Shown here: in pieces, positions 1-64,000 of the stretch | How positions within the stretch are numbered: position 1 is the stretch's first letter | Layout: every line of letters begins with the position of its first letter | Source: Haloferax sulfurifontis ATCC BAA-897 | GTDB taxonomy: Archaea; Halobacteriota; Halobacteria; Halobacteriales; Haloferacaceae | DNA: 64,000 nt | Assembly (NCBI RefSeq): GCF_000337835.1 | Contig: NZ_AOLM01000028.1 | Coordinates: forward strand, 62,001 to 126,000 | Reading direction: 5' to 3' | Translations under genes and position numbers: made by a program | Notes under the pieces: generated by a model | Databases searched by the model: none | Told to the model about the DNA's origin: nothing | The model's input: only the letters and a program-made list of their open reading frames with translations

Positions 1-831
1 GACGCCGACATCGTCACGACAGTGCTCGAACGCTTCTCGACGACCGACTCGGTGGCGACCGTCGCGGTCGCCGAGTCGGACACGCCCGAGGAGTACGGCG
101 TCGTCGTCGAGGACAACGGCCGCATCGCCGACATCGACGAACACGCCGTCGACAGCGAGGGCTACCTCGTCAACGCGGGCGTCTACGTCTTCGACGACGC
201 GGTGTTCGAGGCGCTCCGGCTCACCCCGCCGCACGACGGCGAGACGCGGCTTCCCGACGTGATTCACTACCTCGACGGGAACGTCACGTCCGTCCTCGTC
301 AACGGCGGCTGGCTCGACCCCTCGCACCCGTGGGGACTCCTCTCCGTGACGGAGACGCTCCTCGCGCGCAGGCACGGCTCGGCCGTCGCCGGTTCGGCGC
401 GAATCCACGAGCGCGCGGTCGTCGGCGACCACGTGGTCGTCGGCGACGACTGCGACGTGGGACCGGGCGCGGTCATCAGCGCCGGCTCGTGCCTCCAGAA
501 CAACGTCTCGGTCGGCGCGAACAGCGTCATCGAGCGCTCCATCCTCTCGACCGACGCGCGGGTCGGCGCGGGCGTCGTCCTCCGGGACTCCGTCGTCGGC
601 CCCGGCGCGACCGTCGGCGACGGCGTCGTCTCACCCGGCGGCCGGGCGGACGTCATCCTCGAAGGCCGGCTGTACACCGACCGCCGCCTCGGGAGCATCA
701 TCGGCGACCGCGCCGAGGTGGGCGCGAACGTGACGCTCACGGCGGGCAGTCGCGTCGGCGCTGAGGCCGTCGTCGGGGCCGGCACGGTCTTACACGGCGA
801 CGTCCGCGAGCGCGTGGAGGTGACCCACTGA
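1..831 (+). CDS. GlmU-like sugar nucleotidyltransferase/acetyltransferase, 5' end missing
   Basis: The reading frame is open from base 1, so the N-terminal GTP/UTP-binding Rossmann part with its usual GxGTRxxP loop lies outside the window. What remains is the end of the nucleotidyltransferase domain (NAGVYVF and a WLDPSHPWGLL segment), followed by a left-handed beta-helix of hexapeptide repeats from about residue 135 (VVGDHVVVGDDCDVGPGAVI and similar). This matches archaeal bifunctional UDP-GlcNAc pyrophosphorylase/GlcN-1-P acetyltransferase proteins, though a dTDP-glucose or other NDP-sugar pyrophosphorylase cannot be excluded. The TGA overlaps the glmS ATG by one base, so the two are co-translated and probably act consecutively in UDP-GlcNAc synthesis. 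A full-length homologue lies at 7852-9132. Confidence 0.85.
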   Translation, partial: DADIVTTVLERFSTTDSVATVAVAESDTPEEYGVVVEDNGRIADIDEHAVDSEGYLVNAGVYVFDDAVFEALRLTPPHDGETRLPDVIHYLDGNVTSVLVNGGWLDPSHPWGLLSVTETLLARRHGSAVAGSARIHERAVVGDHVVVGDDCDVGPGAVISAGSCLQNNVSVGANSVIERSILSTDARVGAGVVLRDSVVGPGATVGDGVVSPGGRADVILEGRLYTDRRLGSIIGDRAEVGANVTLTAGSRVGAEAVVGAGTVLHGDVRERVEVTH

Positions 832-2648
832 TGTGCGGAATCACCGCCTGCATCGGCGCGGACAACTCGGTCGATTCGCTCGTCGAGGGACTCCAGCGGC
901 TGGAGTACCGCGGCTACGACTCGGCCGGTATCGCCGTGAAAAACGGGTCGGGCATCTCGCTGACGAAGCGCGTCGGCGAGGTCTCCGAACTCGTCGCGGC
1001 CGTCGAGCGGGACCCCATCGCCGGCGACTACGGCATCGGTCACACCCGCTGGGCGACCCACGGCGGCGTCACCGACGGCAACGCCCACCCCCACACCGAC
1101 GAGTCGGGCCGTATCGCCGTCGTCCACAACGGCATCATCTCGAACTTCCAGTCGCTCCGGAGCGACCTCGAAGCCCGCGGTCACGTCTTCAGTAGCGAGA
1201 CCGACACCGAGGTCGTCCCGCACCTCATCGAGGAGAACCTCCGCGACGGCGCGACCCCCGAGGAGGCCTTCCGCGCCGCGGTCGGCAGTCTTTCGGGGAG
1301 CTACGCCCTCGCGGCCATCATCGGCGACGAGGAGGCCATCTTCGCGACCCGCTCGGGGTCGCCGTTGGTCCTCGGCGTCGGTGACGGCGAGTACTACCTC
1401 GCCAGCGACGTGCCCGCGTTCATCCAGCACACGGCGCGCGTCGTCTACCTCCACGACGGCGACTTCGTCGTCACTCGCTCGGACGGCTACGAAATCACGG
1501 ACTCGGCCGGCCGCGCGGTCGACCGTCCCGTCGAACGCGTCGAGTGGGACCCCGAGACGGCGACGAAGGGCGGCTACGAGCACTACATGTACAAGGAGAT
1601 TCACGAACAGCCCGGCGCGCTCCGGCGGACCACCCAGAGCCGGCTGAACACCCACGCCGGCGGCGTCGAATTAGAGGAGTTCCCGCCGGAGTCGTTCGCC
1701 GACGTGAAGCAGGTCCACCTCCTCGCCATGGGCACCTCGCACCACGCCGGGATGTACGCGGCGTCGTTGCTCAACTCCCGGGGCATCCCCGCCTACGCGT
1801 TCATGGCCGGCGAGTACTCGGTCATCAAGCCGCCGGTGACGCCGGACACGCTCGTCGTCGCGGTCAGCCAGTCGGGCGAGACCGCAGACACCCTCGACGC
1901 GGTGCGCCGCGCCCGCGCCGCCGGCGCGCGGACCCTCGCGGTCACGAACGTCGTCGGCTCGTCGATAACCCGCGAGTGCGACGACGAACTGCTCATCCGC
2001 GCCGGCCCGGAAATCGGCGTCGCGGCCACCAAGACGTTCTCGTCGCAGGTGACGGCGCTGACGCTCCTCACCGAGCGCCTCGTTGAGGACGTGACCGGCG
2101 CGAAGTCGCCCGAAGCGCGCACCCTGATGGAGGCGCTGTCGCGGCTCCCCGGCGACGTACAGGAGGTGCTCGACACCTCGATGGCCCGCGAAATCGCCAT
2201 CGAGTACGAGGGGAGCGACGCCTACTTCTTCATCGGCCGCGGGGTCGCCCACCCCGTCGCCCTCGAAGGCGCGCTGAAGTTCAAGGAGATATCCTACGAG
2301 CACGCCGAGGGCTTCGCCGCCTCGGAGCTCAAACACGGCCCGCTGGCGCTCGTCACACCCCTGTCGCCCGTGTTCGCCATCTTCACCGGCCACGAGGACG
2401 AGGCGACGCTGAGCAACGTCAAAGAGGTGCAGGCCCGCGGCGCGCCGGTCATCGCCATCACGAGCGACCGCACCGGCGAGGTGACCGAGTTCGCGGACCA
2501 CGTGCTCAGGATTCCGGACACCCATCCCGACATCGCCGGCGTCCTCGCCAACGTCCAGCTCCAGCTCGTCGCGTACCACGCGGCGGACCTGCTCGAACGA
2601 CCCATCGACAAGCCGCGCAACCTCGCCAAGTGCGTCACCGTCGAGTGA
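831..2648 (+). CDS. glmS: glutamine--fructose-6-phosphate aminotransferase (isomerizing)
   Basis: This 605-residue protein makes glucosamine-6-phosphate from fructose-6-phosphate and glutamine, the first step of amino-sugar synthesis. It begins MCGI, so Cys2 becomes the N-terminal nucleophile of the class II glutamine amidotransferase domain (about residues 2-220, with GHTRWATHG and the HNGIISN loop). Two SIS sugar-isomerase domains follow, with the SQSGETADT phosphosugar-binding motif and the C-terminal PRNLAKCVTVE signature. Length and domain order are normal for bacterial and archaeal GlmS. The start overlaps the stop of the GlmU-like gene (ATG at 831). Confidence 0.97.
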   Translation: MCGITACIGADNSVDSLVEGLQRLEYRGYDSAGIAVKNGSGISLTKRVGEVSELVAAVERDPIAGDYGIGHTRWATHGGVTDGNAHPHTDESGRIAVVHNGIISNFQSLRSDLEARGHVFSSETDTEVVPHLIEENLRDGATPEEAFRAAVGSLSGSYALAAIIGDEEAIFATRSGSPLVLGVGDGEYYLASDVPAFIQHTARVVYLHDGDFVVTRSDGYEITDSAGRAVDRPVERVEWDPETATKGGYEHYMYKEIHEQPGALRRTTQSRLNTHAGGVELEEFPPESFADVKQVHLLAMGTSHHAGMYAASLLNSRGIPAYAFMAGEYSVIKPPVTPDTLVVAVSQSGETADTLDAVRRARAAGARTLAVTNVVGSSITRECDDELLIRAGPEIGVAATKTFSSQVTALTLLTERLVEDVTGAKSPEARTLMEALSRLPGDVQEVLDTSMAREIAIEYEGSDAYFFIGRGVAHPVALEGALKFKEISYEHAEGFAASELKHGPLALVTPLSPVFAIFTGHEDEATLSNVKEVQARGAPVIAITSDRTGEVTEFADHVLRIPDTHPDIAGVLANVQLQLVAYHAADLLERPIDKPRNLAKCVTVE

Positions 2649-2663
2649 GCGTGAGCGAGCGCC

Positions 2664-2680
2664 GCGGTGGGTCTCACCGC
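2664..2680 (+). terminator. possible stem-loop after glmS
   Basis: GCGGTG (2664-2669) and CACCGC (2675-2680) form a short hairpin 15 bases after the glmS stop. There is no T-run immediately after it; a short run occurs only near 2750. It may help end the glmU-glmS transcript, but the call is weak. Confidence 0.3.
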
Positions 2681-2840
2681 CGCGTTCCGACGTTTCGCAC
2701 CCGTTAATTCGCCGCGGTCGTTCGGTTTCGGTCCGAGGGCCGCCGTTTTTCGGGGATTCGAGACTGTTCGGAGGTAATCGAAGATTATCTCGATTGTAGG
2801 CACCGATTACATATTACCCGCCCGCGTCAGGTAACACGCG

Positions 2841-3401
2841 ATGACCCGACGCGACCTCGTGGACGACGTTCTCTCGGCCTCGGACGAGCCTCCCGGACCG
2901 CTGACCGACGAGAGCGCCGCCGCCGAGACGACGGACGAGACCGATATCCCCCCGGAGTCGTCCGACGACGACCTCCTCGACGCGCTCGGAGACGACGTCT
3001 CCCGGGACGTACTGCTGGCGTGCAACCGCGCGCCGATGACCGCCGAGGAGCTCGCCGAGACCTGCGACGTCTCCGAATCGACCATCTACCGCCGGCTCGA
3101 AACGCTGTCGAGCCTCGGGCTGGTCGAACGGACCCAGCGGGTCGACGCGCCGAGCAAGACGTGCTACGAGACGGCCGTCGACGGGCTCTCGATTCACCTC
3201 GGCGACAGCCTCCGCGTCGAGGCGGGGTCGAGCAACTACGTCGTCGACGCGATGCGCACGCTTCTGGCCGCCATCGACGTCCAACAGCTCGCGTACGACC
3301 GCGAGCAAAACAGCGTGGACGTTCGGTTCCGACTGGCTCCGCACCTGCTCGACTCGCTCGTGGAACTGTACGTCAGAGACACGAGCTCCCGCGAGAAGTA
3401 G
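2841..3401 (+). CDS. winged-helix (ArsR-like) transcriptional regulator
   Basis: The first 45 residues are an acidic, disordered lead. A winged helix-turn-helix follows (about residues 46-110: MTAEELAETCDVSESTIYRR recognition region, then LSSLGLVER wing). The C-terminal 70 residues are helical and may dimerise or sense a ligand. Haloarchaea carry many such single-domain HTH proteins. It stands alone with its own AT-rich upstream region (2770-2820), and the target is not evident. The ATG at 2841 gives a 186-residue protein. Confidence 0.8.
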   Translation: MTRRDLVDDVLSASDEPPGPLTDESAAAETTDETDIPPESSDDDLLDALGDDVSRDVLLACNRAPMTAEELAETCDVSESTIYRRLETLSSLGLVERTQRVDAPSKTCYETAVDGLSIHLGDSLRVEAGSSNYVVDAMRTLLAAIDVQQLAYDREQNSVDVRFRLAPHLLDSLVELYVRDTSSREK

Positions 3402-3440
3402 TCCGTCGGCCGTCGATTCGGTGGCGCTCGTCGCGCCGTC

Positions 3441-3674
3441 TCACCGCCGCCACGACTCGTCGACTTCGCCGAGGACGAGCGCGAGCGCGTCTCTTGCGCG
3501 GCCGACCGCGATGAGTTCGCGCGCGGTCGCGGCGGTGAGGGGACCGATGGACTGCGAGGACGCGAGCCCTTCGACGATGTCGGGCACCTCGGTGGCGAAC
3601 CACGAACTGGCGTCAGTCCCGGATTCGTCGTCGACCCCCGCGGACGACCGAGAGTGGGGTGCGTCGGAAATCAT
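3441..3674 (-). CDS. small haloarchaeal protein of unknown function (77 aa)
   Basis: This acidic 77-residue frame has an ATG start at 3674 and a TATA-like stretch about 30 bases upstream. It has no recognisable domain, but the helical C-terminal half (TAATARELIAVGRARDALAL) and acidic composition look like a genuine haloarchaeal small protein rather than an antisense shadow. It is transcribed away from the DICT-domain gene at 3837. Confidence 0.5.
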   Translation of the reverse strand: MISDAPHSRSSAGVDDESGTDASSWFATEVPDIVEGLASSQSIGPLTAATARELIAVGRARDALALVLGEVDESWRR

Positions 3675-3788
3675 ACTGAATGTACACGCTCGCGGGGCAT
3701 AGTTAGGAATCTGAACACCTTCGGTAACGACCTCCTTACTCGTCGGAGTCTCGGGGTCACGAGCCGATTGCCGGCTCTCTCATACCAC

Positions 3789-3806
3789 ATTATTGCAAAG
3801 AATAAT
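3789..3806. promoter_or_regulatory. inverted repeat/TATA-like element upstream of DICT gene
   Basis: ATTATT (3789-3794) and AATAAT (3801-3806) form a perfect 6-bp inverted repeat separated by GCAAAG. It ends 30 bases before the ATG at 3837, where a haloarchaeal TATA box is expected for a nearly leaderless transcript. It could be the promoter itself, or an operator overlapping it. Confidence 0.45.
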
Positions 3807-3836
3807 AACCCGCTGGAGCGTTCCGTGTAACCGGTA

Positions 3837-4616
3837 ATGTCTCTCAGCGAACTCATTTCCGGCGTCGCCGCCGCGGAGCGAACGCTGACGGTGTTCAATC
3901 CGACGCCCGGCGTCGCCGAGCGACTCGCCGAGCACTTCGCGGACCGAAACGTCTCGGTGGAGTCTGCGAGTTCCGACGAGGGTCCCTCGAACTACGCGGT
4001 GTTGGGTACCGGCGACACGTTCCACACGGCCGTCTCGATAGACGACCTCCTCAGACGTCCCGAGGACGTCGAACCGGGCTTCGAACGCGACTCGTACGCG
4101 CCGATTCTCGACCATCTCGACGAGACGCTGTTTACCTCCTACGACCGCCGGCAGATGCTCAACGCCACCCGCGAAATCGAAGACCGCGCGTGGCGCGTCG
4201 GCGCGGGCGAACTCCACTCGGGCTTTCAGTCCGGCGGGAACCTCCGCCCGCAACTCGCCGCGTACCGCCGCCTCGGCGGCCGCGACGACCTCTCGGTCCA
4301 CGCGTACATCTATCCGAACGGCGAGGTCCCGCAGGCGGACCAGTTCCAACTCCACCTCGCGCGCACCGACGAGATTCGCCGCTCCTGGTTCGTCGCCTAC
4401 GACGGCAACGGCGTCGGCGACTACAAGTGCGCGCTCGTCGCCGAGGAGCCCGAACCGGGGTTCGGCTTCACCGGCTTCTGGACGTACGACCCCTCGACGG
4501 TCGACTACATCGTCAACCACCTCGTCTCGTCGTACCCGATTATCGAACCCGATGGCTCGGGCGACGACGCGGACGGCCGCCGCCGGATGACCGTCCGACC
4601 GAAAGGCTGTCGCTGA
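3837..4616 (+). CDS. DICT sensory domain-containing protein
   Basis: The 259-residue protein starts MSLSELISGV and resembles the stand-alone DICT (diguanylate cyclase and two-component-system) sensory proteins common in halophilic archaea. In other lineages this domain is attached to GGDEF or kinase modules; here it has no output domain, so it may act by protein contact. The middle section (ATREIEDRAWRVGAGELHSG) is the most typical part. The ATG at 3837 is favoured by the TATA-like inverted repeat about 30 bases upstream. The signal sensed is unknown. Confidence 0.7.
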   Translation: MSLSELISGVAAAERTLTVFNPTPGVAERLAEHFADRNVSVESASSDEGPSNYAVLGTGDTFHTAVSIDDLLRRPEDVEPGFERDSYAPILDHLDETLFTSYDRRQMLNATREIEDRAWRVGAGELHSGFQSGGNLRPQLAAYRRLGGRDDLSVHAYIYPNGEVPQADQFQLHLARTDEIRRSWFVAYDGNGVGDYKCALVAEEPEPGFGFTGFWTYDPSTVDYIVNHLVSSYPIIEPDGSGDDADGRRRMTVRPKGCR

Positions 4617-4706
4617 CGCGGCTCTCCTCGTCGGCGCGCCGCTCGCAGAATCAATTCGGAGAACCGGGCGCGAATACTTAGGAACGCCCGCCCGGAACCG
4701 TGCGGT

Positions 4707-5063
4707 ATGGTTGACGGAATCCTCCTCGACGCCTCGCACCTGAAGGGCAAAGTCAAGGGCGGCCGCGCCGGGGCCGAAATCGCCGGGATGAGCTACATCG
4801 GCTACGAACTCGCGGTCACGGAGCGGAGCATCCACGTCTACGGCGACCACTGTAACGCCGACATCCAAGACGAGGAGTACCGCTATCTCGTCGTCCCCCT
4901 CGACTCGGTCCGGGGCATCGAACTGAAGGACCTGTCCGACCGCGGTCGGTGCCTGCAGATTCACGCACTCGACGACGAGGTGGTGCTGTTCTCGGAGAAC
5001 CAGACGAGCCTCTCGAAGAACCTCAAGCGCGTGTTCCTCCTCCTCTCGCGTCTCCTCGCCTGA
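4707..5063 (+). CDS. conserved-looking haloarchaeal protein of unknown function (118 aa)
   Basis: I do not recognise a family. The 118-residue protein has alternating beta-rich segments (YELAVTERSIHVYGDHCNAD, YRYLVVPLDSVRGIELKDL) and a helical end (LKRVFLLLSRLLA). It lacks a signal peptide or membrane segment. The compact beta pattern resembles PH-like or photolyase-accessory-sized folds, but that is only an impression. It is a lone gene with about 90 bp upstream. Confidence 0.65.
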   Translation: MVDGILLDASHLKGKVKGGRAGAEIAGMSYIGYELAVTERSIHVYGDHCNADIQDEEYRYLVVPLDSVRGIELKDLSDRGRCLQIHALDDEVVLFSENQTSLSKNLKRVFLLLSRLLA

Positions 5064-5191
5064 GCGGACCGGCGCTCAGGTCGGCGACTGGTCGGCCGGT
5101 CGGTCCGTCGGCCCGGATCCGAATCAGGTAACGTTTCGAAAGCAGGTGTACTAACCGAACCGCTAAAGAGGGACGGAGCCGATATGGGGGT

Positions 5192-5563
5192 ATGGCCACG
5201 GATATGAACCTCGACGACGCCCCCTGTCCCATCATCGACTCGCTGAAGCAGATCGGGTCACAGTGGCGTCTCATCGTCCTCCACGACCTCCAAGACGGTG
5301 AAAAGCGGTTCAACGAGCTGAAGCGCTCGACCGGCGCGAGTTCGCGGACGCTCTCTCGCGTCCTCGACGACCTGCAGGAACACGGCTTCGTCGACCGCCG
5401 GATGGAGGAGGACGCGCCGGTCGCGACGTACTACTCGCTGACCGACAAGGGCGTCTCGCTGTGCCCGGTGTTCGACGAGATACAGGAGTGGGCCACCGAG
5501 TGGCTCGACGCTGAACACGACGAGGACGCGGCCGAGGCCGAGACGGTGCAGTCGACGGTCTGA
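5192..5563 (+). CDS. HxlR-family winged-helix transcriptional regulator
   Basis: The 123-residue protein carries the HxlR signature: CPIIDSLKQIGSQWRLIVLH near the N terminus, then GEKRFNELKRSTGASSRTLS (recognition helix), a wing and ENP-like YYSLTDKGVSL. HxlR/DUF24 proteins often sense reactive electrophiles or redox state through an N-terminal Cys; here the Cys sits in the NAPCP-type position (DDAPCPIID). It converges on an Rrf2-family gene, whose stop is 26 bases away, so two redox-type regulators are side by side. Confidence 0.9.
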   Translation: MATDMNLDDAPCPIIDSLKQIGSQWRLIVLHDLQDGEKRFNELKRSTGASSRTLSRVLDDLQEHGFVDRRMEEDAPVATYYSLTDKGVSLCPVFDEIQEWATEWLDAEHDEDAAEAETVQSTV

Positions 5564-5588
5564 ACGCGCTCTACGGTGCGGTGCCGCG

Positions 5589-6032
5589 CTACGCTTCGAG
5601 CGGGTCGCCGTCCGCCGTCTCGACGATTTCCGCGTGGACGTCCGCGACGGTGACCGAGTCGAGTTCGTCGAGCATCGCCTGAATCGCCGGTTCGAGCAGT
5701 TCGACGAGCACCGGCTGGATGTGTTCGCCGACGGTGCACTCGTCGTTCGGTTCGTTCGTGTGGAAACAGAACGGCTCGGCGTCCTCCACCGCCTCGTAGA
5801 TGTCGCGAAGCGTGATGGCGTCCGGCTCGCGGGACAGCGTGAAGCCGCCGGTCGGGCCGCGCTTGGAATCGACGAGGCCCGCCTCGCGGAGCGAACACAG
5901 GAGCTGACGGATGACCACCGGGTTCGTGTTGACGCTCCACGCGAGACGGTCGGAAGACAGCCGCTCGTCGCTCTGCACCGCCAAGTGAGTCAACACGTGC
6001 GTCGCGACGACGAATCGGCTGCTGTTCGACAT
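5589..6032 (-). CDS. Rrf2-family transcriptional regulator
   Basis: This 147-residue winged-helix protein has the Rrf2 pattern: an N-terminal HTH (SDRLAWSVNTNPVVIRQLLC), the RGPTGGFTLSREPDAITL wing, and a dimerisation helix. Two cysteines in the loop FCFHTNEPNDEC, plus the one in LLCSL, are compatible with an Fe-S or redox-sensing site, but the classic three-Cys spacing of IscR is absent, so a YwnA/SaxA-like non-cluster sensor is also possible. ATG at 6032. Confidence 0.88.
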   Translation of the reverse strand: MSNSSRFVVATHVLTHLAVQSDERLSSDRLAWSVNTNPVVIRQLLCSLREAGLVDSKRGPTGGFTLSREPDAITLRDIYEAVEDAEPFCFHTNEPNDECTVGEHIQPVLVELLEPAIQAMLDELDSVTVADVHAEIVETADGDPLEA

Positions 6033-6244
6033 ACACGTTCTTTGGTGCTACGGGCATTTTAGATTTCACGGTGATGCGCCGATTTCGCCGGATTCCCGCG
6101 GAACTGCCGTTTTTCAACTCCCGGCTCGGAACGGGGGTTCGGTGTCCGAATCAGATGGCGAGAACCGACCGGATGGGGTTCGGAACGGCCGAAAAGTAGA
6201 CTCCAGATTGAGCAGGTCGGCCGCGGCGACGCGCCCCGACCGAT

Positions 6245-7756
6245 TCACTCCTCGCTTTGCTCCGCCCGCGGTTCCGCGCGGCTCCCTCGTCGCTCCTCTC
6301 TCGGTCGCGTTCCGTCTCCGCGCTCGTTTCCTTCGGAGTCGCCCGTTTTCGCGTCGCCCACTCCCGTATCGTCCGCTTCCGCGTCGCTTGCTTCCGCATC
6401 GCCCGTCTCGTTCCCGCCGGCGCGCGCCGGGAGCGCCTCGACGTCGGTCGCCCGCATGAGCGCGATGACCACGTTGTCGGCGACCTCCGCGGCGAACCTG
6501 CGCTCGTCGGTCCGCCACTGTCGCGGCTCGCCGACGTGTTCGTGACAGACGACGCCGACGACCTCGCCGCCCGACCTGACCGTCGCGTCGAGCATCGACG
6601 CGATGCCCTTCGGCCCGAGGTAGCCGTCCCGAAGCTCGGCGGTCGCCGGGTCGGTCCGAACGTCGTCGACGCCGAGCGACCGGTTCGCCGCCAGCGCCTC
6701 GAAGTACGACGGGTAGTTCGACGCGGTCAGCGTCGTCCCGGCGTTGTGCTCGCCCGACGACCGGTCGTACTGGTCGACACAGCGGAGCGTCTCGGCGTCG
6801 TCGAACAGCCAGACGCTCGCCCGCTCGACGTTCAGCACCGTCGCCATCGTCTCCGTGATTCGCGGCAGTGCGTCCTCGAACGACCCCCCGATGACCGCCT
6901 CGTCGGTCGCGAGGCCGACGAGCGCCCGCTGTTGGCGCTCGCGTCGCTCCCGCTCGCGGTAGGCCTCGGTCACGTCGCGGAAGACGGCGACGACGCCTTC
7001 GACCGCCCCGTCGTCGGTCCTGATGGGCGACATGCTGTCTTCGATGTAGCGCTCGCCGCCGTCGCTGGTGACGAGTTTCGTTCCCGCGGCGAGTTCGACC
7101 GGCCCGTCCGCCTCGGCGACGCGGCGCATCGGGTCGATGCGTTCGCCGGTCTCGCCGTCGACGAGGACGAGCACGTCCGAAAGCGGCTCGCCGACGGCGG
7201 CGTCGGCGTCGTAGCCGGTTATCTCCTCGGCGGTTCGGTTCAGTTGGACGACCGTCCCGTCGGCGTCGGTGGCGACGACGCCCTCGGCGATGGAGTTGAG
7301 GGTGACGCGGAGGTACGCCTCGCGCTCGCGGAGTCGCCGTTCCGCGCGCCGGTGGTCCGTGATGCGGACGAGCGTCTGTCGGAGGACGCCGTACTGCGTC
7401 GTCGGGTCGCCGCCCTTCTGGAGATAGCTGTCGGCGCCGAGGTTCAGCGCCTCGATGGCGACTTCCTCGCGGCTCCGCCCGGTGAAGATGACGAACGGCA
7501 CGTCGGAGCCGCGCTCCTCTCGGAGCACCGACAGCAGTTCGAGTCCGGACATCTCCGGCATCTGGTAGTCGGAGACGACCGCGTCGAACGACTCCGACGC
7601 GAGCAGTGCCAGCGCCCGCCGCGGCGAGTCGGTCGTCACGACCTCGATTTCGTCGTCCGTCGATTCGAGAAACCGCTTTGTCAGCGCCAACAGCCCCTCG
7701 TCGTCGTCGACGTAGAGCACGCGCCTCGACGCCGACTCCCCCTCGCTCACGTCCAT
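6245..7756 (-). CDS. response regulator receiver-PAS-GAF protein without kinase domain
   Basis: Counting from the ATG at 7756 (an in-frame TTG at 7816 would add 20 residues), a CheY-like receiver occupies about residues 12-130 with phospho-acceptor Asp63 (VVSDYQMPEMSG). A PAS domain follows (about 145-270, LNSIAEGVVATDADG) and then a GAF domain (about 290-440). No HisKA/HATPase or DNA-binding output follows; the C terminus is about 60 residues of low-complexity Gly/Asp/Glu/Arg. It probably receives phosphate from a kinase elsewhere and senses a ligand through PAS/GAF. It is not in an operon with a kinase here. Confidence 0.82.
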   Translation of the reverse strand: MDVSEGESASRRVLYVDDDEGLLALTKRFLESTDDEIEVVTTDSPRRALALLASESFDAVVSDYQMPEMSGLELLSVLREERGSDVPFVIFTGRSREEVAIEALNLGADSYLQKGGDPTTQYGVLRQTLVRITDHRRAERRLREREAYLRVTLNSIAEGVVATDADGTVVQLNRTAEEITGYDADAAVGEPLSDVLVLVDGETGERIDPMRRVAEADGPVELAAGTKLVTSDGGERYIEDSMSPIRTDDGAVEGVVAVFRDVTEAYRERERRERQQRALVGLATDEAVIGGSFEDALPRITETMATVLNVERASVWLFDDAETLRCVDQYDRSSGEHNAGTTLTASNYPSYFEALAANRSLGVDDVRTDPATAELRDGYLGPKGIASMLDATVRSGGEVVGVVCHEHVGEPRQWRTDERRFAAEVADNVVIALMRATDVEALPARAGGNETGDAEASDAEADDTGVGDAKTGDSEGNERGDGTRPREERRGSRAEPRAEQSEE

Positions 7757-7851
7757 GTACTGTCGTGCCGATTCGCCTTGTGTCTGATAACTGTTTGGTA
7801 GGTTAACTGTCGTCAACGTGATGCGTGTCGCGGGTCGAGGCGGCCCTCGCG

Positions 7852-9132
7852 TCAGTCCTCGCCGGCGGTCGCCTCGTCGTCGGTCGCCGCGTGGCCGGTC
7901 GCCCCGTGGTCGCTCGCTTCGTCGCCCGCGTCGGTCTCGTCCACGCGGTCGTAGAGGACGGACTCGCCGGGTTTGACCGTCCCGCCGGTCGGGATTCTGA
8001 CGCCCGCGTTCAGCGAGGCGTTGATGCCGGTCTTCACCCCGTCACCGAGGACGACGCCGTACTTCCGACGACCCGACGAGACGAGTTCGCCTTTGAGCAT
8101 CTGCCGGACGGGCTCGCCGTCGTGTCGGAGGTTCGCCACTTTTGTCCCCGCGCCGAAGTTCACGTCGCGGCCGAGGAGGCTATCGCCGACGTACGAGAGG
8201 TGGCCGACCGTCGCGCCCTCCATCAGGACGCTGTTTTTCACCTCGACGGCGTGGCCGACCTTGGCGTGCTCGCCGACGAGCGTGTGCCCGCGGACGTAGG
8301 CGTTCGGGCCGACGGTGGCCCCGCTCCGGACGAGCACCGGCCCCTCGATGACCACGCCGGAGCGGACCGTCGCGCCCGCCTCGACGACGACCGGCCCGTC
8401 GAGTTCGGCCCGCTCGGACACGTCGCCGTCGATTCGCGGTTCGAGTTCGCCGAGCTTCCACTCGTTGGCTTCGAGGAGTTCCCACGGCCGCCCCACGTCG
8501 AGCCAGCGCTCGAAGGCGACGCCGCGCACGTCGTAGGCCTCGCAGGTCGCCGCGAGCACGTCGGTCAGTTCGAGTTCGCCGCGGTCGCTCTCGTCCACGT
8601 CGAGCCAGTCGTGGGCCTCGGCCGGGAAGACGTACGCGCCGGCGTTGACGAGGTCAGACGGCGGGTCCGCGGGCTTCTCGACGACGCCGGTGACGAAGCC
8701 CTCGTCGTCGGTGTCGAGGACGCCGTAGGAACTCGGGTCGTCGACGCGGAACGACCCGACCGCGGGCGTCCCCTCGTACAGCGTCGACAGCGTCGGCACG
8801 TCGTACAGCGCGTCGCCGTTGAGGACGACGAACGGCTCGTCGGGGTCGAGATGGGGGGCCGCGGCGCGGACGGCGTCGGCCGTCCCGCGCTGTTCCGACT
8901 GGACGGCGAACTCGACGGGGACGCCCCCGCGCTCGTCGCCGAAGTAGTCGCGCACGTCTCCGGCCTCGTAGCCGACGACGAGAGTGATGTCCGTCGCGCC
9001 CGCCTCGATGGCCGCGTCGGCGGTGTGTGCGACGAGCGGCCGGTCGGCCACGGGGAGCATCGGCTTCGGTCGGCGGTCCGTGAGCGGACGCATCCGGGTG
9101 CCGCGGCCGGCGGCGAGAATGACAGTCTGCAT
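7852..9132 (-). CDS. bifunctional UDP-GlcNAc pyrophosphorylase/GlcN-1-P acetyltransferase-type protein
   Basis: The 426-residue protein starts MQTVILAAGRGTRMRPLT, the nucleotide-binding loop of sugar-1-phosphate nucleotidyltransferases, followed by KPMLPVADRP. The NTP-transferase domain spans about residues 1-230. A left-handed beta-helix (about 245-400) has hexapeptide repeats such as VVVEAGATVRSGVVIEGPVL and the HLSYVGDS/NFGAGTKVANLRHDG segment typical of GlmU acetyltransferase halves. It should make UDP-GlcNAc from glucosamine-1-phosphate, for N-glycans and S-layer sugars. Other NDP-sugar roles are possible because the window has a second homologue at 1-831. The last 30 residues are an acidic tail. 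Confidence 0.88.
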   Translation of the reverse strand: MQTVILAAGRGTRMRPLTDRRPKPMLPVADRPLVAHTADAAIEAGATDITLVVGYEAGDVRDYFGDERGGVPVEFAVQSEQRGTADAVRAAAPHLDPDEPFVVLNGDALYDVPTLSTLYEGTPAVGSFRVDDPSSYGVLDTDDEGFVTGVVEKPADPPSDLVNAGAYVFPAEAHDWLDVDESDRGELELTDVLAATCEAYDVRGVAFERWLDVGRPWELLEANEWKLGELEPRIDGDVSERAELDGPVVVEAGATVRSGVVIEGPVLVRSGATVGPNAYVRGHTLVGEHAKVGHAVEVKNSVLMEGATVGHLSYVGDSLLGRDVNFGAGTKVANLRHDGEPVRQMLKGELVSSGRRKYGVVLGDGVKTGINASLNAGVRIPTGGTVKPGESVLYDRVDETDAGDEASDHGATGHAATDDEATAGED

Positions 9133-9550
9133 ACCTCCCTAAGGGACTGCGCGGAAGAAATTTCTTCGGTCCGGACGATATCGAGGCGGGGACCAATCGT
9201 CGTGCTGTGGGTTGCCTCTGATCCACCTACCGATACCGACTCGAGGTGGGACGGCCGGCACGGCAACTATCTGTCAATATCAGTCTGACAAAACGCTTGC
9301 GAACTCCGCGCCGGATTCGACTCCGAGACTCCGCCGTCGCGCGGCGCGGTCGCTCCGGGGCGGTTCGAACCACACGGCCCGCGAACGGCGAGTACGTTGG
9401 GGTTACGATGGGTTGGAGATTCGCACGAGACGCGGCGCCGTGTGTTAGTGAACGGACGAACGCCAGCGTGTAATAGTTTCGTTCCGCGGCGACGCGAACC
9501 GCGTTCGTGGGCGTTATTACCATCCCACCCTTCGGCTGTGGAGGGTTACG
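9133..9550. other. non-coding region with a partial repeat of the next gene's start
   Basis: This stretch of 418 bases has no convincing gene. It contains an imperfect copy (9400-9431) of the start region of the gene at 9551: GGGTTACGATGG, then GGAGATTCGCAC, with a 4-base insertion. There is a TATA-like GTTATTACC at about 9512-9520, some 30 bases before the ATG. Confidence 0.5.
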
Positions 9551-10639
9551 ATGGAGATTCGCACAGGACTCTCTTACGGAGACGTATTGCTGGTTCCACA
9601 GCGCTCGCCGGTCGACAGCCGGAGCGACGTGGACCTCTCGACCAACGTGACGCCCGACTTGCGCCTCGACACGCCGCTCGTCAGCGCGGCCATGGACACC
9701 GTCACCGAAGCGGACCTCGCGGCGACGCTCTCGGGCCTCGGCGGCCTCGGCGTCGTCCACCGCTTCCTCGACGTGGACGAGCAGGCCGAACAGGTCCGCC
9801 GCGTCGCCGAGGCGGGCGGGACCGTCTCGGGCGCGGTCGGCATCAACGAGGACTACCTCGACCGGACCGAGGCGCTCCTCGACGCCGGCGCGGACGCTAT
9901 CGTGATGGACATCGCTCACGGCCACATGGAGCGGTGTCTCGACGCCGTCGAACGGATTCGCGACGAGTTCGACCCCGAAATCGTCGCGGGCAACGTCGTC
10001 ACGCCGGCGGCCGTCGAAGACCTCTGGGAGGCCGGCGCGGGCTGTGTGAAAGTCGGTGTCGGGCCGGGTTCGCACTGCACGACCCGCGAGGTTGCGGGCG
10101 CGGGCTATCCGCAGCTCACGGCCGTCTCGGAGTGCGCCGAGCGGGCGCACGACCTCGGCATCCACGTCATGGCCGACGGGGGGATTCGGACCTCCGGCGA
10201 CGCCGCGAAGGCGCTCATGGCCGGCGCGGACACCGTCATGATGGGGAGCTTCTTCGCCGGGACCGACGAGGCACCGGGCCGGGTCGTCGAGGTCGACGGC
10301 GAGACGTACAAGCGCTCCCGCGGGATGGCCTCCACGGAGGCCGCAGACGACCGCGAGGACAAACAGAGCGACGTGGACGCCGGTGAGGGCGTCGAGGCGC
10401 TCACGCCCTACAAGGGGCCGGTCGAACCGCTCGTCGAGGAGTTCCTCGGCGGGGTTCGCTCCGGGGTGAGCTACTGCGGCGGTCACACGCTCGCCGACGC
10501 CCGCGAGAAGGCCTCGTTCGTCCGCGTCGCGGCGAGCGCGAAGGAGCGAGAAGGCGCACACGGCGTCGTCTTCGCCGAGGGCCCCGTCGAGGTCGACGAG
10601 GAGGCCGAACGCGAGTTGCAGGCTCCGATGGCCGACTGA
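9551..10639 (+). CDS. IMP dehydrogenase/GMP reductase family protein, probably GMP reductase-like
   Basis: The 362-residue TIM barrel lacks the CBS pair of classical IMP dehydrogenase (about 490 aa). The catalytic loop [13 protein letters not shown] places the nucleophile at Cys176, and [20 protein letters not shown] is the phosphate-binding region. The segment after the Cys ([18 protein letters not shown]) looks more like GMP reductase (GVGYPQLSAV) than IMPDH, and the IMPDH Arg-Tyr flap is not obvious. It would therefore convert GMP to IMP with NADPH, although haloarchaeal members are often labelled IMP dehydrogenase. Confidence 0.85.
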
Positions 10640-11334
10640 CTCCGAGGTCGGGGAACCGACTCCCGACGCGACACCGCGCGGTGACTCACGACGCGACGCG
10701 AGACGACGCGGACCGCCACGCCGGCGACCGCGCCCTCGCCGAGCGACGGCGTTCGCGCTGACACACCGGCGTCATCGCGCTCGAATAACATCTCAGATTC
10801 GATAGTATTCGACTGTTATTTTTGAATATTGGTAGTTATTTAGTTCGAGCACATGGCTTCGATTCGAGTTCGAACACTCGGCAATCGGGTCCACAGCGAG
10901 CCGACTGATCGATTTCTCTCGTCACCCCTAACACCGAAATTTCGCTCGAATAGCGCGTCAATCGCGCGAAAAACGCACCGTTCGTCCGCTTTGAATCGCC
11001 GCGCCGCGCTCGCATCTCGGACGGAGGAACTCGGCCACCGAATCGAGTTCGTCGCGCTCGTGACCCTCTCCGACGATGACTTATCAAGCCAGATTAGAAC
11101 TATATATACTGATACGTTTGCCGACGGACACCGCCGAACTCGACCGGCTCGCCTGACAACCGTATCTGTGTCACGAGTCGCGGAAGTCGACTCGCCCCAT
11201 CCGTGACAAACATAATTCTGTAATCTCTTTGGTGTCGGCCGGCTCGCGTCCGAACGACTCCGGGAACGGGCCGTCCGGCGTCAAACATCCGCGAAATACA
11301 GCTATGCCGAACCGTTGTTTTGCATCACTGGAGA
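10640..11334. other. long non-coding, AT-richer intergenic region
   Basis: About 700 bases between convergent genes lack a convincing coding frame. AT-rich patches (10795-10850, with GTTATTTTTGAATATTGG, and 11095-11115, with AACTATATATACTGATACG) are far below the local G+C level. Open frames here have poor composition for a halophile (basic, Ser/Arg-rich). It could hold an unannotated small RNA, a degraded insertion or a regulatory zone. No tRNA cloverleaf is apparent. Confidence 0.5.
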
Positions 11335-12105
11335 CTACGAGTAGGTCGCGCGGATGCCGATGACCCGAGCGGCCTGCGTCACCATCTCGGGGACCTCCGT
11401 GTGGTACCACTCGCCTTTCATCCGGGTGGTTGGACCGGAGACGCTAATCGCGCCGAGGATGGTCTCGTCGTCGGAGAGAATCGGCGCGCCGACCGCTCGC
11501 ATCCCGGTGATGCGCTCTTCGTCGTTGAAGGCGTAGCCGCGCTCGCGAATCGTCGCCAACTCGGCTTCGAGGGCGTCGCGGTCGTCTATCGTCTTCGTCG
11601 TCAGCCGCGTCAGTTCGCCGTCGAGAATCTCCCTTCGGCGCTCCTCGTCGCAGAACGCGAGGTAGGACTTGCCGACCGACGTGGTGTGGAGGTCGACGGT
11701 CGTGCCGATGTGCGAGTCGGTCTGGGGGCCCTGTTCGGATTTCACCTGATAGATGTAGACGCCGCGGCCGTTCTCCTCGACCATCACTTGTCCGCGCTCG
11801 CCGACGGCCTCGACGAGGTCGTCCATCTCGCCGATGGAGGCGTGGTACAGCGCGTGTCGCGTCCGGGCGTGGTCGCCGAGGTCGAGGAACTTCAGGCCCA
11901 GCGCGTACTCGTCGCCCTGCCTGACGACGTAGCCGAGTTCCGCGAGCGTCTTGAGGTGGTTGTGGGCCGTGCTCTTCGAGATGCCGAGGTCGTTCGCTAT
12001 CTCCGACACCCCGCTCGCGTCGTGGTCCCTGATGTGTTCGACGATGCCGAACGACGTTTTCGTAGCGCCGATTGTTCCCGTCGCATCGTTCCCGTTCGTG
12101 TTCAT
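11335..12105 (-). CDS. IclR-family transcriptional regulator
   Basis: From the ATG at 12105 (an earlier in-frame TTG is less likely) this is a 256-residue IclR protein. The N-terminal winged helix (TSFGIVEHIRDHDASGVSEI, then LGISKSTAHNHLKTL) is followed by the effector-binding domain (about residues 85-250) with the family's TTVDLHTTSVGKSYLAF and RERGYAFNDEER motifs. IclR proteins usually bind a small organic acid or aromatic and control the adjacent catabolic operon. It sits at the downstream end of the leftward liv/MmgE-PrpD block, so it is the likely regulator of the 11-31 kb island. Confidence 0.93.
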   Translation of the reverse strand: MNTNGNDATGTIGATKTSFGIVEHIRDHDASGVSEIANDLGISKSTAHNHLKTLAELGYVVRQGDEYALGLKFLDLGDHARTRHALYHASIGEMDDLVEAVGERGQVMVEENGRGVYIYQVKSEQGPQTDSHIGTTVDLHTTSVGKSYLAFCDEERRREILDGELTRLTTKTIDDRDALEAELATIRERGYAFNDEERITGMRAVGAPILSDDETILGAISVSGPTTRMKGEWYHTEVPEMVTQAARVIGIRATYS

Positions 12106-12174
12106 AGTTAGCAATCAGGCAGTGAGGTAATAATTGTTGGCGTTTTGTTCGGGTAAGCCGAACGAGTGTTCGCC

Positions 12175-13548
12175 TCAGTACCGAGTCAGCGCGGCGACGG
12201 TCTCGCGGACCGGCCTCGAACCGACCGCCGAGAGCGCGTCGAGCGCCGCGTCCGCGGCGTCCTCGCCGAGACCGAACGCGAGCAGGTCGCGGTTGCGCGA
12301 GTCGAGGTCGGCCGCCGACAGCGGGTCGCGGTAGTCGCCGCGGGGGTACTCGCGCTCGCCGACGTAGCGGCTCCCGTCGCGGGCGGTCACCTCGACGCGC
12401 GCCCCCCAATCGTCGGGGAACGCCCGCTCGAACGCCTCGTCCGCGTGGAGGTGGACGCGCTCCGAGAGCCCCTGCACGGCCTCGTCGCCGAGCGCGTCGT
12501 CGAGGAAGTCGTCGAGTTCGACGCTCCCGTCTGCGACCCAGCGGGCGAGGACGTACGGCGTCGAGAACTTCGCCGCGGTGAGCGTCTCGGGTCGCGCGTG
12601 GCTCATGTCGACGCCGTTGCGGTAGGTGTACACGTCGATTCGGTCCACGTCGCCGGGCGCGAGGTCGTCCGCGCCGGCGTCTCGTAGGGCGTCGAGCGGG
12701 GCGTGGGTGTAGCGACACGACGGATACGGCTTCTGGTAGGCCTCGGAAATCCACCAGTCGTCGCCGAGCGAATCGAACAGGGCGTCGAACTCGCCGTCGC
12801 CGAGGAGCGTTTCGAACGGGTCGTAGACGGCCTCCATCGCCGCGGGCGACCCGCGGAGGCCGGCGGCGGTCAGCGTCGCGGCGCTCACGCCGGCCTGCGC
12901 GGAGAACCCGGCGGTGACGTTCCGCGACGGCGCGCCCTCTGCGAAGGGGTCGTGCATGGAGGCGACCGCGAGGTTCAGCGCGGTCCGGACCGTCTCGCGC
13001 ACCCCGTCGGGCGACTGTCCCGCGCAGACGGCGGCTGTCAGCGCCGGCCCGAGCGTCGTCCACGTCGAGTGCGGGTCGCGGACGAGCCACGGAATCGCCT
13101 CGTTCATCCGGGCCTTCATCGCGAAGATGGCGTACTCGAAGCGCGCGCACAGCTCGTAGGAGCGGACGCAGGCGTCTACGAACGTCTCGCCGTCCACGTC
13201 GTTGGCCTCGGCGACGCCGACCGCGCCCGCGACGACGCTCGCGCCGACGTGGCCGCCGCGGTTGTGGCCCTCCTCTATCTCCTGTGTTATCGCCGCCGTC
13301 GCGTTCAACAGCGCCGCCTGCGACGGGTCGACCCGGCGGTCGGTCCCGAGGACGGACGCCGGGCCGTCGGCCAGTTTCGCGTCGCGGAAGACGCCCGCGT
13401 GCTGTGGCGCGGCCGCCCCCGCGACGGTCGCCGCGAGCACGTCCGCGACGATTCGCGCCCCGTCGGCGCGCACGTCGTCGGGTATCTCGTCGGTCAGAAA
13501 GCCGTACACCTGTCGTTCCCAGTCTCTGACTGGCTCGTGTGAAATCAT
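12175..13548 (-). CDS. MmgE/PrpD family protein (first of two)
   Basis: The 457-residue protein has the all-helical N-terminal domain and C-terminal lid of the MmgE/PrpD superfamily, which includes 2-methylcitrate dehydratase, cis-aconitate decarboxylase and iminodisuccinate epimerase. Recognisable segments are QEIEEGHNRGGHVGASVV (family LDDGH.HPG region with active-site His), LNLAVASMHDPFAEG, and CRYTHAPLDALRDAG. The substrate is probably a branched di- or tricarboxylate, but the sequence does not tell which. Its ATG overlaps the stop of the upstream paralogue at 13545 by 4 bases (ATGA). Confidence 0.88.
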   Translation of the reverse strand: MISHEPVRDWERQVYGFLTDEIPDDVRADGARIVADVLAATVAGAAAPQHAGVFRDAKLADGPASVLGTDRRVDPSQAALLNATAAITQEIEEGHNRGGHVGASVVAGAVGVAEANDVDGETFVDACVRSYELCARFEYAIFAMKARMNEAIPWLVRDPHSTWTTLGPALTAAVCAGQSPDGVRETVRTALNLAVASMHDPFAEGAPSRNVTAGFSAQAGVSAATLTAAGLRGSPAAMEAVYDPFETLLGDGEFDALFDSLGDDWWISEAYQKPYPSCRYTHAPLDALRDAGADDLAPGDVDRIDVYTYRNGVDMSHARPETLTAAKFSTPYVLARWVADGSVELDDFLDDALGDEAVQGLSERVHLHADEAFERAFPDDWGARVEVTARDGSRYVGEREYPRGDYRDPLSAADLDSRNRDLLAFGLGEDAADAALDALSAVGSRPVRETVAALTRY

Positions 13549-14918
13549 GGTCTCAGTGGTCTCAGTGGTCTCGGTGAGTGTCGGGGGTGCTCAGGCCCGA
13601 GTGAGGGCGCAGAGCACGCGGGGGCGGCGGGTTCGGTCGCCGCGGTCCAGAGGCCGTCGACGCCGCCGTCGCCGATGACGGGCGCGACGAGTCGGTCGAA
13701 CTTCGCTCGGAGTTCCGATTCGGTGAACGGGTCGCGTTCGCCGCCGCGGGCGGCGCGCACCTCGCGGGCGTACCGCTCGCCGTCGCCCGTCTCGACGGTG
13801 ACGCGCGCGCCGCGCTCGTCGGGGGCGCGGGCCGCGAACTCCTCGGTGGCGACCACGTCCACGCGGCGGGCGAACCCGAGGGCGGTCTTCGTCAGCGCCT
13901 CGTCGGTGAACGCCTCCTTGCCGGTCTCGCCGGTCGTCAGCGCCGAGGCGACGGCGAAGGGAATCGAGAACTTCGCCTGCAGGGCGTTGGCGGGCGCGGG
14001 TTCCGACAGCGCCGCGGCCGCGGGGTACGTCTCGACGCTAACCGACTCGATGTCGGCCGCGTCGACGCCCGTCTCGTCGACGAGGAGCGCCACGGCGTCG
14101 AGGGCGGCGTGGGTGTAGCGGCAGGCCGCGTGGACCTTGAAGTAGCCGCGCTCGAGTTCCCAGCGCTCGCCGAGTTCGTCGGCGAGGGCGCTCCGGTCGG
14201 GGCCGTCCGCGGCCACGGGTTCGAGGTGTCGCGCCACGCCGTCGTCGAGGCCGGTGAACCCCGACTCGGCCTGGTCGACCGCGAGGAGGCCCGAGAGGTT
14301 ACTCATCCCCACGTAGCCGTTTCTGACGGTCGCGCCCTCGGTCGCCGCCTCGAACCGGGTGTGCTGGGCGTAGTTCGCCGCCATGCGCATCGCGTCGAGC
14401 GTCGTCTCGGCGTCGAGGCCGCGGAGTCGGGCGACGGCCGCGGCGGTCCCGACGCCGCCCCACACGCCGTGGGGGTGGAGGCCGTCCGCGAGCGGGACCA
14501 CCGTCTGGGCGGCGCGGACCGCCGCCTCGTAGCCGGCGACGAACGCCGTCAGGAACTCGTCGCCGCTCCGGTAGGCGGACTCGCCGTCCGCGAGGAGCGC
14601 GGGCAGGACGTGTATCGCGGGGTGGCCGGCCGCGAAGCGGTGGCCCTCGTCGAGTTCGAGGACGCTCCCGGCGGCCGCGTTGACGAACGCGGCGCGGTAC
14701 GCGGTGGTCCGCTCGCCAGCCGTCCCCATGACGGTCGATTCGCCGCCGTTCTCGTCGGCCCACCGGCGCGCCAGCGCGGCGACCGCGGGGTCCGACGCGC
14801 CGCCCAGCACCGCGCCGATGGTGTCGGCGACGACGAGGGACGCGCGCTCGACGACCGACGCGGGGAGGTCGGCCCGGTCGAGGTCGGCGACGAACGACGC
14901 GAGCGCTTCGTCGGTCAT
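13545..14918 (-). CDS. MmgE/PrpD family protein (second of two)
   Basis: The 457-residue paralogue of the next gene has LELDEGHRFAAGHPAIHVLP (active-site His region), a central MRMAANYAQHTRFEA helix and CRYTHAALDAVALL. It shares the MmgE/PrpD fold but is clearly diverged, so the pair may form a heterodimer or handle consecutive steps. The C-terminal 25 residues are an unusual Pro/Arg-rich extension (PLRPLRP at the end) over a DNA tandem of TCTCAGTGGT units. The last genes of the transporter operon precede it: the livF stop begins one base past its ATG at 14918. Confidence 0.87.
   Translation of the reverse strand: MTDEALASFVADLDRADLPASVVERASLVVADTIGAVLGGASDPAVAALARRWADENGGESTVMGTAGERTTAYRAAFVNAAAGSVLELDEGHRFAAGHPAIHVLPALLADGESAYRSGDEFLTAFVAGYEAAVRAAQTVVPLADGLHPHGVWGGVGTAAAVARLRGLDAETTLDAMRMAANYAQHTRFEAATEGATVRNGYVGMSNLSGLLAVDQAESGFTGLDDGVARHLEPVAADGPDRSALADELGERWELERGYFKVHAACRYTHAALDAVALLVDETGVDAADIESVSVETYPAAAALSEPAPANALQAKFSIPFAVASALTTGETGKEAFTDEALTKTALGFARRVDVVATEEFAARAPDERGARVTVETGDGERYAREVRAARGGERDPFTESELRAKFDRLVAPVIGDGGVDGLWTAATEPAAPACSAPSLGPEHPRHSPRPLRPLRP
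13551..13576. repeat. short tandem repeat in a gene end
   Basis: TCTCAGTGGT occurs at 13551-13560 and 13561-13570 and continues as a near copy (TCTCGG). It lies in the 3' end of the upstream MmgE/PrpD gene and codes for its repeated Arg-Pro-Leu tail. Replication slippage could have created or extended this tail. Confidence 0.6.
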
Positions 14919-14919
14919 C

Positions 14920-15624
14920 TCACACCCCGAGGTACGCCTCGACGACGCCCTCGTCTTCGAGGAGTTGGTCGCCGTCGGCGGTCATGCTGATGCGGCCGTT
15001 CTCCATGACGTAGCCCCGGTCGGCCAGCTTGAGCGTCTGTTGGACGTTCTGTTCGACCATGAGCACCGTCATGCCCTGCGCGTGGATGTCCTCGATGACG
15101 TCGAACACCTCTTGGACGAGGTGCGGCGCGAGCCCGATGGACGGCTCGTCGAGGATGAGCAGGTCGGGTTCGCCCATGAGTGCGCGGGCGAGCGTCAGCA
15201 TCTGCTGTTCCCCGCCGGACATGGTGCCGGCGCGCTGGTTCTTGCGCTCCGCGAGCCGGGGGAACAGCTCCAGCATCTCGCCGAGGTTCCCCTCGCGGTT
15301 CGCCTTCGCCTCCTCGGTCTGCGCGCCGAGAAGCAGGTTGTCGATGACGGTCATGTTGGTGAACAGGTCGCGGTTCTCCGGGACCTGCACGATGCCGCGC
15401 TCGACGATTTCGTGGGACGCCTTCGAGTGAATCGCCTCGTCGCGGTAGGTTATCTCGCCGTGACTCGGCGAGAGGATGCCGCAGATGGTGCGCATCGTCG
15501 TGGTCTTGCCCGCGCCGTTCGAGCCGATGAGCGCGACGATTTCGCCCTCGTCGACGCGCATGTCGACGCCGTGGAGCACCTCGATGTCGTCGTAGCCGGC
15601 GCGGACGCCGCGAAGTTCAAGCAT
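14920..15624 (-). CDS. livF: Liv-type ABC transporter ATP-binding protein (LivF)
   Basis: The 234-residue ABC ATPase has Walker A GSNGAGKTTT, the signature TMSGGEQQML and Walker B LLILDEPSIGLAP, plus the LivF-type ending (EDEGVVEAYLG). It is the second cytoplasmic ATPase of a branched-chain-amino-acid/amide (HAAT) importer and drives transport through LivH/LivM. ATG at 15624 lies within the last codons of livG (8-base overlap). Confidence 0.95.
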   Translation of the reverse strand: MLELRGVRAGYDDIEVLHGVDMRVDEGEIVALIGSNGAGKTTTMRTICGILSPSHGEITYRDEAIHSKASHEIVERGIVQVPENRDLFTNMTVIDNLLLGAQTEEAKANREGNLGEMLELFPRLAERKNQRAGTMSGGEQQMLTLARALMGEPDLLILDEPSIGLAPHLVQEVFDVIEDIHAQGMTVLMVEQNVQQTLKLADRGYVMENGRISMTADGDQLLEDEGVVEAYLGV

Positions 15625-16408
15625 CGACGTCGAACCCCCCGATGTAGGCCTCGATGACGCGGTCGTCTTCGACCACCGTCTCCGGCGCGCCGAAGGCGAT
15701 GCCCTTCCCCTGGTCCAGCACTTTCACGTAGTCCGAGATGTTCATGATGGCTTTCATGTCGTGTTCGATGATGAGCAGGCTCGTCCCGCGCTCGCGCAGT
15801 TGGCGGAACAGGTCGAGCATCTGCTTCGACTCCGACGGGGTGAGCCCCGCCATAATCTCGTCGAGAAGCAGGATTTCCGGGCGCGTCGAGACCGCGCGGG
15901 CGAGTTCGAGGCGCTTCTGTGCGCCCACGGTGAGTTCGCCCGCCTCCTCTTCGGCCTTGTCCGCGAGCCCGACGAATTCGAGGGTCTCCATGGCGATTTC
16001 GCGCGCCTCGCCCCGGCGGCGCGTGTGGATGTGCGCGCCGACCATCGCGTTCTCGACGACGGTCAGCTCCTCCAGCGGGCGCGTGATCTGGAACGTCCGC
16101 GCCAGCCCCGCCCGCGCGATTTTGTGCGCCGGGAGGCCGGAGATGACCTCGCCGTCGAGTCGGACGGTCCCGCTCGTCGGCGGGAACGCGCCGCTGATGC
16201 AGTTGAACAGCGTGGTCTTGCCCGCGCCGTTCGGCCCGATGAGGCCGATAATCTCGCCGCGGTTGACGGTCATGTCCACGTCGTCGAGCGCCTGCAGGCC
16301 GGAGAAGCGCTTGCCGACGCCCTCGACCGACAGAATCCGCTCGCCGTCGCGGTCGATGTCCGCGTCCGGGTCGTCGACGCTCTGTGCGGTCGTCTCGTCT
16401 GCCGACAT
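15617..16408 (-). CDS. livG: Liv-type ABC transporter ATP-binding protein (LivG)
   Basis: Starting at the ATG at 16408, this 263-residue ATPase has a 20-residue acidic lead, Walker A GPNGAGKTTLFNCISGAF, the Liv-specific ARTFQITRPLEELTVVENAM stretch, signature VGAQKRLELARA and Walker B LLLDEIMAGLTP. Frame remains open upstream, but composition there is that of a shadow of livM. TGATG overlap with the livM stop supports the ATG. It pairs with LivF. Confidence 0.95.
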   Translation of the reverse strand: MSADETTAQSVDDPDADIDRDGERILSVEGVGKRFSGLQALDDVDMTVNRGEIIGLIGPNGAGKTTLFNCISGAFPPTSGTVRLDGEVISGLPAHKIARAGLARTFQITRPLEELTVVENAMVGAHIHTRRRGEAREIAMETLEFVGLADKAEEEAGELTVGAQKRLELARAVSTRPEILLLDEIMAGLTPSESKQMLDLFRQLRERGTSLLIIEHDMKAIMNISDYVKVLDQGKGIAFGAPETVVEDDRVIEAYIGGFDVDA

Positions 16409-17484
16409 CACTCGCTCACCTCCTCGTCGCCGCGGACGCGGTTCCAGAGGGCGCGGGCCTGACTCGGCCAGCTCACCACGCCGCGCGGCGAGTAGATGAC
16501 GATGGCCACGAGGAACGCGCCGTAGATGATGCGGTCGAGGCCGTTGATGTCGGAGAACGTCGTCCGCGCGATTTCGCTGACCGGCGTGACGATGAACGAG
16601 CCGACGATGGGGCCCAGAAGCGTCCCCGGCCCCCCGACGACGGCGGGCAGGAGCAGTTCGACGTTCTTGAACAGCGCGAACACGGTGTCGGGGCGGATGG
16701 TGTTGAAGTACATCGACCAGTAGGCACCGCCGAGGGCGGTGAAGAAGGCGCTGACGGCGACGCCGATGAGCTTGTACCGGAAGCTCGGCACGCCGACGCT
16801 GGCGGCGGCCCGTTCGTCCTCGCGGATGGCGAAGAAGTACAGTCCGACCCACGAGTTCTTGATGACCCACGAGACGAGCGTCACGACCAGCAGGAAGCCG
16901 ACGATGAGGTAGTAGTACGGCAGGTCGCTCTGGAACTGGAAGGCGGCGAGGCCGTACTCAGCGCCGTAGTCGCGCGGGAACGGCTTGAAGTAGCCGTTGG
17001 CCCCGTGGAGTTCGGACATGTTGGTGACGACGAAGCGGAGCAGTTCCGCGAACGCCAGCGTCGCCAGCGCGAAGTAGTGGCCCTGTAAGTTGAAACGGAA
17101 CGAGAGCGCGCCGATGACGAGGCCGTACCCAGCCGCGAGCACGCCGCCGACGAGCATGCCAATCCACGGGTTCACCGCGAAGTCGACGACGAGCGCCTGC
17201 GTGGCGTACGCGCCGACGCCGAAGAACGCCGCGTGCCCGAACGAGAACTGCCCGGTGTAGCCGGACATGATGTTCCACGCCTGCGCCGTGTAGGCGTAGA
17301 TGACCGTGAGGATGAGCATCCGAAGGCTCAGCGTCGCCGCGAGTTCCATCCCGGCGACGTCGATTTCGATGAGCGTCGGGAGCGCCGCGAGCAGGCCGAA
17401 CAGCGCGACGCCCTTCACAAGCGGGGCGTACCGCCGGTCGTCGAACGTCCGGTAGCGGTCGCGGACGGACTCGATTGCGCTCAC
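16408..17484 (-). CDS. livM: Liv-type ABC transporter permease (LivM)
   Basis: The 358-residue integral membrane protein has about ten hydrophobic helices and the LivM motifs AWNIMSGYTGQFSFGHAAFF and LPAVVGGPGTLLGPIVGSFI. The first 20 residues are a charged cytoplasmic lead. The GTG start at 17484 overlaps the livH stop (GTGA). It forms the transport channel with LivH. Confidence 0.95.
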   Translation of the reverse strand: MSAIESVRDRYRTFDDRRYAPLVKGVALFGLLAALPTLIEIDVAGMELAATLSLRMLILTVIYAYTAQAWNIMSGYTGQFSFGHAAFFGVGAYATQALVVDFAVNPWIGMLVGGVLAAGYGLVIGALSFRFNLQGHYFALATLAFAELLRFVVTNMSELHGANGYFKPFPRDYGAEYGLAAFQFQSDLPYYYLIVGFLLVVTLVSWVIKNSWVGLYFFAIREDERAAASVGVPSFRYKLIGVAVSAFFTALGGAYWSMYFNTIRPDTVFALFKNVELLLPAVVGGPGTLLGPIVGSFIVTPVSEIARTTFSDINGLDRIIYGAFLVAIVIYSPRGVVSWPSQARALWNRVRGDEEVSE

Positions 17485-18446
17485 GCCTCAGCACCTCCGA
17501 AGAGGCCCTCGGGCTTGACGAGGAGCGTCCCGATGAAAAGCAGGAAGATGAGCACCTGCGCGGTGGTCCCGGGGAGGTAGTAGCCGCCGAACACCTGAAT
17601 CAGCCCGACGATGAGGCCGCCGACGAACGCGCCGGGGAACGAGCCGAGGCCGCCGAGGATGACGATGACGAAGGCGTTGATGAGGTACGTCTCGCCGGTG
17701 AAGGGGTCGAACCGCTGGAACAGCGCGATGGAGCCGCCGGCGACGCCGGCCAGCGCCGCGCCGATACCGAAGGTGAGGTAGTTGATGCGGCGGACGTTGA
17801 TGCCGACGTAGCGCGCGCCGTCGCGGTTGTCGGCGGTGCCGCGAATCTTCCGGCCGAGGTCGGTCCGGTTCAGGAACGCCCGCACGGCGAGCATCGTCCC
17901 GAGCGCGATGACGAGCGCGTAGAACTGCCCGAGCGGGATGAAGACGTCGCCGACCTGCACCGACCCGAGCGAGAGTTCGACCTGCTGGGGGTCGGGCGTG
18001 AACAGGATTTCGACGGCCGACTGGATGATGAAGAGAACGCCCAGCGTGGCGATGAGCTGGTTCTGCTGGGGTGCCTCGATGATGGGCTCGACCGTGAGAA
18101 TATGGACCACCACCCCGAGGGCGAACAGCACCGCGGCGGCGATGGGTATCCCGAGGAACGGGCTGATGCCGGCCGTCTCGGAGACCAACCACACCGAGTA
18201 CATCCCGACGACGAGGAAGATGCCGTGGGCGAAGTTGATGACGTCCATCACGCCGAATATCATCGTCAGCCCGAGCGCCGTCAGCGCGTAGACCCCCCCG
18301 AGCAGGAGGCCGAACGCGAGCAACTGTAGGAGGACGGGCTCCAGATTGGTGATGTCGGTCAGGAACTGTGCGAACGGGTCGATGAATCGGCCGAGGCCAC
18401 CGCCCTGTAGCGGCAGGGGCGCGACCGATGTGACTAGGTGTCCCAT
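17481..18446 (-). CDS. livH: Liv-type ABC transporter permease (LivH)
   Basis: The ATG at 18446 gives 321 residues with eight or so membrane segments and LivH motifs (GVYALTALGLTMIFGVMDVI near residue 55, NFAHG, and VILGGLGSFPGAFVGGLIVG). An in-frame TTG at 18476 is less plausible. LivH and LivM form the heterodimeric permease. The 94-base gap to the binding-protein gene upstream is short enough for one transcript. Confidence 0.95.
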   Translation of the reverse strand: MGHLVTSVAPLPLQGGGLGRFIDPFAQFLTDITNLEPVLLQLLAFGLLLGGVYALTALGLTMIFGVMDVINFAHGIFLVVGMYSVWLVSETAGISPFLGIPIAAAVLFALGVVVHILTVEPIIEAPQQNQLIATLGVLFIIQSAVEILFTPDPQQVELSLGSVQVGDVFIPLGQFYALVIALGTMLAVRAFLNRTDLGRKIRGTADNRDGARYVGINVRRINYLTFGIGAALAGVAGGSIALFQRFDPFTGETYLINAFVIVILGGLGSFPGAFVGGLIVGLIQVFGGYYLPGTTAQVLIFLLFIGTLLVKPEGLFGGAEA

Positions 18447-18540
18447 GCGGTTTCTACGCTCGGGAATTGTTGTCAACCCCCATAAAAGGTGGCTATCGTT
18501 CGAGACGGTTCGTTGACGTGACGGCGCGCGCGGGTAGCGG

Positions 18541-19863
18541 TTAGACCTGCGGTTCGGCCTCCGCGTACTCCTCGGGGTAGACGACTTTGACCGAGAGGTC
18601 CTGGACCTGGTTCACCGGTCCGAGCGCGTTGACGTTCTCGCCTTGGTCGTCGAACTCGATTGCGCCCATCGCGGAGATGTGGTCCTCGTAGCTGAGGCCC
18701 TTGAGCGCCTCGTTGATGTCGTCGGGGTCGACGCTTCCGGCCTCCTCGACCGCCTGAATGATGACCTCCGCCGCGGTGTAGGACATCCCGACCGACGCCG
18801 AGAACTCCTGGTCGTAGTTGTCGAGGAACTGCGAGCGCACCTCGGCGGTCTTGTCGACCGTCGGGTTCAGCGCGTAGTTGTTGTCCAGCACGCCGTTCGC
18901 GAACTCGCCGATGTCGCTGACTGCGTCGTCGTCGGTGAACGTCGCGGACGCCGAGGCGGTCAGGTACGGCGGCCGGTAGTCCTGGTCCTGCAACGCCTGT
19001 GCGAGCAGGACGCCGCCGGCGACGTACGTCGTGGCGATGATGGTGTCGGGGTCGGCGCTCCGGAGCCGCGACACCTGCGTGTTGGCGTTCGACGCGCCGA
19101 ACTCGATGGCCGTCTCCTCGACGATTTCGACGTTCTGCTCGGGGAGGAACTCGCGGAGGCTGTCGCGAATCGCCTGCCCGTAGCTGTTGTTGATGTAGAA
19201 CAGGCCCGCCGTGTCGATGGTGCCGCCGCCGTCGCGGATGACCGAGGGAACGAGGTCCGCGTAGTCGCTCGCCAGCCGGCGCGCCGGGGGCTGGGGCCGG
19301 TAGACGTAGTTGAAGTCGCGGCCCTGCAGGATGTTGTCCGCCGCCGCGATGGAGATGACGAAGGGGACGCCCTGTCGCTCCGCGACCTGCGTCGCCGCCG
19401 TCGTCACCGGCGAGGAGTAACAGCCGGTGAGGACGTCCGCGCCCTCGCTGAGCAGTTCCTCGCTGACCTGTCCGCCGAGCTCCTGTGCGCCCTGGTTGTC
19501 GCCCTCGATGACGGTCACTTCCGCGCCGTCGAGCGATTCGATGCCGCCCTCCTCGTTTTTCCGCATCGCGGCGAGTTTGATGGCGTTGCTCATCCCGACG
19601 CCCGTCGCGGCGAGACTCCCCGAAAGCGGGTGGTTCGACCCGATGATGACCTCGTCGACGGACTGCTCGGGCGTCCCCGTCGTGGTGCCCGTGTCGCCGC
19701 CGGACCCGCCCGAGTCGCCGCCGGAGTCACCGCCCGAATCACCGCCGCCGTTCCCGGCGTCGTCGCTCGCACAGCCGGCCAGTGTCAATGCCGCGACGCT
19801 CGCGCCCGTTGCTTTGAGGAAGCGCCGCCTGTTGCTCGTCGAAGACTTGAGAGTCTTACCCAT
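18541..19863 (-). CDS. Liv-type ABC transporter substrate-binding lipoprotein
   Basis: The 440-residue periplasmic-binding-fold protein starts with a twin-arginine signal (NRRRFLKATGASVAALTLAGC) whose lipobox Cys31 anchors it outside the cell. An acidic Gly/Asp/Ser linker with GGDSGGDSGG repeats follows, then a type I receptor-ligand domain (VIIGSNHPLSGSLAATGVGM). Ligand class cannot be read off: HAAT receptors bind branched amino acids, amides, urea, or aromatic acids. It sits with amidohydrolase and dicarboxylate genes, which argues against a plain leucine transporter. A TATA-like TTTATTA lies about 30 bases upstream. Confidence 0.93.
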   Translation of the reverse strand: MGKTLKSSTSNRRRFLKATGASVAALTLAGCASDDAGNGGGDSGGDSGGDSGGSGGDTGTTTGTPEQSVDEVIIGSNHPLSGSLAATGVGMSNAIKLAAMRKNEEGGIESLDGAEVTVIEGDNQGAQELGGQVSEELLSEGADVLTGCYSSPVTTAATQVAERQGVPFVISIAAADNILQGRDFNYVYRPQPPARRLASDYADLVPSVIRDGGGTIDTAGLFYINNSYGQAIRDSLREFLPEQNVEIVEETAIEFGASNANTQVSRLRSADPDTIIATTYVAGGVLLAQALQDQDYRPPYLTASASATFTDDDAVSDIGEFANGVLDNNYALNPTVDKTAEVRSQFLDNYDQEFSASVGMSYTAAEVIIQAVEEAGSVDPDDINEALKGLSYEDHISAMGAIEFDDQGENVNALGPVNQVQDLSVKVVYPEEYAEAEPQV

Positions 19864-20025
19864 GGCAATCGGTATCGAGGTTAGTGCCTACTGTAATAAA
19901 TCCTCCCGTACTCGTGTTGTCACGTTCTGCGGATATTCCTGCAACGAATCGGTTCTGGTCGGCGAACTGCGTCGAAAACGAGTAGTTTCGGTGCCCTACT
20001 CCGGGGCCGTGACCTCGCCGCGGCG

Positions 20026-21459
20026 TCAGTCGAGCGACTCGCGGGCGTGGATGCCGGCGAGGCGGCCGTAACCGAGGGCGGTCGTCAGCCCGTTGCCGGA
20101 GAGGTAGCCGCCCGCGCCGTGGCCGCTGATGCCGCAGGCGGTGCCGCCGCCGGCGTAGAGGTTTTCCACGGTGCTCCCGTCGGTTCGGAGGACGCGCCCG
20201 TGTTCGTCGACGACGAGGCCGCCCTGCGTGTGGAAGAGCGCGCCGGTGACTTTGGCCCCGTAGAAGGGCGCTTCCAGCGGATTCGCGCCGTCGACGCGAC
20301 CGACCTCGTCCGGCTCGCCCGCCGCGGCGGCCTCGTTGTAGTCGGCGACCGTCTCGGCGGCGGCCTCGCCGTCTGCACCGAGTCGCTCCGCGAGGGCCGC
20401 GACCGAGTCGGCGGTGTGGTAGGTCCCCCGCTCGATGGCCTCGTCGAAGTCCTCGAACTGCCCGCGGAGCTTCTCGAAGATGCGCTCGTCGAACAGCTGA
20501 ATCGCCTGTTCGCCGGGCTGTTTCAGCACCGAGATGGCGAACTCGCTGTAGCCGGCGGACTCGTCGCCGAACCGCTCGCCGTCCCGATTCACGAGGATGC
20601 CCCCGTTCATCGTGACCGCGTAGGTCGAGAGCATCCCCGTCTGGCTCGCCACCGTCGCGTGGCCCTGATAGGCGTCCATGCAGGCGAGTTCGCCGCCGAG
20701 TTCCGCGCCGAAGCGGACGCCGTCGCCGGTGTTGCCGTCCGCGCCGAAGTACAGCGCCCGCTCGACGTCCGCCTCGCAGTAGTCGGTGACCATCTCGCGG
20801 TTGCCGGCGAAGCCGTCGGTGGCGAGGATGACCTTCTCGGCCTCGATGGCCTCGTCGTGGCCGAGGCCGGCGACGACCCCCCGGACCGCGCCGTCGCCGG
20901 CGACGAGTTTCTTCACGGGCGCGTTCGTCAGGAGTTCGATGTTCGGCGTCGACTCGACGCGCTCGACCAGTTCGGCGACGAGGTTCTCGCCGTTTCGGCC
21001 CTCCGGGGCGTGCATCCGGTACTCGGAGTGTTTGGGGTACTTGAAGTCGTCCACGATGTGGAGCGTGACGTCCCAGTCGTCGACGAGCCAGTGGATGAGA
21101 TTCGCGCTCTCCTCGCAGAGGTACTGCACGCGCTCCTCGTCGGCCTCGTAGTCGTTTTTCTCCAAGATGTCGCGGGCCATGTCCGCGGGCGTCTCCTCGA
21201 TGCCGGCCTCGCGCTGGAGGCGCGTCCCCGCCGCGGGGACCATCCCGGTCGAAAGCGACGTGTTGCCGCCGCACTCGGGCGCTTTCTCCAGCACCGTCAC
21301 GCGAACGTCGGGGTCCTCGCTGGCCGCGAGCGCGGCGACGAGGCCGGTGCCGCCGCCGCCCGCGACGAGCACGTCCGTGTCGATGTCCCACTCGATGTCG
21401 TCGACCGAGACGACTTCGGCGACGCCGTCGCTGGGCGTCCGCCGGGCTAGTTCGTCCAT
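20026..21459 (-). CDS. FAD-dependent oxidoreductase, fumarate reductase/succinate dehydrogenase flavoprotein-like
   Basis: The 477-residue protein has an N-terminal FAD-binding Rossmann motif (DVLVAGGGGTGLVAALAASE), the ECGGNTSLSTG loop, a substrate-capping domain, and a C-terminal TQGGLVVDEHGRVLR and GGTACGISGHGAGGYLSGNG FAD segment. It belongs with fumarate reductase, 3-ketosteroid dehydrogenase and urocanate-reductase-like enzymes, which add or remove hydrogens at a C=C bond. No heme or Fe-S domain is attached. It is read leftward before the liv genes and diverges from the amidohydrolase operon. Confidence 0.88.
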   Translation of the reverse strand: MDELARRTPSDGVAEVVSVDDIEWDIDTDVLVAGGGGTGLVAALAASEDPDVRVTVLEKAPECGGNTSLSTGMVPAAGTRLQREAGIEETPADMARDILEKNDYEADEERVQYLCEESANLIHWLVDDWDVTLHIVDDFKYPKHSEYRMHAPEGRNGENLVAELVERVESTPNIELLTNAPVKKLVAGDGAVRGVVAGLGHDEAIEAEKVILATDGFAGNREMVTDYCEADVERALYFGADGNTGDGVRFGAELGGELACMDAYQGHATVASQTGMLSTYAVTMNGGILVNRDGERFGDESAGYSEFAISVLKQPGEQAIQLFDERIFEKLRGQFEDFDEAIERGTYHTADSVAALAERLGADGEAAAETVADYNEAAAAGEPDEVGRVDGANPLEAPFYGAKVTGALFHTQGGLVVDEHGRVLRTDGSTVENLYAGGGTACGISGHGAGGYLSGNGLTTALGYGRLAGIHARESLD

Positions 21460-21692
21460 GCACTCTGCTAGGGAGACTCTATCGTAAAACTACCGCCTCC
21501 GGCGGCGTCGGCGTCGCCGCGGCCCTCTCGCGTCGTCGCCGTGTCCGTCGCTTTCGTGGGCGCACGTGAGAACAATTCCCCCGTCGCTCCTGCGGCCGCG
21601 TCCGCCGTCGCGCCGACTCGAACGTTCAGGAACGGCAGACAGTCCGAAACGTCGGAGTGAAAAACTATGTGTGTCGAGAACACCCATACCGC
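21460..21692. promoter_or_regulatory. divergent promoter region between flavoprotein and amidohydrolase operons
   Basis: These 233 bases separate the leftward and rightward halves of the catabolic island and so must hold both promoters. No strong palindrome stands out. A candidate start context for the rightward operon is AAACTATGTG at about 21662-21671. Confidence 0.45.
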
Positions 21693-22100
21693 ATGGACTC
21701 GCCACGAGACATCGTCGAGGAGTTCTTCGACCGCATGGAAGACGACCGCAGGAACACCGTCGGCGACCTGTTCGCCGAGGACGCCGTCATCTCCCTGCCG
21801 GGGGCGACCTTCGAGGGACCGACCGCGGCCTACGACTTCCTCGCCCATCTCGAACCGCGCTACGAGTGGGCGGCCAAGGAGTTCGACCGCTGGCTGGAGG
21901 CGGGCGACACCGTCGTGAGCGTCGGGTCGCTCTACGGCGTCGACAACGACGGCGCGGACTTCTCGGACGTTCGCTACGTCGATATCTACGTCGTCCGCCG
22001 GGGGCTCATCGAGCGCCTCGACATCTGGAACGACCTCGCCGCCGACGGCGTCGTCCCGGTCCCGGCCGACGACGCGCCCGCGGTTCCGGCGGAGGAATGA
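21693..22100 (+). CDS. NTF2/SnoaL-like protein
   Basis: From the ATG at 21693 (an upstream in-frame GTG at 21657 seems too early), the 135-residue protein has the NTF2-like cone fold pattern: SPRDIVEEFFDRMEDDRR, then VGDLFAEDAVISLPG, FEGPTAAYDFLAH and the C-terminal RYVDIYVVRRGLIERLDIW strand. Such proteins include polyketide cyclases, limonene-epoxide hydrolases and small subunits of oxygenases. Its stop overlaps the next ATG, so it is the first gene of the rightward operon and may assist the LLM oxidoreductase. Confidence 0.8.
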   Translation: MDSPRDIVEEFFDRMEDDRRNTVGDLFAEDAVISLPGATFEGPTAAYDFLAHLEPRYEWAAKEFDRWLEAGDTVVSVGSLYGVDNDGADFSDVRYVDIYVVRRGLIERLDIWNDLAADGVVPVPADDAPAVPAEE

Positions 22101-23074
22101 GCGAGCGAACCGCGGTCCTGTTCGCGCTCCGCGACGACCCGTCGCTCGTCGTCCGCGCCGAGGAACTCGGCTACGAGTCGGCGTGGGCCGCCGAGGGACA
22201 GGGCAAGACCGCCTTCGGCAAACTCGAACGCTGGGCCGTCCACACCGACGAAATCGGCCTCGCGACGGGCATCGTCAACGTGTTCTCGCGGACGCCCGCG
22301 GCGCTCGCGGCGGCCGCGGCGACCCTCGACGACCACTCCGGCGGCCGCGCGATTCTCGGCCTCGGCGTCGCCCACCCCGGCGTGGTCGAGGCGTTCCACG
22401 GCGTCCCCTTCGACCGCCCGCTGTCGCGACTCCACGAGTACGTCGAACTCGTGCGGCGCTACCTCCGCGGCGAGGCCGACTCGTTCGACGGGGAGTTCTT
22501 CTCACCCGAGCGCACGAGCTTCTGGAACGCCTTCGACCCCGTCCGCGAGGAGATACCCATCTACAACGGCGCGCTCGGGCCGGCGAACGTCCGACTCACC
22601 GGGCAGGTCGCCGACGGCTGGCTTCCGAACCTCTACCCGCGCCCGCAGTTCGAGGAGGCGCTGGAGTGGCTCGACACCGGGGCGGCCCGCGCCGGCCGCG
22701 ACGCGAGCGACGTGGACGTGGCGATGTACGTCCTCACTTCCGTCCACGACGACGCCGACGAGGCGCGGCGGGCGGCGGCCGAACACGTCGCCTACTACCT
22801 GCGCGACGTGCCGGGCTACTACGACCGCGCGGCCGAGCAGGCCGGCTTCGCCGACGAGGTCGAGGCCGTCCGGGCCGCGCCGACGACCGAGGCCGGGGCG
22901 CGCGAACTCTCGGCGGAGTTCCTCGACCTCGTGGCGCTGGTCGGCACGCCCGACGACGTGCGGGGGCGACTCGGCGAACTCCGCGAGATGGGCGTCGACC
23001 TCCCGGTCGTCCGCGCGCCCGCCGGCGTCGACCGCGAGTGGGTGGCGCGGACGCTGGAGGTGTTCGCCCCGTAA
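22097..23074 (+). CDS. LLM-class flavin- or F420-dependent oxidoreductase
   Basis: The 325-residue TIM-barrel protein fits the luciferase-like monooxygenase / F420-dependent N5,N10-methylene-H4MPT reductase family (AEELGYESAWAAEGQGKT, RAILGLGVAHPGVVEAFHGV, GPANVRLTGQVADGWLPNLY). In haloarchaea F420 is available, so either FMN or F420 could serve. It may oxidise or reduce the ring of the pathway's substrate before hydrolysis. ATG at 22097 overlaps the preceding TGA. Confidence 0.88.
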   Translation: MSERTAVLFALRDDPSLVVRAEELGYESAWAAEGQGKTAFGKLERWAVHTDEIGLATGIVNVFSRTPAALAAAAATLDDHSGGRAILGLGVAHPGVVEAFHGVPFDRPLSRLHEYVELVRRYLRGEADSFDGEFFSPERTSFWNAFDPVREEIPIYNGALGPANVRLTGQVADGWLPNLYPRPQFEEALEWLDTGAARAGRDASDVDVAMYVLTSVHDDADEARRAAAEHVAYYLRDVPGYYDRAAEQAGFADEVEAVRAAPTTEAGARELSAEFLDLVALVGTPDDVRGRLGELREMGVDLPVVRAPAGVDREWVARTLEVFAP

Positions 23075-23140
23075 CATGACGCCGGCGAACCGTGCCGTAC
23101 TTTTATGCCGGATGCCACCGCATCTCAGGCGAAGCGAGTC

Positions 23141-23800
23141 ATGACAGACCGTATCTGGGAGGACCTGCTATCCGAACAGGATAAACAGGTCATCACGAAG
23201 GCTGGTTACGACAAGGAAGGCGCCTCGTCGTGGGAGTCCCGCGGCATGGGCGAGAACCCGATGGTTCTCGTCATCGACATGCAGCGGCTCATCGTCGGCG
23301 AGAACGTCCCCATCCTCGACGCCATCGAGGAGTACCGCACCGCGATGGGCGACATCGCGTGGGACGCCATCGAACACATCGACCCGTTCCTCGACTTCGC
23401 GCGGGAGCAGGGGCTTCCGGTGACGTACACGCGGGTCGTCCCGTCGAGCTACGACGACCCCGACCACCCCGACCTCGACATCGTCGACCCGGTCGCGCCC
23501 GAGGAGGGCGACACCGTCGTCGACAAGTCCTACGCGTCGGCGTTCTACGGGACCGACCTGCTCTCGCGGCTCGTCCGCGGGGGCCACGACTCGGTCATCA
23601 TCGTCGGCAACTCCACGAGCGGGTGCGTCCGCGCCACCGCGGTCGACGCCAAGCAGAACGGCCTCAGCGTCGTCCTGCCGCAGGAGTGCATCTTCGACCG
23701 CATCGAGGCGTCGCACAAAATCGGCCTCCTCGACCTGTGGATGAAGTACGCCGAGGTGCTGGAGACCGAGGCGGTCGAAGAGTGGGTCGAGACGCTATGA
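23141..23800 (+). CDS. isochorismatase-family amidohydrolase (N-carbamoylsarcosine/maleamate amidase-like)
   Basis: Translation from the ATG at 23141 gives 219 residues. The cysteine-hydrolase triad is visible: Asp46 (VLVIDMQRL), Lys129 (DKSYASAFYG) and Cys162 (GNSTSGCVRATAVDA). Relatives hydrolyse N-carbamoylsarcosine, ureidoacrylate, maleamate or nicotinamide, all linear amides. The gene overlaps the following hydantoinase by 4 bases (ATGA), suggesting the amidase acts directly on the ring-opened product. A TATA-like TTTTATG lies about 40 bases upstream. Confidence 0.9.
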   Translation: MTDRIWEDLLSEQDKQVITKAGYDKEGASSWESRGMGENPMVLVIDMQRLIVGENVPILDAIEEYRTAMGDIAWDAIEHIDPFLDFAREQGLPVTYTRVVPSSYDDPDHPDLDIVDPVAPEEGDTVVDKSYASAFYGTDLLSRLVRGGHDSVIIVGNSTSGCVRATAVDAKQNGLSVVLPQECIFDRIEASHKIGLLDLWMKYAEVLETEAVEEWVETL

Positions 23801-25203
23801 CCCACGACCACGACCTCGTCATCTCGAACGGCACCGTCGTCACGCCCGAACACGGCACCTTCGAGGCCGACGTCGCGGCCGACGGCGAGACCATCTCCGC
23901 CGTCGCCGCGCCCGGGACGCTCTCGGGCGAGACGGAAATCGACGCGACGGGCAAGCACGTGCTCCCGGGCGCAATCGACCCGCACACCCACCACGGTATC
24001 TACCGCGGACTGGAGGCGGACGCCGAGTCCGAGTCCAAGTCGGACCTCGTCGGCGGCGTGACCACCATCGGGAACTACTTCCGCCGGGCCGGGGCCTACG
24101 AGGAGATTATGCCGGGCTACTTCGACGAGGCTGAGCCGAACTACTACCACGATTACTTCTTCTCGCTCGGCCTGCTCTCGATGGAACACGTCGAGGAGAT
24201 TCCGACCATCATCGACGAGTTCGGCATCACGACGTTCAAGTGGTACATGAACTACAAGGACGCCGCCCGCGAGAAGTTCGGCGTCGACTGCGATATGCAC
24301 GACGACTTCGGCGATGCGTTCGTCCGGAAACTCGCCGAACAGGACGTGCCGACGACGCTCGGCTACCACTCCGAGAACGTCGAAATCACGAACGCGCTCG
24401 CCGGCGGCAACGTCTACGTCACCTCGGAGTCCGACGACACCGACGCCGACGCCGACGAGGGCTACGAGGTGATGGTCGAGGAGTTCCCCGGCTACGCCGA
24501 GACCCAGAGCATGGTCGCCGGGGCCGCGCTCGCCAAGGTCCACGGCTACGACGACCGCTTCTACGCGGTCCACATCTCCGCCGGGGGGACGGCCGACGAA
24601 CTCGCCGCACTCCACGACGCGGGCTACCGGGCGTGGGGCGAGACGTGTATCCACTATCTCGCGCTCACCACCGAGGAGTGCGACGAGCGCATGAAAGTCA
24701 ACCCGCCGGTCCGGTCGAAAGCCGACCAAGAGACGCTCTGGGAGCGCCTCGCCGACGGAACCATCTCGACTATCGGGACCGACCACTGCGCCAACCTCGC
24801 GGAGAACAAGTTCGGCGAGGGCATCCGCGACAGCCTGCTCGGCTTCCCCTCGACGCCCGTGATGCTCCCGCTCATCCTCTCGGAGGGCGTCAACGAGGGC
24901 CGCATCTCGCTGGAGCGCGCCGTCGAGGTGACGAGCACCAACGCGGCGAAGGCGTTCAATCTCTACCCCAAGAAGGGGACGGTCCGGGTCGGAAGCGACG
25001 CCGACCTCGCCGTCGTCGACCTCGACGAGACGAAGACGGTCACGCCGGAACTGTTACACAGCGTCAGCGGCTACTCCCCCTACGAGGGCCGAGAGGTCAC
25101 CGGCTGGCCGACTCAGACCGTCGTGAAGGGCGAACTCGCCTACGACGACGGCGAAATCGTCGGCACGAAAGGGCACGGAACCCACATCGACCGCCCGGTG
25201 TGA
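23797..25203 (+). CDS. dihydropyrimidinase/hydantoinase-type cyclic amidohydrolase
   Basis: The 468-residue amidohydrolase shows the D-hydantoinase metal site: DPHTHHG (His63, His65), a Lys148 in TTFKWYMNYK that would be carbamylated, GYHSENVEI, YAVHISAGG and IGTDHC (Asp). This binuclear zinc family opens dihydropyrimidines, hydantoins, allantoin or cyclic imides. Residues AGAL..VTSTNAAKAFNLYPKKG are the C-terminal family signature. Co-translation with an isochorismatase-fold amidase points to ring opening followed by amide hydrolysis. The exact ring cannot be read from sequence. Confidence 0.92.
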   Translation: MTHDHDLVISNGTVVTPEHGTFEADVAADGETISAVAAPGTLSGETEIDATGKHVLPGAIDPHTHHGIYRGLEADAESESKSDLVGGVTTIGNYFRRAGAYEEIMPGYFDEAEPNYYHDYFFSLGLLSMEHVEEIPTIIDEFGITTFKWYMNYKDAAREKFGVDCDMHDDFGDAFVRKLAEQDVPTTLGYHSENVEITNALAGGNVYVTSESDDTDADADEGYEVMVEEFPGYAETQSMVAGAALAKVHGYDDRFYAVHISAGGTADELAALHDAGYRAWGETCIHYLALTTEECDERMKVNPPVRSKADQETLWERLADGTISTIGTDHCANLAENKFGEGIRDSLLGFPSTPVMLPLILSEGVNEGRISLERAVEVTSTNAAKAFNLYPKKGTVRVGSDADLAVVDLDETKTVTPELLHSVSGYSPYEGREVTGWPTQTVVKGELAYDDGEIVGTKGHGTHIDRPV

Positions 25204-25345
25204 GCCGGCGGCGACCGAACCGAGCCACGAACGCGGACTGACCGGCCACGCGGAACCGGGCACACGTCCCGACGGGCACGCGGACGCGCACACGCATCAC
25301 CACACGACCACCACACGCGACACAGAACGAGAAGACACACACGAC
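25204..25345 (+). promoter_or_regulatory. CA-rich leader between hydantoinase and CoA-transferase genes
   Basis: This 142-base spacer is conspicuously poor in T and rich in CAC/ACACG units (for example around 25258-25345). It is the only sizeable gap in the rightward operon and may carry a processing site or unstructured translation leader. No TATA box is evident. Confidence 0.4.
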
Positions 25346-26551
25346 ATGACGAACGACACGAACGGACCACTCGACGGCCTCGTCGTCCTCGAAGCCGGGT
25401 CGATGATATCCGGCCCGACCGTCGGCCGCTTCCTGGCCGACTTCGGGGCGACGGTCATCAAAATCGAACACCCGGCGTTCGGCGACCACATCCGCCGCTT
25501 CGGTCCACAGAAAGACGGCGTCGGCCTCTGGCACAAGTACCTCTCGCGGAACAAGCAGTCTATCACCCTGAACATCTCCACCGACGAGGGCGCGGCGGTG
25601 TTCGAGGACCTCGTGGGCGAGGCCGACCTCCTCATCGAGAACTTCCGGCCCGGCACGCTCGAACGCTGGAACGTCGGCTGGGAGCGCCTCTCCGAGGTCA
25701 ACGACGACCTCGTGATGCTTCGGATGTCCGGCTTCGGTCAGACCGGCCCGTACGCCGAGCGCCCCGGCTTCGGGACGCTCGCGGAGGCGATGTCCGGCTT
25801 CGCCTACCTCAACGGCTTCCCCGACTCGCCTCCGTTGCTCCCGCCGACCGGCCTCGCCGACAACATCGCGGCGCTGTTTTCGACGTTCGCGGTGATGTTC
25901 GCGCTCTACCACCGCGACGTCCACGGCGGCGGCGGCCAGTACATCGACACGAGCCTCATCGAACCCATCTTCGGCCTGCTCGGCCCGCAACCGCTCCGCT
26001 ACGACCAACTCGGCGAAATCGAGTCGCGGTCGGGCAACCGCTCGACCTCGTCGGCCCCGCGGAATGTCTACCGGACGGGCGACGACCGCTGGGTCGCCAT
26101 CTCCGCGAGCGCCCAACCGCTCGCCGAGCGCACGTTCGACGCCATCGACCGCCCCGACCTGAAAGACGACCCGCGGTTCGAGACCAACGAGGACCGACTG
26201 GAACACGTCGACGAACTCGACGCCATCATCCAAGACTGGATGGACGACCACAGCCGCGAGGAGGTTCTCGACGCGTTCGAGGCGGCCGACGCGACGCTCG
26301 CGCCCGTCTACAACGTCGAGGACATCCTCAACGACGAGCACTACGCGGCGCGCGAGGCGTTCCTGACGGTCGACGACCCCGACCTCGGCGAGGCGGTCGT
26401 CCAGAACGCCTTCCCGAAGTTCTCGGAGACGCCGGGGCGGGTCGACCACCTCGGTCCGTCGCTCGGTGAACACAACGACGCGGTCTACCGCGACCGACTC
26501 GGCTACGACGAGTCGGTGCTTTCGGACCTCGAAGCGGAGGACGTGATATGA
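25346..26551 (+). CDS. family III (CaiB/BaiF) CoA-transferase
   Basis: The 401-residue protein begins with the family III opening (LDGLVVLEAGSMISGPTVGRF) and has FRPGTLERWNVGWE and SGFGQTGPYAERPGFG. The catalytic Asp is probably Asp172 in PPTGLADNIAAL. Members transfer CoA between carboxylates (for example succinyl-CoA:citramalate, mesaconate C1-C4, formyl-CoA:oxalate). Next to a lyase and an aconitase-type hydratase, it probably activates a hydroxy-dicarboxylate for cleavage. The stop overlaps the next ATG. Confidence 0.93.
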   Translation: MTNDTNGPLDGLVVLEAGSMISGPTVGRFLADFGATVIKIEHPAFGDHIRRFGPQKDGVGLWHKYLSRNKQSITLNISTDEGAAVFEDLVGEADLLIENFRPGTLERWNVGWERLSEVNDDLVMLRMSGFGQTGPYAERPGFGTLAEAMSGFAYLNGFPDSPPLLPPTGLADNIAALFSTFAVMFALYHRDVHGGGGQYIDTSLIEPIFGLLGPQPLRYDQLGEIESRSGNRSTSSAPRNVYRTGDDRWVAISASAQPLAERTFDAIDRPDLKDDPRFETNEDRLEHVDELDAIIQDWMDDHSREEVLDAFEAADATLAPVYNVEDILNDEHYAAREAFLTVDDPDLGEAVVQNAFPKFSETPGRVDHLGPSLGEHNDAVYRDRLGYDESVLSDLEAEDVI

Positions 26552-27507
26552 GCCTCCTCGACTCGCTTCCCGAGCGCGTCCACGTCGTCGAGATGCTCCC
26601 CCGCGACGGGTTCCAGCGCCTCGACGAGTTCGTCCCGACCGACGAGAAAGTCGAGATAATCGACGCCCTCTCGGACACCGGCGTCGACGAAATCGAACTC
26701 TCCTCTTTCACCCACCCGAAGGCCGTCCCGACCCTGCGGGACGCCGACGAGGTGGCGACGCGAATCACCCGCCGCGACGGCGTGACCTACCGGGCGCTCG
26801 TCCCCAACCTCCGGGGCATGGAGCGCGCCGTCGAGGCCGAGGTGGACAAAGTGAACGCGCTCGTCACGGTGAGCGAGACGTACACCGCGAAAAACCAGAA
26901 CCGCACCCGCGAGGAGGTGCTCGCGGAGATGGACGACATCGTCGACCTCGCCCACGACCACGGCATCGAGGTCGAAGCCGGGATGGGCACGAGCTTCTAC
27001 TGCCCCTACGAGGGCGCAATCGACCCGGCGGAGACCCTCGCGGTCGTCGACAGCGTCGTCGACTCCGGCGTCGACGAGGTGACGCTGGCGACGACGATGG
27101 GCCTCGCGAACCCGGTCGAAATCACGGAGCGGTTCACCGCCGCGTTCGAGGCCCACCCCGGCCTCGACATGGGCCTGCACCTCCACGACACGAACGGGAT
27201 GAGCCTCGCCAACACGCTGGCCGCGATGGCGGTCGGCGTCGACCGCTTCGACGCCTCGGTCTGCGGGCTCGGCGGCGGCGTCGTCCTCCCGGGCGACATG
27301 TCCGGCGTCGGCAACACGCCGACCGAGGACCTCGTCCAGATGCTCGAACGCATGGGAGTCGGCCACGGCGTCGACTTCGGCCGCATTGAGGCGGCCGCCC
27401 ACGACGTGTCCGACCGCTTGGGCCTCGGCCTGACGAGCCACGTCCTCGCGGGCGGCACCGTCGAGGGCGTCCTCGACACCGTCGCCGCCGACGGGGAGGA
27501 GGACTGA
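26548..27507 (+). CDS. HMG-CoA lyase-like DRE-TIM metallolyase with unusual active-site loop
   Basis: The 319-residue protein has the DRE-TIM hallmarks of the HMG-CoA lyase family: EMLPRDGFQ (Arg19, Asp20) and the metal-binding His pair in LHLHDTNG (His211, His213). The G-loop reads GLGGGVVLPGDMSGVGNTP, so the catalytic Cys that normally follows GLGG is Gly244. It may cleave a different acyl-CoA such as citramalyl- or dimethylmalyl-CoA, or use another acid/base. It is flanked by CoA-transferase and hydratase genes with 4-base overlap and 1-base gap respectively. Confidence 0.85.
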   Translation: MSLLDSLPERVHVVEMLPRDGFQRLDEFVPTDEKVEIIDALSDTGVDEIELSSFTHPKAVPTLRDADEVATRITRRDGVTYRALVPNLRGMERAVEAEVDKVNALVTVSETYTAKNQNRTREEVLAEMDDIVDLAHDHGIEVEAGMGTSFYCPYEGAIDPAETLAVVDSVVDSGVDEVTLATTMGLANPVEITERFTAAFEAHPGLDMGLHLHDTNGMSLANTLAAMAVGVDRFDASVCGLGGGVVLPGDMSGVGNTPTEDLVQMLERMGVGHGVDFGRIEAAAHDVSDRLGLGLTSHVLAGGTVEGVLDTVAADGEED

Positions 27508-27508
27508 G

Positions 27509-28822
27509 ATGTCCGGCAAGACCCTCGCGGAGAAACTGCTCTCGGAGAAATCGGGCACCGACGCCCGCGCCGGCGACTACGTCGAAGCCGACGTGGACGT
27601 GGCGATGGCCCACGACATCACCGGGCCGCTCGCGTTCCAGACGTTCGACGAGGTGACGGGCGACGACGGCGAGCTGTTCGCGCCCGACCGGACCGTCTTC
27701 ACCATCGACCACCACGCCCCCGCCGACGGGGTGCAGGCCGCGAACAACCACAACGCGGTCCGCGAGTTCGCGGCGGAACACGGCGCACACCAGTTCGACG
27801 TGGGCGACGGCATCTGCCACGCCGTGCTCGTCGAGGAGGGGTTCGTCGGCCCCGGCGACCTCGTCATCGGCGCGGACTCCCACTCGACGACCTACGGCGG
27901 CATCGGCGCGTTCGGGACCGGCGTCGGCTCGACCGACCTCGGGACCGCACTCGCCACGGGCGAACTCTGGTTCCGCGTCCCGAAGACGCTCCGCTTCGAG
28001 GTCGACGGCGACCTCCAGGACGGCGTCTACGCGAAGGACCTCATCCTGCGATTCATCGGCGACGTGGGCTTCGACGGCTGTACCTACATGGCCGCCGAGT
28101 ACGCCGGGAGCGCCGTCGAGTCGCTCCCGATCCACGAGCGCCTCGTCCTCTCGAACATGGCCATCGAGATGGGCGGCAAGGCCGGCCTCGTCGCGCCCGA
28201 CGAGCGGACCGAGTCGTACCTCGAACGCCAGACCGGGAACGAAATCGACCTCGGCGACGCGTTCGTCTCCGACGACGACGCCGACTACGAGGCGATTCAC
28301 ACGTACGACGCGGCCGCCCTCGCCCCGCAGGTCTCGAAGCCGTCGAACCCCGAGAACGCGGTCGACGTGACCGAGGTCGCGGGCACCGAAATCGACCAAC
28401 TGTTCGTCGGCACCTGCACGAACGGCCGGTACGAGGACATCAAAGTCGTCGCCGACATCCTCGACGGCGAGACCATCGCCCCGAACGTCCGGATGGTCGT
28501 CGTCCCCGCCTCGAAGTCCGTCTATCAGCACATGCTCGGGACGGGCGTCTTCCAGACGCTCACCGACGCCGGCGCGGTCATCCAGAGCGCCGGCTGTGGG
28601 CCCTGTGCGGGCTACCACCAGGGCGTCCTCGGCGACGGCGACGTCTGTCTCGCCACGGCGAACCGGAACTTCCCCGGCCGCGAGGGGTCGATGGAGTCGT
28701 CGGTCTACCTGTCGAGTCCGGCGACCGTCGGCGCGAGCGCGCTGTACGGCGAAATCACCGACCCCCGCGAGGTCGAGACGAACCGCTACGACGACACGGT
28801 GTTCGCGGAGGTGCTCCCATGA
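27509..28822 (+). CDS. aconitase/3-isopropylmalate dehydratase-family large subunit (LeuC-like)
   Basis: The 437-residue protein keeps the three [4Fe-4S] ligands: Cys303 (GTCTNGRYED), Cys363 and Cys366 (SAGCGPCAGYH). SHSTTYGGIGAFGTGVGST is the family core. The compact length matches the archaeal LeuC/HacA/DmdA type, which isomerise or hydrate isopropylmalate, homoaconitate, citraconate or 2,3-dimethylmaleate. No leucine-synthesis genes (leuA, leuB) are nearby, so a catabolic role is favoured. It ends in a 4-base overlap with the small subunit. Confidence 0.92.
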   Translation: MSGKTLAEKLLSEKSGTDARAGDYVEADVDVAMAHDITGPLAFQTFDEVTGDDGELFAPDRTVFTIDHHAPADGVQAANNHNAVREFAAEHGAHQFDVGDGICHAVLVEEGFVGPGDLVIGADSHSTTYGGIGAFGTGVGSTDLGTALATGELWFRVPKTLRFEVDGDLQDGVYAKDLILRFIGDVGFDGCTYMAAEYAGSAVESLPIHERLVLSNMAIEMGGKAGLVAPDERTESYLERQTGNEIDLGDAFVSDDDADYEAIHTYDAAALAPQVSKPSNPENAVDVTEVAGTEIDQLFVGTCTNGRYEDIKVVADILDGETIAPNVRMVVVPASKSVYQHMLGTGVFQTLTDAGAVIQSAGCGPCAGYHQGVLGDGDVCLATANRNFPGREGSMESSVYLSSPATVGASALYGEITDPREVETNRYDDTVFAEVLP

Positions 28823-29352
28823 CGGGAGCCGCCGACGGCACCGGCGACGGCCGCCCCGACCCGGCCGACCCCGGCCGCGCGTGGGTCTTCGGCGACAACG
28901 TCGACACCGACCAGATAACACCGTCGCGTTTCATCGTCTCGTCGGACCCCGACGAACTCGCCAGCCACGCCTTCGAGGACCTCAGACCCGAGTTCTCGGA
29001 GTCGGTCGAGACCGGCGACTTCGTCGTCGCCGGCGAGAACTTCGGGAGCGGGTCGTCGCGGGAGCACTCGCCGCTGTCGCTCGTCGGTGCGGGCGTCTCG
29101 GCGGTCGTCGCGCAGTCGTTCGCGCGCATCTTCTTCCGCAACGCCATCAACCTCGGCCTGCCGGTGCTCATCTGCCCCGGCGCGGACGCCATCGAGGACG
29201 GCGACGAGATTCACGTCGACCTCGACGCGGGCGTCGTGACGAACCACACGCGAGACGAGACGTACGAGGCGGAGGCGCTCCCCGAGTTCCTCCAGTCGCT
29301 CGTCGAACAGGGAGGGCTGAAAGCCTACACGAAGGCGAAACTCGACGGCTGA
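28819..29352 (+). CDS. aconitase/3-isopropylmalate dehydratase-family small subunit (LeuD-like)
   Basis: The 177-residue swivel domain has the family stretch GENFGSGSSREHSP, where many relatives have NFGCGSSREH (Cys replaced by Ser), and FGDNVDTDQITPSRF near the N terminus, the substrate-recognition loop. The first 20 residues are an Asp/Pro-rich extension. It forms the active hydratase with the large subunit encoded upstream. It closes the rightward operon. Confidence 0.9.
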   Translation: MTGAADGTGDGRPDPADPGRAWVFGDNVDTDQITPSRFIVSSDPDELASHAFEDLRPEFSESVETGDFVVAGENFGSGSSREHSPLSLVGAGVSAVVAQSFARIFFRNAINLGLPVLICPGADAIEDGDEIHVDLDAGVVTNHTRDETYEAEALPEFLQSLVEQGGLKAYTKAKLDG

Positions 29353-29449
29353 GCGGGCACTCGGCTCACGGCATACGGCTTGACGACTCGGTTGACGACC
29401 GCACAGAGGCACCCGCGAACGCCGTTCCGAGACGGCTGTTTTACTTTCC

Positions 29450-30637
29450 TCACCGCTTTCGCGCGTCCCAGTAGAGGAGTCCGGCCGCGACGACGAGACA
29501 GACCGCGAGCCCCGCGAACGCGGCGACGTAGCTCGCGTAGGTGGCGACGATGCCGACGTACGCCGGTCCCAACGCGTTCGCGCCGAGGAACAGCGCCCGC
29601 GCGCCCCCGAGGTCGGCCCCGCGGTCGGCGTCGGGCGCGTTGTCCATGATGATGGCGTCCGCGAGCGGGAACTCCGTCTTGTAGCCGGCCGCGAGCGCGA
29701 CGACGGAGACGTAGATGAGCGGGCGCGCCTCCACGGCCGAGAGGACGGCGAGCGCGCCGGCGGCCACGAGCATCCCGACGACGGCGATTGACTCGCGGCG
29801 GAACCGGTCGCTCAGGCCGCCGGCGACGGGCTTGATGGTGATGCCGACGGCGAAGACGATGGCGAACGTCGCGCTCGCCAACTGCTGGTCGAACCCCTTC
29901 GCCTCGATGAGGTAGGTCGGAAAGAAGTTGATGACGCCGCCGACCATGAAGTAGAACAGTCCGAACGCGAGGAGCGTCCGGCGCTGTTCCGCGCTGGCGA
30001 AGAGGCGACGGAGCGTCCCCGAGACGTGGAGTTCGGGCGACCCCACGGCGTAGCCTTCTCTCGACCAGAACGCGTAGAGGACGGTGAGCCCCGCGAGGAC
30101 GACGGCGACCGGGAGAAACGGCGTCCGCCACGTCGCGTAGGTCAACGCGAGGATGGCGAGCCCCGAGGAGACGAGGCCGCCGAGGTCGGTGCCGGCGGCG
30201 TAGAGGCCGAGCGCCCGGCCGCGGCGTTCGACGAACAGGTCAGAGAGGAGCGCCCGCGAGGGGATGGCGAACAGCCCCTTCCCGAGTCCCGTGATGACCG
30301 CCGCGGCGACGAAGCCCGCGAGGCCGCCGGCGAGGCCGAACGTGGCGAAGCCGAGGACGAGGATGCCCAGTCCGGGGACGATGAGCGTCGCCCGCGTCCA
30401 CCGGTCGGAGTACTCGCCGCCGGGGTACTGGGTGACGGCGTAGACGCCCTGAAACAGCGCCAGCGCGATGCCGGCGGTCGCCTCCGTTATCTGGAGTTCC
30501 TCGATGATAGTCGGCAACAAAGGCGACAAGAGAAATCGGCCCGTCTGGAGGACCGCCCACGCCAGCGACACCGTGACTAACATCCGACCCGGGTAGCCCG
30601 CAAGCAAACGCTCGTCGGATGTCGGCTGTTGGTTCAC
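29450..30637 (-). CDS. MFS transporter
   Basis: The 395-residue protein has about twelve hydrophobic helices and the MFS loop motif around GGEYSDRWTRATLI. The GTG at 30637 follows a GGAGG; it gives 18 residues before the first helix (LVTVSLAWAVLQTGRFLLSP), while an ATG at 30583 would start at the helix. It converges on the rightward catabolic operon. It may import the substrate or export an intermediate of the same pathway, but that link rests only on position. Confidence 0.88.
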   Translation of the reverse strand: MNQQPTSDERLLAGYPGRMLVTVSLAWAVLQTGRFLLSPLLPTIIEELQITEATAGIALALFQGVYAVTQYPGGEYSDRWTRATLIVPGLGILVLGFATFGLAGGLAGFVAAAVITGLGKGLFAIPSRALLSDLFVERRGRALGLYAAGTDLGGLVSSGLAILALTYATWRTPFLPVAVVLAGLTVLYAFWSREGYAVGSPELHVSGTLRRLFASAEQRRTLLAFGLFYFMVGGVINFFPTYLIEAKGFDQQLASATFAIVFAVGITIKPVAGGLSDRFRRESIAVVGMLVAAGALAVLSAVEARPLIYVSVVALAAGYKTEFPLADAIIMDNAPDADRGADLGGARALFLGANALGPAYVGIVATYASYVAAFAGLAVCLVVAAGLLYWDARKR

Positions 30638-30812
30638 ACCCTCCGTACATCGACCTGCTACCAATGGGTTACGATTTCGAAACGTTGGTTCCGGGTGTTG
30701 GGGCCGCGGTCCCGAAGGCAAGGGTAGACAAAATAAACAATAATTAGTTTATCACTCAGTCTTCAAAAGAGTCGGCGCTCCGTCATAGATCCTTCATATG
30801 CCGTTTAAAATC

Positions 30813-30860
30813 TACAATTTTTACAATTTTTACAAATTCCAAAATTTTTACAATTCTAAA
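30813..30860. repeat. AT-rich tandem ACAATTTTT repeats
   Basis: Three or four copies of an ACAATTTTT-like unit lie in a stretch with almost no G, strongly unlike the surrounding G+C. It is upstream of both the MFS gene (left) and the VOC gene (right). Similar ACAATTT clusters recur near 53657 and 59370. Confidence 0.6.
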
Positions 30861-30952
30861 CTTCATAGAGTTTATTCACTCTGGTCCGGGTGTCCCTGTC
30901 TTCGATGGCCGGCGCACAAATTTTTACCACCCGCGGCCGCGACAGTGCGGGC

Positions 30953-31354
30953 ATGGACGCGACGGCAATCGACCACGTGAACCTCCGCATCCCCGCCGAC
31001 GGCCTCGACGCCGCGGTCGAGTTCTACCGCGACGCGCTCGGCTTCGACATCGAGAACCGCGACCGCTACGAGTCGGGCGAAAAGCCCTTCTTCTCCGTGC
31101 GACTCACTCCGGTGAGCGTCATCCACCTCCGGCCGGCCGAGAACTTCGAACCGCCGACGGAGACCGCCTTCGACCACGTCGCCGTCGAGTTCGCCCACGA
31201 CATCGACGAACTCCGCGGCCACCTCGACGCCGCGGGCGTCGACATCGACCGCCAGCTCGAACCCCTCGGGGCGACGGGCGTCGCACCCGCGGTGTACGTC
31301 ACCGACCCGTTCGGCTACACGCTCGAACTGAAGGCCGCGACCGACGACGACTGA
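30953..31354 (+). CDS. VOC-superfamily (glyoxalase/dioxygenase-like) protein
   Basis: The ATG at 30953 gives 133 residues beginning MDATAIDHVNLRIPADGLDA, the opening beta-alpha of a VOC domain, with DHVAVEF and YVTDPFGYTLELK in the second module. Metal ligands typical of VOC enzymes (His9, the second-module His, and the Glu in LELK) are present. The reaction is unknown. An AT-rich ACAAATTTTTACC lies upstream as promoter. Confidence 0.85.
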   Translation: MDATAIDHVNLRIPADGLDAAVEFYRDALGFDIENRDRYESGEKPFFSVRLTPVSVIHLRPAENFEPPTETAFDHVAVEFAHDIDELRGHLDAAGVDIDRQLEPLGATGVAPAVYVTDPFGYTLELKAATDDD

Positions 31355-31361
31355 GCCACAT

Positions 31362-32012
31362 CTAGAGCACGTACTGAGCGACGGCCGTCATCACTTTCCG
31401 CTCCGCCCGACGGAGGTGTTCCTCGGCGGTCCGCCGGGAGACGCCCATCTCGTCGGCGATGGTCCCGGTCTCGATGCCGCGGGGGAACTCGTAGTAACCG
31501 CCGCGGAACGCCAGTTCGAACGCCTCGCGCTGGCGACCGGTGAGCTCCGGCATCGCGTCGGCGGGGGCCAACAGCGGACCGCTCCCGCTGGCGAACGACA
31601 CCGACCGCTTGGACTCGACGCTCACGTCGAAGCCGCTGTCCACGAGGTCGCGGAAGCACGCGGTCAGGTCGTCGGCCGAGACGGCGAGCAGGCGACACAC
31701 TTTGGCCCCGTCGCGGTAGCGAAGCGGCGGCACGAGGAGGAGACCGTGTTTCTGCACGTAGCCCTCGATGTGGTCGATTTCGTGGTGTCGGAGGCAGTCG
31801 GCGGTGACGACGACGAGTTCGTCGCCGCGCTCGACCGACGCCGCCACACCGACGGTGTCGCGGACGCGTTCGAGGACGTCGGACCCGACGCCGCCGCTCA
31901 CGTTGAGCATGTCGCAGTGGTCGTTGCACCACAACTCGACGGTCGCGGCGCTGTCGGCGGTCGCCGCCGCGTAGGCGCTGTCGTCGCGTATCCGAAGGCT
32001 CGCCTCGTACAC
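31362..32012 (-). CDS. bacterio-opsin activator (Bat)-type HTH regulator
   Basis: The 216-residue protein (GTG start at 32012) ends with the HTH-10/Bat domain: LTGRQREAFELAFRGGYYEF, PRGIETGTIADEMGVSRRTA, EHLRRAERKV. The N-terminal 140 residues are the variable Bat-type sensor region. It diverges from hutU across 88 bases, so it is the natural candidate regulator of histidine utilisation. Confidence 0.88.
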   Translation of the reverse strand: MYEASLRIRDDSAYAAATADSAATVELWCNDHCDMLNVSGGVGSDVLERVRDTVGVAASVERGDELVVVTADCLRHHEIDHIEGYVQKHGLLLVPPLRYRDGAKVCRLLAVSADDLTACFRDLVDSGFDVSVESKRSVSFASGSGPLLAPADAMPELTGRQREAFELAFRGGYYEFPRGIETGTIADEMGVSRRTAEEHLRRAERKVMTAVAQYVL

Positions 32013-32100
32013 GAGTACGCGATTGTTCCGTCATCCGTATATAAATGTCCCACCGTGAGGTGGGGAAATCGCTACTCGGCTTCCGCCCGAAGGTATCGGT
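32013..32100. promoter_or_regulatory. divergent bat-type regulator/hutU promoter with inverted repeat
   Basis: GTATATAAAT at 32037-32046 is a good TATA box. CCCACC (32049-32054) and GGTGGG (32059-32064) form a perfect inverted repeat with a GTGA loop just downstream of it. The repeat could be an operator for the neighbouring regulator or a leader hairpin of hutU. Confidence 0.55.
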
Positions 32101-33855
32101 ATGAACGACCAGCAATCGTCGGCACAGCGGGACCGACTCGGCGACCCGAGCGACGAGTGGCTCGCGTACCAGGGCGCGCCCACCGGGACGGACATCGAGT
32201 GTAAGGGGTGGCGACAGGAGGCGGCGCTCCGGATGCTCAACAACAACCTCGACCCCGAGGTGGGAGAGCGCCCCGAGGACCTCGTCGTCTACGGCGGGAC
32301 CGGTCGCGCCGCCCGCTCGTGGGACGCCTACGACGCCATCCTCGCCGAACTCCGCGACCTCGCCGACGACGAGACGCTCCTCGTCCAGTCGGGCAAGCCG
32401 GTCGGGCGCTTTCCGACCCACGAGCGCGCTCCGCGGGTCCTCATCGCCAACTCGAACCTCGTCGGTCACTGGGACGACTGGGAGCACTTCCACGAACTGG
32501 AGGCCGAGGGAAAAATCATGTACGGCCAGATGACCGCCGGGTCGTGGGCGTACATCGGCACGCAGGGCATCATTCAGGGGACGTTCGAGACGCTGGCCGA
32601 ACTCGCCCGCCAGCACTACGACGCCGACCTACGGGGGAAGCTCGTCGTCACCGGCGGCCTCGGCGGGATGAGCGGCGCACAGCCCCTCGCGGTGACGATG
32701 AACCACGGGGTTTGCATCGCCGCCGAGGTGCAGGCCGACCGCATCGAGCGCCGGGTCGAGACGGACTACCTGATGGAGTCCGCCGACTCGCTGGACGAGG
32801 CGCTCGAAAACGCCAAGGCGGCCATCGACGCGGGTGAGCCCTACAGCGTCGGCGTCCAGATGAACGCCGCGGACATGCTCGAAGAACTGCTCGCGCGCGA
32901 CGAGATTCCGGACGTCGTCACCGACCAGACCAGCGCCCACGACGAACTCGAAGGCTACTACCCGAGCGGCTACACCGTCGAGGAAGCCGACCGGCTCCGC
33001 GAAGACGACCCCGAGGCCTACGTCGACGCCAGCCTCGAAACGATGGAGCGCCACGTGCAGGCCATCCTCGACTTACAGGACGCGGGGGCAATCGCCTTCG
33101 AGTACGGCAACAACATCCGCGGGCAGGTCCAGAACCACCGCGGGATGGAACACGCCTTCGACTTCCCGGGCTTCGTTCCGGCGTACATCCGCCCGATGTT
33201 CTGCCGCGGGCGCGGGCCGTTCCGGTGGGCCGCGCTCTCCGGCGACCCCGCCGACATCCACCGCACCGACGAGGCGATTCGAGCGCTGTTCCCCGAAAAC
33301 GAGTCGCTCATGCGCTGGATAGACCTCGCACAGGAGCAGGTGTCGTTCCAGGGGCTCCCCTCGCGCGTCTGCTGGCTCGGCTACGCCACCGACGACGAGG
33401 GGCTCACCGAGCGCGCCCGCTTCGCCCTGAAAATCAACGACCTCGTCGCCTCGGGTGAGGTCTCTGCGCCGGTCGTCGTCACCCGCGACCACCTCGACGC
33501 CGGGTCGGTCGCCAGCCCGTACCGCGAGACCGAGGCGATGCGCGACGGCACCGACGCGGTCGCCGACTGGCCCATCCTGAACGCGCTTCTCAACACCGCC
33601 GCGGGCGCGGACATCGTGAGCGTCCACGACGGCGGCGGCGTCGGCATCGGCAACTCCCTGCACGCGAACAACCACGTCGTCCTCGACGGCTCGGACCTCG
33701 CGGCGGAGAAGGCCCGCGCCGTCTTCACCACCGACCCCGGCATGGGCGTCATCCGCCACGCCGACGCCGGCTACGAGGACGCGCTGGACGAGGCGACCCG
33801 GTCGAACGTCCGAATCCCGATGCGGGACCACGACGCGGTCGGTGATGGCGAATGA
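32101..33855 (+). CDS. hutU: urocanate hydratase (urocanase)
   Basis: The 584-residue protein converts urocanate to imidazolonepropionate, the second step of histidine breakdown. Typical urocanase NAD-binding segments are present ([49 protein letters not shown]). The short archaeal/bacterial length is normal. A frame overlap of 4 bases with hutI shows an operon. Confidence 0.97.
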
Positions 33856-35093
33856 GTCACGCGTCACAGGAACCGTCGGGCCTGACCCTCGTCCACGGCG
33901 CGGCCGAACTGGTCGTCGGCCCCGACGAGGGAACCGCCGTCGTCGTCCTCGAAGACGCCGCGTTCGCCGCGCTCGACGGCGAGGTCGTCGCCGTCGGGCC
34001 GACGGACGAAGTCCTCGACGAATACCCGGTTGCAGACGCCGAAACGGTCATCGACGCGACCGGCAAGACGGTCCTGCCGGGCTTCGTCGACCCGCACACC
34101 CACGCGCTGTTCGCGGGCGACCGCTCCGACGAGTTCGCGGCGAAGTTACGGGGCGCGACCTACGAGGAGATTCTCGCCGACGGCGGCGGCATCCTCCGCA
34201 CCGTCGACGCGGTCCGCGAAGCTTCCGACGAGGAGTTGGCGGCGAATCTCACCGGACATCTCGATGCGATGCTCGCCCACGGGACGACGACGGTCGAGGT
34301 GAAGACCGGCTACGGCCTCGACACCGAGACCGAACTGCGGATGCTCTCGGCCATCGACGCGGCCGGGTCGGACCACCCGGTAGACGTGATTCCGACGTTC
34401 ATGGGCGCGCACGCCGTCCCGCGCGGGATGGACGCCGAGGCGTACACCGAGTCGGTCGTCTCCGACCAACTCCCCGCGGTCGCCGAGCAGGGCGTCGCCG
34501 AGTTCTGCGACGTGTTCTGCGAGCGCGGGGTGTTCACCGCCGAGCAGTCCCGCCGAATTCTGGAGGCGGGCCGCGACCACGGTCTCACGCCGAAGATTCA
34601 CGCCGACGAGTTCGCCGCCATCGGCGGCACCGACGTGGCGGCCGCGGTCGGCGCGGCCAGCGCGGACCACCTGCTCCACACCGACGACGAGGGCCGAGAC
34701 GTACTCGTCGAAGCCGGCGTCACGCCGGTCATGCTCCCCGGCACGGCGTTCGGTCTCGGAGCCGACTACGCCGACGCCCGCGCCTTCCTCGACGCGGGCC
34801 ACGAGGTCGCGCTCGCCACTGATTTCAACCCGAACTGCTTCGCTCGAAGCATGAGCTTCGTCGCCACCCTCGCCAGCGTCGGCATGCGAATGACGCCCCA
34901 CGAGGCGATTCGGGGCGTCACGAGCGCCGCCGCGGGCGCGCTCGACCTCGACGACGGCACGGGCACGCTCCGCGCCGGAAGCCCGGCCGACGCCGTCGTG
35001 CTCGACGTGCCGACCGCGTCGCACCTCTCGTACCGGTTCGACACGAATCCCGTTTCGACCGTGCTGAAATCGGGGGTGGTCGCCTGTGAGTGA
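33852..35093 (+). CDS. hutI: imidazolonepropionase
   Basis: The 413-residue amidohydrolase has [16 protein letters not shown] (metal His pair), [20 protein letters not shown] and [10 protein letters not shown]. It opens imidazolonepropionate to N-formimino-glutamate, the third step of the pathway. In many haloarchaea hutG lies between hutU and hutI; here the hutI ATG overlaps hutU directly. Its stop overlaps the hutH GTG start by 8 bases. Confidence 0.97.
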
Positions 35094-36672
35094 CCCCGCG
35101 TCGCTTCCCGAGTCGGTCACGCTTGACGGCACGTCGCTGACGCCGGAAGACGTGGCCTCCGTCGCCCGCCACGACGCCCCGGTCGAACTCGCCGCCGAGT
35201 CGCGCGAGCGGATGCGCGAGTCGCGCGAGCGCGTCGAGTCCGTCCTCGACTCCGGCGAGCCGGTGTACGGCGTCAACACCGGCTTCGGACACCTCGTGGA
35301 GACCCACATCGACCGCGAGGACATCGAGCGCCTCCAGACCAACCTCGTCCGCAGTCACGCCGCCGGCGCGGGCCGCGAACTCACCCGCGAGGAGGTCAGG
35401 TCGATGATGGTCAGCCGGGCCAACACGCTCGCTAAGGGCTTTTCGGGCATTCGACCCTCGGTGGTCGACCTGCTCGTCTCGATGCTCGACGAGGGGGTTC
35501 AGCCGGTCGTCCGCTCCCGCGGGAGCCTCGGCGCGAGCGGCGACCTCGCGCCTCTCGCGCACATGGCGCTCGTCCTCATCGGCGAGGGCGAGGCCCGCGT
35601 CGACGGCGAGCGACTGCCGGGCGACGAGGCCCTGCGCGCCGCCGGCTTGGAGCCGGTGACGCTCGCCTCCAAGGAGGGCCTCGCGCTCATCAACGGGACG
35701 CAACTCACCGTCGGCCTCGCCGCGCTGTTCGTCGTCGACGCCGAGCGAACCGTCGAGGCCGCCGACGCCGCCGGCGCGCTCGCGACCGAGGTCACGATGG
35801 GCACCACGGCGAACTGCGACCCCGCCATCCACGAGATTCGTCCCCACCCCGGCCAGCGGGAGAGCGCGGCCGAGATTCGCCGCCTCACCGCCGACTCGAC
35901 CGTCCTCGAATCGCACAAGGACTGCGAGCGCGTGCAGGACGCCTACTCGATTCGCTGTCTCCCGCAGGTCCACGGCGCGGTCAGAGACGCCGTCTCGCAC
36001 CTCCGCGAGGCGGTCGAGGTCGAACTCAACAGCGTCACCGACAACCCGCTCGTCTTCCCGGCGGGCGCGGTTGACGAGCGCGCGCCCGGCACCGACGCGG
36101 CCGCCGTCGTCTCCGCGGGCAACTTCCACGGCGAACCGCTGGCGCTCCGCCTCGACTACGCCGCCGGCGCGCTGACCGAACTCGCGGCCATCTCCGAGCG
36201 CCGGACCGACCGGATGCTCAACCCGGACGTACAGGAGGCGTATCTCCCGCCGTTCCTGACCGAACACAGCGGCCTCCGGTCGGGGTACATGATTGCGCAG
36301 TACACCGCCGCGGCGCTCCTCAACGAGTGCCGGTCGCTCGGTCGCCCCTCCATCGACTCGACGCCCGTCAGCGGCGGGCAGGAAGACCACGTGAGTATGA
36401 GCGGCCAGAGCGCTCTCAACGCCCGCACGGTCGCCGAGAACGTCGCGACCATCGTCGGCGTCGAACTCCTCTGTGGCTCGCAGGCCGCGGAGTTCCTCGG
36501 CGACGGCCTCGAACTCGGCACCGGAACGGGTGCCGTCCGCGACGCGGTTCGGTCCGTGGTTCCGCCGCTGGACGAGGACCGCCGCCTCGACGGCGAACTG
36601 GAGACCGCGGCCGACCTCGTCCGGTTCGGCGCGATTCGCGCGGCTATCGCGGACGCCGGGCTCTCCGACTGA
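35086..36672 (+). CDS. hutH: histidine ammonia-lyase
   Basis: The 528-residue lyase deaminates histidine to urocanate. The Ala150-Ser151-Gly152 triad in RGSLGASGDLAPLAHMALV cyclises to the MIO cofactor. YGVNTGFGHL and SNSVTDNPL-like NSVTDNPLVF are the other family motifs. GTG start at 35086 gives the standard N terminus and overlaps hutI. The three hut genes form a single operon. Confidence 0.97.
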   Translation: MSDPASLPESVTLDGTSLTPEDVASVARHDAPVELAAESRERMRESRERVESVLDSGEPVYGVNTGFGHLVETHIDREDIERLQTNLVRSHAAGAGRELTREEVRSMMVSRANTLAKGFSGIRPSVVDLLVSMLDEGVQPVVRSRGSLGASGDLAPLAHMALVLIGEGEARVDGERLPGDEALRAAGLEPVTLASKEGLALINGTQLTVGLAALFVVDAERTVEAADAAGALATEVTMGTTANCDPAIHEIRPHPGQRESAAEIRRLTADSTVLESHKDCERVQDAYSIRCLPQVHGAVRDAVSHLREAVEVELNSVTDNPLVFPAGAVDERAPGTDAAAVVSAGNFHGEPLALRLDYAAGALTELAAISERRTDRMLNPDVQEAYLPPFLTEHSGLRSGYMIAQYTAAALLNECRSLGRPSIDSTPVSGGQEDHVSMSGQSALNARTVAENVATIVGVELLCGSQAAEFLGDGLELGTGTGAVRDAVRSVVPPLDEDRRLDGELETAADLVRFGAIRAAIADAGLSD

Positions 36673-36723
36673 GCGGTCGCGTCGGTACTGCGGCGACCGC
36701 GGCCACTGTCGGCCGCCTCCGAC

Positions 36724-37959
36724 TCAGAGGTCGCCGTTGATGATGTCGGCGACGCGGTGTCGGTCGAACAGCTGTTCTTCTTCGGGAATCTCGGGGGACG
36801 GTCCTTCGCTGTACTGGGGCCACGCGCCGAACTGGTCCGGGTAGAGCTGTTTCGCGGTCATCTCCAACTGGAACAGATTGAGTATCGGACCCTGATAGCG
36901 GCCCCCCTGCGCGTAGACGCGCTCGTTTTTCACGGCCGAAATCTCGGCTCCGACGGGGTCGTCGCGGAGGCCCGCGCGGATGTCGGGCATGCTCGTGTTC
37001 GGGTGCATCCCGCCGAGCGTGAGAATCACGTCGGGGTCGGCTTCGAGGAGCGTCTCGAAGTCGACGGTCGAGCCGGACTCCACGTCGTCGCCGAACGCGC
37101 TCACCGGCTTCAGCGGGCGGGTGTGGGCGGTCAGGAAGCCCGGCGTGCTCAGGTTGTAGGCGTAGATTGACTCCAGGTCGCTCGGGCCGAGGAGCACCGC
37201 GGTCGGCCGGTCCTCTTCCGCGGGGAGGTCTGCCGCGAGCGTCGCGAGCAACTCCTCGCGGACCGCCGCGAGCGCCTCGTACTTCGCCTCCTCTCGGAGC
37301 ACCTGTGCGACCTTGGCGAATATCTCCCAGAGGCCGTAGTACTCGTAGGCGTCGGCCCATTCGGTCGGCGGCTCCTGGTGTCGCGCGCTGAACGTGTTGC
37401 CGAACCACGGGCCGACGTTCTCCTCGATTTCGTCGAGGTCGGCCTGACTCCAACTGCCGAGCGCGGAGACGCTGGCGGGGTCGGCGAGGTGCACGTCGCT
37501 GTCGAGTTCGTAGAGCCGCTCTTTCGACGGCTCCCACGACGAGTACAGGCCGCTCCAGTCGAGTTCGACCCCGGGGAGTCGCGGCGTGAACTGATTCCAC
37601 AGCGCGTCGTAGTAGTCGGGAGCGTGCATCGCGTTGACGGCGTCGCCGTGGCCGAGCGCGAACGCCATCCCCGCGTGGTGGGTCAGCCGCGTGAAGATGC
37701 GTTCGGGAACGCCCTCGAACGTCACCTCGCCCATCGGTGCCATCGACACCGTGTACGAACTGCCGTCGGTCGTCGACTCCGCGGTCGACTCGCTCGTCGC
37801 CGTCGATTCGGCGGTCGCGGTGGCGTCCGCCGCGGCCGCGTCCGTCGCCGTCGCGTCCGACTCGGACGAACCCGTACAGCCGGCGAGCAGTCCGCCGACC
37901 GCGACCGAGCCACCGTAGGTCAAGAACTTCCTGCGCGTCGGTTCGTCGCTGTCTGCCAT
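36724..37959 (-). CDS. iron/siderophore-type ABC transporter substrate-binding lipoprotein (copy 1)
   Basis: From the ATG at 37959 the 411-residue protein has a twin-arginine lipoprotein signal (RRKFLTYGGSVAVGGLLAGC, Cys28), a Ser/Thr/Ala linker, and a class III (FecB/TroA-like) binding domain. The C-terminal LFQLEMTAKQLYP and AWPQYSE region is shared with copies 2 and 3. It likely binds a ferric siderophore or similar chelate outside the cell. No permease or ATPase gene is adjacent. It is divergent from copy 2 and has an iron-box-like palindrome 7 bases before its start. Confidence 0.88.
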   Translation of the reverse strand: MADSDEPTRRKFLTYGGSVAVGGLLAGCTGSSESDATATDAAAADATATAESTATSESTAESTTDGSSYTVSMAPMGEVTFEGVPERIFTRLTHHAGMAFALGHGDAVNAMHAPDYYDALWNQFTPRLPGVELDWSGLYSSWEPSKERLYELDSDVHLADPASVSALGSWSQADLDEIEENVGPWFGNTFSARHQEPPTEWADAYEYYGLWEIFAKVAQVLREEAKYEALAAVREELLATLAADLPAEEDRPTAVLLGPSDLESIYAYNLSTPGFLTAHTRPLKPVSAFGDDVESGSTVDFETLLEADPDVILTLGGMHPNTSMPDIRAGLRDDPVGAEISAVKNERVYAQGGRYQGPILNLFQLEMTAKQLYPDQFGAWPQYSEGPSPEIPEEEQLFDRHRVADIINGDL

Positions 37960-37966
37960 CGTATGT

Positions 37967-37980
37967 TTAGGCCGGCCTAA
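37967..37980. promoter_or_regulatory. putative iron-box palindrome for copy 1
   Basis: TTAGGCCGGCCTAA is a perfect 14-bp palindrome located 7 bases from the ATG at 37959, with a TATA-like CATATATG (37983-37990) just beyond. A regulator bound here would cover the transcription start. The core TTAGG...CCTAA fits a DtxR-family (Idr/SirR-like) metalloregulator. Confidence 0.7.
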
Positions 37981-38035
37981 TCCATATATGCGTACCGATT
38001 TAGGCTCCCCGAAACTTTCGAAACGCATTTATTCG

Positions 38036-38051
38036 TTTAGGGGTGCCTAAA
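38036..38051. promoter_or_regulatory. putative iron-box palindrome for copy 2
   Basis: TTTAGGGGTGCCTAAA sits 3 bases before the ATG at 38055. A TATA-like CATTTATT (38026-38033) precedes it. A further half-site, TTTAGG, is at 37999-38004. Arms match the copy 1 box and the one at 49961. Confidence 0.68.
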
Positions 38052-38054
38052 ACT

Positions 38055-39311
38055 ATGGGCGAAGACCTCATCGACCGGGTGACCCCCACGCGGCGCGCGT
38101 ATCTCAAGCGCGGCGGCGCGCTGTTCGCGGGCGGCCTGCTGGCCGGCTGTGCCGGACGGAGCGACGCGGATTCCTCGACGGAGGCGGCGGACGCCACCGC
38201 GACGACCACGACCGAAGCGGCCTCCGACGCGGAGACTGCGGCCGACGGCGACGCCGCCGGATACACGGTGTCGATGTCGCCGGCCGGCGACGTGGCGTTC
38301 GAATCGGTCCCCGAGGACGTGATGGTGTACAACCTCGTCTACGCCGACGCGGCGGTCGCCTTCGGCCACGGCGACGCGGTGAACTCCCTCGGCTTCGACA
38401 GCGACGCCGGCGGCCGGACGCTCGACGCCTACTACGAGCGCCTCGACGGCGTCTCGTTCGACCGGAGCGACCTCGCGCAACTCAACTCGGGGTCGGGGAG
38501 CGTCAACATCGACAAGGAACTCGTCTACGAACTGGACTCCGACCTGCACCTCGTCGACCCGGCGCTCGTGGCCAGCTTCGACGGCTGGGACCAGTCGGAC
38601 GTCGAGGAGATTCGCGAGCAGGTCGGACCGTGGTTCGGTAACGCCTACAGCCGCACGCACGCCCGGCCGCCCGAGCCGTACGCCGACGACTACGAGTACT
38701 ACACGCTCTGGGAAATCGTCGGGAACGTCGGGCAGGTGTTCCGGGAGGAAGACCGATTCGCGGCGCTCGAAGCGGTCCACGCCGACCTCCTCAGCATCGT
38801 TCAGTCGGAGCTCCCGCCCGAGCCGGAGCGGCCGACCGTCGGCGCCGTCGTCTACATGGACGAGACGTTCTACCCGACGAAAATCGACGCACCCGGGTTC
38901 GCGACCTCGCACATCCGCCCGCTCGGGGTCACCGACGCCTTCGCGGCCGGCGACGTGACGTTCGAGACGTCCTACGACTTCGAGACGATGCTCGAAATCG
39001 ACCCCGACGTACTGCTCCACAGCTACGGTATCGACTCGTACTACGACGTGGCGTCGATTCGCCAGCGCCTCGAAGACCACCCCGTCGGGAGCGAACTCAG
39101 CGCGGTCCGGAACGACCGCGTCTATCCCTCGGGGACGCCGGTGCAGGGGCCGATTATGAACCTGTTCCAGCTGGAGATGACGGCGAAACAGCTCTACCCC
39201 GACCGGTTCGGCGCGTGGCCGGCGTACACCGGTGGTGCGTATCCCGAGATTCCCGAGGACGAACAGCTGTTCGACCGCGACCGCGTCGCCGACATCGTCA
39301 CCGGCGACTGA
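38055..39311 (+). CDS. iron/siderophore-type ABC transporter substrate-binding lipoprotein (copy 2)
   Basis: The 418-residue protein is closely related to copies 1 and 3. It has a signal with RRAYLKRGGALFAGGLLAGC (lipobox Cys32), a Thr/Ala-rich linker, and a class III binding domain with GPWFGNAYSRTHARPPEPYA and NLFQLEMTAKQLYPDRFGAW. ATG at 38055 is 3 bases after the iron-box palindrome, as in a leaderless transcript. Head-to-head arrangement with copy 1 suggests duplication and inversion. Confidence 0.88.
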   Translation: MGEDLIDRVTPTRRAYLKRGGALFAGGLLAGCAGRSDADSSTEAADATATTTTEAASDAETAADGDAAGYTVSMSPAGDVAFESVPEDVMVYNLVYADAAVAFGHGDAVNSLGFDSDAGGRTLDAYYERLDGVSFDRSDLAQLNSGSGSVNIDKELVYELDSDLHLVDPALVASFDGWDQSDVEEIREQVGPWFGNAYSRTHARPPEPYADDYEYYTLWEIVGNVGQVFREEDRFAALEAVHADLLSIVQSELPPEPERPTVGAVVYMDETFYPTKIDAPGFATSHIRPLGVTDAFAAGDVTFETSYDFETMLEIDPDVLLHSYGIDSYYDVASIRQRLEDHPVGSELSAVRNDRVYPSGTPVQGPIMNLFQLEMTAKQLYPDRFGAWPAYTGGAYPEIPEDEQLFDRDRVADIVTGD

Positions 39312-39336
39312 GGCGACCGGCGCTTCGGCGGCCCCC

Positions 39337-39480
39337 TTACCAGAGTTGGACCGCGGGCGTCCCGCAGTCGTCACAGACGATGGCGTCGTTGTCTTTGTAG
39401 CTCCCCGTCACGAGGTCGCCGTCGCAGTAGGTGCAGTCCTCTTCGTCGAACGAATCGAGCAGGTACGCAGATTCGGGCAT
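39337..39480 (-). CDS. 47-residue zinc-ribbon protein
   Basis: From the ATG at 39480 the 47-residue protein has two Cys pairs, CTYC and CDDC, spaced as a zinc ribbon, with an acidic surround. It ends in PAVQLW. Small haloarchaeal zinc-finger proteins of this sort are known (HVO_2753/HVO_A0556-type families); I recall the resemblance but cannot confirm the family. Its function is likely regulatory or protein-binding. Confidence 0.75.
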   Translation of the reverse strand: MPESAYLLDSFDEEDCTYCDGDLVTGSYKDNDAIVCDDCGTPAVQLW

Positions 39481-39735
39481 ATCTGACGATTTGGCTCCAG
39501 TGGTAAGAACATTTCTACGGTTCGATATATCGCCCGCCGTGACACTCCGGCGGGCGACCGGGTTCGCGGCGTCGACTCGTCGGCGACAGTCGTGACTCGC
39601 GGCACGAGACACGCAAAACGGGGGATTGGGGAATGGTGGTGGGTCCCCGGGGAAGCGGTGGTGATGGATTGTCCGGGCGCAGGAAGCTTCCCCGGCCGAG
39701 CGTGGGGACGCGTCGAGGGGAACGACGAGTCGGAC

Positions 39736-40392
39736 TTAGTAGCCCAGTTGCTCGCGGATGAGGACGACGGTGGTGCGGCCCTCCTCGACTTCCTGCCGGA
39801 AGATGAGCTGTTTCGCAATCATGGATTCGACGCCGTAGGCCTCCTTCGCGCGCTCGTTTTCGAGCGGGTACGCGACTGCTTCGAGCCGGTCCAGCGCGTC
39901 GTCGAGCGTCGGGACGATTTTGTTGATACCGCTGACGATGACGACGTTGCTGGCGGCGAAGGGGTACGCGCCGATGCGGCTCCCGGAGAGGTCCGCGGCG
40001 ACGAGGTCGCCGGTCTGGGCGATGGCGTTGATGCCGCCGAGGAAGTAGTCGGCGGTCTGGGAGTCGCGGCGGGCGGCCTGTCGCTCCGCGTCGTCGTCGA
40101 TGCTCCAAATCTGGTCCGGCAGGCTCTCCCACTCGTGGTCGCCCTCGCTCAGGTAGTCGTCGAACCCGATTTCTTCGAGGGTCGTCGAGTGGCCGTTCAT
40201 CACGGAGACGCCCGCGGGGATGTGCGACTGCAGGGTTTCGAGCGCCTCGTCGGCCGTGTCGACGACGACGACGTCGAACCCGCTCGCTTCGAGGTTCTCG
40301 ACGGTCGCTTCGACGGCCTCGTCGTCTGGAAGCTGGTCGAGTTCGGCGTCGATGTCGGCGTCGTCTACGTAGTCGGATTTCTGTTGAGACAT
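39736..40392 (-). CDS. LUD-domain (LutC/YkgG-like) protein
   Basis: The 218-residue protein carries the LUD (DUF162) fold: VVVVDTADEALETLQSHIP, VSVMNGHSTTLEEIG, and GINAIAQTGDLVAADLSGSR, followed by VVIVSGINKIVPTLDDAL. In bacteria LutC is part of the LutABC lactate-oxidising complex, but no LutA or LutB is present here. Standalone LUD proteins are common and of unclear role. ATG at 40392. Confidence 0.85.
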   Translation of the reverse strand: MSQQKSDYVDDADIDAELDQLPDDEAVEATVENLEASGFDVVVVDTADEALETLQSHIPAGVSVMNGHSTTLEEIGFDDYLSEGDHEWESLPDQIWSIDDDAERQAARRDSQTADYFLGGINAIAQTGDLVAADLSGSRIGAYPFAASNVVIVSGINKIVPTLDDALDRLEAVAYPLENERAKEAYGVESMIAKQLIFRQEVEEGRTTVVLIREQLGY

Positions 40393-40497
40393 GTGTGAGT
40401 GTGGTGGTGGAGTTCGGTGGGTGCTCCGACGACCAACTGTAGCGCCTATCGGGTGTTAAACGCTCGCTGACGGCGGTGTCAGGTGGTTACGCGCGTG

Positions 40498-42090
40498 TCA
40501 CCGGCCGGTCCGCCGGGTCGCCTCGACCCCCCGATACGCCACCCCGAGCGCGTCGCAGAGCGCCGCCACGTCGAGGTTGTCGGCGACGAGTGCGGCGGCG
40601 CGGTCGTAGGGGTCGCCCGCCGCGCCGGCGTCCGCGTCGGTTTCTGCCGCTCCCGCCGTCCCGCTTGTTTCGGCTCCTGTCGCTCCCGCCGCCGGTCGGT
40701 CGCGCCCGGCCGACTCGTACACGGCGTTCACGAACGCGTTCCGCGGCGCGTCGTTGGCGAACAGGTCGTGGATGTACGTCCCTGCGACGCTCCCGAGCGC
40801 CGCGCCGTCGCCCGAAACCGTCGTCGCGTCGCCGACGATGCGGCTGTCGCCCATGTGTATCTCGTAGCCGTCGACGGTCCCCGTCGCGCCGGCCAGCGGT
40901 CCCGCGCCGTCGAACTCGACGGCGACGGGTTCGACTCGCTTGTCGTGGGAGAACCGCGTGACTACCGGCAGAAGGCCGAGCCCGTCGACCGTCTCGTCGT
41001 CTCCCGAGCCCTCGATGTCGGCGTTCTCGATGGTCTCGCCGAGCAGTTGGTAGCCGCCGCAGATGCCGACGACCGGACCGTCGAAGGCGGCGAGTTCGTC
41101 GCCGAAGCCGGCGTCGCGGAGCGCGAGCAGGTCGTCGACCGTGTTCTTGCTTCCGGGGAGGACTACCCCGTCGATTCCGTCGAGCGTCGCGTCGAGCGGG
41201 AGGTACGCGACCCGGACGCCCGGCGTCTCGGAAAGCGGGCCGAAGTCCGTCGCGTTCGAGATGCGCGGGAGTCGCGGCACGCCGATGGTGACCGCGTTCT
41301 CGGCCGCGACGCCGTCGTCGTCGCCGACGGTGGCGCGCTCGCCTTCCGCCGGGAGCGCGAGGCTGTCTTCCTCCGGGAGGCCGGGGTCGTCGTACGGGAG
41401 GACGCCGAGGACGGGCACGCCGGTCCGCTCTTCGATTTCGTCGAGCCCCGGTTCGAGGAGGCTCGGGTCGCCGCGGAACTTCGTGATGACCGCGCCGACG
41501 ACCCGCTCGCGCACGTCTTCGGGCAGGAGTTCGAGCGTTCCCAGCAGGCTGGCGAAGACGCCGCCGCGCTCGATGTCGGCCGCGATGAGGACGTCGGCGT
41601 CGGCGAAGCGGGCGGTCTCGACGTTCGCCAAGTCGCGGTCGTGGAGGTTTATCTCGGCGATGGAGCCGGCCCCCTCGGCGACGACCACGTCCGCCTCGCT
41701 CGCCAGCCGACGGTGTGATTCGACCGCCGCCTTGCGGGCGTCCTCCCAGTGGGTCGCGTAGTAGTCGCCGGCGGCGTTGAGCCCGACCGCCCGGCCGTGG
41801 ACGACCAGTTGCGAGGTGCCGTCGCCGTGGGGCTTGAGCAGGACCGGGTTGTGGTCGGTCGTCGGCGCGACCCGCGCGGCGCGAGCCTGTACGTACTGCG
41901 AGACGCCGATTTCGCCGAAATCGTCGCCGTCGGCGGTCGCCACCGCGCGGGCGTTGTTGCTCATGTTCTGGGCCTTGAACGGCGCGACCGAGAGGCCGCG
42001 GTCGGCGAACAGGCGACAGAGCCCGGCCGCGACGGTGCTCTTGCCCACGTGGCTCGCGGTCCCCGCGACGAGGAGGGTCGGCGTCGTCAT
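40498..42090 (-). CDS. cobQ: cobyric acid synthase
   Basis: The 530-residue amidotransferase of adenosylcobalamin synthesis amidates four carboxyls of adenosylcobyrinic acid a,c-diamide. The N-terminal dethiobiotin-synthetase-like P-loop domain ([19 protein letters not shown]) is followed by the class I-type GATase domain with nucleophile Cys in [11 protein letters not shown] and His near [10 protein letters not shown] low-complexity Ala/Gly-rich insertion (about residues 455-490) precedes the end. No other cobalamin genes are nearby, so it appears isolated. Confidence 0.95.
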
Positions 42091-42282
42091 CTGCCGGGAG
42101 TCAGGGCCGCTCGGTTCAAAGGTGTTCGTTTCGGCGTCGGGCGGATGCGCCCCCGTCGCGTCCGGCGGCGCGTTCGAACCCTTCCGCGACCTTCCCCGTC
42201 ATACTGAGGCGGTTACGTCGGACGTGTGAAATGTTGCCGGAAGTGGTGCGTTTAGTTCGCTCGCCCGCTCGGTCTATCATGA

Positions 42283-43899
42283 ATGAAAAAACAGTTACTC
42301 GTGACGGACTTCCTCGACCGGGCCCGGACGTACTACGGCGATTACGAGGCTGTCGTCGGCGTCGACGGCGAGCGTTTCACCTACGCGGAGTTCGGCGAGC
42401 GGGTGGACAGGTTTTCGGCGGCGTTGCAATCGCGCGGCGTCGAGAAGGGCGACCGGGTCGCGGTGCTCGACCCCAACACGCACTACCACCTCGAAGCCGC
42501 CTACGGGTCGATGCAGTGCGGCGCGCTCCACGTCCCGCTGAACTACCGGCTCACCACCGAGGACTACGAGTACCTGCTTTCGGACTCCGGCGCGAGCGTG
42601 GTCTACGCCGACTACCAGTACGCGGGGAAAATCGAGGCCGTCCGCGACGACGTGCCCGCCGAGGTGTTCGTGACGAACGACCCCGCGGCCGTCGACGGCG
42701 ATTGGCTCGACTTCGAGACGTTCCTCGACGAGGCCGACGCCGACGACTACGAGCGCCCCGAGATGTCCGAGGACGAACTCATCACCATCAACTACACGTC
42801 GGGGACGACCGGCGACCCGAAGGGCGTCTGCCGCACCCACCGAACCGAGTCGCTCCACGCCCAACTGGTGACGATTCACCACCACATCGCCGACGACGAC
42901 GTCTATCTGTGGACGCTCCCGATGTTCCACGTCAACGGCTGGGGCCACATCTACGCCGTCACCGGCCGCGGCGCGAAGCACGTCTGCACCCGCGGGGTCG
43001 ACGCCGAGCGGGTGTTCGACGCCATCACCGGGGAAGACGTGTCCTTCTTCTGCTGTGCGCCGACCGTGCTGTCCATCCTCCGGGAGTACGCCGAGGAACA
43101 CGACCCGGCGTACGCCGGCGACAACCCGGTTCGCGTGACCGCCGCAGGGAGCGCCGCCCCGAGCGCGACGATTCGCCACACCGAATCGGAGTTCGGCTGG
43201 GAGTTCACCCAGCTGTACGGCGCGACCGAGACCGGCCCGCTCATCGCCACCTCGGACGCGAACCGGCTCATCCCCGACGAGGGCGGCCTGCGCTTCTCGC
43301 TCAAACAGCGGCAGGGCGTCGCCCCGCTCGGGACCGACCTGCGCGTCGTCGACGACGACGGCGAGCAGGTCCCGCGCGACGACGCCACCATCGGCGAGGT
43401 GGTCGTCCGCGGCAATCAGGTGATGGAGAAGTACTGGAACAAGCCCGACGAGACCCACGATGCGTTCAACGACCGCCTCGAAGGCTGGTACCACACCGGC
43501 GACCTCGCGGTCGTCAACGAGGACGGCATGATAGCGATTCAGGACCGCAAGAAGGACATCATCATCTCCGGCGGCGAGAACATCTCCTCGGTCGAACTGG
43601 AGGACGCGCTGTTCGACCACGACGCCGTCGGCGACGTGGCGGTCATCCCCGCGCCGTCCGAGAAGTGGGGCGAGACGCCGAAGGCGTTCGTCGTCCCCGC
43701 CAACGGCGACGTGGAGAACCCCGGCGTCACCGCCGAGGACCTGACCGAGTACACCCGCGACCGCCTCGCGGGATACAAGGCCATCCGCGAGTTCGAGTTC
43801 GTCGAGGAGATTCCCAAGACCGCGACGGGCAAGATTCAGAAGTACGAACTCCGCAAGCGCGAGTGGGACGACGAAGAGCGGATGGTCGGACAGGGGTAG
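42283..43899 (+). CDS. AMP-forming acyl-CoA synthetase (fatty-acid-CoA ligase type)
   Basis: The 538-residue ANL-family enzyme contains the ATP loop YTSGTTGDPKGV, LYGATETGPL, GWYHTGDLAVVNEDGM and the C-terminal lysine motif PKTATGKIQK. It should activate a carboxylic acid to its CoA thioester through an acyl-AMP. The chain length preference is unknown; LPMFHVNGWGH is typical of medium/long-chain enzymes. It diverges from cobQ. Confidence 0.93.
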   Translation: MKKQLLVTDFLDRARTYYGDYEAVVGVDGERFTYAEFGERVDRFSAALQSRGVEKGDRVAVLDPNTHYHLEAAYGSMQCGALHVPLNYRLTTEDYEYLLSDSGASVVYADYQYAGKIEAVRDDVPAEVFVTNDPAAVDGDWLDFETFLDEADADDYERPEMSEDELITINYTSGTTGDPKGVCRTHRTESLHAQLVTIHHHIADDDVYLWTLPMFHVNGWGHIYAVTGRGAKHVCTRGVDAERVFDAITGEDVSFFCCAPTVLSILREYAEEHDPAYAGDNPVRVTAAGSAAPSATIRHTESEFGWEFTQLYGATETGPLIATSDANRLIPDEGGLRFSLKQRQGVAPLGTDLRVVDDDGEQVPRDDATIGEVVVRGNQVMEKYWNKPDETHDAFNDRLEGWYHTGDLAVVNEDGMIAIQDRKKDIIISGGENISSVELEDALFDHDAVGDVAVIPAPSEKWGETPKAFVVPANGDVENPGVTAEDLTEYTRDRLAGYKAIREFEFVEEIPKTATGKIQKYELRKREWDDEERMVGQG

Positions 43900-44065
43900 T
43901 CGTCGCCAGCGATTCGGCGACCGACGACCCGGCGATTCGGCGACCCGGCGACCGATGACCGATGACCGTCTCCTCTCCTCGCCGCCTCTCCCTATCGCCG
44001 TTTCCTCTGGCGGTCCGCCCGCTCGCCCGCAAGATTATTGACTCTCTGAATATCTCGTATCTAAC

Positions 44066-46717
44066 ATGTTTCCCCCGAGTTCTGGGAGCACCTCCGTCGG
44101 CGCGATTCTCTGTGTCGCGGCCGACGGCGCTGTCTCCGATTCGGCCGTCTCGGCGCTTCGGGACGCCTTCGAGCGCCCGGTCGAGCGCGCCGAGAGCGCC
44201 GCGGCCGCGCGCTCGGCGCTCGCCGACCGCGCCGTCTCCTGTCTCGTCGCCGCCGCGGACCTCCCCGACGGGCTCGACCTCGACGCGCTCGTCACCGCCG
44301 CCGACGCTCGCGCCGGGCCTCCGGTGGTCGTCTACGCCGCCGCCGGCGACGAGGCGCTCGCCGCCCGCGCCGTCTCGCTCGGCGTCGACGACTACCTGGT
44401 CCGCGACGAGGCCGACGACTCCCACGCGGCCCTCGTCGAGTCGGTCCGGACGCTCTTCGAGCGGGACGCCGACGACCGCTCCCCCGAAACCAGAAGCTAC
44501 CGCGTCATCGTCGAGGCGATGGAAGACGGTGCGTTCGTCCTCGACGAGAACCGACGTGTGGAGTACGTGAACCCCCGAATCGAGGCGATAACGGGGTGCG
44601 CATCCGAGACGCTCCGAGGCGAGCGGTTCGAGTCGCTCGTCGACGCCGGGCTGTTCCCCGCCGACGAGTACGAGCGCTACCGCGACGCCGTCTCGCGGGT
44701 CCTCTCGAAGGGCGTCACCGAGCGCCTCGACGTTCGGTTCGTCGACGCCGACGGCGTCTCGCGGCTGTTCGAACTCTCGCTTTCGCCCGTCGGCGACGGC
44801 GAGCGGGTGACCGGCGTCGTCGGCATCCCGCGGGACGTGACCGACCGCGAGACGGCCACCACCCAGCGCGGCGAACTGCTCGAACGCATGACGGACGCCT
44901 TCTTCGCGCTCGACGCCGACTGGCGCTTCGTCTACCTCAACGACCGCGCGCGAGACGTCTTCGGCGAGGTCAGAGAGCCCGACCTCGGCGAGCGCATCTG
45001 GGACCTGGTCCCGTCGCCCGACGGCGCCGAACTGTACGAGAAGTACCACGAGGCGATGCGGACCCAGGAGTCGGTGACGTTCGAGACGTACTCCGAACCG
45101 TACGACGGCTGGTTCGAGGTCCGCGCGTACCCCTCGCCGTCGGGGCTGTCGGTCTACTTCCGCGACGTGACGACGCGAAAGCGCTACCTCCACGCCCTCG
45201 AATCGACCAATCAACGCCTCGAAACGGTGTTGCAGAACCTGCCGGTCATCCTCTCGGCGTTCGACGCCGAGGGCGTGTTCACCATGTCCGAAGGGGCCGG
45301 GCTGGAGTCGCTCGACCGCGAACCCGGCGAGGCCGTCGGTCGCTCCGCCTTCGACCTGTACGACGACACGCCCGCGGCCACCGACGCCATCGCCCGCGGC
45401 CTGTCGGGCGAGGCGGTCGACGCCAGAATCGAGTACCGCGGCGCGGTGTACGACGCGTGGTACCGCCCCGTCTTCGACGACGGCGAGGTGTCGGAACTCC
45501 TCGGCGTCGCCATCGACGTCACGAACCGCGCGCGGCTCGAAGCCGGCCTCCGGTCCCTGCAAGCGGTCACGCAGGACTTCATCCTGACCGAGAGCGTCGA
45601 GGAGGTCGCGGCGCTCGCGGTCGAGGTCGTCCCCGAACTCGTGCCCGACGCCGACGCCGCCGTCTGGCTCGCCGACGACCGCGGTGGCCTGTCGCCGGCC
45701 GCTTCGAACGCGGGCAAGTTCGACTCGGGGGCACGAATCGAGGCGTCTCCGAGCGGCTTCGAGTCCGAGGCCGTCACCCGAGTCGACGCGGCGGCGGTCG
45801 ACGACCGGCTTCTGTCCCCCGACTCCGACGCGGCGTCGGTCCTGCGCGTCCCGCTCGGGAGCCACAGTCTCCTCGTCGCCTCGACCCCCGACGCGTTCCT
45901 CGACGTCGACGAGGACCTGCTCGAACTCCTCGGGTCGACGGTCACCTCCGCGCTCTCGGGGACCGTCCGCGAACAGGAGCTTCGCAACCGCGAGGCCGAC
46001 CTCGCGGCGGCCAACGAGCGGCTCGACGACTTCGTCTCCATCGTCGCCCACGACCTCCGTAACCCGCTCGCGATAGCCACCGGCTATCTCGACCTCGGGA
46101 TGGAGTCGGGCGAGCGGGCGCACCTCGAACGCGCCGCCAACGCGGTCGACCGGATGTCCGAACTGGTCGAGGAGGTCCTCGACCTCGCCCGCCAGCGGAC
46201 GCCCGTCGTCGACGCCACGCCCGTCGACCTCGCCCGCGTCGTCGACCACGCGTGGCGGTTCGTCGACACCGGCGACGCGACGCTCGTCCGCGAGGAACTG
46301 TTCACCGTCGACGGCGACGACGGCCGCCTGCTCAGGCTCTTCGAGAACCTGTTTCGGAATGCTGTGGAACACGGCTCGACGAGCCGCCGGGACACCCCCG
46401 ACGACCCCGCGGAGCGCGACACACCGCCCGACGAACCGCTCACTGTTCGCGTCGGTACGCTCGACGACCGCACCGGATTCTACGTCGCGGACAACGGCGT
46501 CGGCATCCCCGAGAACATCCGAGAGCGGGTGTTCGACCACGGCTACACCACGACGGCGCGGGGCACCGGATTCGGTCTCGCAATCGTCGACGACATCGCC
46601 GACGCCCACGGCTGGTCCGTCTCGCTCGCCGGGTCGGCCGAGGGGGGCGCGCGGTTCGAGTTCGTGACGCAGTCGGAGGGGCTGGCGGCGACCGGGTCGG
46701 CGGGGACCGACGAATGA
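44066..46717 (+). CDS. PAS/GAF sensor histidine kinase with degenerate receiver-like N terminus
   Basis: The 883-residue cytoplasmic kinase has a receiver-like segment (about 10-130) whose expected phospho-Asp position reads CLVAAADLPDG, so it may not be phosphorylated. Three PAS domains follow (about 150-270, 275-375, 385-490), then a GAF region (about 505-640), HisKA with phospho-His662 (VAHDLRNPLAIATG) and HATPase motifs (ENLFRNAVEH, DNGVGIPENI, TGFGLAIVDD). No partner response regulator is adjacent. ATG at 44066. Confidence 0.9.
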   Translation: MFPPSSGSTSVGAILCVAADGAVSDSAVSALRDAFERPVERAESAAAARSALADRAVSCLVAAADLPDGLDLDALVTAADARAGPPVVVYAAAGDEALAARAVSLGVDDYLVRDEADDSHAALVESVRTLFERDADDRSPETRSYRVIVEAMEDGAFVLDENRRVEYVNPRIEAITGCASETLRGERFESLVDAGLFPADEYERYRDAVSRVLSKGVTERLDVRFVDADGVSRLFELSLSPVGDGERVTGVVGIPRDVTDRETATTQRGELLERMTDAFFALDADWRFVYLNDRARDVFGEVREPDLGERIWDLVPSPDGAELYEKYHEAMRTQESVTFETYSEPYDGWFEVRAYPSPSGLSVYFRDVTTRKRYLHALESTNQRLETVLQNLPVILSAFDAEGVFTMSEGAGLESLDREPGEAVGRSAFDLYDDTPAATDAIARGLSGEAVDARIEYRGAVYDAWYRPVFDDGEVSELLGVAIDVTNRARLEAGLRSLQAVTQDFILTESVEEVAALAVEVVPELVPDADAAVWLADDRGGLSPAASNAGKFDSGARIEASPSGFESEAVTRVDAAAVDDRLLSPDSDAASVLRVPLGSHSLLVASTPDAFLDVDEDLLELLGSTVTSALSGTVREQELRNREADLAAANERLDDFVSIVAHDLRNPLAIATGYLDLGMESGERAHLERAANAVDRMSELVEEVLDLARQRTPVVDATPVDLARVVDHAWRFVDTGDATLVREELFTVDGDDGRLLRLFENLFRNAVEHGSTSRRDTPDDPAERDTPPDEPLTVRVGTLDDRTGFYVADNGVGIPENIRERVFDHGYTTTARGTGFGLAIVDDIADAHGWSVSLAGSAEGGARFEFVTQSEGLAATGSAGTDE

Positions 46718-46880
46718 CGCACGCGATTCCTGTCGCCGAGGGCGCGGCCTCGATACCGGCCGTGCCGAGCCACGCCCGCCCTCGATTCGACAGACAGCTG
46801 ACGACTCGGCCGCACGGTGCGGCGCTCGGTTCGCGTTCCGCACCAATCACCATTTGAGCGCCCCCCGACTAGCTTGGCGT

Positions 46881-47468
46881 ATGTGCCACGACTGCGACCG
46901 GACCGTCGCTCGTCGAACCGTGTTGTCCGCGGTCGGTGCCGCGGGCGTCGCCGCCACGGCGGGATGTCTGGGCGGCGTCGGAACCGACGGCGGCGGCGAC
47001 GCTCCCGAGGCACTCGCACTGACCGGCGGCGAGCAGTGCGACGCCTGCGGGATGGTCATCGACCAGCACCCCGGCCCCGCCGGGCAACTGTTCTACGCCG
47101 ACCACAGCCCCGAGGGCCACGACAACCCGGCGCGGTTCTGTAGCGCCTGGGAGACGTTCTCCTACGCGCTCGACCGCGAGGACGACGGGTGGCGGCTGGC
47201 CGGCGGCTACCTCACGGACTACAGCACTGTCGAGTACGACCTGTTCGACGACGGCGGGAAGACGTTCATCTCCGCGCACCTCGACGCCGACGCGTTCGCG
47301 CCGATGGACGACCTCGTCTACGTCGTCGGCACCGACGTCAACGGGTCGATGGGCCGCGATTTCGTCCCGTTTTCCGACGACGGCGACGCCGAGGCCTTCG
47401 CCGACGCGCACGACGGAACTGTCTACGAGCGCGACGAGATATCTCGCGACCTCATCGCCCGGCGCTGA
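46881..47468 (+). CDS. NosL-like copper-binding lipoprotein
   Basis: The 195-residue protein has a twin-arginine lipoprotein signal (RRTVLSAVGAAGVAATAGC, Cys29) and the NosL motif CDACGMVI, which in nitrous-oxide reductase accessory proteins binds Cu(I). No nosZ, nosD or other denitrification gene is in the window, so it may serve in general copper handling, or be a remnant. The ATG at 46881 directly precedes the signal. Confidence 0.85.
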   Translation: MCHDCDRTVARRTVLSAVGAAGVAATAGCLGGVGTDGGGDAPEALALTGGEQCDACGMVIDQHPGPAGQLFYADHSPEGHDNPARFCSAWETFSYALDREDDGWRLAGGYLTDYSTVEYDLFDDGGKTFISAHLDADAFAPMDDLVYVVGTDVNGSMGRDFVPFSDDGDAEAFADAHDGTVYERDEISRDLIARR

Positions 47469-47574
47469 GGTCTCAGACTCTCTTTTTCGGTCGTTCTCGA
47501 TTCCTTAGATTCGGAAATCACGCTCCCTTTATATGCTCTCGGCGGTCGTCCGTTCATCTGTTAGGTGAAAGACA

Positions 47575-48102
47575 ATGGCCGCTAACTCACAAATCGAGAT
47601 GCTGGGGAACAGAATGGACTTCGACTACTCGCAGGGCGTCACGGGCTACGTGCTCGTGTTGACCCGCCTCATCACCGGCTACTGGTTCTTCCACGCCGGC
47701 GTGACGAAAATCGTCGGCGAGCCGTTCAGCGCCGCGGGCTACCTCGCGAACGCCCCCGCCGCCTCGCCCCTACAGGGCTTCTTCGCGTGGACCGCCGCGA
47801 CCCCGTGGCTCCTCGACTTCACGAACTTCATGATTCCGTGGGGTGAGGCCCTCATCGGTCTCGGACTCCTCGTGGGTGCACTCGTCCGGCTCGCCGCCTT
47901 CTTCGGCGGCGTCCTGATGGTGTTCTTCTACCTGGGGAACGCCGACTGGGCCCACGGCGTGGTCAACGGCGACCTGTTCGGGCTGATGATGTTCGCCATC
48001 GTCGGGACGCTCGCGGCGGGCCGCATCCTCGGCCTCGACGCCATCATCGAGAAGATGGAGTTCGTCCGCCAGCGCCCCGCGCTCAAGTACCTCCTCGGCT
48101 GA
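47575..48102 (+). CDS. DoxX-family membrane protein
   Basis: The 175-residue protein has four hydrophobic segments and the DoxX pattern (LTRLITGYWFFHAGVTKIV, GEALIGLGLLVGALVRLAAF). DoxX proteins are quinone-linked subunits or membrane redox partners. A TATA-like TTTATATG (47528-47535) and an AGGTGA sequence 8 bases upstream of the ATG support the start. It follows the NosL-like gene but has its own promoter. Confidence 0.9.
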   Translation: MAANSQIEMLGNRMDFDYSQGVTGYVLVLTRLITGYWFFHAGVTKIVGEPFSAAGYLANAPAASPLQGFFAWTAATPWLLDFTNFMIPWGEALIGLGLLVGALVRLAAFFGGVLMVFFYLGNADWAHGVVNGDLFGLMMFAIVGTLAAGRILGLDAIIEKMEFVRQRPALKYLLG

Positions 48103-48223
48103 GTGGGATATCCTTCCCCCTCGCGGCCGTGTCGGTGCGCCGCGGTGACCCACCAACGCCACCGCACCCGGCGCGCTTCGGCGAACGAACGAACACTACG
48201 AACGACGAGACTGATTTTCCCGG

Positions 48224-49207
48224 CTACTTCCTATCGAGCCTGCTGAGCCCCCGCCAAATCGCCTCGATGAGCCGCGCTTCTCCGTCGAGCTCGCTCGTCT
48301 CGTCGTCCCCATCCGCAGAACTGCCCTGTTTCGCCGCTTCCGCACCGTCGACGTCGTCCCAGCCGCGGGCGATGGCGTCTTCGAGGACCGAAAGCGAGTG
48401 GTTCTCGAAGTTGTTCATGCCCCGGAACGATTCGAGCGCCGCCGCGGCCTCGTCGTCGAACTCGCCGCTCGGCGTTCCGTCGTAGAAGCCGAGGTCCGAC
48501 AGCGTTTCGAGGACCGCCTCGGCCGTCTCGCCCGACAGCGACCGAGTATCTTCGGGCGCTTCGCGCTCCAAGAGCGTGATGTCGTACAGCTTGAACACGC
48601 GTTCGAGTTCGTCTATCGGGTGGTCGTGGTCGTCGACGCGCACGTCGATCCAGCGGTCGTTGCCGCCGTCGTAGCCGCCCTCGGGCTTGGCGATGTACAT
48701 CGCCGCGGACTGCTCGCCGCGCTTGTCGCCGCCGGCGTCGTTGCCGGCGTGGAGCGCCGCAAGGAGGCGCTCGGGGAGGCCGCCGTCGGTCGTCTCGAAC
48801 GCCTCGGCCATCGCGTCCAGCGTCGCCTCGTTTTCGAGGATGTTCCCCTGAACGGTGTAGTGCTCTCCTTGGATGTCGCCGGCCACGTCGAAACAGTCGT
48901 CTCCGGTGAAGGCCGCGACGCTCCCGTCGGCCCCCACGACGCCGACCTGTCTGCTCGGGGCCTCGTCGTCGGCGTCGGTCAGTTCGGAAACGACTTCCTC
49001 GGCCGAGCGCCCCTCGCGCAGGAGGTCCAATCCGTCGGGGCCGTAGGCGACGTTCGCGAAGCTCTGGGTGGCGATTGCGCCGGCGTCCGCGCTGACGAAC
49101 GGGACGACGGAGCCGACGCTCACGAACTTCGATTGGACGGCCACGCCGACGGCGTCCTGTTCGGGCTCGCGGGCGACGATGGAGAAGGTCGACGGTCGCG
49201 GTGTCAT
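48224..49207 (-). CDS. DUF1028 protein with C-terminal peptidoglycan-binding-like domain
   Basis: The 327-residue protein starts with the DUF1028 domain (STFSIVAREPEQDAVGVAVQ, VGSVVPFVSADAGAIATQS), which has the Ntn-hydrolase-like fold. The C-terminal third, around residues 210-290 (TAEAVLETLSDLGFYDGTPS), resembles the putative peptidoglycan-binding domain often fused to DUF1028. It then ends in an acidic tail. Some DUF1028 members cluster with amidohydrolases or oxoprolinases; substrate unknown. ATG at 49207. Confidence 0.88.
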   Translation of the reverse strand: MTPRPSTFSIVAREPEQDAVGVAVQSKFVSVGSVVPFVSADAGAIATQSFANVAYGPDGLDLLREGRSAEEVVSELTDADDEAPSRQVGVVGADGSVAAFTGDDCFDVAGDIQGEHYTVQGNILENEATLDAMAEAFETTDGGLPERLLAALHAGNDAGGDKRGEQSAAMYIAKPEGGYDGGNDRWIDVRVDDHDHPIDELERVFKLYDITLLEREAPEDTRSLSGETAEAVLETLSDLGFYDGTPSGEFDDEAAAALESFRGMNNFENHSLSVLEDAIARGWDDVDGAEAAKQGSSADGDDETSELDGEARLIEAIWRGLSRLDRK

Positions 49208-49270
49208 GGGCGGAACCGACGGACTCCGGGCGAATAAGGATTCAGGTGTTCGGGAGAGAGCGCCCGCCCG

Positions 49271-49870
49271 TCACGCCGAGATGCGGTCGATGTGGGCGTC
49301 GATGGCCGCCCGGAGCGACCCGATTGGCTCGTCGGGCTCGAACACCGTCACCCGGCGGGCGCGCGCCCCGGTCAGAATCGAGAGGAACAACTCGGCCTCG
49401 GCGTCGGGGTCGATTGCCTCGAACTCGCTGGCCTCGATTCCGCGTTCGAGGATGTCCCGAAGGTGCGCCGTGAGTTCGTCGTCGATGTGTCGGTACTCCT
49501 CCCGGTAGGCCTCGTCGTGCCGGGCGTTCATCCGAAGTTCGAACATGGACAGTTGGAGCCGGTAGGCCTCCTCGGAGAGCGTCTCGGGGAGGAGAGCGTC
49601 GACCAGCGTTTCGAGTTCCTCTCTGGGCGTGCGGTCCCCCCGCGGGAGGCCGTCGAGGAACTCCGCGAGGACGTAGTCGAGGAAGTCGATCAGTAACTCG
49701 TCTTTCCCCTCGTAATGGTAGTACAGGAGCGCCTTGCTGTTCTCGAACTCGTCGGCGATGTCCTGCGTCGTCAGGTTGCCGTAGCCGTGTTTCCGGAGCG
49801 CCCTGTAGGTCGCCTCCATGATGCGCCGCTTCGCCGGCTCCAACTCCTCAGCCGGTCCCTCCCGTGCCAT
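49271..49870 (-). CDS. TetR-family transcriptional regulator
   Basis: Starting at the ATG at 49870 the 199-residue protein has a classic TetR helix-turn-helix: KRRIMEATYRALRKHGYGNL, then TTQDIADEFENSKALLYYHY. The C-terminal ligand/dimer domain is helical. It diverges from the third iron-type binding-protein gene across 109 bases and could regulate it or itself. Confidence 0.92.
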   Translation of the reverse strand: MAREGPAEELEPAKRRIMEATYRALRKHGYGNLTTQDIADEFENSKALLYYHYEGKDELLIDFLDYVLAEFLDGLPRGDRTPREELETLVDALLPETLSEEAYRLQLSMFELRMNARHDEAYREEYRHIDDELTAHLRDILERGIEASEFEAIDPDAEAELFLSILTGARARRVTVFEPDEPIGSLRAAIDAHIDRISA

Positions 49871-49960
49871 GTTCCGCCGGTTCTCGTTCGACGGACGTGT
49901 CGCTTTCGGCTCGTCGCGGGCGACTCCCGACGACCCCGGCGTCCGAAGCAACTTTATAAC

Positions 49961-49976
49961 TTTAGGCCAGCCTAAA
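49961..49976. promoter_or_regulatory. putative iron-box palindrome for copy 3
   Basis: TTTAGGCCAGCCTAAA ends 3 bases before the ATG at 49980, with a TATA-like TTTATAAC (49953-49960) immediately before. The arms TTTAGGC/GCCTAAA match the boxes at 37967 and 38036. The identical placement suggests the same repressor. Confidence 0.72.
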
Positions 49977-49979
49977 AAT

Positions 49980-51260
49980 ATGGCAGAAGACGACAGTCAC
50001 CGTTCCGAACTGACGCGGCGGCAGTACCTCACGTACGGGAGCGCGGTCGTCGCGGGCGGACTGGTCGCCGGGTGCGCGAGCGAGTCGACGGATTCGACGG
50101 CGACAGCGACTGCGGACGAGTCGGGAGACGCGACGGGGACGACGCCGACCGACGTACCGGAGTCTACGACCGAAGCCGAGGCGGACGATAGCTCGTACTC
50201 GGTGTCGATGGCTCCGGTCGGCGAAGTCGAGTTCGACGCCGTGCCGACGAGCGCCCTGACCTACTATCCGGTCTCGGCCGACGCGGCGGTCGCCTTCGGT
50301 CACGGCGACGCCATCACCGGCATCGGCTACGACAAGGAGCTGTTCGGCAACACGGTCGACTACTACTACGACGCGCTCGACGGCGTGGAGTTCGAGTGGG
50401 AGGACCTCGGCCGCGTCACGCCGGCGTCGAACCCGAACGCCCTCGACAGAGAACTGTTCTACGAACTGGACAGCGACGTTCACTTCCTCGACCCGTGTCT
50501 CCTCCGGAGTCCCTCGTTCGACTGGACCGAAGACGAGGTTGCGTCAATCGCGGCCGACGTGGGGCCGTGGTTCGGCAACTACTACAGCCGGACGAACGCC
50601 GACCCGCCGGAGCCTTGCCGCGACCGCTACGAGCACTACACGCTCTGGGAGTACCTCGGTCACATCGCGGCGGTGTTCCGGGAAGGAGAGCGCTACCGGG
50701 CGTTCAAGTCGCTCCGGGACGACCTCGTCGCCCGGATACGGGCCGACCTCCCGCCGGCGTCCGAGCGGCCGTCGCTCGCGGTCGTCGCCTACACCGGCGG
50801 GACGTTCTGGCCGTACGACTTCACGGGGGACGGCTACCTCTGGGCGCACCTCCGCCCGTTCGGGATGCGGAACGCCTTCGCGGCGACCGACGCCCAGACC
50901 GGGTCGGACGGTTCGTACGACTACGAGGCGATGGTCGAGACCGCGCCCGACGTCGTCCTCCGGTACTGGGGGACCGCGCTCGGCGACTCGTTCCGCTCGA
51001 ACCGCGAGGAGGTGCTCTCGGACCCCCTCGCTGACGAGGTGCCCGCGTTCCGCGACGGCCGGTACCACCCGTCCGGAAACGGGATGCAGGGGCCGATTAT
51101 GAACCTGTTCCAGCTGGAGATGACCGCCAAACAGCTCTTCCCCGAGCGGTTCGGCGCGTGGCCCGGCTACGGCGACGGCGAGTCGTACCCCGAGATTCCC
51201 GACGACGAACGGCTGTTCGACCGCGAGCGCGTCGCCGACATCGTCGCCGGCGAGTTCTGA
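49980..51260 (+). CDS. iron/siderophore-type ABC transporter substrate-binding lipoprotein (copy 3)
   Basis: The 426-residue protein shares length and domain pattern with copies 1 and 2: TAT signal RRQYLTYGSAVVAGGLVAGC (lipobox Cys32), Thr/Ser linker, binding domain with GPWFGNYYSRTNADPPEPCR, and NLFQLEMTAKQLFPERFGAW. The frame is open upstream to 49818, but the ATG at 49980 fits the signal peptide and lies just past the iron box. It is 12 kb from the other pair and again has no permease gene next to it. Confidence 0.88.
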   Translation: MAEDDSHRSELTRRQYLTYGSAVVAGGLVAGCASESTDSTATATADESGDATGTTPTDVPESTTEAEADDSSYSVSMAPVGEVEFDAVPTSALTYYPVSADAAVAFGHGDAITGIGYDKELFGNTVDYYYDALDGVEFEWEDLGRVTPASNPNALDRELFYELDSDVHFLDPCLLRSPSFDWTEDEVASIAADVGPWFGNYYSRTNADPPEPCRDRYEHYTLWEYLGHIAAVFREGERYRAFKSLRDDLVARIRADLPPASERPSLAVVAYTGGTFWPYDFTGDGYLWAHLRPFGMRNAFAATDAQTGSDGSYDYEAMVETAPDVVLRYWGTALGDSFRSNREEVLSDPLADEVPAFRDGRYHPSGNGMQGPIMNLFQLEMTAKQLFPERFGAWPGYGDGESYPEIPDDERLFDRERVADIVAGEF

Positions 51261-51427
51261 CGGGCGGCCGAGCGAGGGCCGGTCCAACTCGGTCGCCCAA
51301 CTCGGTCGCCCCCGTCGCGCCGTCGTTCCCGTTATTAGATTCGAAACTAGCGGCGTCGATTCCCGGTCCCTAACTATAGAGGTCGAACTTATGTATCGCC
51401 GCGAATGTTATTATTTGGTAACTATCG

Positions 51428-53641
51428 ATGACGACCTCGGAATCCCCCCATATCGTCTACGTCGACGACGATGCGGCGCTCTTGGACCTCGGCGAGACGT
51501 ACCTTCGAAAACTCTCTTCGTTCGAGGTGACGACCTGCTCGGACCCGACGGCCGCGCTCGATATCGTTCGTGATTCCGATATCGACTGCGTCGTCAGCGA
51601 CTACGACATGCCGGCGATGACCGGCGTCGAACTCCTCGAAACGGTCCGCGAGGAACACGGCTCGCTTCCCTTCATCCTCTTTACGGGCAAGGGGAGCGAG
51701 GAAGTCGCGAGCGACGCCATCTCCGCGGGCGTCACCGACTACCTCCAGAAACAGCCCTCCTCCGAGCAGTACGAACTCCTCGTCAACCGCATCGAAAACA
51801 GCGTCTCCGAGCACCGGGCGACCCGCCGGGCGGAGCGCTACGAGACCGTTCTCGAAGCGCTCGGCTACCCGGTGTACGTCGTCGACGAGCGCGGCCGCTT
51901 CACCTACGTCAACGACGCCTTCGCGGACCTCTCGGGCTACGCGGTCGACGAGATTCTCGGGAGCGGCCCGGAGCTCGTGAAAGACGACGCGGACGTGCAG
52001 AAGGCGGCCAGCGAACTCGGGGGGGTTCTCTCGTCGAGCGGTCCCGACACGACCCAGTTCGAAATCGAACTCCGGACCGCCGACGGCGAGGCGGTGCCGT
52101 GCCGCGACCACATGGGCTATCTCCCCTACGAGGGCGAGGCGTTCCGCGGCTCGGTCGGTATCCTCCGGAACATCTCCGGCGAGCGGGCCCGACGGGACGA
52201 ACTCGCCCGCGACGAGCACATCATCCGCGCCGCGGGCGACCCGGTCTACTCCCTCGACGCCGACGACCGCTTCGAGTACGTCAACGACGCCTTCGTCGAG
52301 CTCGTCGGCCACGACCGCGACCGCGTCCTCGGGTCGCATCTCTCGTCGTACCTGCCCGACGCGGACTACGAGACCTACGAGTCGCTCCGGGCGTCGCTCG
52401 GCGACGGCGCGGAGACCGACCGGCTCACCTTCGAGACGCAACTCCTCGCGGCGGACGGCGACGGCCGCGACCGCGTGCCCATGGAGTGTCACCTCACGCT
52501 CCTCCACGACGACGGCTGTGAGGTCGTCGGCACGACGGGAATCCTCCGGGACATCTCCGAGCGACTGGCCCAGGAGGCCGAACTGTCGCTGATGCGCCGC
52601 GCCATCGACGAGGCCTCGGTCGGCATCACCATCACCGGTCCGAGCGAGGACGACTGCCCCATCGTCTACGCGAACGCCGCCTTCGAGGAGCTCACCGGCT
52701 ACGACGCCGACGAGATTCTCGGCGAGAACCACCGCGTCCTGCAGGGGCCGGACACCGACGAGGAAGAGTGCGAGCGGTTCCGCGAGGCCATCGCCGACGA
52801 GGAGCCGTGCAGTATCGAACTCCTCAACTACCGCCGCGACGGGACGCCGTTTTGGAACCACTGCGAGATAACGCCGGTCCACGGCGACGACGGGCGCGTC
52901 GCGAACTACATCGGCTTCCAGCGCGAGGTGACAGAGCGCAACGCCCGCCAGCGCCTGCTCGAACGGCAGAACGAGCGCCTCAGCGAGTTCACGCGGGTCG
53001 TCTCGCACGACCTCCGGACGCCGCTGACGACCGCTCGCGGCTACTTCGACATCGTCGCCGAGTCGCCCGGCGACGCGGACGCCGAGGACCTCCGAAAGCT
53101 CGGTCGGAGCCTCGACCGCGTCGAGGAGTTGCTCTCGGACCTGACGACGCTCGCCACGCAGGGCGAGACGGTCGTCGAGACGGAGCCGTTGGACTTCCGG
53201 CGCGCGGCCGAGCGGGCGTGGGAGACCGTCCCGACCGACGACGCCGAACTCCGGTTCGACCGGACGGCCGGCGGCGCGTCGCGGACGATAGCGGCCGACG
53301 AGAGTCGGCTCCGACAGCTCCTCGAGAACCTGTTCGAGAACGCAGTCGCCCACGGCGGACCCGAGGTGACGGTGACCATCGGCCGGACGCGAAACGGCTT
53401 TTTCGTCGAGGACGACGGCGACGGCTTCCCGGCCGACCGCTCGCCCGCGGAGTGCTTCGAAGCCGGCGTGAGCGAGCGTCGCGGCGGCGGCCTCGGCCTC
53501 GCCATCGTCAAGCGAATCGCGGCCGCCCACGACTGGACGCCGACCGCGGAGCGCGGTTCGGCCGGCGGCGCGCGGTTCGTCTTCACCGAGTCGGCGACGG
53601 CCGCGGGACCGCCCGCCCGGCGACAGCGGAGCGACGACTAA
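51428..53641 (+). CDS. hybrid receiver-PAS sensor histidine kinase
   Basis: The 737-residue protein begins with a CheY-like receiver (phospho-Asp58, VVSDYDMPAMTG). Three PAS domains follow (about 135-255, 260-380, 395-510), the last with the LOV-like stretch GENHRVLQGPDTD. HisKA has phospho-His527 (VVSHDLRTPLTTARGY), then HATPase motifs (ENLFENAVAHGG, GGGLGLAIVKRI). A LOV flavin adduct would need a Cys in the NCRFLQ-type motif; here it reads ENHRVLQG, so light sensing by that mechanism is unlikely. No regulator partner is adjacent. Confidence 0.92.
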   Translation: MTTSESPHIVYVDDDAALLDLGETYLRKLSSFEVTTCSDPTAALDIVRDSDIDCVVSDYDMPAMTGVELLETVREEHGSLPFILFTGKGSEEVASDAISAGVTDYLQKQPSSEQYELLVNRIENSVSEHRATRRAERYETVLEALGYPVYVVDERGRFTYVNDAFADLSGYAVDEILGSGPELVKDDADVQKAASELGGVLSSSGPDTTQFEIELRTADGEAVPCRDHMGYLPYEGEAFRGSVGILRNISGERARRDELARDEHIIRAAGDPVYSLDADDRFEYVNDAFVELVGHDRDRVLGSHLSSYLPDADYETYESLRASLGDGAETDRLTFETQLLAADGDGRDRVPMECHLTLLHDDGCEVVGTTGILRDISERLAQEAELSLMRRAIDEASVGITITGPSEDDCPIVYANAAFEELTGYDADEILGENHRVLQGPDTDEEECERFREAIADEEPCSIELLNYRRDGTPFWNHCEITPVHGDDGRVANYIGFQREVTERNARQRLLERQNERLSEFTRVVSHDLRTPLTTARGYFDIVAESPGDADAEDLRKLGRSLDRVEELLSDLTTLATQGETVVETEPLDFRRAAERAWETVPTDDAELRFDRTAGGASRTIAADESRLRQLLENLFENAVAHGGPEVTVTIGRTRNGFFVEDDGDGFPADRSPAECFEAGVSERRGGGLGLAIVKRIAAAHDWTPTAERGSAGGARFVFTESATAAGPPARRQRSDD

Positions 53642-53656
53642 CGCCCGCGTCACCCG

Positions 53657-53685
53657 TACAATTTCTAAAATTTTCACACTTTTTG
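53657..53685. repeat. AT-rich ACAATTT/AAAATTTT cluster
   Basis: This short AT-only patch (ACAATTTCTAAAATTTTC and CACTTTTT) lies between the kinase and the ribbon-helix-helix gene. It ends in five T's, so it may double as a terminator of the kinase transcript. It resembles the patches near 30820 and 59370. Confidence 0.5.
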
Positions 53686-53771
53686 ACGGTCCCGCTCGAT
53701 TCGTCACTCTCGTTCGGCTCGCGGCGGTCGTCTGCACATCGCTTAAGAACTCCACCGAGAGTTAGGGTCTC

Positions 53772-54317
53772 ATGGTCACGAATCGCATCACGGTGTCGCT
53801 CGACGAGGACGCCCAGTCGGCGCTCGACGGGCTCGCCGGCCGGACCGACAAGGCCCAAAGCGAGCTCGTCCGCGAGGCGCTCGTCTTCTACGCGGCCAAC
53901 TTCGAGGCGGCGACGACCGACGCCGGGCCGAACCTCGAAGCCTACCACCAGATGCTGTCGAGCGGCGAGCACGTCCTCCTCGACGTGGACTTCCTGCACA
54001 CGTTTCTCGACTACGTGGAGGACGACGACGGCGACCCGGACCCCGCGTTCCTCGACGCCGTCGACCGGGTCGCGGCGTTCCACGCCCACGAGTACCGCGA
54101 CCGGTTCGAGTCGCTGGGCGAACTCCTCGACTGGCTGTCGTTCTGCGGCTTTCTCACGGTCCGCGCCTCCGAGGGCGACACCTTCCACGTCGTCTTCCCC
54201 ACCGAGTCTGTCAAGTGGTTCATGTCGCGGTTCATCGCGCTCAGCACCGAGCAGTCGCCGTTCGACATCGAGGTCGAAGAGGGCGTCTCGAAGGTGCTTC
54301 TCACCGAGGTCCGGTGA
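53772..54317 (+). CDS. ribbon-helix-helix (CopG-type) protein with long C-terminal domain
   Basis: The first 45 residues form a ribbon-helix-helix DNA-binding motif (NRITVSLDEDAQSALDGLAG, then SELVREALVFYA). The remaining 135 residues form an unrecognised alpha/beta domain (VLLDVDFLHTFLDYVEDDDG; HEYRDRFESLGELLDWLSF). It could be an autonomous repressor with ligand-binding domain. No toxin partner is present, so an antitoxin role is not supported. Confidence 0.8.
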   Translation: MVTNRITVSLDEDAQSALDGLAGRTDKAQSELVREALVFYAANFEAATTDAGPNLEAYHQMLSSGEHVLLDVDFLHTFLDYVEDDDGDPDPAFLDAVDRVAAFHAHEYRDRFESLGELLDWLSFCGFLTVRASEGDTFHVVFPTESVKWFMSRFIALSTEQSPFDIEVEEGVSKVLLTEVR

Positions 54318-54392
54318 GGGTCGCGCCCGGCGCGGACCGTCGACCGGTTCGCCGGTCGCCCGAACCGGTTGAGGGCCACGCCCGGCGCGGAC
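54316..54392. repeat. 22-bp direct repeat flanking a strong inverted repeat
   Basis: GAGGGTCGCGCCCGGCGC... at 54316-54337 recurs with two differences at 54371-54392. Between them ACCGGTTCG (54343-54351) and CGAACCGGT (54361-54369) form a perfect 9-bp inverted repeat with a 9-base loop. The structure directly follows the ribbon-helix-helix gene and could end its transcript or act as an operator. Confidence 0.6.
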
Positions 54393-54503
54393 TTCACACT
54401 CGTTCATACTCCTTCACACGCGCTCTTCCCGCCGTAAACGGCGTTCTCAACCGGGATTTATCACTCAGAGTTTGATACGTCAATTCACCTCACAGGAAGA
54501 ACC

Positions 54504-55721
54504 ATGAACATCATCCAACGTCTGAAATCTATCGGTCCGGGTGCGATGGTCGCCGCCGCGTTCATCGGTCCCGGCACGGTCACGACCGCGAGCGTGACGG
54601 GCGCGCGATTCGGCTACGCGCTCGTCTGGACCATCGCCTTCTCGATAGTCGCCACTATCGTGCTTCAGGAGATGAGCGCCCGACTCGGCCTCGTCTCCCG
54701 CGAGGGCCTCGGCGAGGCGCTCCGCGAGCAGTTCGACAACCCCGCGCTGTCGGGGCTGAGCATCGCCCTCGTCGTGAGCGCCATCGGCATCGGGACGGCC
54801 GCCTACGAGACCGGGAACATCCTCGGCGGCGCGGCCGGACTGGAGGGCCTGACCGGCATCAGCGCCAACCTCTGGGGGCCCGCGATGGGCCTCGTCGCCG
54901 GCGTCCTCCTGTGGTCCGGCAAGTACAAACTCATCGAGAAAGCGCTCGTCGGTCTCGTCTCCATCATGGCCGTCTCCTTCCTCATCGACGCCGTCCTCAT
55001 CGGCCCCGACCTCGGCGCGCTCGCCCGCGGGTTCGTCCCGAGCGTCCCGCAGGGGTCTGCGTTCCTCATCACCGGCCTCATCGGGACGACCGTCGTCGGC
55101 TACAACCTCTTTCTCCACGCCGGGAGCGTCCAAGAGCGGTGGGCCGGCCCCGAGGAGTTGCACGAGTCGCGGGCCGACACGGTCCTGTCTATCGTCCTCG
55201 GCGGCTTCATCACCATCTCGATTCTCGTCACCGCCGCGGCGGCGTTCCCCGTCGGGACGAACATCCAGAACGTGAGCACGATGGCCGAACAGCTCGAACC
55301 CCTCGTCGGCACGCAGGCGAAGGTGTTCTTCGGCATCGGGCTGTTCGCCGCGGGCTTCACCAGCGCGACGACCGCCCCGCTGGCCGGCGCGTACGCGACG
55401 GCGGGGGCGCTCGGCTGGGACACCGACCTCCAGTCCACGAAGTTCCGCGCCGTCTGGGGCTCGATTCTGCTCGTCGGCATCGTCTTCTCCGCGGTCGGCT
55501 ACAGCCCCGTGCAGGCCATCGTCTTCGCGCAGGTCGCAAACGGCGTCCTGCTTCCCATCGTCGCCGTCTTCCTCATCTACGTGATGAACGACCGCGACAT
55601 CCTCGGGTCGTACGCCAACTCCACGCTCCAGAACGTCGTCGGCGGGCTGGTGACGCTCGTTGTCGTCTGGCTCGGCCTCCGAACGCTCTATACGGTCGCC
55701 GCCGATATGGGGGTGTTCTGA
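54504..55721 (+). CDS. NRAMP-family transporter lacking the metal-binding residues
   Basis: The 405-residue protein has about eleven hydrophobic helices and the NRAMP pattern: SIGPGAMVAAAFIGPGTVTT in helix 1 and VVGYNLFLHAGSVQERW in helix 6. In metal-transporting NRAMPs helix 1 has DPGN and helix 6 has MPH; here these read GPGT and VGY, so the Asp, Asn and Met ligands are all missing. A non-metal substrate is likely. It is translationally coupled to the HyuA gene (overlap at 55721), so a hydantoin, oxoproline or related cyclic amide is the best guess. Confidence 0.9.
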   Translation: MNIIQRLKSIGPGAMVAAAFIGPGTVTTASVTGARFGYALVWTIAFSIVATIVLQEMSARLGLVSREGLGEALREQFDNPALSGLSIALVVSAIGIGTAAYETGNILGGAAGLEGLTGISANLWGPAMGLVAGVLLWSGKYKLIEKALVGLVSIMAVSFLIDAVLIGPDLGALARGFVPSVPQGSAFLITGLIGTTVVGYNLFLHAGSVQERWAGPEELHESRADTVLSIVLGGFITISILVTAAAAFPVGTNIQNVSTMAEQLEPLVGTQAKVFFGIGLFAAGFTSATTAPLAGAYATAGALGWDTDLQSTKFRAVWGSILLVGIVFSAVGYSPVQAIVFAQVANGVLLPIVAVFLIYVMNDRDILGSYANSTLQNVVGGLVTLVVVWLGLRTLYTVAADMGVF

Positions 55722-57736
55722 TGGACACAGAAACGCGAATCGGCGTCGACGTCGGCGGCACCTTCACCGACGTGGCGCTTCTGACTCCCGAGGGCCGCCT
55801 CGTCACCGCGAAGGTCCCGAGCACGGACGACCAGAGCGTCGGCGTCGTCCGCGGCATCGAGAAGGCCTGCGACGACGCCGGTATCGACCTGGCCGAGGTC
55901 GACGCGTTCACCCACGCGATGACCGTCTCGGTCAACGCCCTCCTCGAAGACGACGGCGCGACGACCGCGCTCGTCACCACCGAGGGGTTCCGCGACGTGC
56001 TCGAAATCGGCCGACAGGCCCGCCCCGACCTCTACGACGTGACCGCCGACAAGCCCGCCCCGCTCGTCCCGCGCCGCCGCCGATTCGAGGTGACCGAGCG
56101 GGCGACCGTCGAGGGCATCCAGACCGAAGTCGACGAGTCGGAGGTCCGCGCGCTCGCCGACGACATCCGCGACGCCGGCGCGGAGAGCGTCGCCGTCTCG
56201 CTGTTGCACGCCTACCAGCACCCCGAAAACGAGCGCGTCGTCGCCGGCGTGCTCCGCGAGGAACTCGACGCGCCCGTCTCCGCCTCCCACGAGGTGCTCG
56301 CCGAGTTCCGCGAGTTCGAGCGCACCTCGACCACCGCTGTCGACGCCTACGTGACGCCGGCCATCGACAGCTACCTCGGCCGCCTCGAATCCCGCGCGGC
56401 CGACCTCGGCGTCCCGGTCCCGAAAATCATGCAGGCCAACGGGGGCATCGCCCCGGCGTCGACCGTGCGCGAACACGCCGTGACGACCACGATGTCCGGG
56501 CCGGCGGCGGGCGTCGTCGGCGCGGCGGAGACCGCCACCGACTCCGGCGACGACCTCGCCGGCCTCGTCACCTTCGACATGGGCGGCACCTCCAGCGACG
56601 TGAGCCTCGTCCGCGACGGCGAGGTCGAGCGGACCACCGACGCCGAAATCAACGGCCGGCCCATCAAGACGCCGATGGTGGACGTGAACACCGTCGGCGC
56701 GGGCGGCGGCTCCATCGCGTGGGTCGACTCGGGCAACGCGCTCCGGGTCGGGCCGCGGTCGTCGGGCGCGAACCCCGGTCCGGCCTGCTACGGCCGCGGC
56801 GGCACCGACCCGACCGTGACGGACGCGAACGTCGTCCTCGGCTACATCGGCGGCAGTTCCGCCCTCGGCGGCGAACTCTCACTCGACGTGGACGCCGCCC
56901 GCGACGCGCTCGCCGGCCTCGCCGACGAGGCCGGACTGGACGACGCGCTCGCGGCCGCCCGCGGGGTCTACCGCGTCGCCAACGCCAACATGACGCGGGC
57001 GATTCGCGCCGTGACCGTCGAGCGCGGCCACGACCCGCGGCGGTTCGGCCTCGTCGCCTTCGGCGGTGCCGGCCCGATGCACGCCGCCGCGCTCGCCGAG
57101 AGCCTCGACATCGAGACCGTGGTCGTTCCGCGGGCCTGCGGCGTCCTCTCGGCGTACGGCCTGCTCGCGGCCGACCAGAAACACGACTCGGTGCGGACGC
57201 TCCGCCGACCCCTGTCCGGCCTCGACGCCGCGGCGGTCGAATCCGCCTATGCCGACCTCGAAGCCGACACGCTCGACGACGTGACCGACCCCGACGACGC
57301 GGCGGTCCGGCGCGCCGCCGACCTCCGGTACGTCGGCCAGAGCTTCGAACTGACCGTGCCCGTCGGCGAGACGTTCGACGCCGCGGCGGTCGAAGCGCGG
57401 TTCCACGAGGCCCACGAGAGCGCCTACGGCTACCGCCTCGACGACCCGGTCGAACTCGTCAACGTCCGGGCGACCGCCGTGGTCGAACGCGACTCCCTCG
57501 ACGTGACCTACCGCGGCGACGGCGACGCCCGCAAAGACACCCGCGAGGCGTTCTTCGACGGCGCGTTCCGCGAGACGCCCGTCTACGACCGCGACGGTCT
57601 CGGCGCGGGAGCGACCGTCGAGGGGCCGGCGATCCTCGAACAGCACGAGAGCACCGTCGTCGTGCCCCCGGCGTGGGGCGGGACGGTCGGGGCCGACGGG
57701 ACGCTCGTCCTGACCAGCGGGGGTGACGGCGAATGA
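55721..57736 (+). CDS. hyuA: hydantoinase/oxoprolinase family protein, subunit A
   Basis: The 671-residue protein has the ASKHA-like N-terminal motif RIGVDVGGTFTDVALL (ATP-binding), then TMSVNALLEDDGATTALVT, MGGTSSDVSLV and DVNTVGAGGGSIAWVDSG, ending in the YGYRLDDPVELVNVRA region. HyuA couples ATP hydrolysis to opening of 5-oxoproline, hydantoins or N-methylhydantoin, acting with HyuB. Length is normal. It overlaps the transporter gene before it and hyuB after it (4-base ATGA). Confidence 0.94.
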   Translation: MDTETRIGVDVGGTFTDVALLTPEGRLVTAKVPSTDDQSVGVVRGIEKACDDAGIDLAEVDAFTHAMTVSVNALLEDDGATTALVTTEGFRDVLEIGRQARPDLYDVTADKPAPLVPRRRRFEVTERATVEGIQTEVDESEVRALADDIRDAGAESVAVSLLHAYQHPENERVVAGVLREELDAPVSASHEVLAEFREFERTSTTAVDAYVTPAIDSYLGRLESRAADLGVPVPKIMQANGGIAPASTVREHAVTTTMSGPAAGVVGAAETATDSGDDLAGLVTFDMGGTSSDVSLVRDGEVERTTDAEINGRPIKTPMVDVNTVGAGGGSIAWVDSGNALRVGPRSSGANPGPACYGRGGTDPTVTDANVVLGYIGGSSALGGELSLDVDAARDALAGLADEAGLDDALAAARGVYRVANANMTRAIRAVTVERGHDPRRFGLVAFGGAGPMHAAALAESLDIETVVVPRACGVLSAYGLLAADQKHDSVRTLRRPLSGLDAAAVESAYADLEADTLDDVTDPDDAAVRRAADLRYVGQSFELTVPVGETFDAAAVEARFHEAHESAYGYRLDDPVELVNVRATAVVERDSLDVTYRGDGDARKDTREAFFDGAFRETPVYDRDGLGAGATVEGPAILEQHESTVVVPPAWGGTVGADGTLVLTSGGDGE

Positions 57737-59340
57737 GCGACCGCGAGGTCGACCCCGTGACGCTCGAAATCATGCGCAACCAGTTCGAGAGCGTCGCCGA
57801 GGAGATGGGGCAGGTGCTCATCACCTCGTCGTACTCGCCGAACATCAAGGAGCGCCGCGACTGCTCGACGGCGCTGTTCGACGCCGAGGGCCGCCTCGTC
57901 GCGCAGGCCGAACACATCCCGGTCCACCTCGGCGCGATGCCCGAGGCCGTGGACACGGTCCTCGACTACGACCCGGAACCGGGCGACGTGTTCGTCCTCA
58001 ACGACCCCTTCGAGGGCGGCACGCACCTCCCCGACGTGACGATGGTGTCGCCGCTCGCGGTCGACGGCGAGGTGCTCGGCTACGCCGTCTCGCGGGCGCA
58101 CCACGCCGACGTGGGCGGGATGACGCCCGGCAGTATGCCCGCCGGCGCGCGCGAAATCTATCAGGAGGGGCTCCGACTCCCGCCGGTCAGGCTCGTCGCC
58201 GGCGGCGAGACCAACGACGACGTGCTGTCGCTCCTCCTCGCCAACGTCCGCAACCCCGGCGAGCGCCGCGCCGACGTCCGCGCGCAACTCGCGGCCAACG
58301 AGCGCGCCGAGGAGCGACTGGCCGACCTCGTCGGGGAACACGGCCGGTCCCGCGTCCTCGCGGCGTTCGACGCCGTGATGGACTACTCCCGGAACCGCGT
58401 CACCGCGGAACTGCGCGACCTGCCCGACGGCGAGTACCGCGCCCGCGACGTGCTCGAAGGCGACGGCGTGACCGACGAGGACATCCCCATCGAGGTGACC
58501 GCGACGGTCGACGGCGACACCGTCGCGTTCGACTTCGACGGCACGGCCGACCAGGTCGCCGGCAACGTCAACGCCCCGCTCGCGGTCGCCAAGAGCGCGG
58601 TGTACTTCGTCGTTCGATGCGTCACTGACCCCGAAATACCGCCGAATCAAGGCTGTTACGACCCCATCTCGGTCGAGGTCCCCGAGGGGTCGCTCCTCAA
58701 CCCCGACGCCCCCGCGGCGGTCGTCGGCGGCAACGTCGAGACGAGCCAGCGCGTGACCGACGTGGTCTTTTCGGCGCTCGCTGATGCCGCCCCCGAGCGC
58801 GTCCCCGCGCAGGGACAGGGGACGATGAACAACCTCACCATCGGCAGTCGCGCCGGCGGCTCGGACGGCTTCACCTACTACGAGACCATCGGCGGCGGGT
58901 TCGGCGGCCGCGCCGGCGGCGACGGCATGGACGGCGTGCAGGTCGGGATGACCAACACGCTCAACACGCCGGTCGAGGCGCTGGAAGCCGAGTACCCGCT
59001 TTTCGTCGAGGCGTACGGCCTCCGCGAGGGAAGCGGCGGCCGCGGCGAGTTCCGCGGCGGCCTCGGCATCGTCCGGTCGGTCACGGTCGAGGCCGACGCG
59101 ACTGTCTCGCTTCTCACCGAGCGCCGGCGGGTCGCCCCCCGCGGCATCGCCGGCGGCGAGGACGGGGCGACGGGACAGAACCTCGTGGACGGCGAGGCGG
59201 TCCCGTCGAAGACGACCCGCGACGTGCCCGCCGGCACGACCGTCACGGTTCGGACGCCGGGCGGCGGCGGCTACGGCGACCCCAACGACCGAGACGACGA
59301 CGCGGCCCGTCGTGACCGCGAGGACGAAAAGACGGAGTAG
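57733..59340 (+). CDS. hyuB: hydantoinase/oxoprolinase family protein, subunit B
   Basis: The 535-residue partner starts with VDPVTLEIMRNQFESVAEEM and has SSYSPNIKERRDCSTALFD, FVLNDPFEGGTHLPDV, SRAHHADVGGMTPGSMP and the C-terminal VRTPGGGGYGDP. It belongs to the HyuB/OplAH-B family, forming a heterocomplex with HyuA that hydrolyses a cyclic amide bond with ATP. It ends the operon; AT-rich sequence at 59362-59392 lies downstream. Confidence 0.95.
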   Translation: MSDREVDPVTLEIMRNQFESVAEEMGQVLITSSYSPNIKERRDCSTALFDAEGRLVAQAEHIPVHLGAMPEAVDTVLDYDPEPGDVFVLNDPFEGGTHLPDVTMVSPLAVDGEVLGYAVSRAHHADVGGMTPGSMPAGAREIYQEGLRLPPVRLVAGGETNDDVLSLLLANVRNPGERRADVRAQLAANERAEERLADLVGEHGRSRVLAAFDAVMDYSRNRVTAELRDLPDGEYRARDVLEGDGVTDEDIPIEVTATVDGDTVAFDFDGTADQVAGNVNAPLAVAKSAVYFVVRCVTDPEIPPNQGCYDPISVEVPEGSLLNPDAPAAVVGGNVETSQRVTDVVFSALADAAPERVPAQGQGTMNNLTIGSRAGGSDGFTYYETIGGGFGGRAGGDGMDGVQVGMTNTLNTPVEALEAEYPLFVEAYGLREGSGGRGEFRGGLGIVRSVTVEADATVSLLTERRRVAPRGIAGGEDGATGQNLVDGEAVPSKTTRDVPAGTTVTVRTPGGGGYGDPNDRDDDAARRDREDEKTE

Positions 59341-59361
59341 CGTCGACCGCCATCTCGGCCT

Positions 59362-59392
59362 ACACAGTCCACAATTTGCACAATTTGTAAAC
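59362..59392. repeat. AT-rich ACAATTT cluster between convergent genes
   Basis: The sequence CACAATTTGCACAATTTGTAAA contains two ACAATTTG units in the gap after hyuB and before the convergent OB-fold-like gene. Its base composition stands out from the flanks. It may be part of a termination region. Confidence 0.5.
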
Positions 59393-59442
59393 CGCTCGGA
59401 CGGTCGTCGTCCGTGCGTCACGCGATTGGTCGGACCCGTCGC

Positions 59443-60378
59443 TCAGTCGTCGTCCCGGTCCGACGACGCCTCTTCGTCTTTTTCCTCGTCGTCGAACGCC
59501 TGCATCCGCGGGTCTATCGCCGGGTCGCGCTGTTGCTTTCGCGCCCGGCGCTTCGCCGCGCCGACGAGCGAGTCGTCGCTCGACTGGGACTCCACGAACG
59601 TCTCGTCGCCGATGGCGCTCTCGGCGATGTCTCGAAGCGCCCCGAGGCGCTCGCGGTCGCTCGGCGACTGACTCCGCTCCCGCCCCCGACCGCCCCGGCG
59701 TCCCGACCCGCGGGCGTCGCGGTCGTCGTCCGGCGGAGAGCGCTGTGTGAACTGCGTCGCGTCCGTTATCAGCAACTGCACCTGGTCTTTCGCGCGGTAG
59801 TGGTGGTCCTTCGCGCCGGCGAACTCGAACCGCGCGCCCTCGCCGAGGTACGGGTGGCTCACGCCGTCGGGGACGACGAACACGACGCCGTTCGGCGCGC
59901 TCTCGTCGGTGAGGTGGCCGATGATGTCCGGCGTGCCGGGGTCGTTCTTGTCCACCCAATCGACCGACTCGACCGTCGCCTCCACGGTCACGTACGCCCC
60001 GCTCCCGGTGAGTTCCGAGAGCGTTCGCGTCGACTCCGCGCTCCCCGCGTCGTTCGACGCCGCCTCTGATTCCGACGCCGACGCCGATTCGGTCGCCGAT
60101 TCGGCCGTCGATTCCGGGCCGTCGGAACCCAAACCTGACTGGTCCGCTCCGACCGAGGCGAAGAGGTAGTCCACGTCACTGCCGCGTCCCGCCATGTAGT
60201 TCGAGACGGTGATACTCACTCGCGTCGGTCCCGATGAATCGGCGGGTTCGTCGCCGTCATCGAAGATGCATTTCACGTCGGAATCGGTTTCGGGCGACTG
60301 GAGAAACCACGCGCCGTCGCGTCTCTCGACGGTCACCGTCCCCGTCGACCCCGACTGAGTGAACCAATCCGTTGACAT
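59443..60378 (-). CDS. OB-fold-like haloarchaeal protein of unknown function
   Basis: The 311-residue protein has an N-terminal beta-rich part (TGTVTVERRDGAWFLQSPET), a Ser/Glu-rich linker (about 85-120), then an OB-fold-like domain (about 125-215: GAYVTVEATVESVDWVDKND, VVFVVPDGVSHPYLGEGARF) and an acidic/basic low-complexity tail. The domain pattern resembles single-stranded DNA-binding RPA-like folds, but the match is only by eye. A role in nucleic acid binding is possible. It is a lone gene. Confidence 0.72.
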   Translation of the reverse strand: MSTDWFTQSGSTGTVTVERRDGAWFLQSPETDSDVKCIFDDGDEPADSSGPTRVSITVSNYMAGRGSDVDYLFASVGADQSGLGSDGPESTAESATESASASESEAASNDAGSAESTRTLSELTGSGAYVTVEATVESVDWVDKNDPGTPDIIGHLTDESAPNGVVFVVPDGVSHPYLGEGARFEFAGAKDHHYRAKDQVQLLITDATQFTQRSPPDDDRDARGSGRRGGRGRERSQSPSDRERLGALRDIAESAIGDETFVESQSSDDSLVGAAKRRARKQQRDPAIDPRMQAFDDEEKDEEASSDRDDD

Positions 60379-60488
60379 ACAGTTTGTTCGAGTTCGACGT
60401 GTGATATGTGTTTCTCAGGTTAGAGAACTGAATGGCGAACTCGCGGTCGAGAGTCGAGTCGAACGGGCGGAACAGCCGCGCCGCGCCG

Positions 60489-61103
60489 TCACGCGTCCCG
60501 TCCCGTCAGCCTGCGCCGCGGATACGACTGCGCCCCGCCCCGCGTGTTCCGCGCGATAATCGTCGCCGTCGCGGACTGCCGGTCGTCGCGGGGTTCGGTC
60601 GTCTCGTCGTAGTAGAGCACGGTGAGGTCGAGACAGGCGCGGAGCAGTTCGTTCGAGTCGAAGCGGTATCTGTCGGTGCTCGGCCCCACCGTCGCCGGCG
60701 GGTCGGCCCGCAGGTGGTGCTGGTAGAACAGCACGCCGCCGGGCTTCAGCACCGCCTTGACGTCGGCGAGGCGGTCCAGCGTCCGGAAGTAGCTGATGGT
60801 GACGAGGTCGTACCTCGACTCGGGGAACTCGTGGGTCGTCGCGTCGGCCCGAATCGTCTCCACGCGGTCGGCGAACCCGCGGGAACGGGCGCGCTCGTCG
60901 ACGATGCTCAGCCCCTCGCCGGACTGGTCGAGCGCGTCCACCCGGTAGCCGTTCGCGGCGAGAAACAGCGCGTTGCGACCGTTGCCGGCCGCCACGTCGA
61001 GCGCGCGGCCGTCGGGCAGTTCGTCGAGGTACGCCCGGAGCACCGGCGACGGCTCCGGGTCGGTCGGGTACGTTCCGGTCCGGTAGCGTTCGTCCCACTC
61101 CAT
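60489..61103 (-). CDS. class I SAM-dependent methyltransferase
   Basis: The 204-residue protein has the Rossmann motif I LDVAAGNGRNALFLAANGY, with DALDQS as acidic loop, and VTISYFRTLDRL. It resembles TehB-like methyltransferases. The substrate is unknown. It is divergent from a rhodanese gene that begins about 100 bases away. Confidence 0.92.
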   Translation of the reverse strand: MEWDERYRTGTYPTDPEPSPVLRAYLDELPDGRALDVAAGNGRNALFLAANGYRVDALDQSGEGLSIVDERARSRGFADRVETIRADATTHEFPESRYDLVTISYFRTLDRLADVKAVLKPGGVLFYQHHLRADPPATVGPSTDRYRFDSNELLRACLDLTVLYYDETTEPRDDRQSATATIIARNTRGGAQSYPRRRLTGRDA

Positions 61104-61205
61104 ACGGGCGCTACGCGGACCGCCGTGTTCAAGCTACGGCGTCGGTCTCGGCGGGCGGGCCGCGGAAGCGCCAGCGCTTTCCGCGCCAGCGACGTGGTGG
61201 TAGCC

Positions 61206-61574
61206 GTGCCCTCGATTCGCCCCGACGAACTCGCCGCCCGCCTCGACGACGGGGACGGCCCCTTCGTCCTCGATGTCCGCCCGGAGTCGAACTACCGACG
61301 CGGCGCAATCGACGGGAGCCGAAACGTCCCCGTCTACGACGACCTCCGGTCGGGCGACGACGCCTCGCTTCGGCGCCGGCTGGACGAGATTCCGCGGGAC
61401 CGCGACGTGGTCGTCGTCTGTAAGATGGGCGTCGTCGCAAAGCGGGCGACGGGGCTCCTCCGCGAGGAGGGGTACGACGCGGCGACGCTCGCGGGCGGGA
61501 TGAGCGGGTGGAACGGTTACCAGCGCGGGTCGCTGAGCTACAAACTCCGGTCTTTCGTCTGGCGGCTGTTCTGA
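61206..61574 (+). CDS. rhodanese-like domain protein
   Basis: The 122-residue single rhodanese domain starts at the GTG at 61206 (MPSIRPDELAARLDDG), the earliest start that fits the family length, although the frame stays open upstream as a shadow of the methyltransferase gene. VLDVRPESNYRRGAIDGSRN and the active-site loop VVVVCKMGVVAKRA, with the persulfide Cys in CKMGVV, are visible. It probably carries sulfur or handles redox. Confidence 0.88.
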   Translation: MPSIRPDELAARLDDGDGPFVLDVRPESNYRRGAIDGSRNVPVYDDLRSGDDASLRRRLDEIPRDRDVVVVCKMGVVAKRATGLLREEGYDAATLAGGMSGWNGYQRGSLSYKLRSFVWRLF

Positions 61575-61685
61575 GTCTCCGCTCGCGGCGCGCCGAGCGC
61601 GTGGGCGATCGCCCGATATGACAAAGAGCCAATACTCTCACCGGCAGTACGGCCACTTATCCGTCTCCGGCAGAGAGTACGCGGT

Positions 61686-62153
61686 ATGACGATTGAAACC
61701 GGCGACTCCGTTTCGCTCGAATACGTCGGACAGCTCCCTGACGGCACGATTTTCGACACGTCGCGTCAGGACGTGGCCGAGGCCGAGGGTCTCGCGGAGG
61801 CCCAGCCCGACCGCGACTACGAGCCGCTCGCGGTCGAGGTCGGCGCGGGAACCGTCATCGAGGGGCTCGACGAGGCGCTCGTCGGCATGTCCGTCGGCGA
61901 CGAGGAGAGCATCGAAATCCCGCCGGAGAAGGCCTACGGCGAGCACGACGAGGACCTCGTCCGCGAGCACGAGACCGAACAGCTCCGCGAGGTGCTCGGC
62001 GACGAGCCCGAGGAAGGCCTGTACGTCCAGACCCAGCAGGGCGGCCTCGGCGAAATCGTCCACGCCGACGACGACGTGGTCCGCATCGACTTCAACCACG
62101 AACTCGCCGGCGAGACGCTCGTCTTCGACGTCGAAATCCTCGACGCGAACTGA
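61686..62153 (+). CDS. FKBP-type peptidyl-prolyl cis-trans isomerase (SlyD-like)
   Basis: The 155-residue protein shows the archaeal short FKBP pattern: GDSVSLEYVGQLPDGTIFDT, then GAGTVIEGLDEALVGMSVGD and the inserted-in-flap domain region with IPPEKAYGEHDEDLV, ending FNHELAGETLVFDVEIL. It assists protein folding. A stem-loop with a T-run follows at 62167, so it is a single-gene transcript. Confidence 0.95.
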   Translation: MTIETGDSVSLEYVGQLPDGTIFDTSRQDVAEAEGLAEAQPDRDYEPLAVEVGAGTVIEGLDEALVGMSVGDEESIEIPPEKAYGEHDEDLVREHETEQLREVLGDEPEEGLYVQTQQGGLGEIVHADDDVVRIDFNHELAGETLVFDVEILDAN

Positions 62154-62166
62154 GCTGAACTGAACT

Positions 62167-62198
62167 GAGCCGCCGTCTCGCGGCTCGGTGCGTTTTTT
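62167..62198 (+). terminator. intrinsic-type terminator after FKBP gene
   Basis: GAGCCGC (62167-62173) and GCGGCTC (62180-62186) form a perfect 7-bp stem with a CGTCTC loop, followed by TTTTTT at 62193-62198. Placed just after the FKBP stop, it should end that transcript. Confidence 0.75.
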
Positions 62199-62204
62199 CT
62201 CCCG

Positions 62205-62978
62205 CTACTCGCGCCACCGCGCGATAGCGTACACCGCTCCTCCGACGAGAAGCAGGACCGCGCCGACGCCCGCGACGCCGAGGCCGACGACGAGCGCGGC
62301 CCCGAAGCCGAAGTCGTCGACGTGCGTGTAGGCGGTGATGCTGTAGAGCGTCCCCTCCTTCTCGACGAGCGCCGGGAGGCGGTCCACGAAGGCGTCGTTC
62401 ACCCGCGGTCGGTAGCCGAGGTCGTCCGAGGAGTTCCGGAGGATTCTGTCGACTGTCTCTCTCGCTTCCGGCGAGAGGTTCGCGTAGCTGTACGCGCCCC
62501 GCTCGACGGTGGTGTTGGCGACGCGCTGGAGCGTGGCGTTTCGCGCGGTGACGACCGAGCCGTTTTCGCGCACGCTGAACCGGTAGTACTGGTCGCGCTC
62601 GCCGTAGGCGTCGTGGACGTACGTGTTGTTCCGCGCGATGGCGCGGAGGTCGGCTCTCGCGCCCGCCGCCGTCGTTCGGGCGGTGCCGTTCCGCATCGCC
62701 GCCTCCAGCGCCTCGCGGGTTTCGTTCGGCACGCGGTACTCGCCGGCCGAGTACCGCTGGCTCACCTGATGCACCGAAATCGAGACCGACCGGCCGTGAC
62801 GGCGCACGATGTGCTCGATGTCCGAGTGGTTCGCGAGCGTGACCGGCTCGGCCCGGTACGACTGCGAGGTTTGCGGCGGCGGCGACGTCGCGTCCGCGAG
62901 CGCGGGCAGATACACCGGCGCGGGGAGGCAGACGAGACCGACCACCGCGAGGAGGAGAGCGAGTTTCCGGAGACGCAT
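62205..62978 (-). CDS. exported, membrane-anchored protein of unknown function
   Basis: The 257-residue protein starts with a hydrophobic signal segment (LRKLALLLAVVGLVCLPAPV) and ends with one strong transmembrane helix (FGFGAALVVGLGVAGVGAVL) before a short basic tail. The exterior domain between them is polar, with several potential N-glycosylation sequons (for example NHS, NET, NTT). It resembles haloarchaeal surface proteins of the DUF family type, but I do not recognise it. Confidence 0.75.
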   Translation of the reverse strand: MRLRKLALLLAVVGLVCLPAPVYLPALADATSPPPQTSQSYRAEPVTLANHSDIEHIVRRHGRSVSISVHQVSQRYSAGEYRVPNETREALEAAMRNGTARTTAAGARADLRAIARNNTYVHDAYGERDQYYRFSVRENGSVVTARNATLQRVANTTVERGAYSYANLSPEARETVDRILRNSSDDLGYRPRVNDAFVDRLPALVEKEGTLYSITAYTHVDDFGFGAALVVGLGVAGVGAVLLLVGGAVYAIARWRE

Positions 62979-63039
62979 TATCGGGCGTTCCGCCGAGTCG
63001 GGTAAGTGCTTTTTCCCCGGCTCGGGGGTTCGTCGGCCC

Positions 63040-64000
63040 CTACTCGTCCAGCGGCGGGTTCGCGTCGAGGCAGTCTTCGACCCGCTCGCGCTCCTCGCGG
63101 GCCGCGGCCAGCTCGTCTGCGACGACGCCCCGCCGGAGGCGGTCGCGCTGGTCTTCGGTGAGTTCCGCGCGGGCGACCGCGGCGTCGCGGAGGCGGTCGT
63201 AGGACTCCTCGTACGTCAGTTCGTGGACTTCCCGGGCGCGGGCGACCGTCTCGTCGTCGGCGAATCGACTCCCGACGGCGACGAGTTCCTTCGTCCGCCA
63301 GCGGAGTTCCGAGGCGGACGCCGGCGGCCACGACACGGTCAGCGAGTCGGCGTCGAGCGTCTCCAGAAACCGTTTGTTCGTCCCGACGGCCGCGGAGAAC
63401 CGCTTGGGGTCCTCGACGTAGTGGTCGAGCTTCGACCGCGAGTAGCCGGCGTACTCGACGAGCGTCGGAATCGGCTCGTCGCCGATGGCGGCGGTTTCGA
63501 GGTACTCGCGCAGTCGCTCGGGGGGACTGGGCGTCTCGACCAGCGGGTACGACTCGGCGGCCGCCAGCCACGCGAGCACCCCGCGGGCCGACGACTCGGC
63601 GCGGAACCGGTCGAACGCCTCGGTGACGGCGTCGTCGTATCGCTCGATGGGGTCGCGGAGTTCGTCCACCGGCGCGTCGATGTCGGCCTCGCCGAGTTCC
63701 CGCACGCGTTCGAGGCGGTCGACTCGCGCGTCGAGTTCGTCTGCCCGCTCCCGCAGTCGCCGGCGGGCGCTCCGGTAGTCGTCTCTCGCCTCGTCCAGTT
63801 CGCCGAGGAGCGCCGCCTCCTCGCGGGCGGGGGCCAACTCGCGTCTGGCCTGCTCGAAGTCGGACGCCGACAGCGACGAGGTGATGCCGGTCGTGAGCGA
63901 CTCGTTGGCGTCGATGAAGGCGTCGCTGTGGCGCACGTCCGCGGGGACCTCCTCCAACCGGTCCGACAGCGCCTCGCGGAACGCGACGTAGCCTTCGAGG
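63040..64000 (-). CDS. coiled-coil-rich haloarchaeal protein, 5' end beyond window
   Basis: The frame remains open to the right edge at 64000 (codons continue as LEGYVAFREALSDRLEEV), so the true start is outside. The visible 320 residues include an extended helical coiled-coil stretch (about 40-90 from the visible TTG: DDYRSARRRLRERADELDAR), a central globular part and a second helical end. It appears to be a haloarchaea-specific family (DUF7118-like by impression) of unknown role. An internal TTG at 63957 could be mistaken for the start. Confidence 0.75.
   Translation of the reverse strand, partial: LEGYVAFREALSDRLEEVPADVRHSDAFIDANESLTTGITSSLSASDFEQARRELAPAREEAALLGELDEARDDYRSARRRLRERADELDARVDRLERVRELGEADIDAPVDELRDPIERYDDAVTEAFDRFRAESSARGVLAWLAAAESYPLVETPSPPERLREYLETAAIGDEPIPTLVEYAGYSRSKLDHYVEDPKRFSAAVGTNKRFLETLDADSLTVSWPPASASELRWRTKELVAVGSRFADDETVARAREVHELTYEESYDRLRDAAVARAELTEDQRDRLRRGVVADELAAAREERERVEDCLDANPPLDE

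Follow-up and report, generated by a model that had tools for sequence, protein, structure and literature searches.

Does the island of catabolic genes in Haloferax sulfurifontis ATCC BAA-897 form one pathway, and if so, for which compound? The island lies in a stretch of 64,000 nucleotides (the window), for which an earlier note had proposed the uptake and degradation of a cyclic amide or imide to CoA esters. Our analysis favours, at a probability of roughly 0.5, a catabolic set for a five-membered cyclic imide with a branched four-carbon diacid skeleton, the candidate class being alkyl- or carboxyalkyl-succinimides or -maleimides. The sequences establish which genes are present, their co-occurrence and conservation, and the catalytic residues; here we infer every substrate as well as the order of the steps. 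Literature searches on the pathway and on ergothioneine returned no description of this pathway.

Organization of the island

ORF calls, together with family and homologue assignments, placed every gene family listed in the earlier note where it had been located, in overlapping runs (Table 1). The ATGA-type overlaps reported at the same time were recovered from the coordinates as 4-base overlaps at six gene junctions (NTF2/LLM, ISO/HYD, CoAT/HMGL, LeuC/LeuD, LivH/LivM and the two MmgE/PrpD genes).

Table 1. Genes of the island, with positions in the window. The Liv importer genes, the binding protein and the MFS transporter were named from annotated homologues, the other genes from family scans.
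Feature	Position	Strand	Basis and remarks
IclR-family regulator	11335..12105	-	Pfam IclR_C 2.4e-37; did not reach any of the 13 NCBIfam cut-offs listed
MmgE/PrpD protein 1	12175..13548	-	Pfam PF03972/PF19305 above cut-off; putative branched-1,4-dicarboxylate isomerase or dehydratase
MmgE/PrpD protein 2	13545..14918	-	Both Pfam domains above cut-off
Liv-type ABC importer (LivF, LivG, LivM, LivH)	14920..18446	-	Annotated homologues in H. alexandrinus
LivF	14920-15624	-	Annotated homologue
LivG	15617-16408	-	Annotated homologue
LivM	16408-17484	-	Annotated homologue
LivH	17481-18446	-	Annotated homologue
Importer substrate-binding protein	18541..19863	-	Annotated homologue in H. alexandrinus
FAD_binding_2 flavoprotein (FAD), flavocytochrome c relative	20026..21459	-	Pfam; putative ring or half-amide dehydrogenase
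SnoaL/NTF2-like protein (NTF2)	21693..22100	+	Pfam SnoaL_2
LLM-class oxidoreductase (LLM)	22097..23074	+	Pfam Bac_luciferase; F420 type by nearest relatives
Isochorismatase-fold amidase (ISO)	23105..23800	+	Pfam
Hydantoinase-type cyclic amidohydrolase (HYD)	23797..25203	+	Family scans
Family III CoA-transferase (CoAT)	25346..26551	+	Pfam 3.2e-115, 385.6 bits (above cut-off)
HMGL-like DRE-TIM lyase (HMGL)	26548..27507	+	NF004283, 281.9 bits (cut-off 246)
LeuC/HacA-type hydratase large subunit (LeuC)	27509..28822	+	NF001614, 551 bits (cut-off 385)
LeuD/DmdB-type hydratase small subunit (LeuD)	28819..29352	+	TIGR02087, 191 bits (cut-off 109)
MFS transporter (membership of the unit doubtful)	29450..30721	-	H. 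alexandrinus homologue annotated as MFS

A 14-base near-repeat was seen in two intergenic stretches, and the pattern derived from it matched twice in the window against a chance mean of 0.08. As 15 related loci did not generally contain its 7-base core, a shared regulator site was dropped as a candidate. A promoter and terminator scan yielded consensus matches only, which are uninformative for an archaeon. The neighbouring hut operon was rejected as part of the unit, because a single one of the 29 loci (20 kb at most) carried HutU.

Conservation of the gene set in haloarchaea

HYD (at least 72% identity) was found in 39 of 391 haloarchaeal genomes and HMGL in 40, both being present in 38 (Fisher p about 3e-49, a value that ignores genome relatedness); by manual tally these genomes span 17 genera and five families. 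The possibility raised in the earlier note, that the families are never found together elsewhere, thus does not hold. Loci from 29 of the 39 HYD genomes were compared, neighbours being counted at a minimum of 50% identity. ISO was present at all 29 loci and CoAT at 28 (one a 53% paralogue), HMGL, LeuC, LeuD and LLM were each found at 26, and the flavoprotein and NTF2 each at 24. The MFS gene reached this identity at 5/29 loci, and importer, IclR and MmgE genes vary in type and position. Gene order changes between families with gene content mostly kept, and the gene set is a real unit.

A few genomes point instead to two independent modules that travel together, one hydrolysing an imide or amide as a nitrogen source (HYD, ISO, LLM, NTF2 and FAD) and the other a branched-diacid operon (CoAT, HMGL and LeuCD). 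In G349 and G305, HMGL lies 25.5 and 30.7 kb, respectively, from the main HYD, which counts against a single imide pathway; G087 and G185 carry CoAT-HMGL but lack a HYD of this group; on a Natrinema zhouii plasmid, some 27 kb separate CoAT-HMGL from ISO and LLM; and a Cupriavidus plasmid carries a CoAT-HMGL-LeuCD run and a tripartite-type transporter gene, the 15 kb shown containing no amidohydrolase. However, the Cupriavidus lyase retains the catalytic Cys, 38 of the 39 HYD genomes also have HMGL, and CoAT-HMGL-LeuCD adjoins ISO-HYD in 26/29 loci, across families with rearranged order (in the opposite direction in L043). We regard a mere association of two modules as unlikely.

Candidate enzymes for ring opening and amide hydrolysis

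All six residues of the binuclear metal site of HYD (HxH, Lys, His, His, Asp) were present in 42/42 homologues. The best NCBIfam family of HYD was D-hydantoinase (TIGR02033; 250.5 bits, cut-off of 393 not reached), and it also stayed under the cut-offs for dihydropyrimidinase and for the ErtD families NF058538 and NF058539 (171 and 163 bits; cut-offs 600 and 650). In ISO, Asp58, Lys141, Cys174 and Arg199 were found in 43/43 homologues; the first three are the Asp-Lys-Cys triad, and the Arg presumably binds a carboxylate. The nearest solved structures were 4l07, 26st and 3ot4, and in the profile search the N-carbamoylsarcosine amidohydrolase 26st (5.1e-42) came ahead of 3ot4 (1.4e-37) and 4l07 (4.4e-37), both presumably maleamate amidases. 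In maleamate and N-carbamoylsarcosine alike, two atoms separate the carboxylate from the amide carbon, a spacing expected from the opening of a five-membered ring, and a ring of this size is the one we favour.

Among five-membered rings, a hydantoin is a serious rival to an imide. In such a route HYD would open a 5-substituted hydantoin with an acidic side-chain to an N-carbamoyl amino acid, ISO would hydrolyse the carbamoyl group, and the resulting amino acid would join the diacid branch after deamination elsewhere. The D-hydantoinase and N-carbamoylsarcosine amidohydrolase matches speak for it, as does the location of the nearest other HYDs beside urocanase-like and ammonia-lyase genes; these relatives may open hydantoin-propionate. 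Because the stretches read there contain neither ISO nor the CoA half, we exclude these relatives from the pathway, and the absence of ISO weighs against the hydantoin route. Moreover, the neighbours in the island are diacid-type enzymes, and no amino-acid-deaminating family was among the 25 commonest of the 114 Pfam families of 106 unlabelled neighbour ORFs. The 25 included two Asp/Glu/hydantoin-racemase matches, which count against the imide reading. We prefer an imide because of this lack of a deaminating family among the commonest neighbours, the chemistry of MmgE/PrpD and the PuuE-like stand-ins for HYD described below, and consider a hydantoin rather unlikely.

A set made up of LLM and proteins like dihydropyrimidinase and isochorismatase also resembles RutA/RutB plus dihydropyrimidinase. 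Nevertheless, pyrimidine breakdown by a Rut- or Pyd-type pathway is highly improbable, as ISO scored 29 bits with the RutB ureidoacrylate amidohydrolase family (NCBIfam cut-off 378), HYD fell short of the dihydropyrimidinase cut-off and LLM matched F420 families, although under their NCBIfam cut-offs. The nearest solved structure to LLM was the F420-dependent methylene-H4MPT reductase (1.1e-43).

Flavoprotein, NTF2 and MmgE/PrpD proteins

Tyr304 and Tyr452 of the flavoprotein align to two arginines of the fumarate reductase flavocytochrome c, presumably the catalytic Arg402 and the carboxylate-binding Arg544, and Tyr occupied both positions in 30/30 homologues. The flavoprotein therefore failed the fumarate reductase residue test, and its lack of dicarboxylate-binding arginines counts against the imide reading. 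NTF2 was modelled with a pLDDT of 81.3, and its best solved match was a 4-OT/SnoaL fusion (Foldseek E 6.1e-10).

The SnoaL fold is of the polyketide-cyclase type, and the nicotinate routes described in the part of PMC9304392 drawn on here include a 'polyketide cyclase' and omega-amidases. This would suit a nicotinate- or isonicotinate-like pyridine pathway, with LLM/NTF2 processing a hydroxypyridine and HYD opening a six-membered imide or lactam. We consider it very unlikely, however, since no pyridine hydroxylase was found among the annotated neighbours or the 25 commonest of the 114 neighbour families, and the nearest kin of ISO act on products with five-membered-ring spacing.

Both PF03972 matches in the H. 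sulfurifontis genome lie in the island. Solved relatives of MmgE/PrpD protein 2 were an iminodisuccinate epimerase (4.5e-28) and the Bacillus subtilis IRG1 homologue (1.4e-26). Characterised family members act on substituted 1,4-dicarboxylates (PMC12290011, in the part consulted), a chemistry that makes an imide likelier than a hydantoin.

The CoA-dependent half and the proposed route

CoAT stayed under the cut-off of all seven NCBIfam families listed; its scores with the mesaconate, glutarate, oxalate and carnitine CoA-transferase families were at most 216 bits against cut-offs of 413-750. In HMGL, Gly replaces the catalytic Cys in 35/35 homologues, the GLGGC loop of solved lyases reading GLGGG. 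The Cys is present in the three solved lyases shown and is presumably catalytic in HMG-CoA lyases; HMGL, 29-33% identical to the other copies in the genome, is therefore not a standard HMG-CoA lyase. LeuC passed three subfamily cut-offs but did not reach that of the 3-isopropylmalate dehydratase equivalog TIGR02083 (440 bits, cut-off 611); it is 34-37% identical to the other matches in the genome and, by sequence, probably not a housekeeping large subunit.

Ring opening, deamidation, hydration, activation and cleavage, as proposed in the earlier note, remain the best-supported reading: the general chemistry fits the gene content and the co-occurrence, with revisions to the lyase, to the flavoprotein and to the two MmgE/PrpD genes, which the earlier note had given no role. 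The cyclic imide would be taken up by the Liv importer, and its oxidation or tautomeric state adjusted by the flavoprotein and the LLM/NTF2 pair. HYD would then hydrolyse the ring to a half-amide, from which ISO would strip ammonia to give a branched 1,4-dicarboxylate. After isomerisation or dehydration by the MmgE/PrpD proteins, LeuCD could hydrate the unsaturated diacid to an alkylmalate, which CoAT would convert to its CoA ester, and the Cys-less lyase would split this ester into an acyl-CoA and a 2-oxo acid.

Bacterial relatives

A scan based on ISO found numerous relatives in bacteria. Of the best 80 bacterial ISO loci, 62 had an amidohydrolase nearby, 35 a related flavoprotein, 34 an isocitrate-lyase/PEP-mutase-type (ICL/PEPM) lyase, 31 MmgE/PrpD and three AcnA. 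The rarity of CoAT (5/80) and LeuCD (3/80) argues against the imide reading, as does a tree, with long branches, that places the HYDs of bacteria at a great distance from those of haloarchaea. PuuE-like proteins occurred at 20 of the 80 loci; 18 loci lacked HYD, and ten of the 20 belonged to these (manual tally). The bacterial loci retain the proposed pathway logic with different parts, PuuE-like proteins taking the place of HYD in some bacteria. Their fold is that of a known cyclic imidase and also of allantoinase; because PuuE is an allantoinase, the replacement is compatible with a hydantoin as well. Two of these proteins scored 113.6 and 128.2 bits where the allantoinase cut-off is 424.6, and so were not assigned as plain allantoinases. 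At loci L154 and L128 a protein of the Amdase family, to which maleate isomerases belong, adjoins ISO, and a PuuE-like gene lies directly adjacent or at a distance of about 3 kb. In Halomarina, a second HYD/ISO pair is accompanied by CoAT and a CitE-type lyase whose best-matching family was RipC (153 bits; cut-off of 375 not reached), and the ICL/PEPM-type lyase was also found in Natrinema and Halomarina.

Tentatively, haloarchaea and Proteobacteria might share one widespread pathway for alkylated cyclic imides, such as the substituted maleimides left by tetrapyrrole oxidation. Its core would be ISO, the Tyr-type flavoprotein and MmgE/PrpD, with exchangeable ring-opening enzymes (from two amidohydrolase lineages, or PuuE-like) and exchangeable lyases (Cys-less HMGL-like, CitE-like or ICL/PEPM-like). 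A conserved catabolic unit whose logic is common to haloarchaea and many bacteria, and for which the literature searches returned no substrate, points to a common environmental nitrogen compound without linked genes, and would add activities to MmgE/PrpD, Cys-less HMGL-like lyases, Tyr-type flavocytochrome c relatives and the SnoaL/F420-LLM pair. As the island set is small and assayable, the question of its substrate is directly testable.

Comparison with known systems

ISO shares its fold and catalytic residues, with modest sequence similarity, with NicF and Ami, which we take to be the solved maleamate amidases 3ot4/3uao and 4l07 of aerobic nicotinate and nicotine pathways; there, unlike in the island, maleamate arises from 2,5-dihydroxypyridine. 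The anaerobic nicotinate pathway of Eubacterium barkeri, with enamidase, DmdAB and an ICL/PEPM-type dimethylmalate lyase, likewise combines an amidohydrolase, a LeuCD-type hydratase and a lyase acting on a branched diacid, but is not known to have a half-amidase, CoA-transferase or HMGL-type lyase. ErtD, the hydantoin-5-propionate amidohydrolase of ergothioneine use, belongs to the same amidohydrolase superfamily as HYD but has different neighbours.

In nicotinate degradation by Aspergillus nidulans, the cyclic imide hydrolase HxnM forms a half-amide, from which the amide hydrolase HxnN frees the acid (PMC9304392). Their substrate is a six-membered hydroxypiperidinedione, however, the fold of HxnM differs from that of HYD, and the steps described in the part of that source used here include no set of hydratase, CoA-transferase and lyase; among characterised proteins, PuuE is most closely related to the nearest structural homologue of HxnM (PMC9304392). 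The itaconate/methylsuccinate cluster Ict-Ich-Ccl-Mcd-Msi resembles the island in its CoA-transferase, C-C lyase and MmgE/PrpD isomerase, but names no ring-opening or amidase genes in the part of the source consulted; its hydration takes place at the CoA level, and the conversion of a branched C5 diacid to acetyl-CoA and pyruvate is completed by a citramalyl-CoA lyase and not by an enzyme of HMGL type (PMC12290011).

Gene content and conservation of the island

Gene calls and family scans, with start sites refined, recovered in the window all the genes named in an earlier note, which had proposed a pathway for uptake and degradation of a cyclic amide or imide. The genes form two runs of eight on opposite strands (see table), with 4-base overlaps at several junctions of the plus-strand run; names of the importer and MFS genes were taken from annotated homologues in H. 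alexandrinus. Among plasmid records, the closest matches to the hydantoinase-type amidohydrolase (HYD) were from Haloferax (97.6-99.1%), and a 297 kb plasmid of H. alexandrinus is annotated with the identical gene order, followed by a hut operon. Elsewhere in the 3.8 Mb host genome, LeuC-like places were 34-37% and places resembling the HMG-CoA-lyase-like lyase (HMGL) 29-33% identical to the island genes, and PF03972 matched only the island's two MmgE/PrpD genes.

Features of the island and of related loci (window positions unless a locus, L, is named)
Feature	Position	Strand	Content
Eight-gene run	12175-21459	-	two MmgE/PrpD, four Liv components, binding protein, flavoprotein
Eight-gene run	21693-29352	+	NTF2, LLM, ISO, HYD, CoA-transferase, HMGL-like, LeuC-like, LeuD-like
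3' end of MmgE2	13545-13640		small indels versus H. alexandrinus copy; last residues altered, overlap with MmgE1
Upstream of MFS gene	30722-30952		AT-rich, repeated ACAATTTTTACAA-like units
Variovorax SRS16 plasmid			IclR, Liv, MmgE, FAD, MmgE, GTPase, amidohydrolase, ISO
Methylobacterium nodulans plasmid			lyase, ISO, Liv, MmgE, FAD, MmgE, amidohydrolase
Antarctobacter plasmid			lyase, AcnA, NTF2, amidohydrolase, ISO; LLM 5 kb further
Shinella and Hydrogenophaga plasmids			theme as in the three preceding plasmids
Variovorax PBL-E5 plasmid, L086	803-11362		F420 biosynthesis genes, LLM, carbon-nitrogen hydrolase, amidohydrolase, GTP-binding protein
Haloarcula halophila plasmid, L069	4969-16103		HYD paralogue, urocanase-like gene
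Halomicrococcus plasmid, L070	5677-14611		HYD paralogue, urocanase-like gene
Locus L154	8976-14304		ISO, Amdase-family protein, PuuE-like gene
Bacterial locus L147	2927-3475		N-terminal tautomerase domain fused to NTF2-like protein

A search with HYD of 391 genomes of the class gave a top group of matches at 72-100% identity in 39 genomes (17 genera and five families by our own table count), a second at 60-65% and, more distantly, dihydropyrimidinase-like proteins (34-39%). The distribution is patchy, since four listed genomes of the source genus lack HYD. In the same set HMGL was present in 40 genomes and the LLM-class oxidoreductase (LLM) in 37, together with HYD in 38 and 36, respectively (Fisher p = 3e-49 and 3e-46, values that ignore the relatedness of the genomes). 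The co-occurrence in other haloarchaea that the earlier note had suggested looking for was thus observed. In the sole HYD genome without HMGL (G366), HYD lies near a contig end, which falls at the CoA-transferase gene.

Of 33 loci fetched, 29 have an HYD linked to the isochorismatase-fold amidase (ISO) and represent 29 of the 39 HYD genomes; in the other four HYD is linked to a urocanase-like gene. At ≥50% identity, the 29 ISO-linked loci encoded ISO (29), the family III CoA-transferase (CoAT; 28, one a 53% paralogue), HMGL, LeuC, LeuD and LLM (26 each), the flavoprotein (FAD) and the NTF2-like protein (24 each), IclR (10) and MFS (5); importer and MmgE counts are lower bounds, as stretches were ≤20 kb and some were ended by a contig edge (LivH and binding protein at least 13 each, LivM at least 11, LivF, LivG and MmgE1 at least 9 each, MmgE2 at least 3). 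Between families the gene order changes and the gene content persists: Haloferax-like loci run FAD, NTF2, LLM, ISO, HYD, CoAT, HMGL, LeuCD, and Natrinema-type loci FAD, ISO, HYD, CoAT, HMGL, LeuCD, MmgE, NTF2, LLM. In N. versiforme an isocitrate-lyase/PEP-mutase (ICL/PEPM)-type lyase (282 bits versus the PrpB cut-off of 354) precedes MmgE. The island genes form one unit; against this counts the distance of HMGL from the main HYD in two genomes, G349 (25.5 kb) and G305 (30.7 kb). On a 63.5 kb contig (C7) of another genome, G266, HYD, HMGL and LLM each occur twice, at ∼20.0 and 42.1 kb, in nearly identical copies of opposite orientation, which may reflect either palindromic duplication or the assembly.

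Catalytic residues and structural relatives

All six metal-site residues of HYD were kept in 42/42 homologues, and the Asp, Lys and Cys of ISO, with the Arg following, in 43/43 (homologues from loci L033-L087 in both cases). HYD reached the cut-off of none of the NCBIfam families shown, D-hydantoinase being best. The nearest solved relatives of ISO by single sequence were 4l07 (2e-20), 26st (1.1e-19) and 3ot4 (2.5e-19); 26st, an N-carbamoylsarcosine amidohydrolase, ranked first in the profile comparison with solved structures, and 4l07 and 3ot4/3uao we take to be maleamate amidases. Both substrate types have two atoms between the carboxylate and the amide carbon, as opening of a five-membered ring would give.

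When the flavoprotein was aligned to flavocytochrome c, Tyr304 and Tyr452 stood at the places of Arg402 and Arg544 (numbers and roles as we assume them), and the pair was present in 30/30 homologues, including bacterial ones. The best-matching solved chain, presumably a mutant, also has Tyr at 402. With Tyr at both places, a fumarate reductase role is improbable for the flavoprotein, whose substrate may be a ring or a half-amide. The lyase is HMGL-like by family score, but where three solved lyases have a GLGGC loop, 32 of 35 homologues read GLGGG and the other three GVGGG; the Cys is kept in three bacterial relatives. A model of the NTF2-like protein (pLDDT 81.3, four sequences) best matched the 4-OT/SnoaL fusion 9mua (Foldseek E 6.1e-10, TM 0.75 by query).

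Bacterial relatives

Scanning genome contigs with an ISO profile built on a bacterial head sequence matched at least 594 stretches, at least 588 of which encode a relative under a permissive tblastn criterion (E 1e-3) that may admit other isochorismatase-fold proteins. The best 80 of these (61-77% identity to the head; bacterial by title, mostly Proteobacteria; 36 pieces <20 kb) were scored for neighbours (tblastn E 1e-8, 35% coverage), part of the matches being weak and possibly other family members: amidohydrolase 62, FAD 35, ICL/PEPM-type lyase 34, CobW GTPase 34, MmgE 31 and 27 (two references), Liv components 30-35, TctC 28, PuuE-like 20, TRAP 16, CoAT 5, and LeuC, LeuD, AcnA and NTF2 3 each. 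Window proteins were 42-46% (FAD) and 35-37% (ISO) identical to those of Variovorax and Methylobacterium. Bacterial HYDs branch far from haloarchaeal ones, on long branches of uncertain placement; repeated recruitment of the ring opener is therefore probable. The L086 cluster is possibly another F420-linked ring-opening cluster.

A cyclic imide or a hydantoin as possible substrate

We favour a cyclic imide (probability about one half), because its deamidation gives directly a dicarboxylate, the type of compound on which the LeuCD, CoA-transferase, lyase and MmgE/PrpD families act. A hydantoin, the less likely but still serious alternative, would yield an amino acid and require deamination; deaminating families were absent from the 25 commonest of 114 Pfam families in 106 unlabelled ORFs close to ISO (from a list of 148, with filters on length, distance and composition), among which Asp/Glu/hydantoin-racemase had two matches. 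In favour of a hydantoin stand the urocanase linkage of the closest HYD relatives and the lead of N-carbamoylsarcosine amidohydrolase in the ISO profile comparison.

With regard to the imide, a PuuE-like gene occurred in 10/18 of the best 80 loci without HYD and 10/62 with it (three of the latter ten at only 27-35%). The polysaccharide-deacetylase family includes the PuuE-like proteins and presumably also the cyclic imide hydrolase HxnM. The nearest structural homologue of HxnM has PuuE as its closest characterised relative (PMC9304392). PuuE itself, however, is an allantoinase. In L154 and L128 an Amdase-family protein (EutA best in NCBIfam, far under cut-off) adjoins ISO and would suit maleate isomerisation, Amdase spanning other activities too. 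The PuuE-like gene of L128 is ∼3 kb away, and an HpaB-type monooxygenase and flavin reductase lie downstream in both loci (family-scanned in L154 only).

A bacterial imidase/half-amidase route exists. Cyclic imide opening followed by amide hydrolysis (PMC9304392) and diacid cleavage via CoA esters (PMC12290011) are already described. Of the combination seen in the island we found no description in searches of one open-access library.

Multi-pair and urocanase-linked loci

Halomarina has three ISO/amidohydrolase pairs, CoAT, a CitE-like lyase (RipC best, under cut-off) and a second LeuCD; on the plasmid of Halomarina sp. BND7 (L067 and L087) the pairs lie within ∼15 kb, and AtuA/DUF4387, an ICL/PEPM lyase and an acyl-CoA synthetase-type gene accompany the CitE-like lyase and second LeuCD. 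The HYD tree separates urocanase-linked (6 rows) from ISO-linked (16 rows) sequences with moderate support (89/90 and 88/86). HYD paralogues of ∼60% identity beside a urocanase-like gene occur in L069, L070 and the four fetched loci L056-L059, ISO being absent within the stretch in these four. The urocanase-like gene of L069 scores above the HutU cut-off and under both thiourocanate-hydratase cut-offs. These loci, which are candidate haloarchaeal gene sets for ergothioneine or another histidine betaine like it, also carry an aromatic amino acid ammonia-lyase and a D-aminoacylase, to which L070 adds an MTTB-family trimethylamine methyltransferase.

Follow-up and report, generated by a model that had tools for sequence, protein, structure and literature searches.

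In a 64,000-nt stretch of Haloferax sulfurifontis ATCC BAA-897 (NZ_AOLM01000028.1, 62,001-126,000, forward strand; here called the window), overlapping genes for an isochorismatase-fold amidase (ISO) and a hydantoinase-fold amidohydrolase (HYD) appear, on balance, to supply the deamidating and ring-opening core of cyclic-imide catabolism, leading from imide via half-amide, alkyl-maleate/succinate and hydroxydiacid to pyruvate and acyl-CoA. The imide ring is probably five-membered, of the substituted succinimide/maleimide class. Gene context lends good support to the predicted coupling of the HYD and ISO steps and to a diacid as their likely end product. The original prediction, a two-enzyme imide-to-diacid module in an archaeon, is supported as to coupling and diacid by the accompanying hydratase, lyases, CoA-transferase and PrpD proteins in archaea and bacteria; the pair is indeed present, but as the middle of a longer pathway rather than a module complete in itself, and it is not exclusive to archaea, being found in bacteria also.

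The ISO-HYD gene pair

Both open reading frames lie as listed in Table 1, encoding proteins of 219 (ISO) and 468 (HYD) amino acids. The 4-base overlap originally described is correct: the junction reads ...ctATGAccc, with the ATG of HYD at 23797 and the TGA of ISO at 23798-23800. This 4-nt overlap is kept in most orthologous ISO-HYD pairs for which the start codon could be set, and is replaced by a 22-55 nt gap in six loci (L023, L026, L028, L031, L033 and L066). A longer ISO frame from 23105 is unused, as every orthologue starts at the equivalent of 23141; the aligned orthologue N-terminus is M-T-x-R/H-I/V-W.

Table 1 Features of the window around the ISO-HYD pair.
Feature	Position	Strand	Basis
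IclR-family regulator	11335..12114	-	PF01614 128.6 bits
MmgE/PrpD family protein 1	12175..13548	-	PF03972 + PF19305
MmgE/PrpD family protein 2	13545..14918	-	PF03972 + PF19305
Branched-chain-amino-acid-type (Liv) ABC importer	14920..19863	-	Orthologous to annotated H. gibbonsii pHGLR2 genes
FAD oxidoreductase, flavocytochrome c/KSTD family	20026..21459	-	PF00890
SnoaL-like small protein	21657..22100	+	PF12680 44.6 bits
LLM-class (F420-type) oxidoreductase	22097..23074	+	PF00296 220.8 bits; start by Haloferax gibbonsii comparison
ISO, isochorismatase-fold cysteine amidase (proposed half-amide amidohydrolase)	23141..23800	+	PF00857; D46/K129/C162
HYD, hydantoinase/dihydropyrimidinase-fold amidohydrolase (proposed cyclic-imide hydrolase)	23797..25203	+	PF01979; six metal ligands
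Class III (CaiB/BaiF) CoA-transferase	25346..26551	+	PF02515 385.6 bits
HMG-CoA-lyase-superfamily C-C lyase (proposed (alkyl)citramalyl-CoA type)	26548..27507	+	PF00682; NF004283 281.9 (cut-off 246)
LeuC/HacA/DmdA-type [4Fe-4S] hydratase, large subunit	27509..28822	+	TIGR01343 534.7 (cut-off 385.7)
LeuD/DmdB-type hydratase, small subunit	28819..29352	+	TIGR02087 191.4 (cut-off 109)

ISO scores 100.6 bits against the Pfam profile PF00857 (cut-off 27), and its triad, correctly named at the outset as Asp46, Lys129 and Cys162, is invariant in 30 amidase relatives; profile and triad together assign it to the isochorismatase-fold cysteine amidases. The best structural matches of its AF2 model (pLDDT 89.5) are the maleamate amidases 4l08, 4l07 and 3uao (Z 25.3-25.0), in a tie with N-carbamoylsarcosine amidase 1nba (Z 24.8), and the highest profile score is to N-carbamoylsarcosine amidases. 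The NCBIfam equivalog cut-offs for RutB (29.2 vs 377.95 bits) and biuret hydrolase (BiuH; 44.4 vs 370 bits) are not reached. HYD-linked ISO relatives cluster together, separate from RutB (96/99), in a tree where characterised references are few and several branches are long. NicF (3uao) and Ami (4l07/4l08), maleamate amidases of bacterial nicotinate/nicotine catabolism, share the fold and the Asp/Lys/Cys triad with ISO at ~31% identity over 182-190 aligned residues. Of nine active-site positions given as conserved for the maleamate amidase family (PMC5806882), ISO retains eight (D46, Q48, K129, F135, T138, G156, C162 and T166). Unlike NicF and Ami, however, ISO has no NicX, NicD or NicE among its neighbours and is instead partnered by a ring-opening hydrolase and by a LeuCD hydratase. 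N-carbamoylsarcosine amidases (1nba, 26st) are structurally as similar, but no creatinine or sarcosine genes surround ISO and the downstream enzymes suit diacids. A creatinine/N-methylhydantoin route was rejected on the same absence of sarcosine genes from the cluster and on the distance of the HyuA/HyuB pair. The latter (ATP-dependent hydantoinase/oxoprolinase type; 54911-59340, 4-nt overlap) lies about 30 kb away and constitutes a further system for ring-amide hydrolysis.

HYD (76.5 bits against the Pfam profile PF01979, cut-off 25) carries the metal ligands H63, H65, K148, H191, H259 and D329, invariant in 41 hydrolase relatives, and this binuclear set with its carboxylatable Lys places it, by sequence, in the D-hydantoinase/dihydropyrimidinase superfamily. 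D-hydantoinases are nearest in sequence, and the AF2 model (pLDDT 93.4) scores Z 50.5 against dihydropyrimidinase 3dc8 and about 49 against D-hydantoinases, a tie. With these enzymes (3dc8, 1yny) HYD shares the fold, the full metal-ligand set and about 32% identity, but it falls below the TIGR02033 (D-hydantoinase/dihydropyrimidinase) equivalog cut-off (250.5 vs 393.25 bits), forms a separate clade and has no M20 or nitrilase carbamoylase beside the pair. It is also below the NCBIfam equivalog cut-off for ErtD (hydantoin-5-propionate amidohydrolase; 171 vs 600 bits). In a 38-sequence tree, again short of characterised references and with several long branches, HYD falls among bacterial HYDs, mostly from ISO-linked clusters (93/92), and SmHydA, DeinoHydA and EcHyuA (PreA-/RutR-linked dihydropyrimidinases plus E. 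coli HyuA) form a clade of their own (100/99) that excludes HYD.

Structural comparison of the models ends in two ties, maleamate versus N-carbamoylsarcosine amidase for ISO and dihydropyrimidinase versus D-hydantoinase for HYD, and sequence and structure of the two proteins fit imide and ureide chemistry alike. The phylogenetic placement named as counting against it, with dihydropyrimidinase and beta-ureidopropionase, was not found: HYD lies outside the dihydropyrimidinase/HyuA clade and ISO outside both beta-ureidopropionase families (nitrilase and M20). An NAD-linked reductive pyrimidine pathway was set aside, the cluster having neither PreA nor an M20/nitrilase hydrolase, as was RutA/RutB-type uracil cleavage, given the RutB score of ISO and an LLM protein that scores best with F420-type models, although under their cut-offs (TIGR04024, 216 bits vs 345).

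Neighbouring genes in the window

Downstream of HYD, the CoA-transferase and HMGL-like genes and the leuC and leuD-type genes overlap by 4 nt each, with 1 nt between the HMGL-like gene and leuC. Scores above both family cut-offs and three invariant Fe-S cysteines of LeuC (C303, C363 and C366) assign the hydratase to the LeuCD/HacA/DmdAB family; the best solved relative of LeuC is the isopropylmalate/citramalate isomerase 4kp1. Three further aconitase-family places in the genome match this LeuC at 31-37% identity, so the cluster protein is a specialised paralogue. In the HMGL-like lyase, R19/D20, H211/H213 and N256 are retained, and the HMG-CoA lyase loop Cys (GGCPYAPG; GGCPYAPGASGN) is replaced (GGGVVLPG/GGGTILPG) in all 25 of the 25 haloarchaeal relatives. 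Because of this loss the protein is unlikely to be an HMG-CoA lyase, and its public annotation in H. gibbonsii as hydroxymethylglutaryl-CoA lyase is probably wrong. The (R)-citramalyl-CoA lyase of Chloroflexus is a member of the HMGL family.

On the other side of the pair, the SnoaL-like protein more likely starts at an internal ATG at about 21693. The FAD protein does not carry the key arginines of fumarate reductase/flavocytochrome c: both the catalytic and the carboxylate-binding one (402/544 type) are replaced by Tyr here and in most orthologues. Tyrosines occupy such positions in 3-ketosteroid dehydrogenases, and by analogy those of the FAD protein would suit a ring-carbonyl substrate, which we offer as a lead.

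Distribution in haloarchaea

HYD at about 60% identity or more was counted in 42 of the 391 sampled genomes of the class. Within Haloferax its distribution is patchy, and in some strains it is located on megaplasmids (e.g. pHGLR2 of H. gibbonsii LR2-5). At named haloarchaeal loci the pair is accompanied by one conserved set of genes: IclR (present at many of the compared loci), two MmgE/PrpD proteins, the Liv-type ABC importer, the FAD oxidoreductase, SnoaL-like plus LLM, CoA-transferase III, HMGL-like lyase and LeuC/LeuD. In Natrialbaceae (L052-L054, L058) the same genes occur in another order, indicating that the cluster is kept together despite rearrangement. A LeuC/LeuD-type hydratase almost always accompanies HYD-ISO in the haloarchaeal neighbourhoods compared. 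The lyase slot is variable: HMGL-like plus CoA-transferase in the window, CitE-like plus CoA-transferase in L063 and L074, and a PEP-mutase/methylisocitrate-lyase type in L059 and L067.

Two loci carry multiple copies. L074 (a plasmid of Halomarina sp. BND7) has three different ISO-HYD pairs within one 19-kb cluster, partnered by CoA-transferase and CitE lyase, by LeuCD2, acyl-CoA dehydrogenase, CoA ligase and AtuA/DUF4387, and by FAD oxidoreductase and IclR, respectively. One contig of Haloferax massiliensis (NZ_CSTE01000007.1, 63.5 kb; L037 and L038) carries the whole cluster twice, the two copies running in opposite directions; the cause is either a large inverted duplication or an artefact of assembly.

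HYD paralogues of 59-61% identity are found in four hut-like clusters (L056, L060, L062 and L075), beside HutU and HutH paralogues, a setting that makes hydantoin-type chemistry plausible, and with neither ISO nor LeuC nearby. L075 (a Haloarcula halophila plasmid) has an osmoprotectant/betaine-type ABC importer near, and L062 an MttB-family trimethylamine methyltransferase. From their gene content these loci look like determinants for catabolism of histidine betaine (hercynine or ergothioneine); their HutU paralogue, scoring 622.7, falls short of the cut-off of 930 for thiourocanate hydratase. A hydantoin-5-propionate/histidine link for the ISO-HYD cluster was rejected, adjacent hut genes being confined to Haloferax loci and absent from the cluster in other genera.

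These paralogues bear on the alternative that the ring opened by HYD is that of a 5-substituted hydantoin or dihydropyrimidine, giving an N-carbamoyl amino acid from which ISO would release the free amino acid. The proximity of HYD to D-hydantoinase/dihydropyrimidinase, the score of ISO with N-carbamoylsarcosine amidases (as high as any) and the HYD subclade (about 60% identity) beside HutU/HutH paralogues, which would suit hydantoin-5-propionate, all agree with such a route. We nevertheless consider it unlikely: neither an aminotransferase gene nor any gene of amino-acid catabolism belongs to the conserved set; the presence of hydratase, lyases, CoA-transferase and PrpD would be left without an explanation; the hut-type loci do without ISO, one having a Zn-dependent hydrolase in its place; and dihydropyrimidinases stand apart from HYD in the tree.

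Counterparts in Proteobacteria

HYD-ISO pairs of 31 to 38% identity occur in Proteobacteria, and on plasmids from Variovorax, Hydrogenophaga, Shinella and Antarctobacter they keep company with genes for PrpD, a flavoprotein, aconitase or a lyase. The Shinella and Antarctobacter plasmids have aconitase-HYD-ISO with a gene for an isocitrate lyase/PEP-mutase-type lyase, and Hydrogenophaga has HYD-ISO-methylisocitrate lyase (lyase 505 bits, equivalog cut-off 353). In Variovorax SRS16 the order is Liv importer-PrpD-FAD-PrpD-CobW-HYD-ISO, the FAD protein being 42% identical to that of the window. Variovorax sp. PBL-E5 plasmid 3 (L086) carries cofE, cofC, cofD, cofH, cofG and npdG with LLM, a HYD homologue and FAD oxidoreductase, by gene content a plasmid-borne, betaproteobacterial F420-dependent catabolic island. 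On the Shinella sp. WSC3-e plasmid (L071) a hydroxymethylbilane synthase gene (hemC; 24811-25743) lies about 8 kb from HYD-ISO.

The PEP-mutase-superfamily lyases in related clusters, together with a LeuD inside the LeuD/DmdB family model and the presence of an LLM enzyme, would also fit a six-membered, pyridine-derived lactam or enamide, opened by HYD (cf. Eubacterium barkeri enamidase) and deamidated by ISO, with DmdAB- and Dml-like enzymes finishing as in nicotinate fermentation; dimethylmalate lyase belongs to the PEP-mutase superfamily. Such a substrate is doubtful, as a flavin/Mo hydroxylase, a B12 mutase and an isomerase were not seen in the cluster, and the PrpD proteins favour a succinate core directly after deamidation. 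Mere co-transcription of HYD and ISO with unrelated substrates is very improbable: a few haloarchaea do have HYD without adjacent ISO (the hut-type loci) and in one (L073) ISO adjoins a different amidohydrolase, but adjacency, usually with overlap, persists across 60 to 100% HYD identity and the pairs recur in the distant proteobacterial range given above.

Proposed pathway

For cyclic-imide catabolism we infer the reactions, their order and their substrates from gene content, conservation, catalytic residues, folds and co-occurrence in two domains, all of which are observed. After Liv-type import, the ring might be primed by redox reactions of LLM/SnoaL and the FAD protein. HYD, as a binuclear metal amidohydrolase, would cleave a single C-N bond of the imide by hydrolysis and so produce a half-amide, from which ISO, as a Cys-Asp-Lys amidase, would release ammonia and a C4-core dicarboxylate. 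The PrpD proteins (as isomerase/dehydratase) and the flavoprotein (as ring/side-chain dehydrogenase) may adjust stereochemistry and double bond to give an alkyl-maleate, which the LeuCD hydratase would convert to a substituted malate; 2-substituted maleates are the known substrates of the isopropylmalate/citramalate/homoaconitate hydratase family. Activation by the CoA-transferase and cleavage by the HMGL-like lyase would then yield a 2-oxoacid (probably pyruvate) and acyl-CoA. That ISO produces a dicarboxylate, not an amino acid, is suggested by the hydratase family, the interchangeable lyases, the bacterial clusters and the hut-type loci that are without ISO and LeuC.

A more specific version, a complete maleimide pathway common to haloarchaea and Proteobacteria with a methyl-/carboxyalkyl-maleimide of hematinic-acid type as substrate, is a long shot. 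Hematinic acid is a known oxidation product of tetrapyrrole rings. Here HYD would open the imide and ISO would give a methyl-substituted tricarboxylate; once this had been hydrated by a homoaconitase/aconitase-type hydratase, a lyase that is either methylisocitrate-lyase-like or CoA-dependent would release pyruvate and a dicarboxylate or its CoA ester. Tricarboxylate-type hydratases, the Hydrogenophaga methylisocitrate lyase and tripartite tricarboxylate transporter components are compatible with it.

Comparison with known systems and significance

The two-step logic of cyclic imide to half-amide to diacid is shared with HxnM and HxnN, which carry out the imidase and amidase steps of nicotinate catabolism in Aspergillus nidulans, but the protein families are unrelated: HxnM resembles a Pseudomonas putida cyclic imide hydrolase as well as proteins of the PgdA/PuuE type, and HxnN is an unrelated amidase (PMC9304392). 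Degradation of itaconate/methylsuccinate and citramalate (PMC12290011) follows the same CoA-transferase, C-C lyase and PrpD logic to pyruvate and acetyl-CoA; the window cluster differs in its LeuCD-type hydratase and in its predicted start from a nitrogen-containing ring. The openly licensed literature searched held no account of this gene combination, of imidase with isochorismatase or of a haloarchaeal isochorismatase/hydantoinase, and documented no archaeal imide catabolism. Imide-to-diacid conversion is already known in bacteria and fungi; for this gene set the same literature yielded no described pathway.

If the proposed pathway is correct, the cluster that recurs in haloarchaea and Proteobacteria with its 'amidohydrolase', 'isochorismatase', 'MmgE/PrpD' and 'LeuCD' genes would gain a function, and 3-isopropylmalate dehydratase and HMG-CoA lyase annotations would be corrected in about a tenth of the sampled haloarchaeal genomes. 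The use of lyases of three families in one slot would be an unusual exchange that constrains the chemistry of the intermediate, and the clusters would be a source of salt-tolerant imidase/half-amidase pairs.
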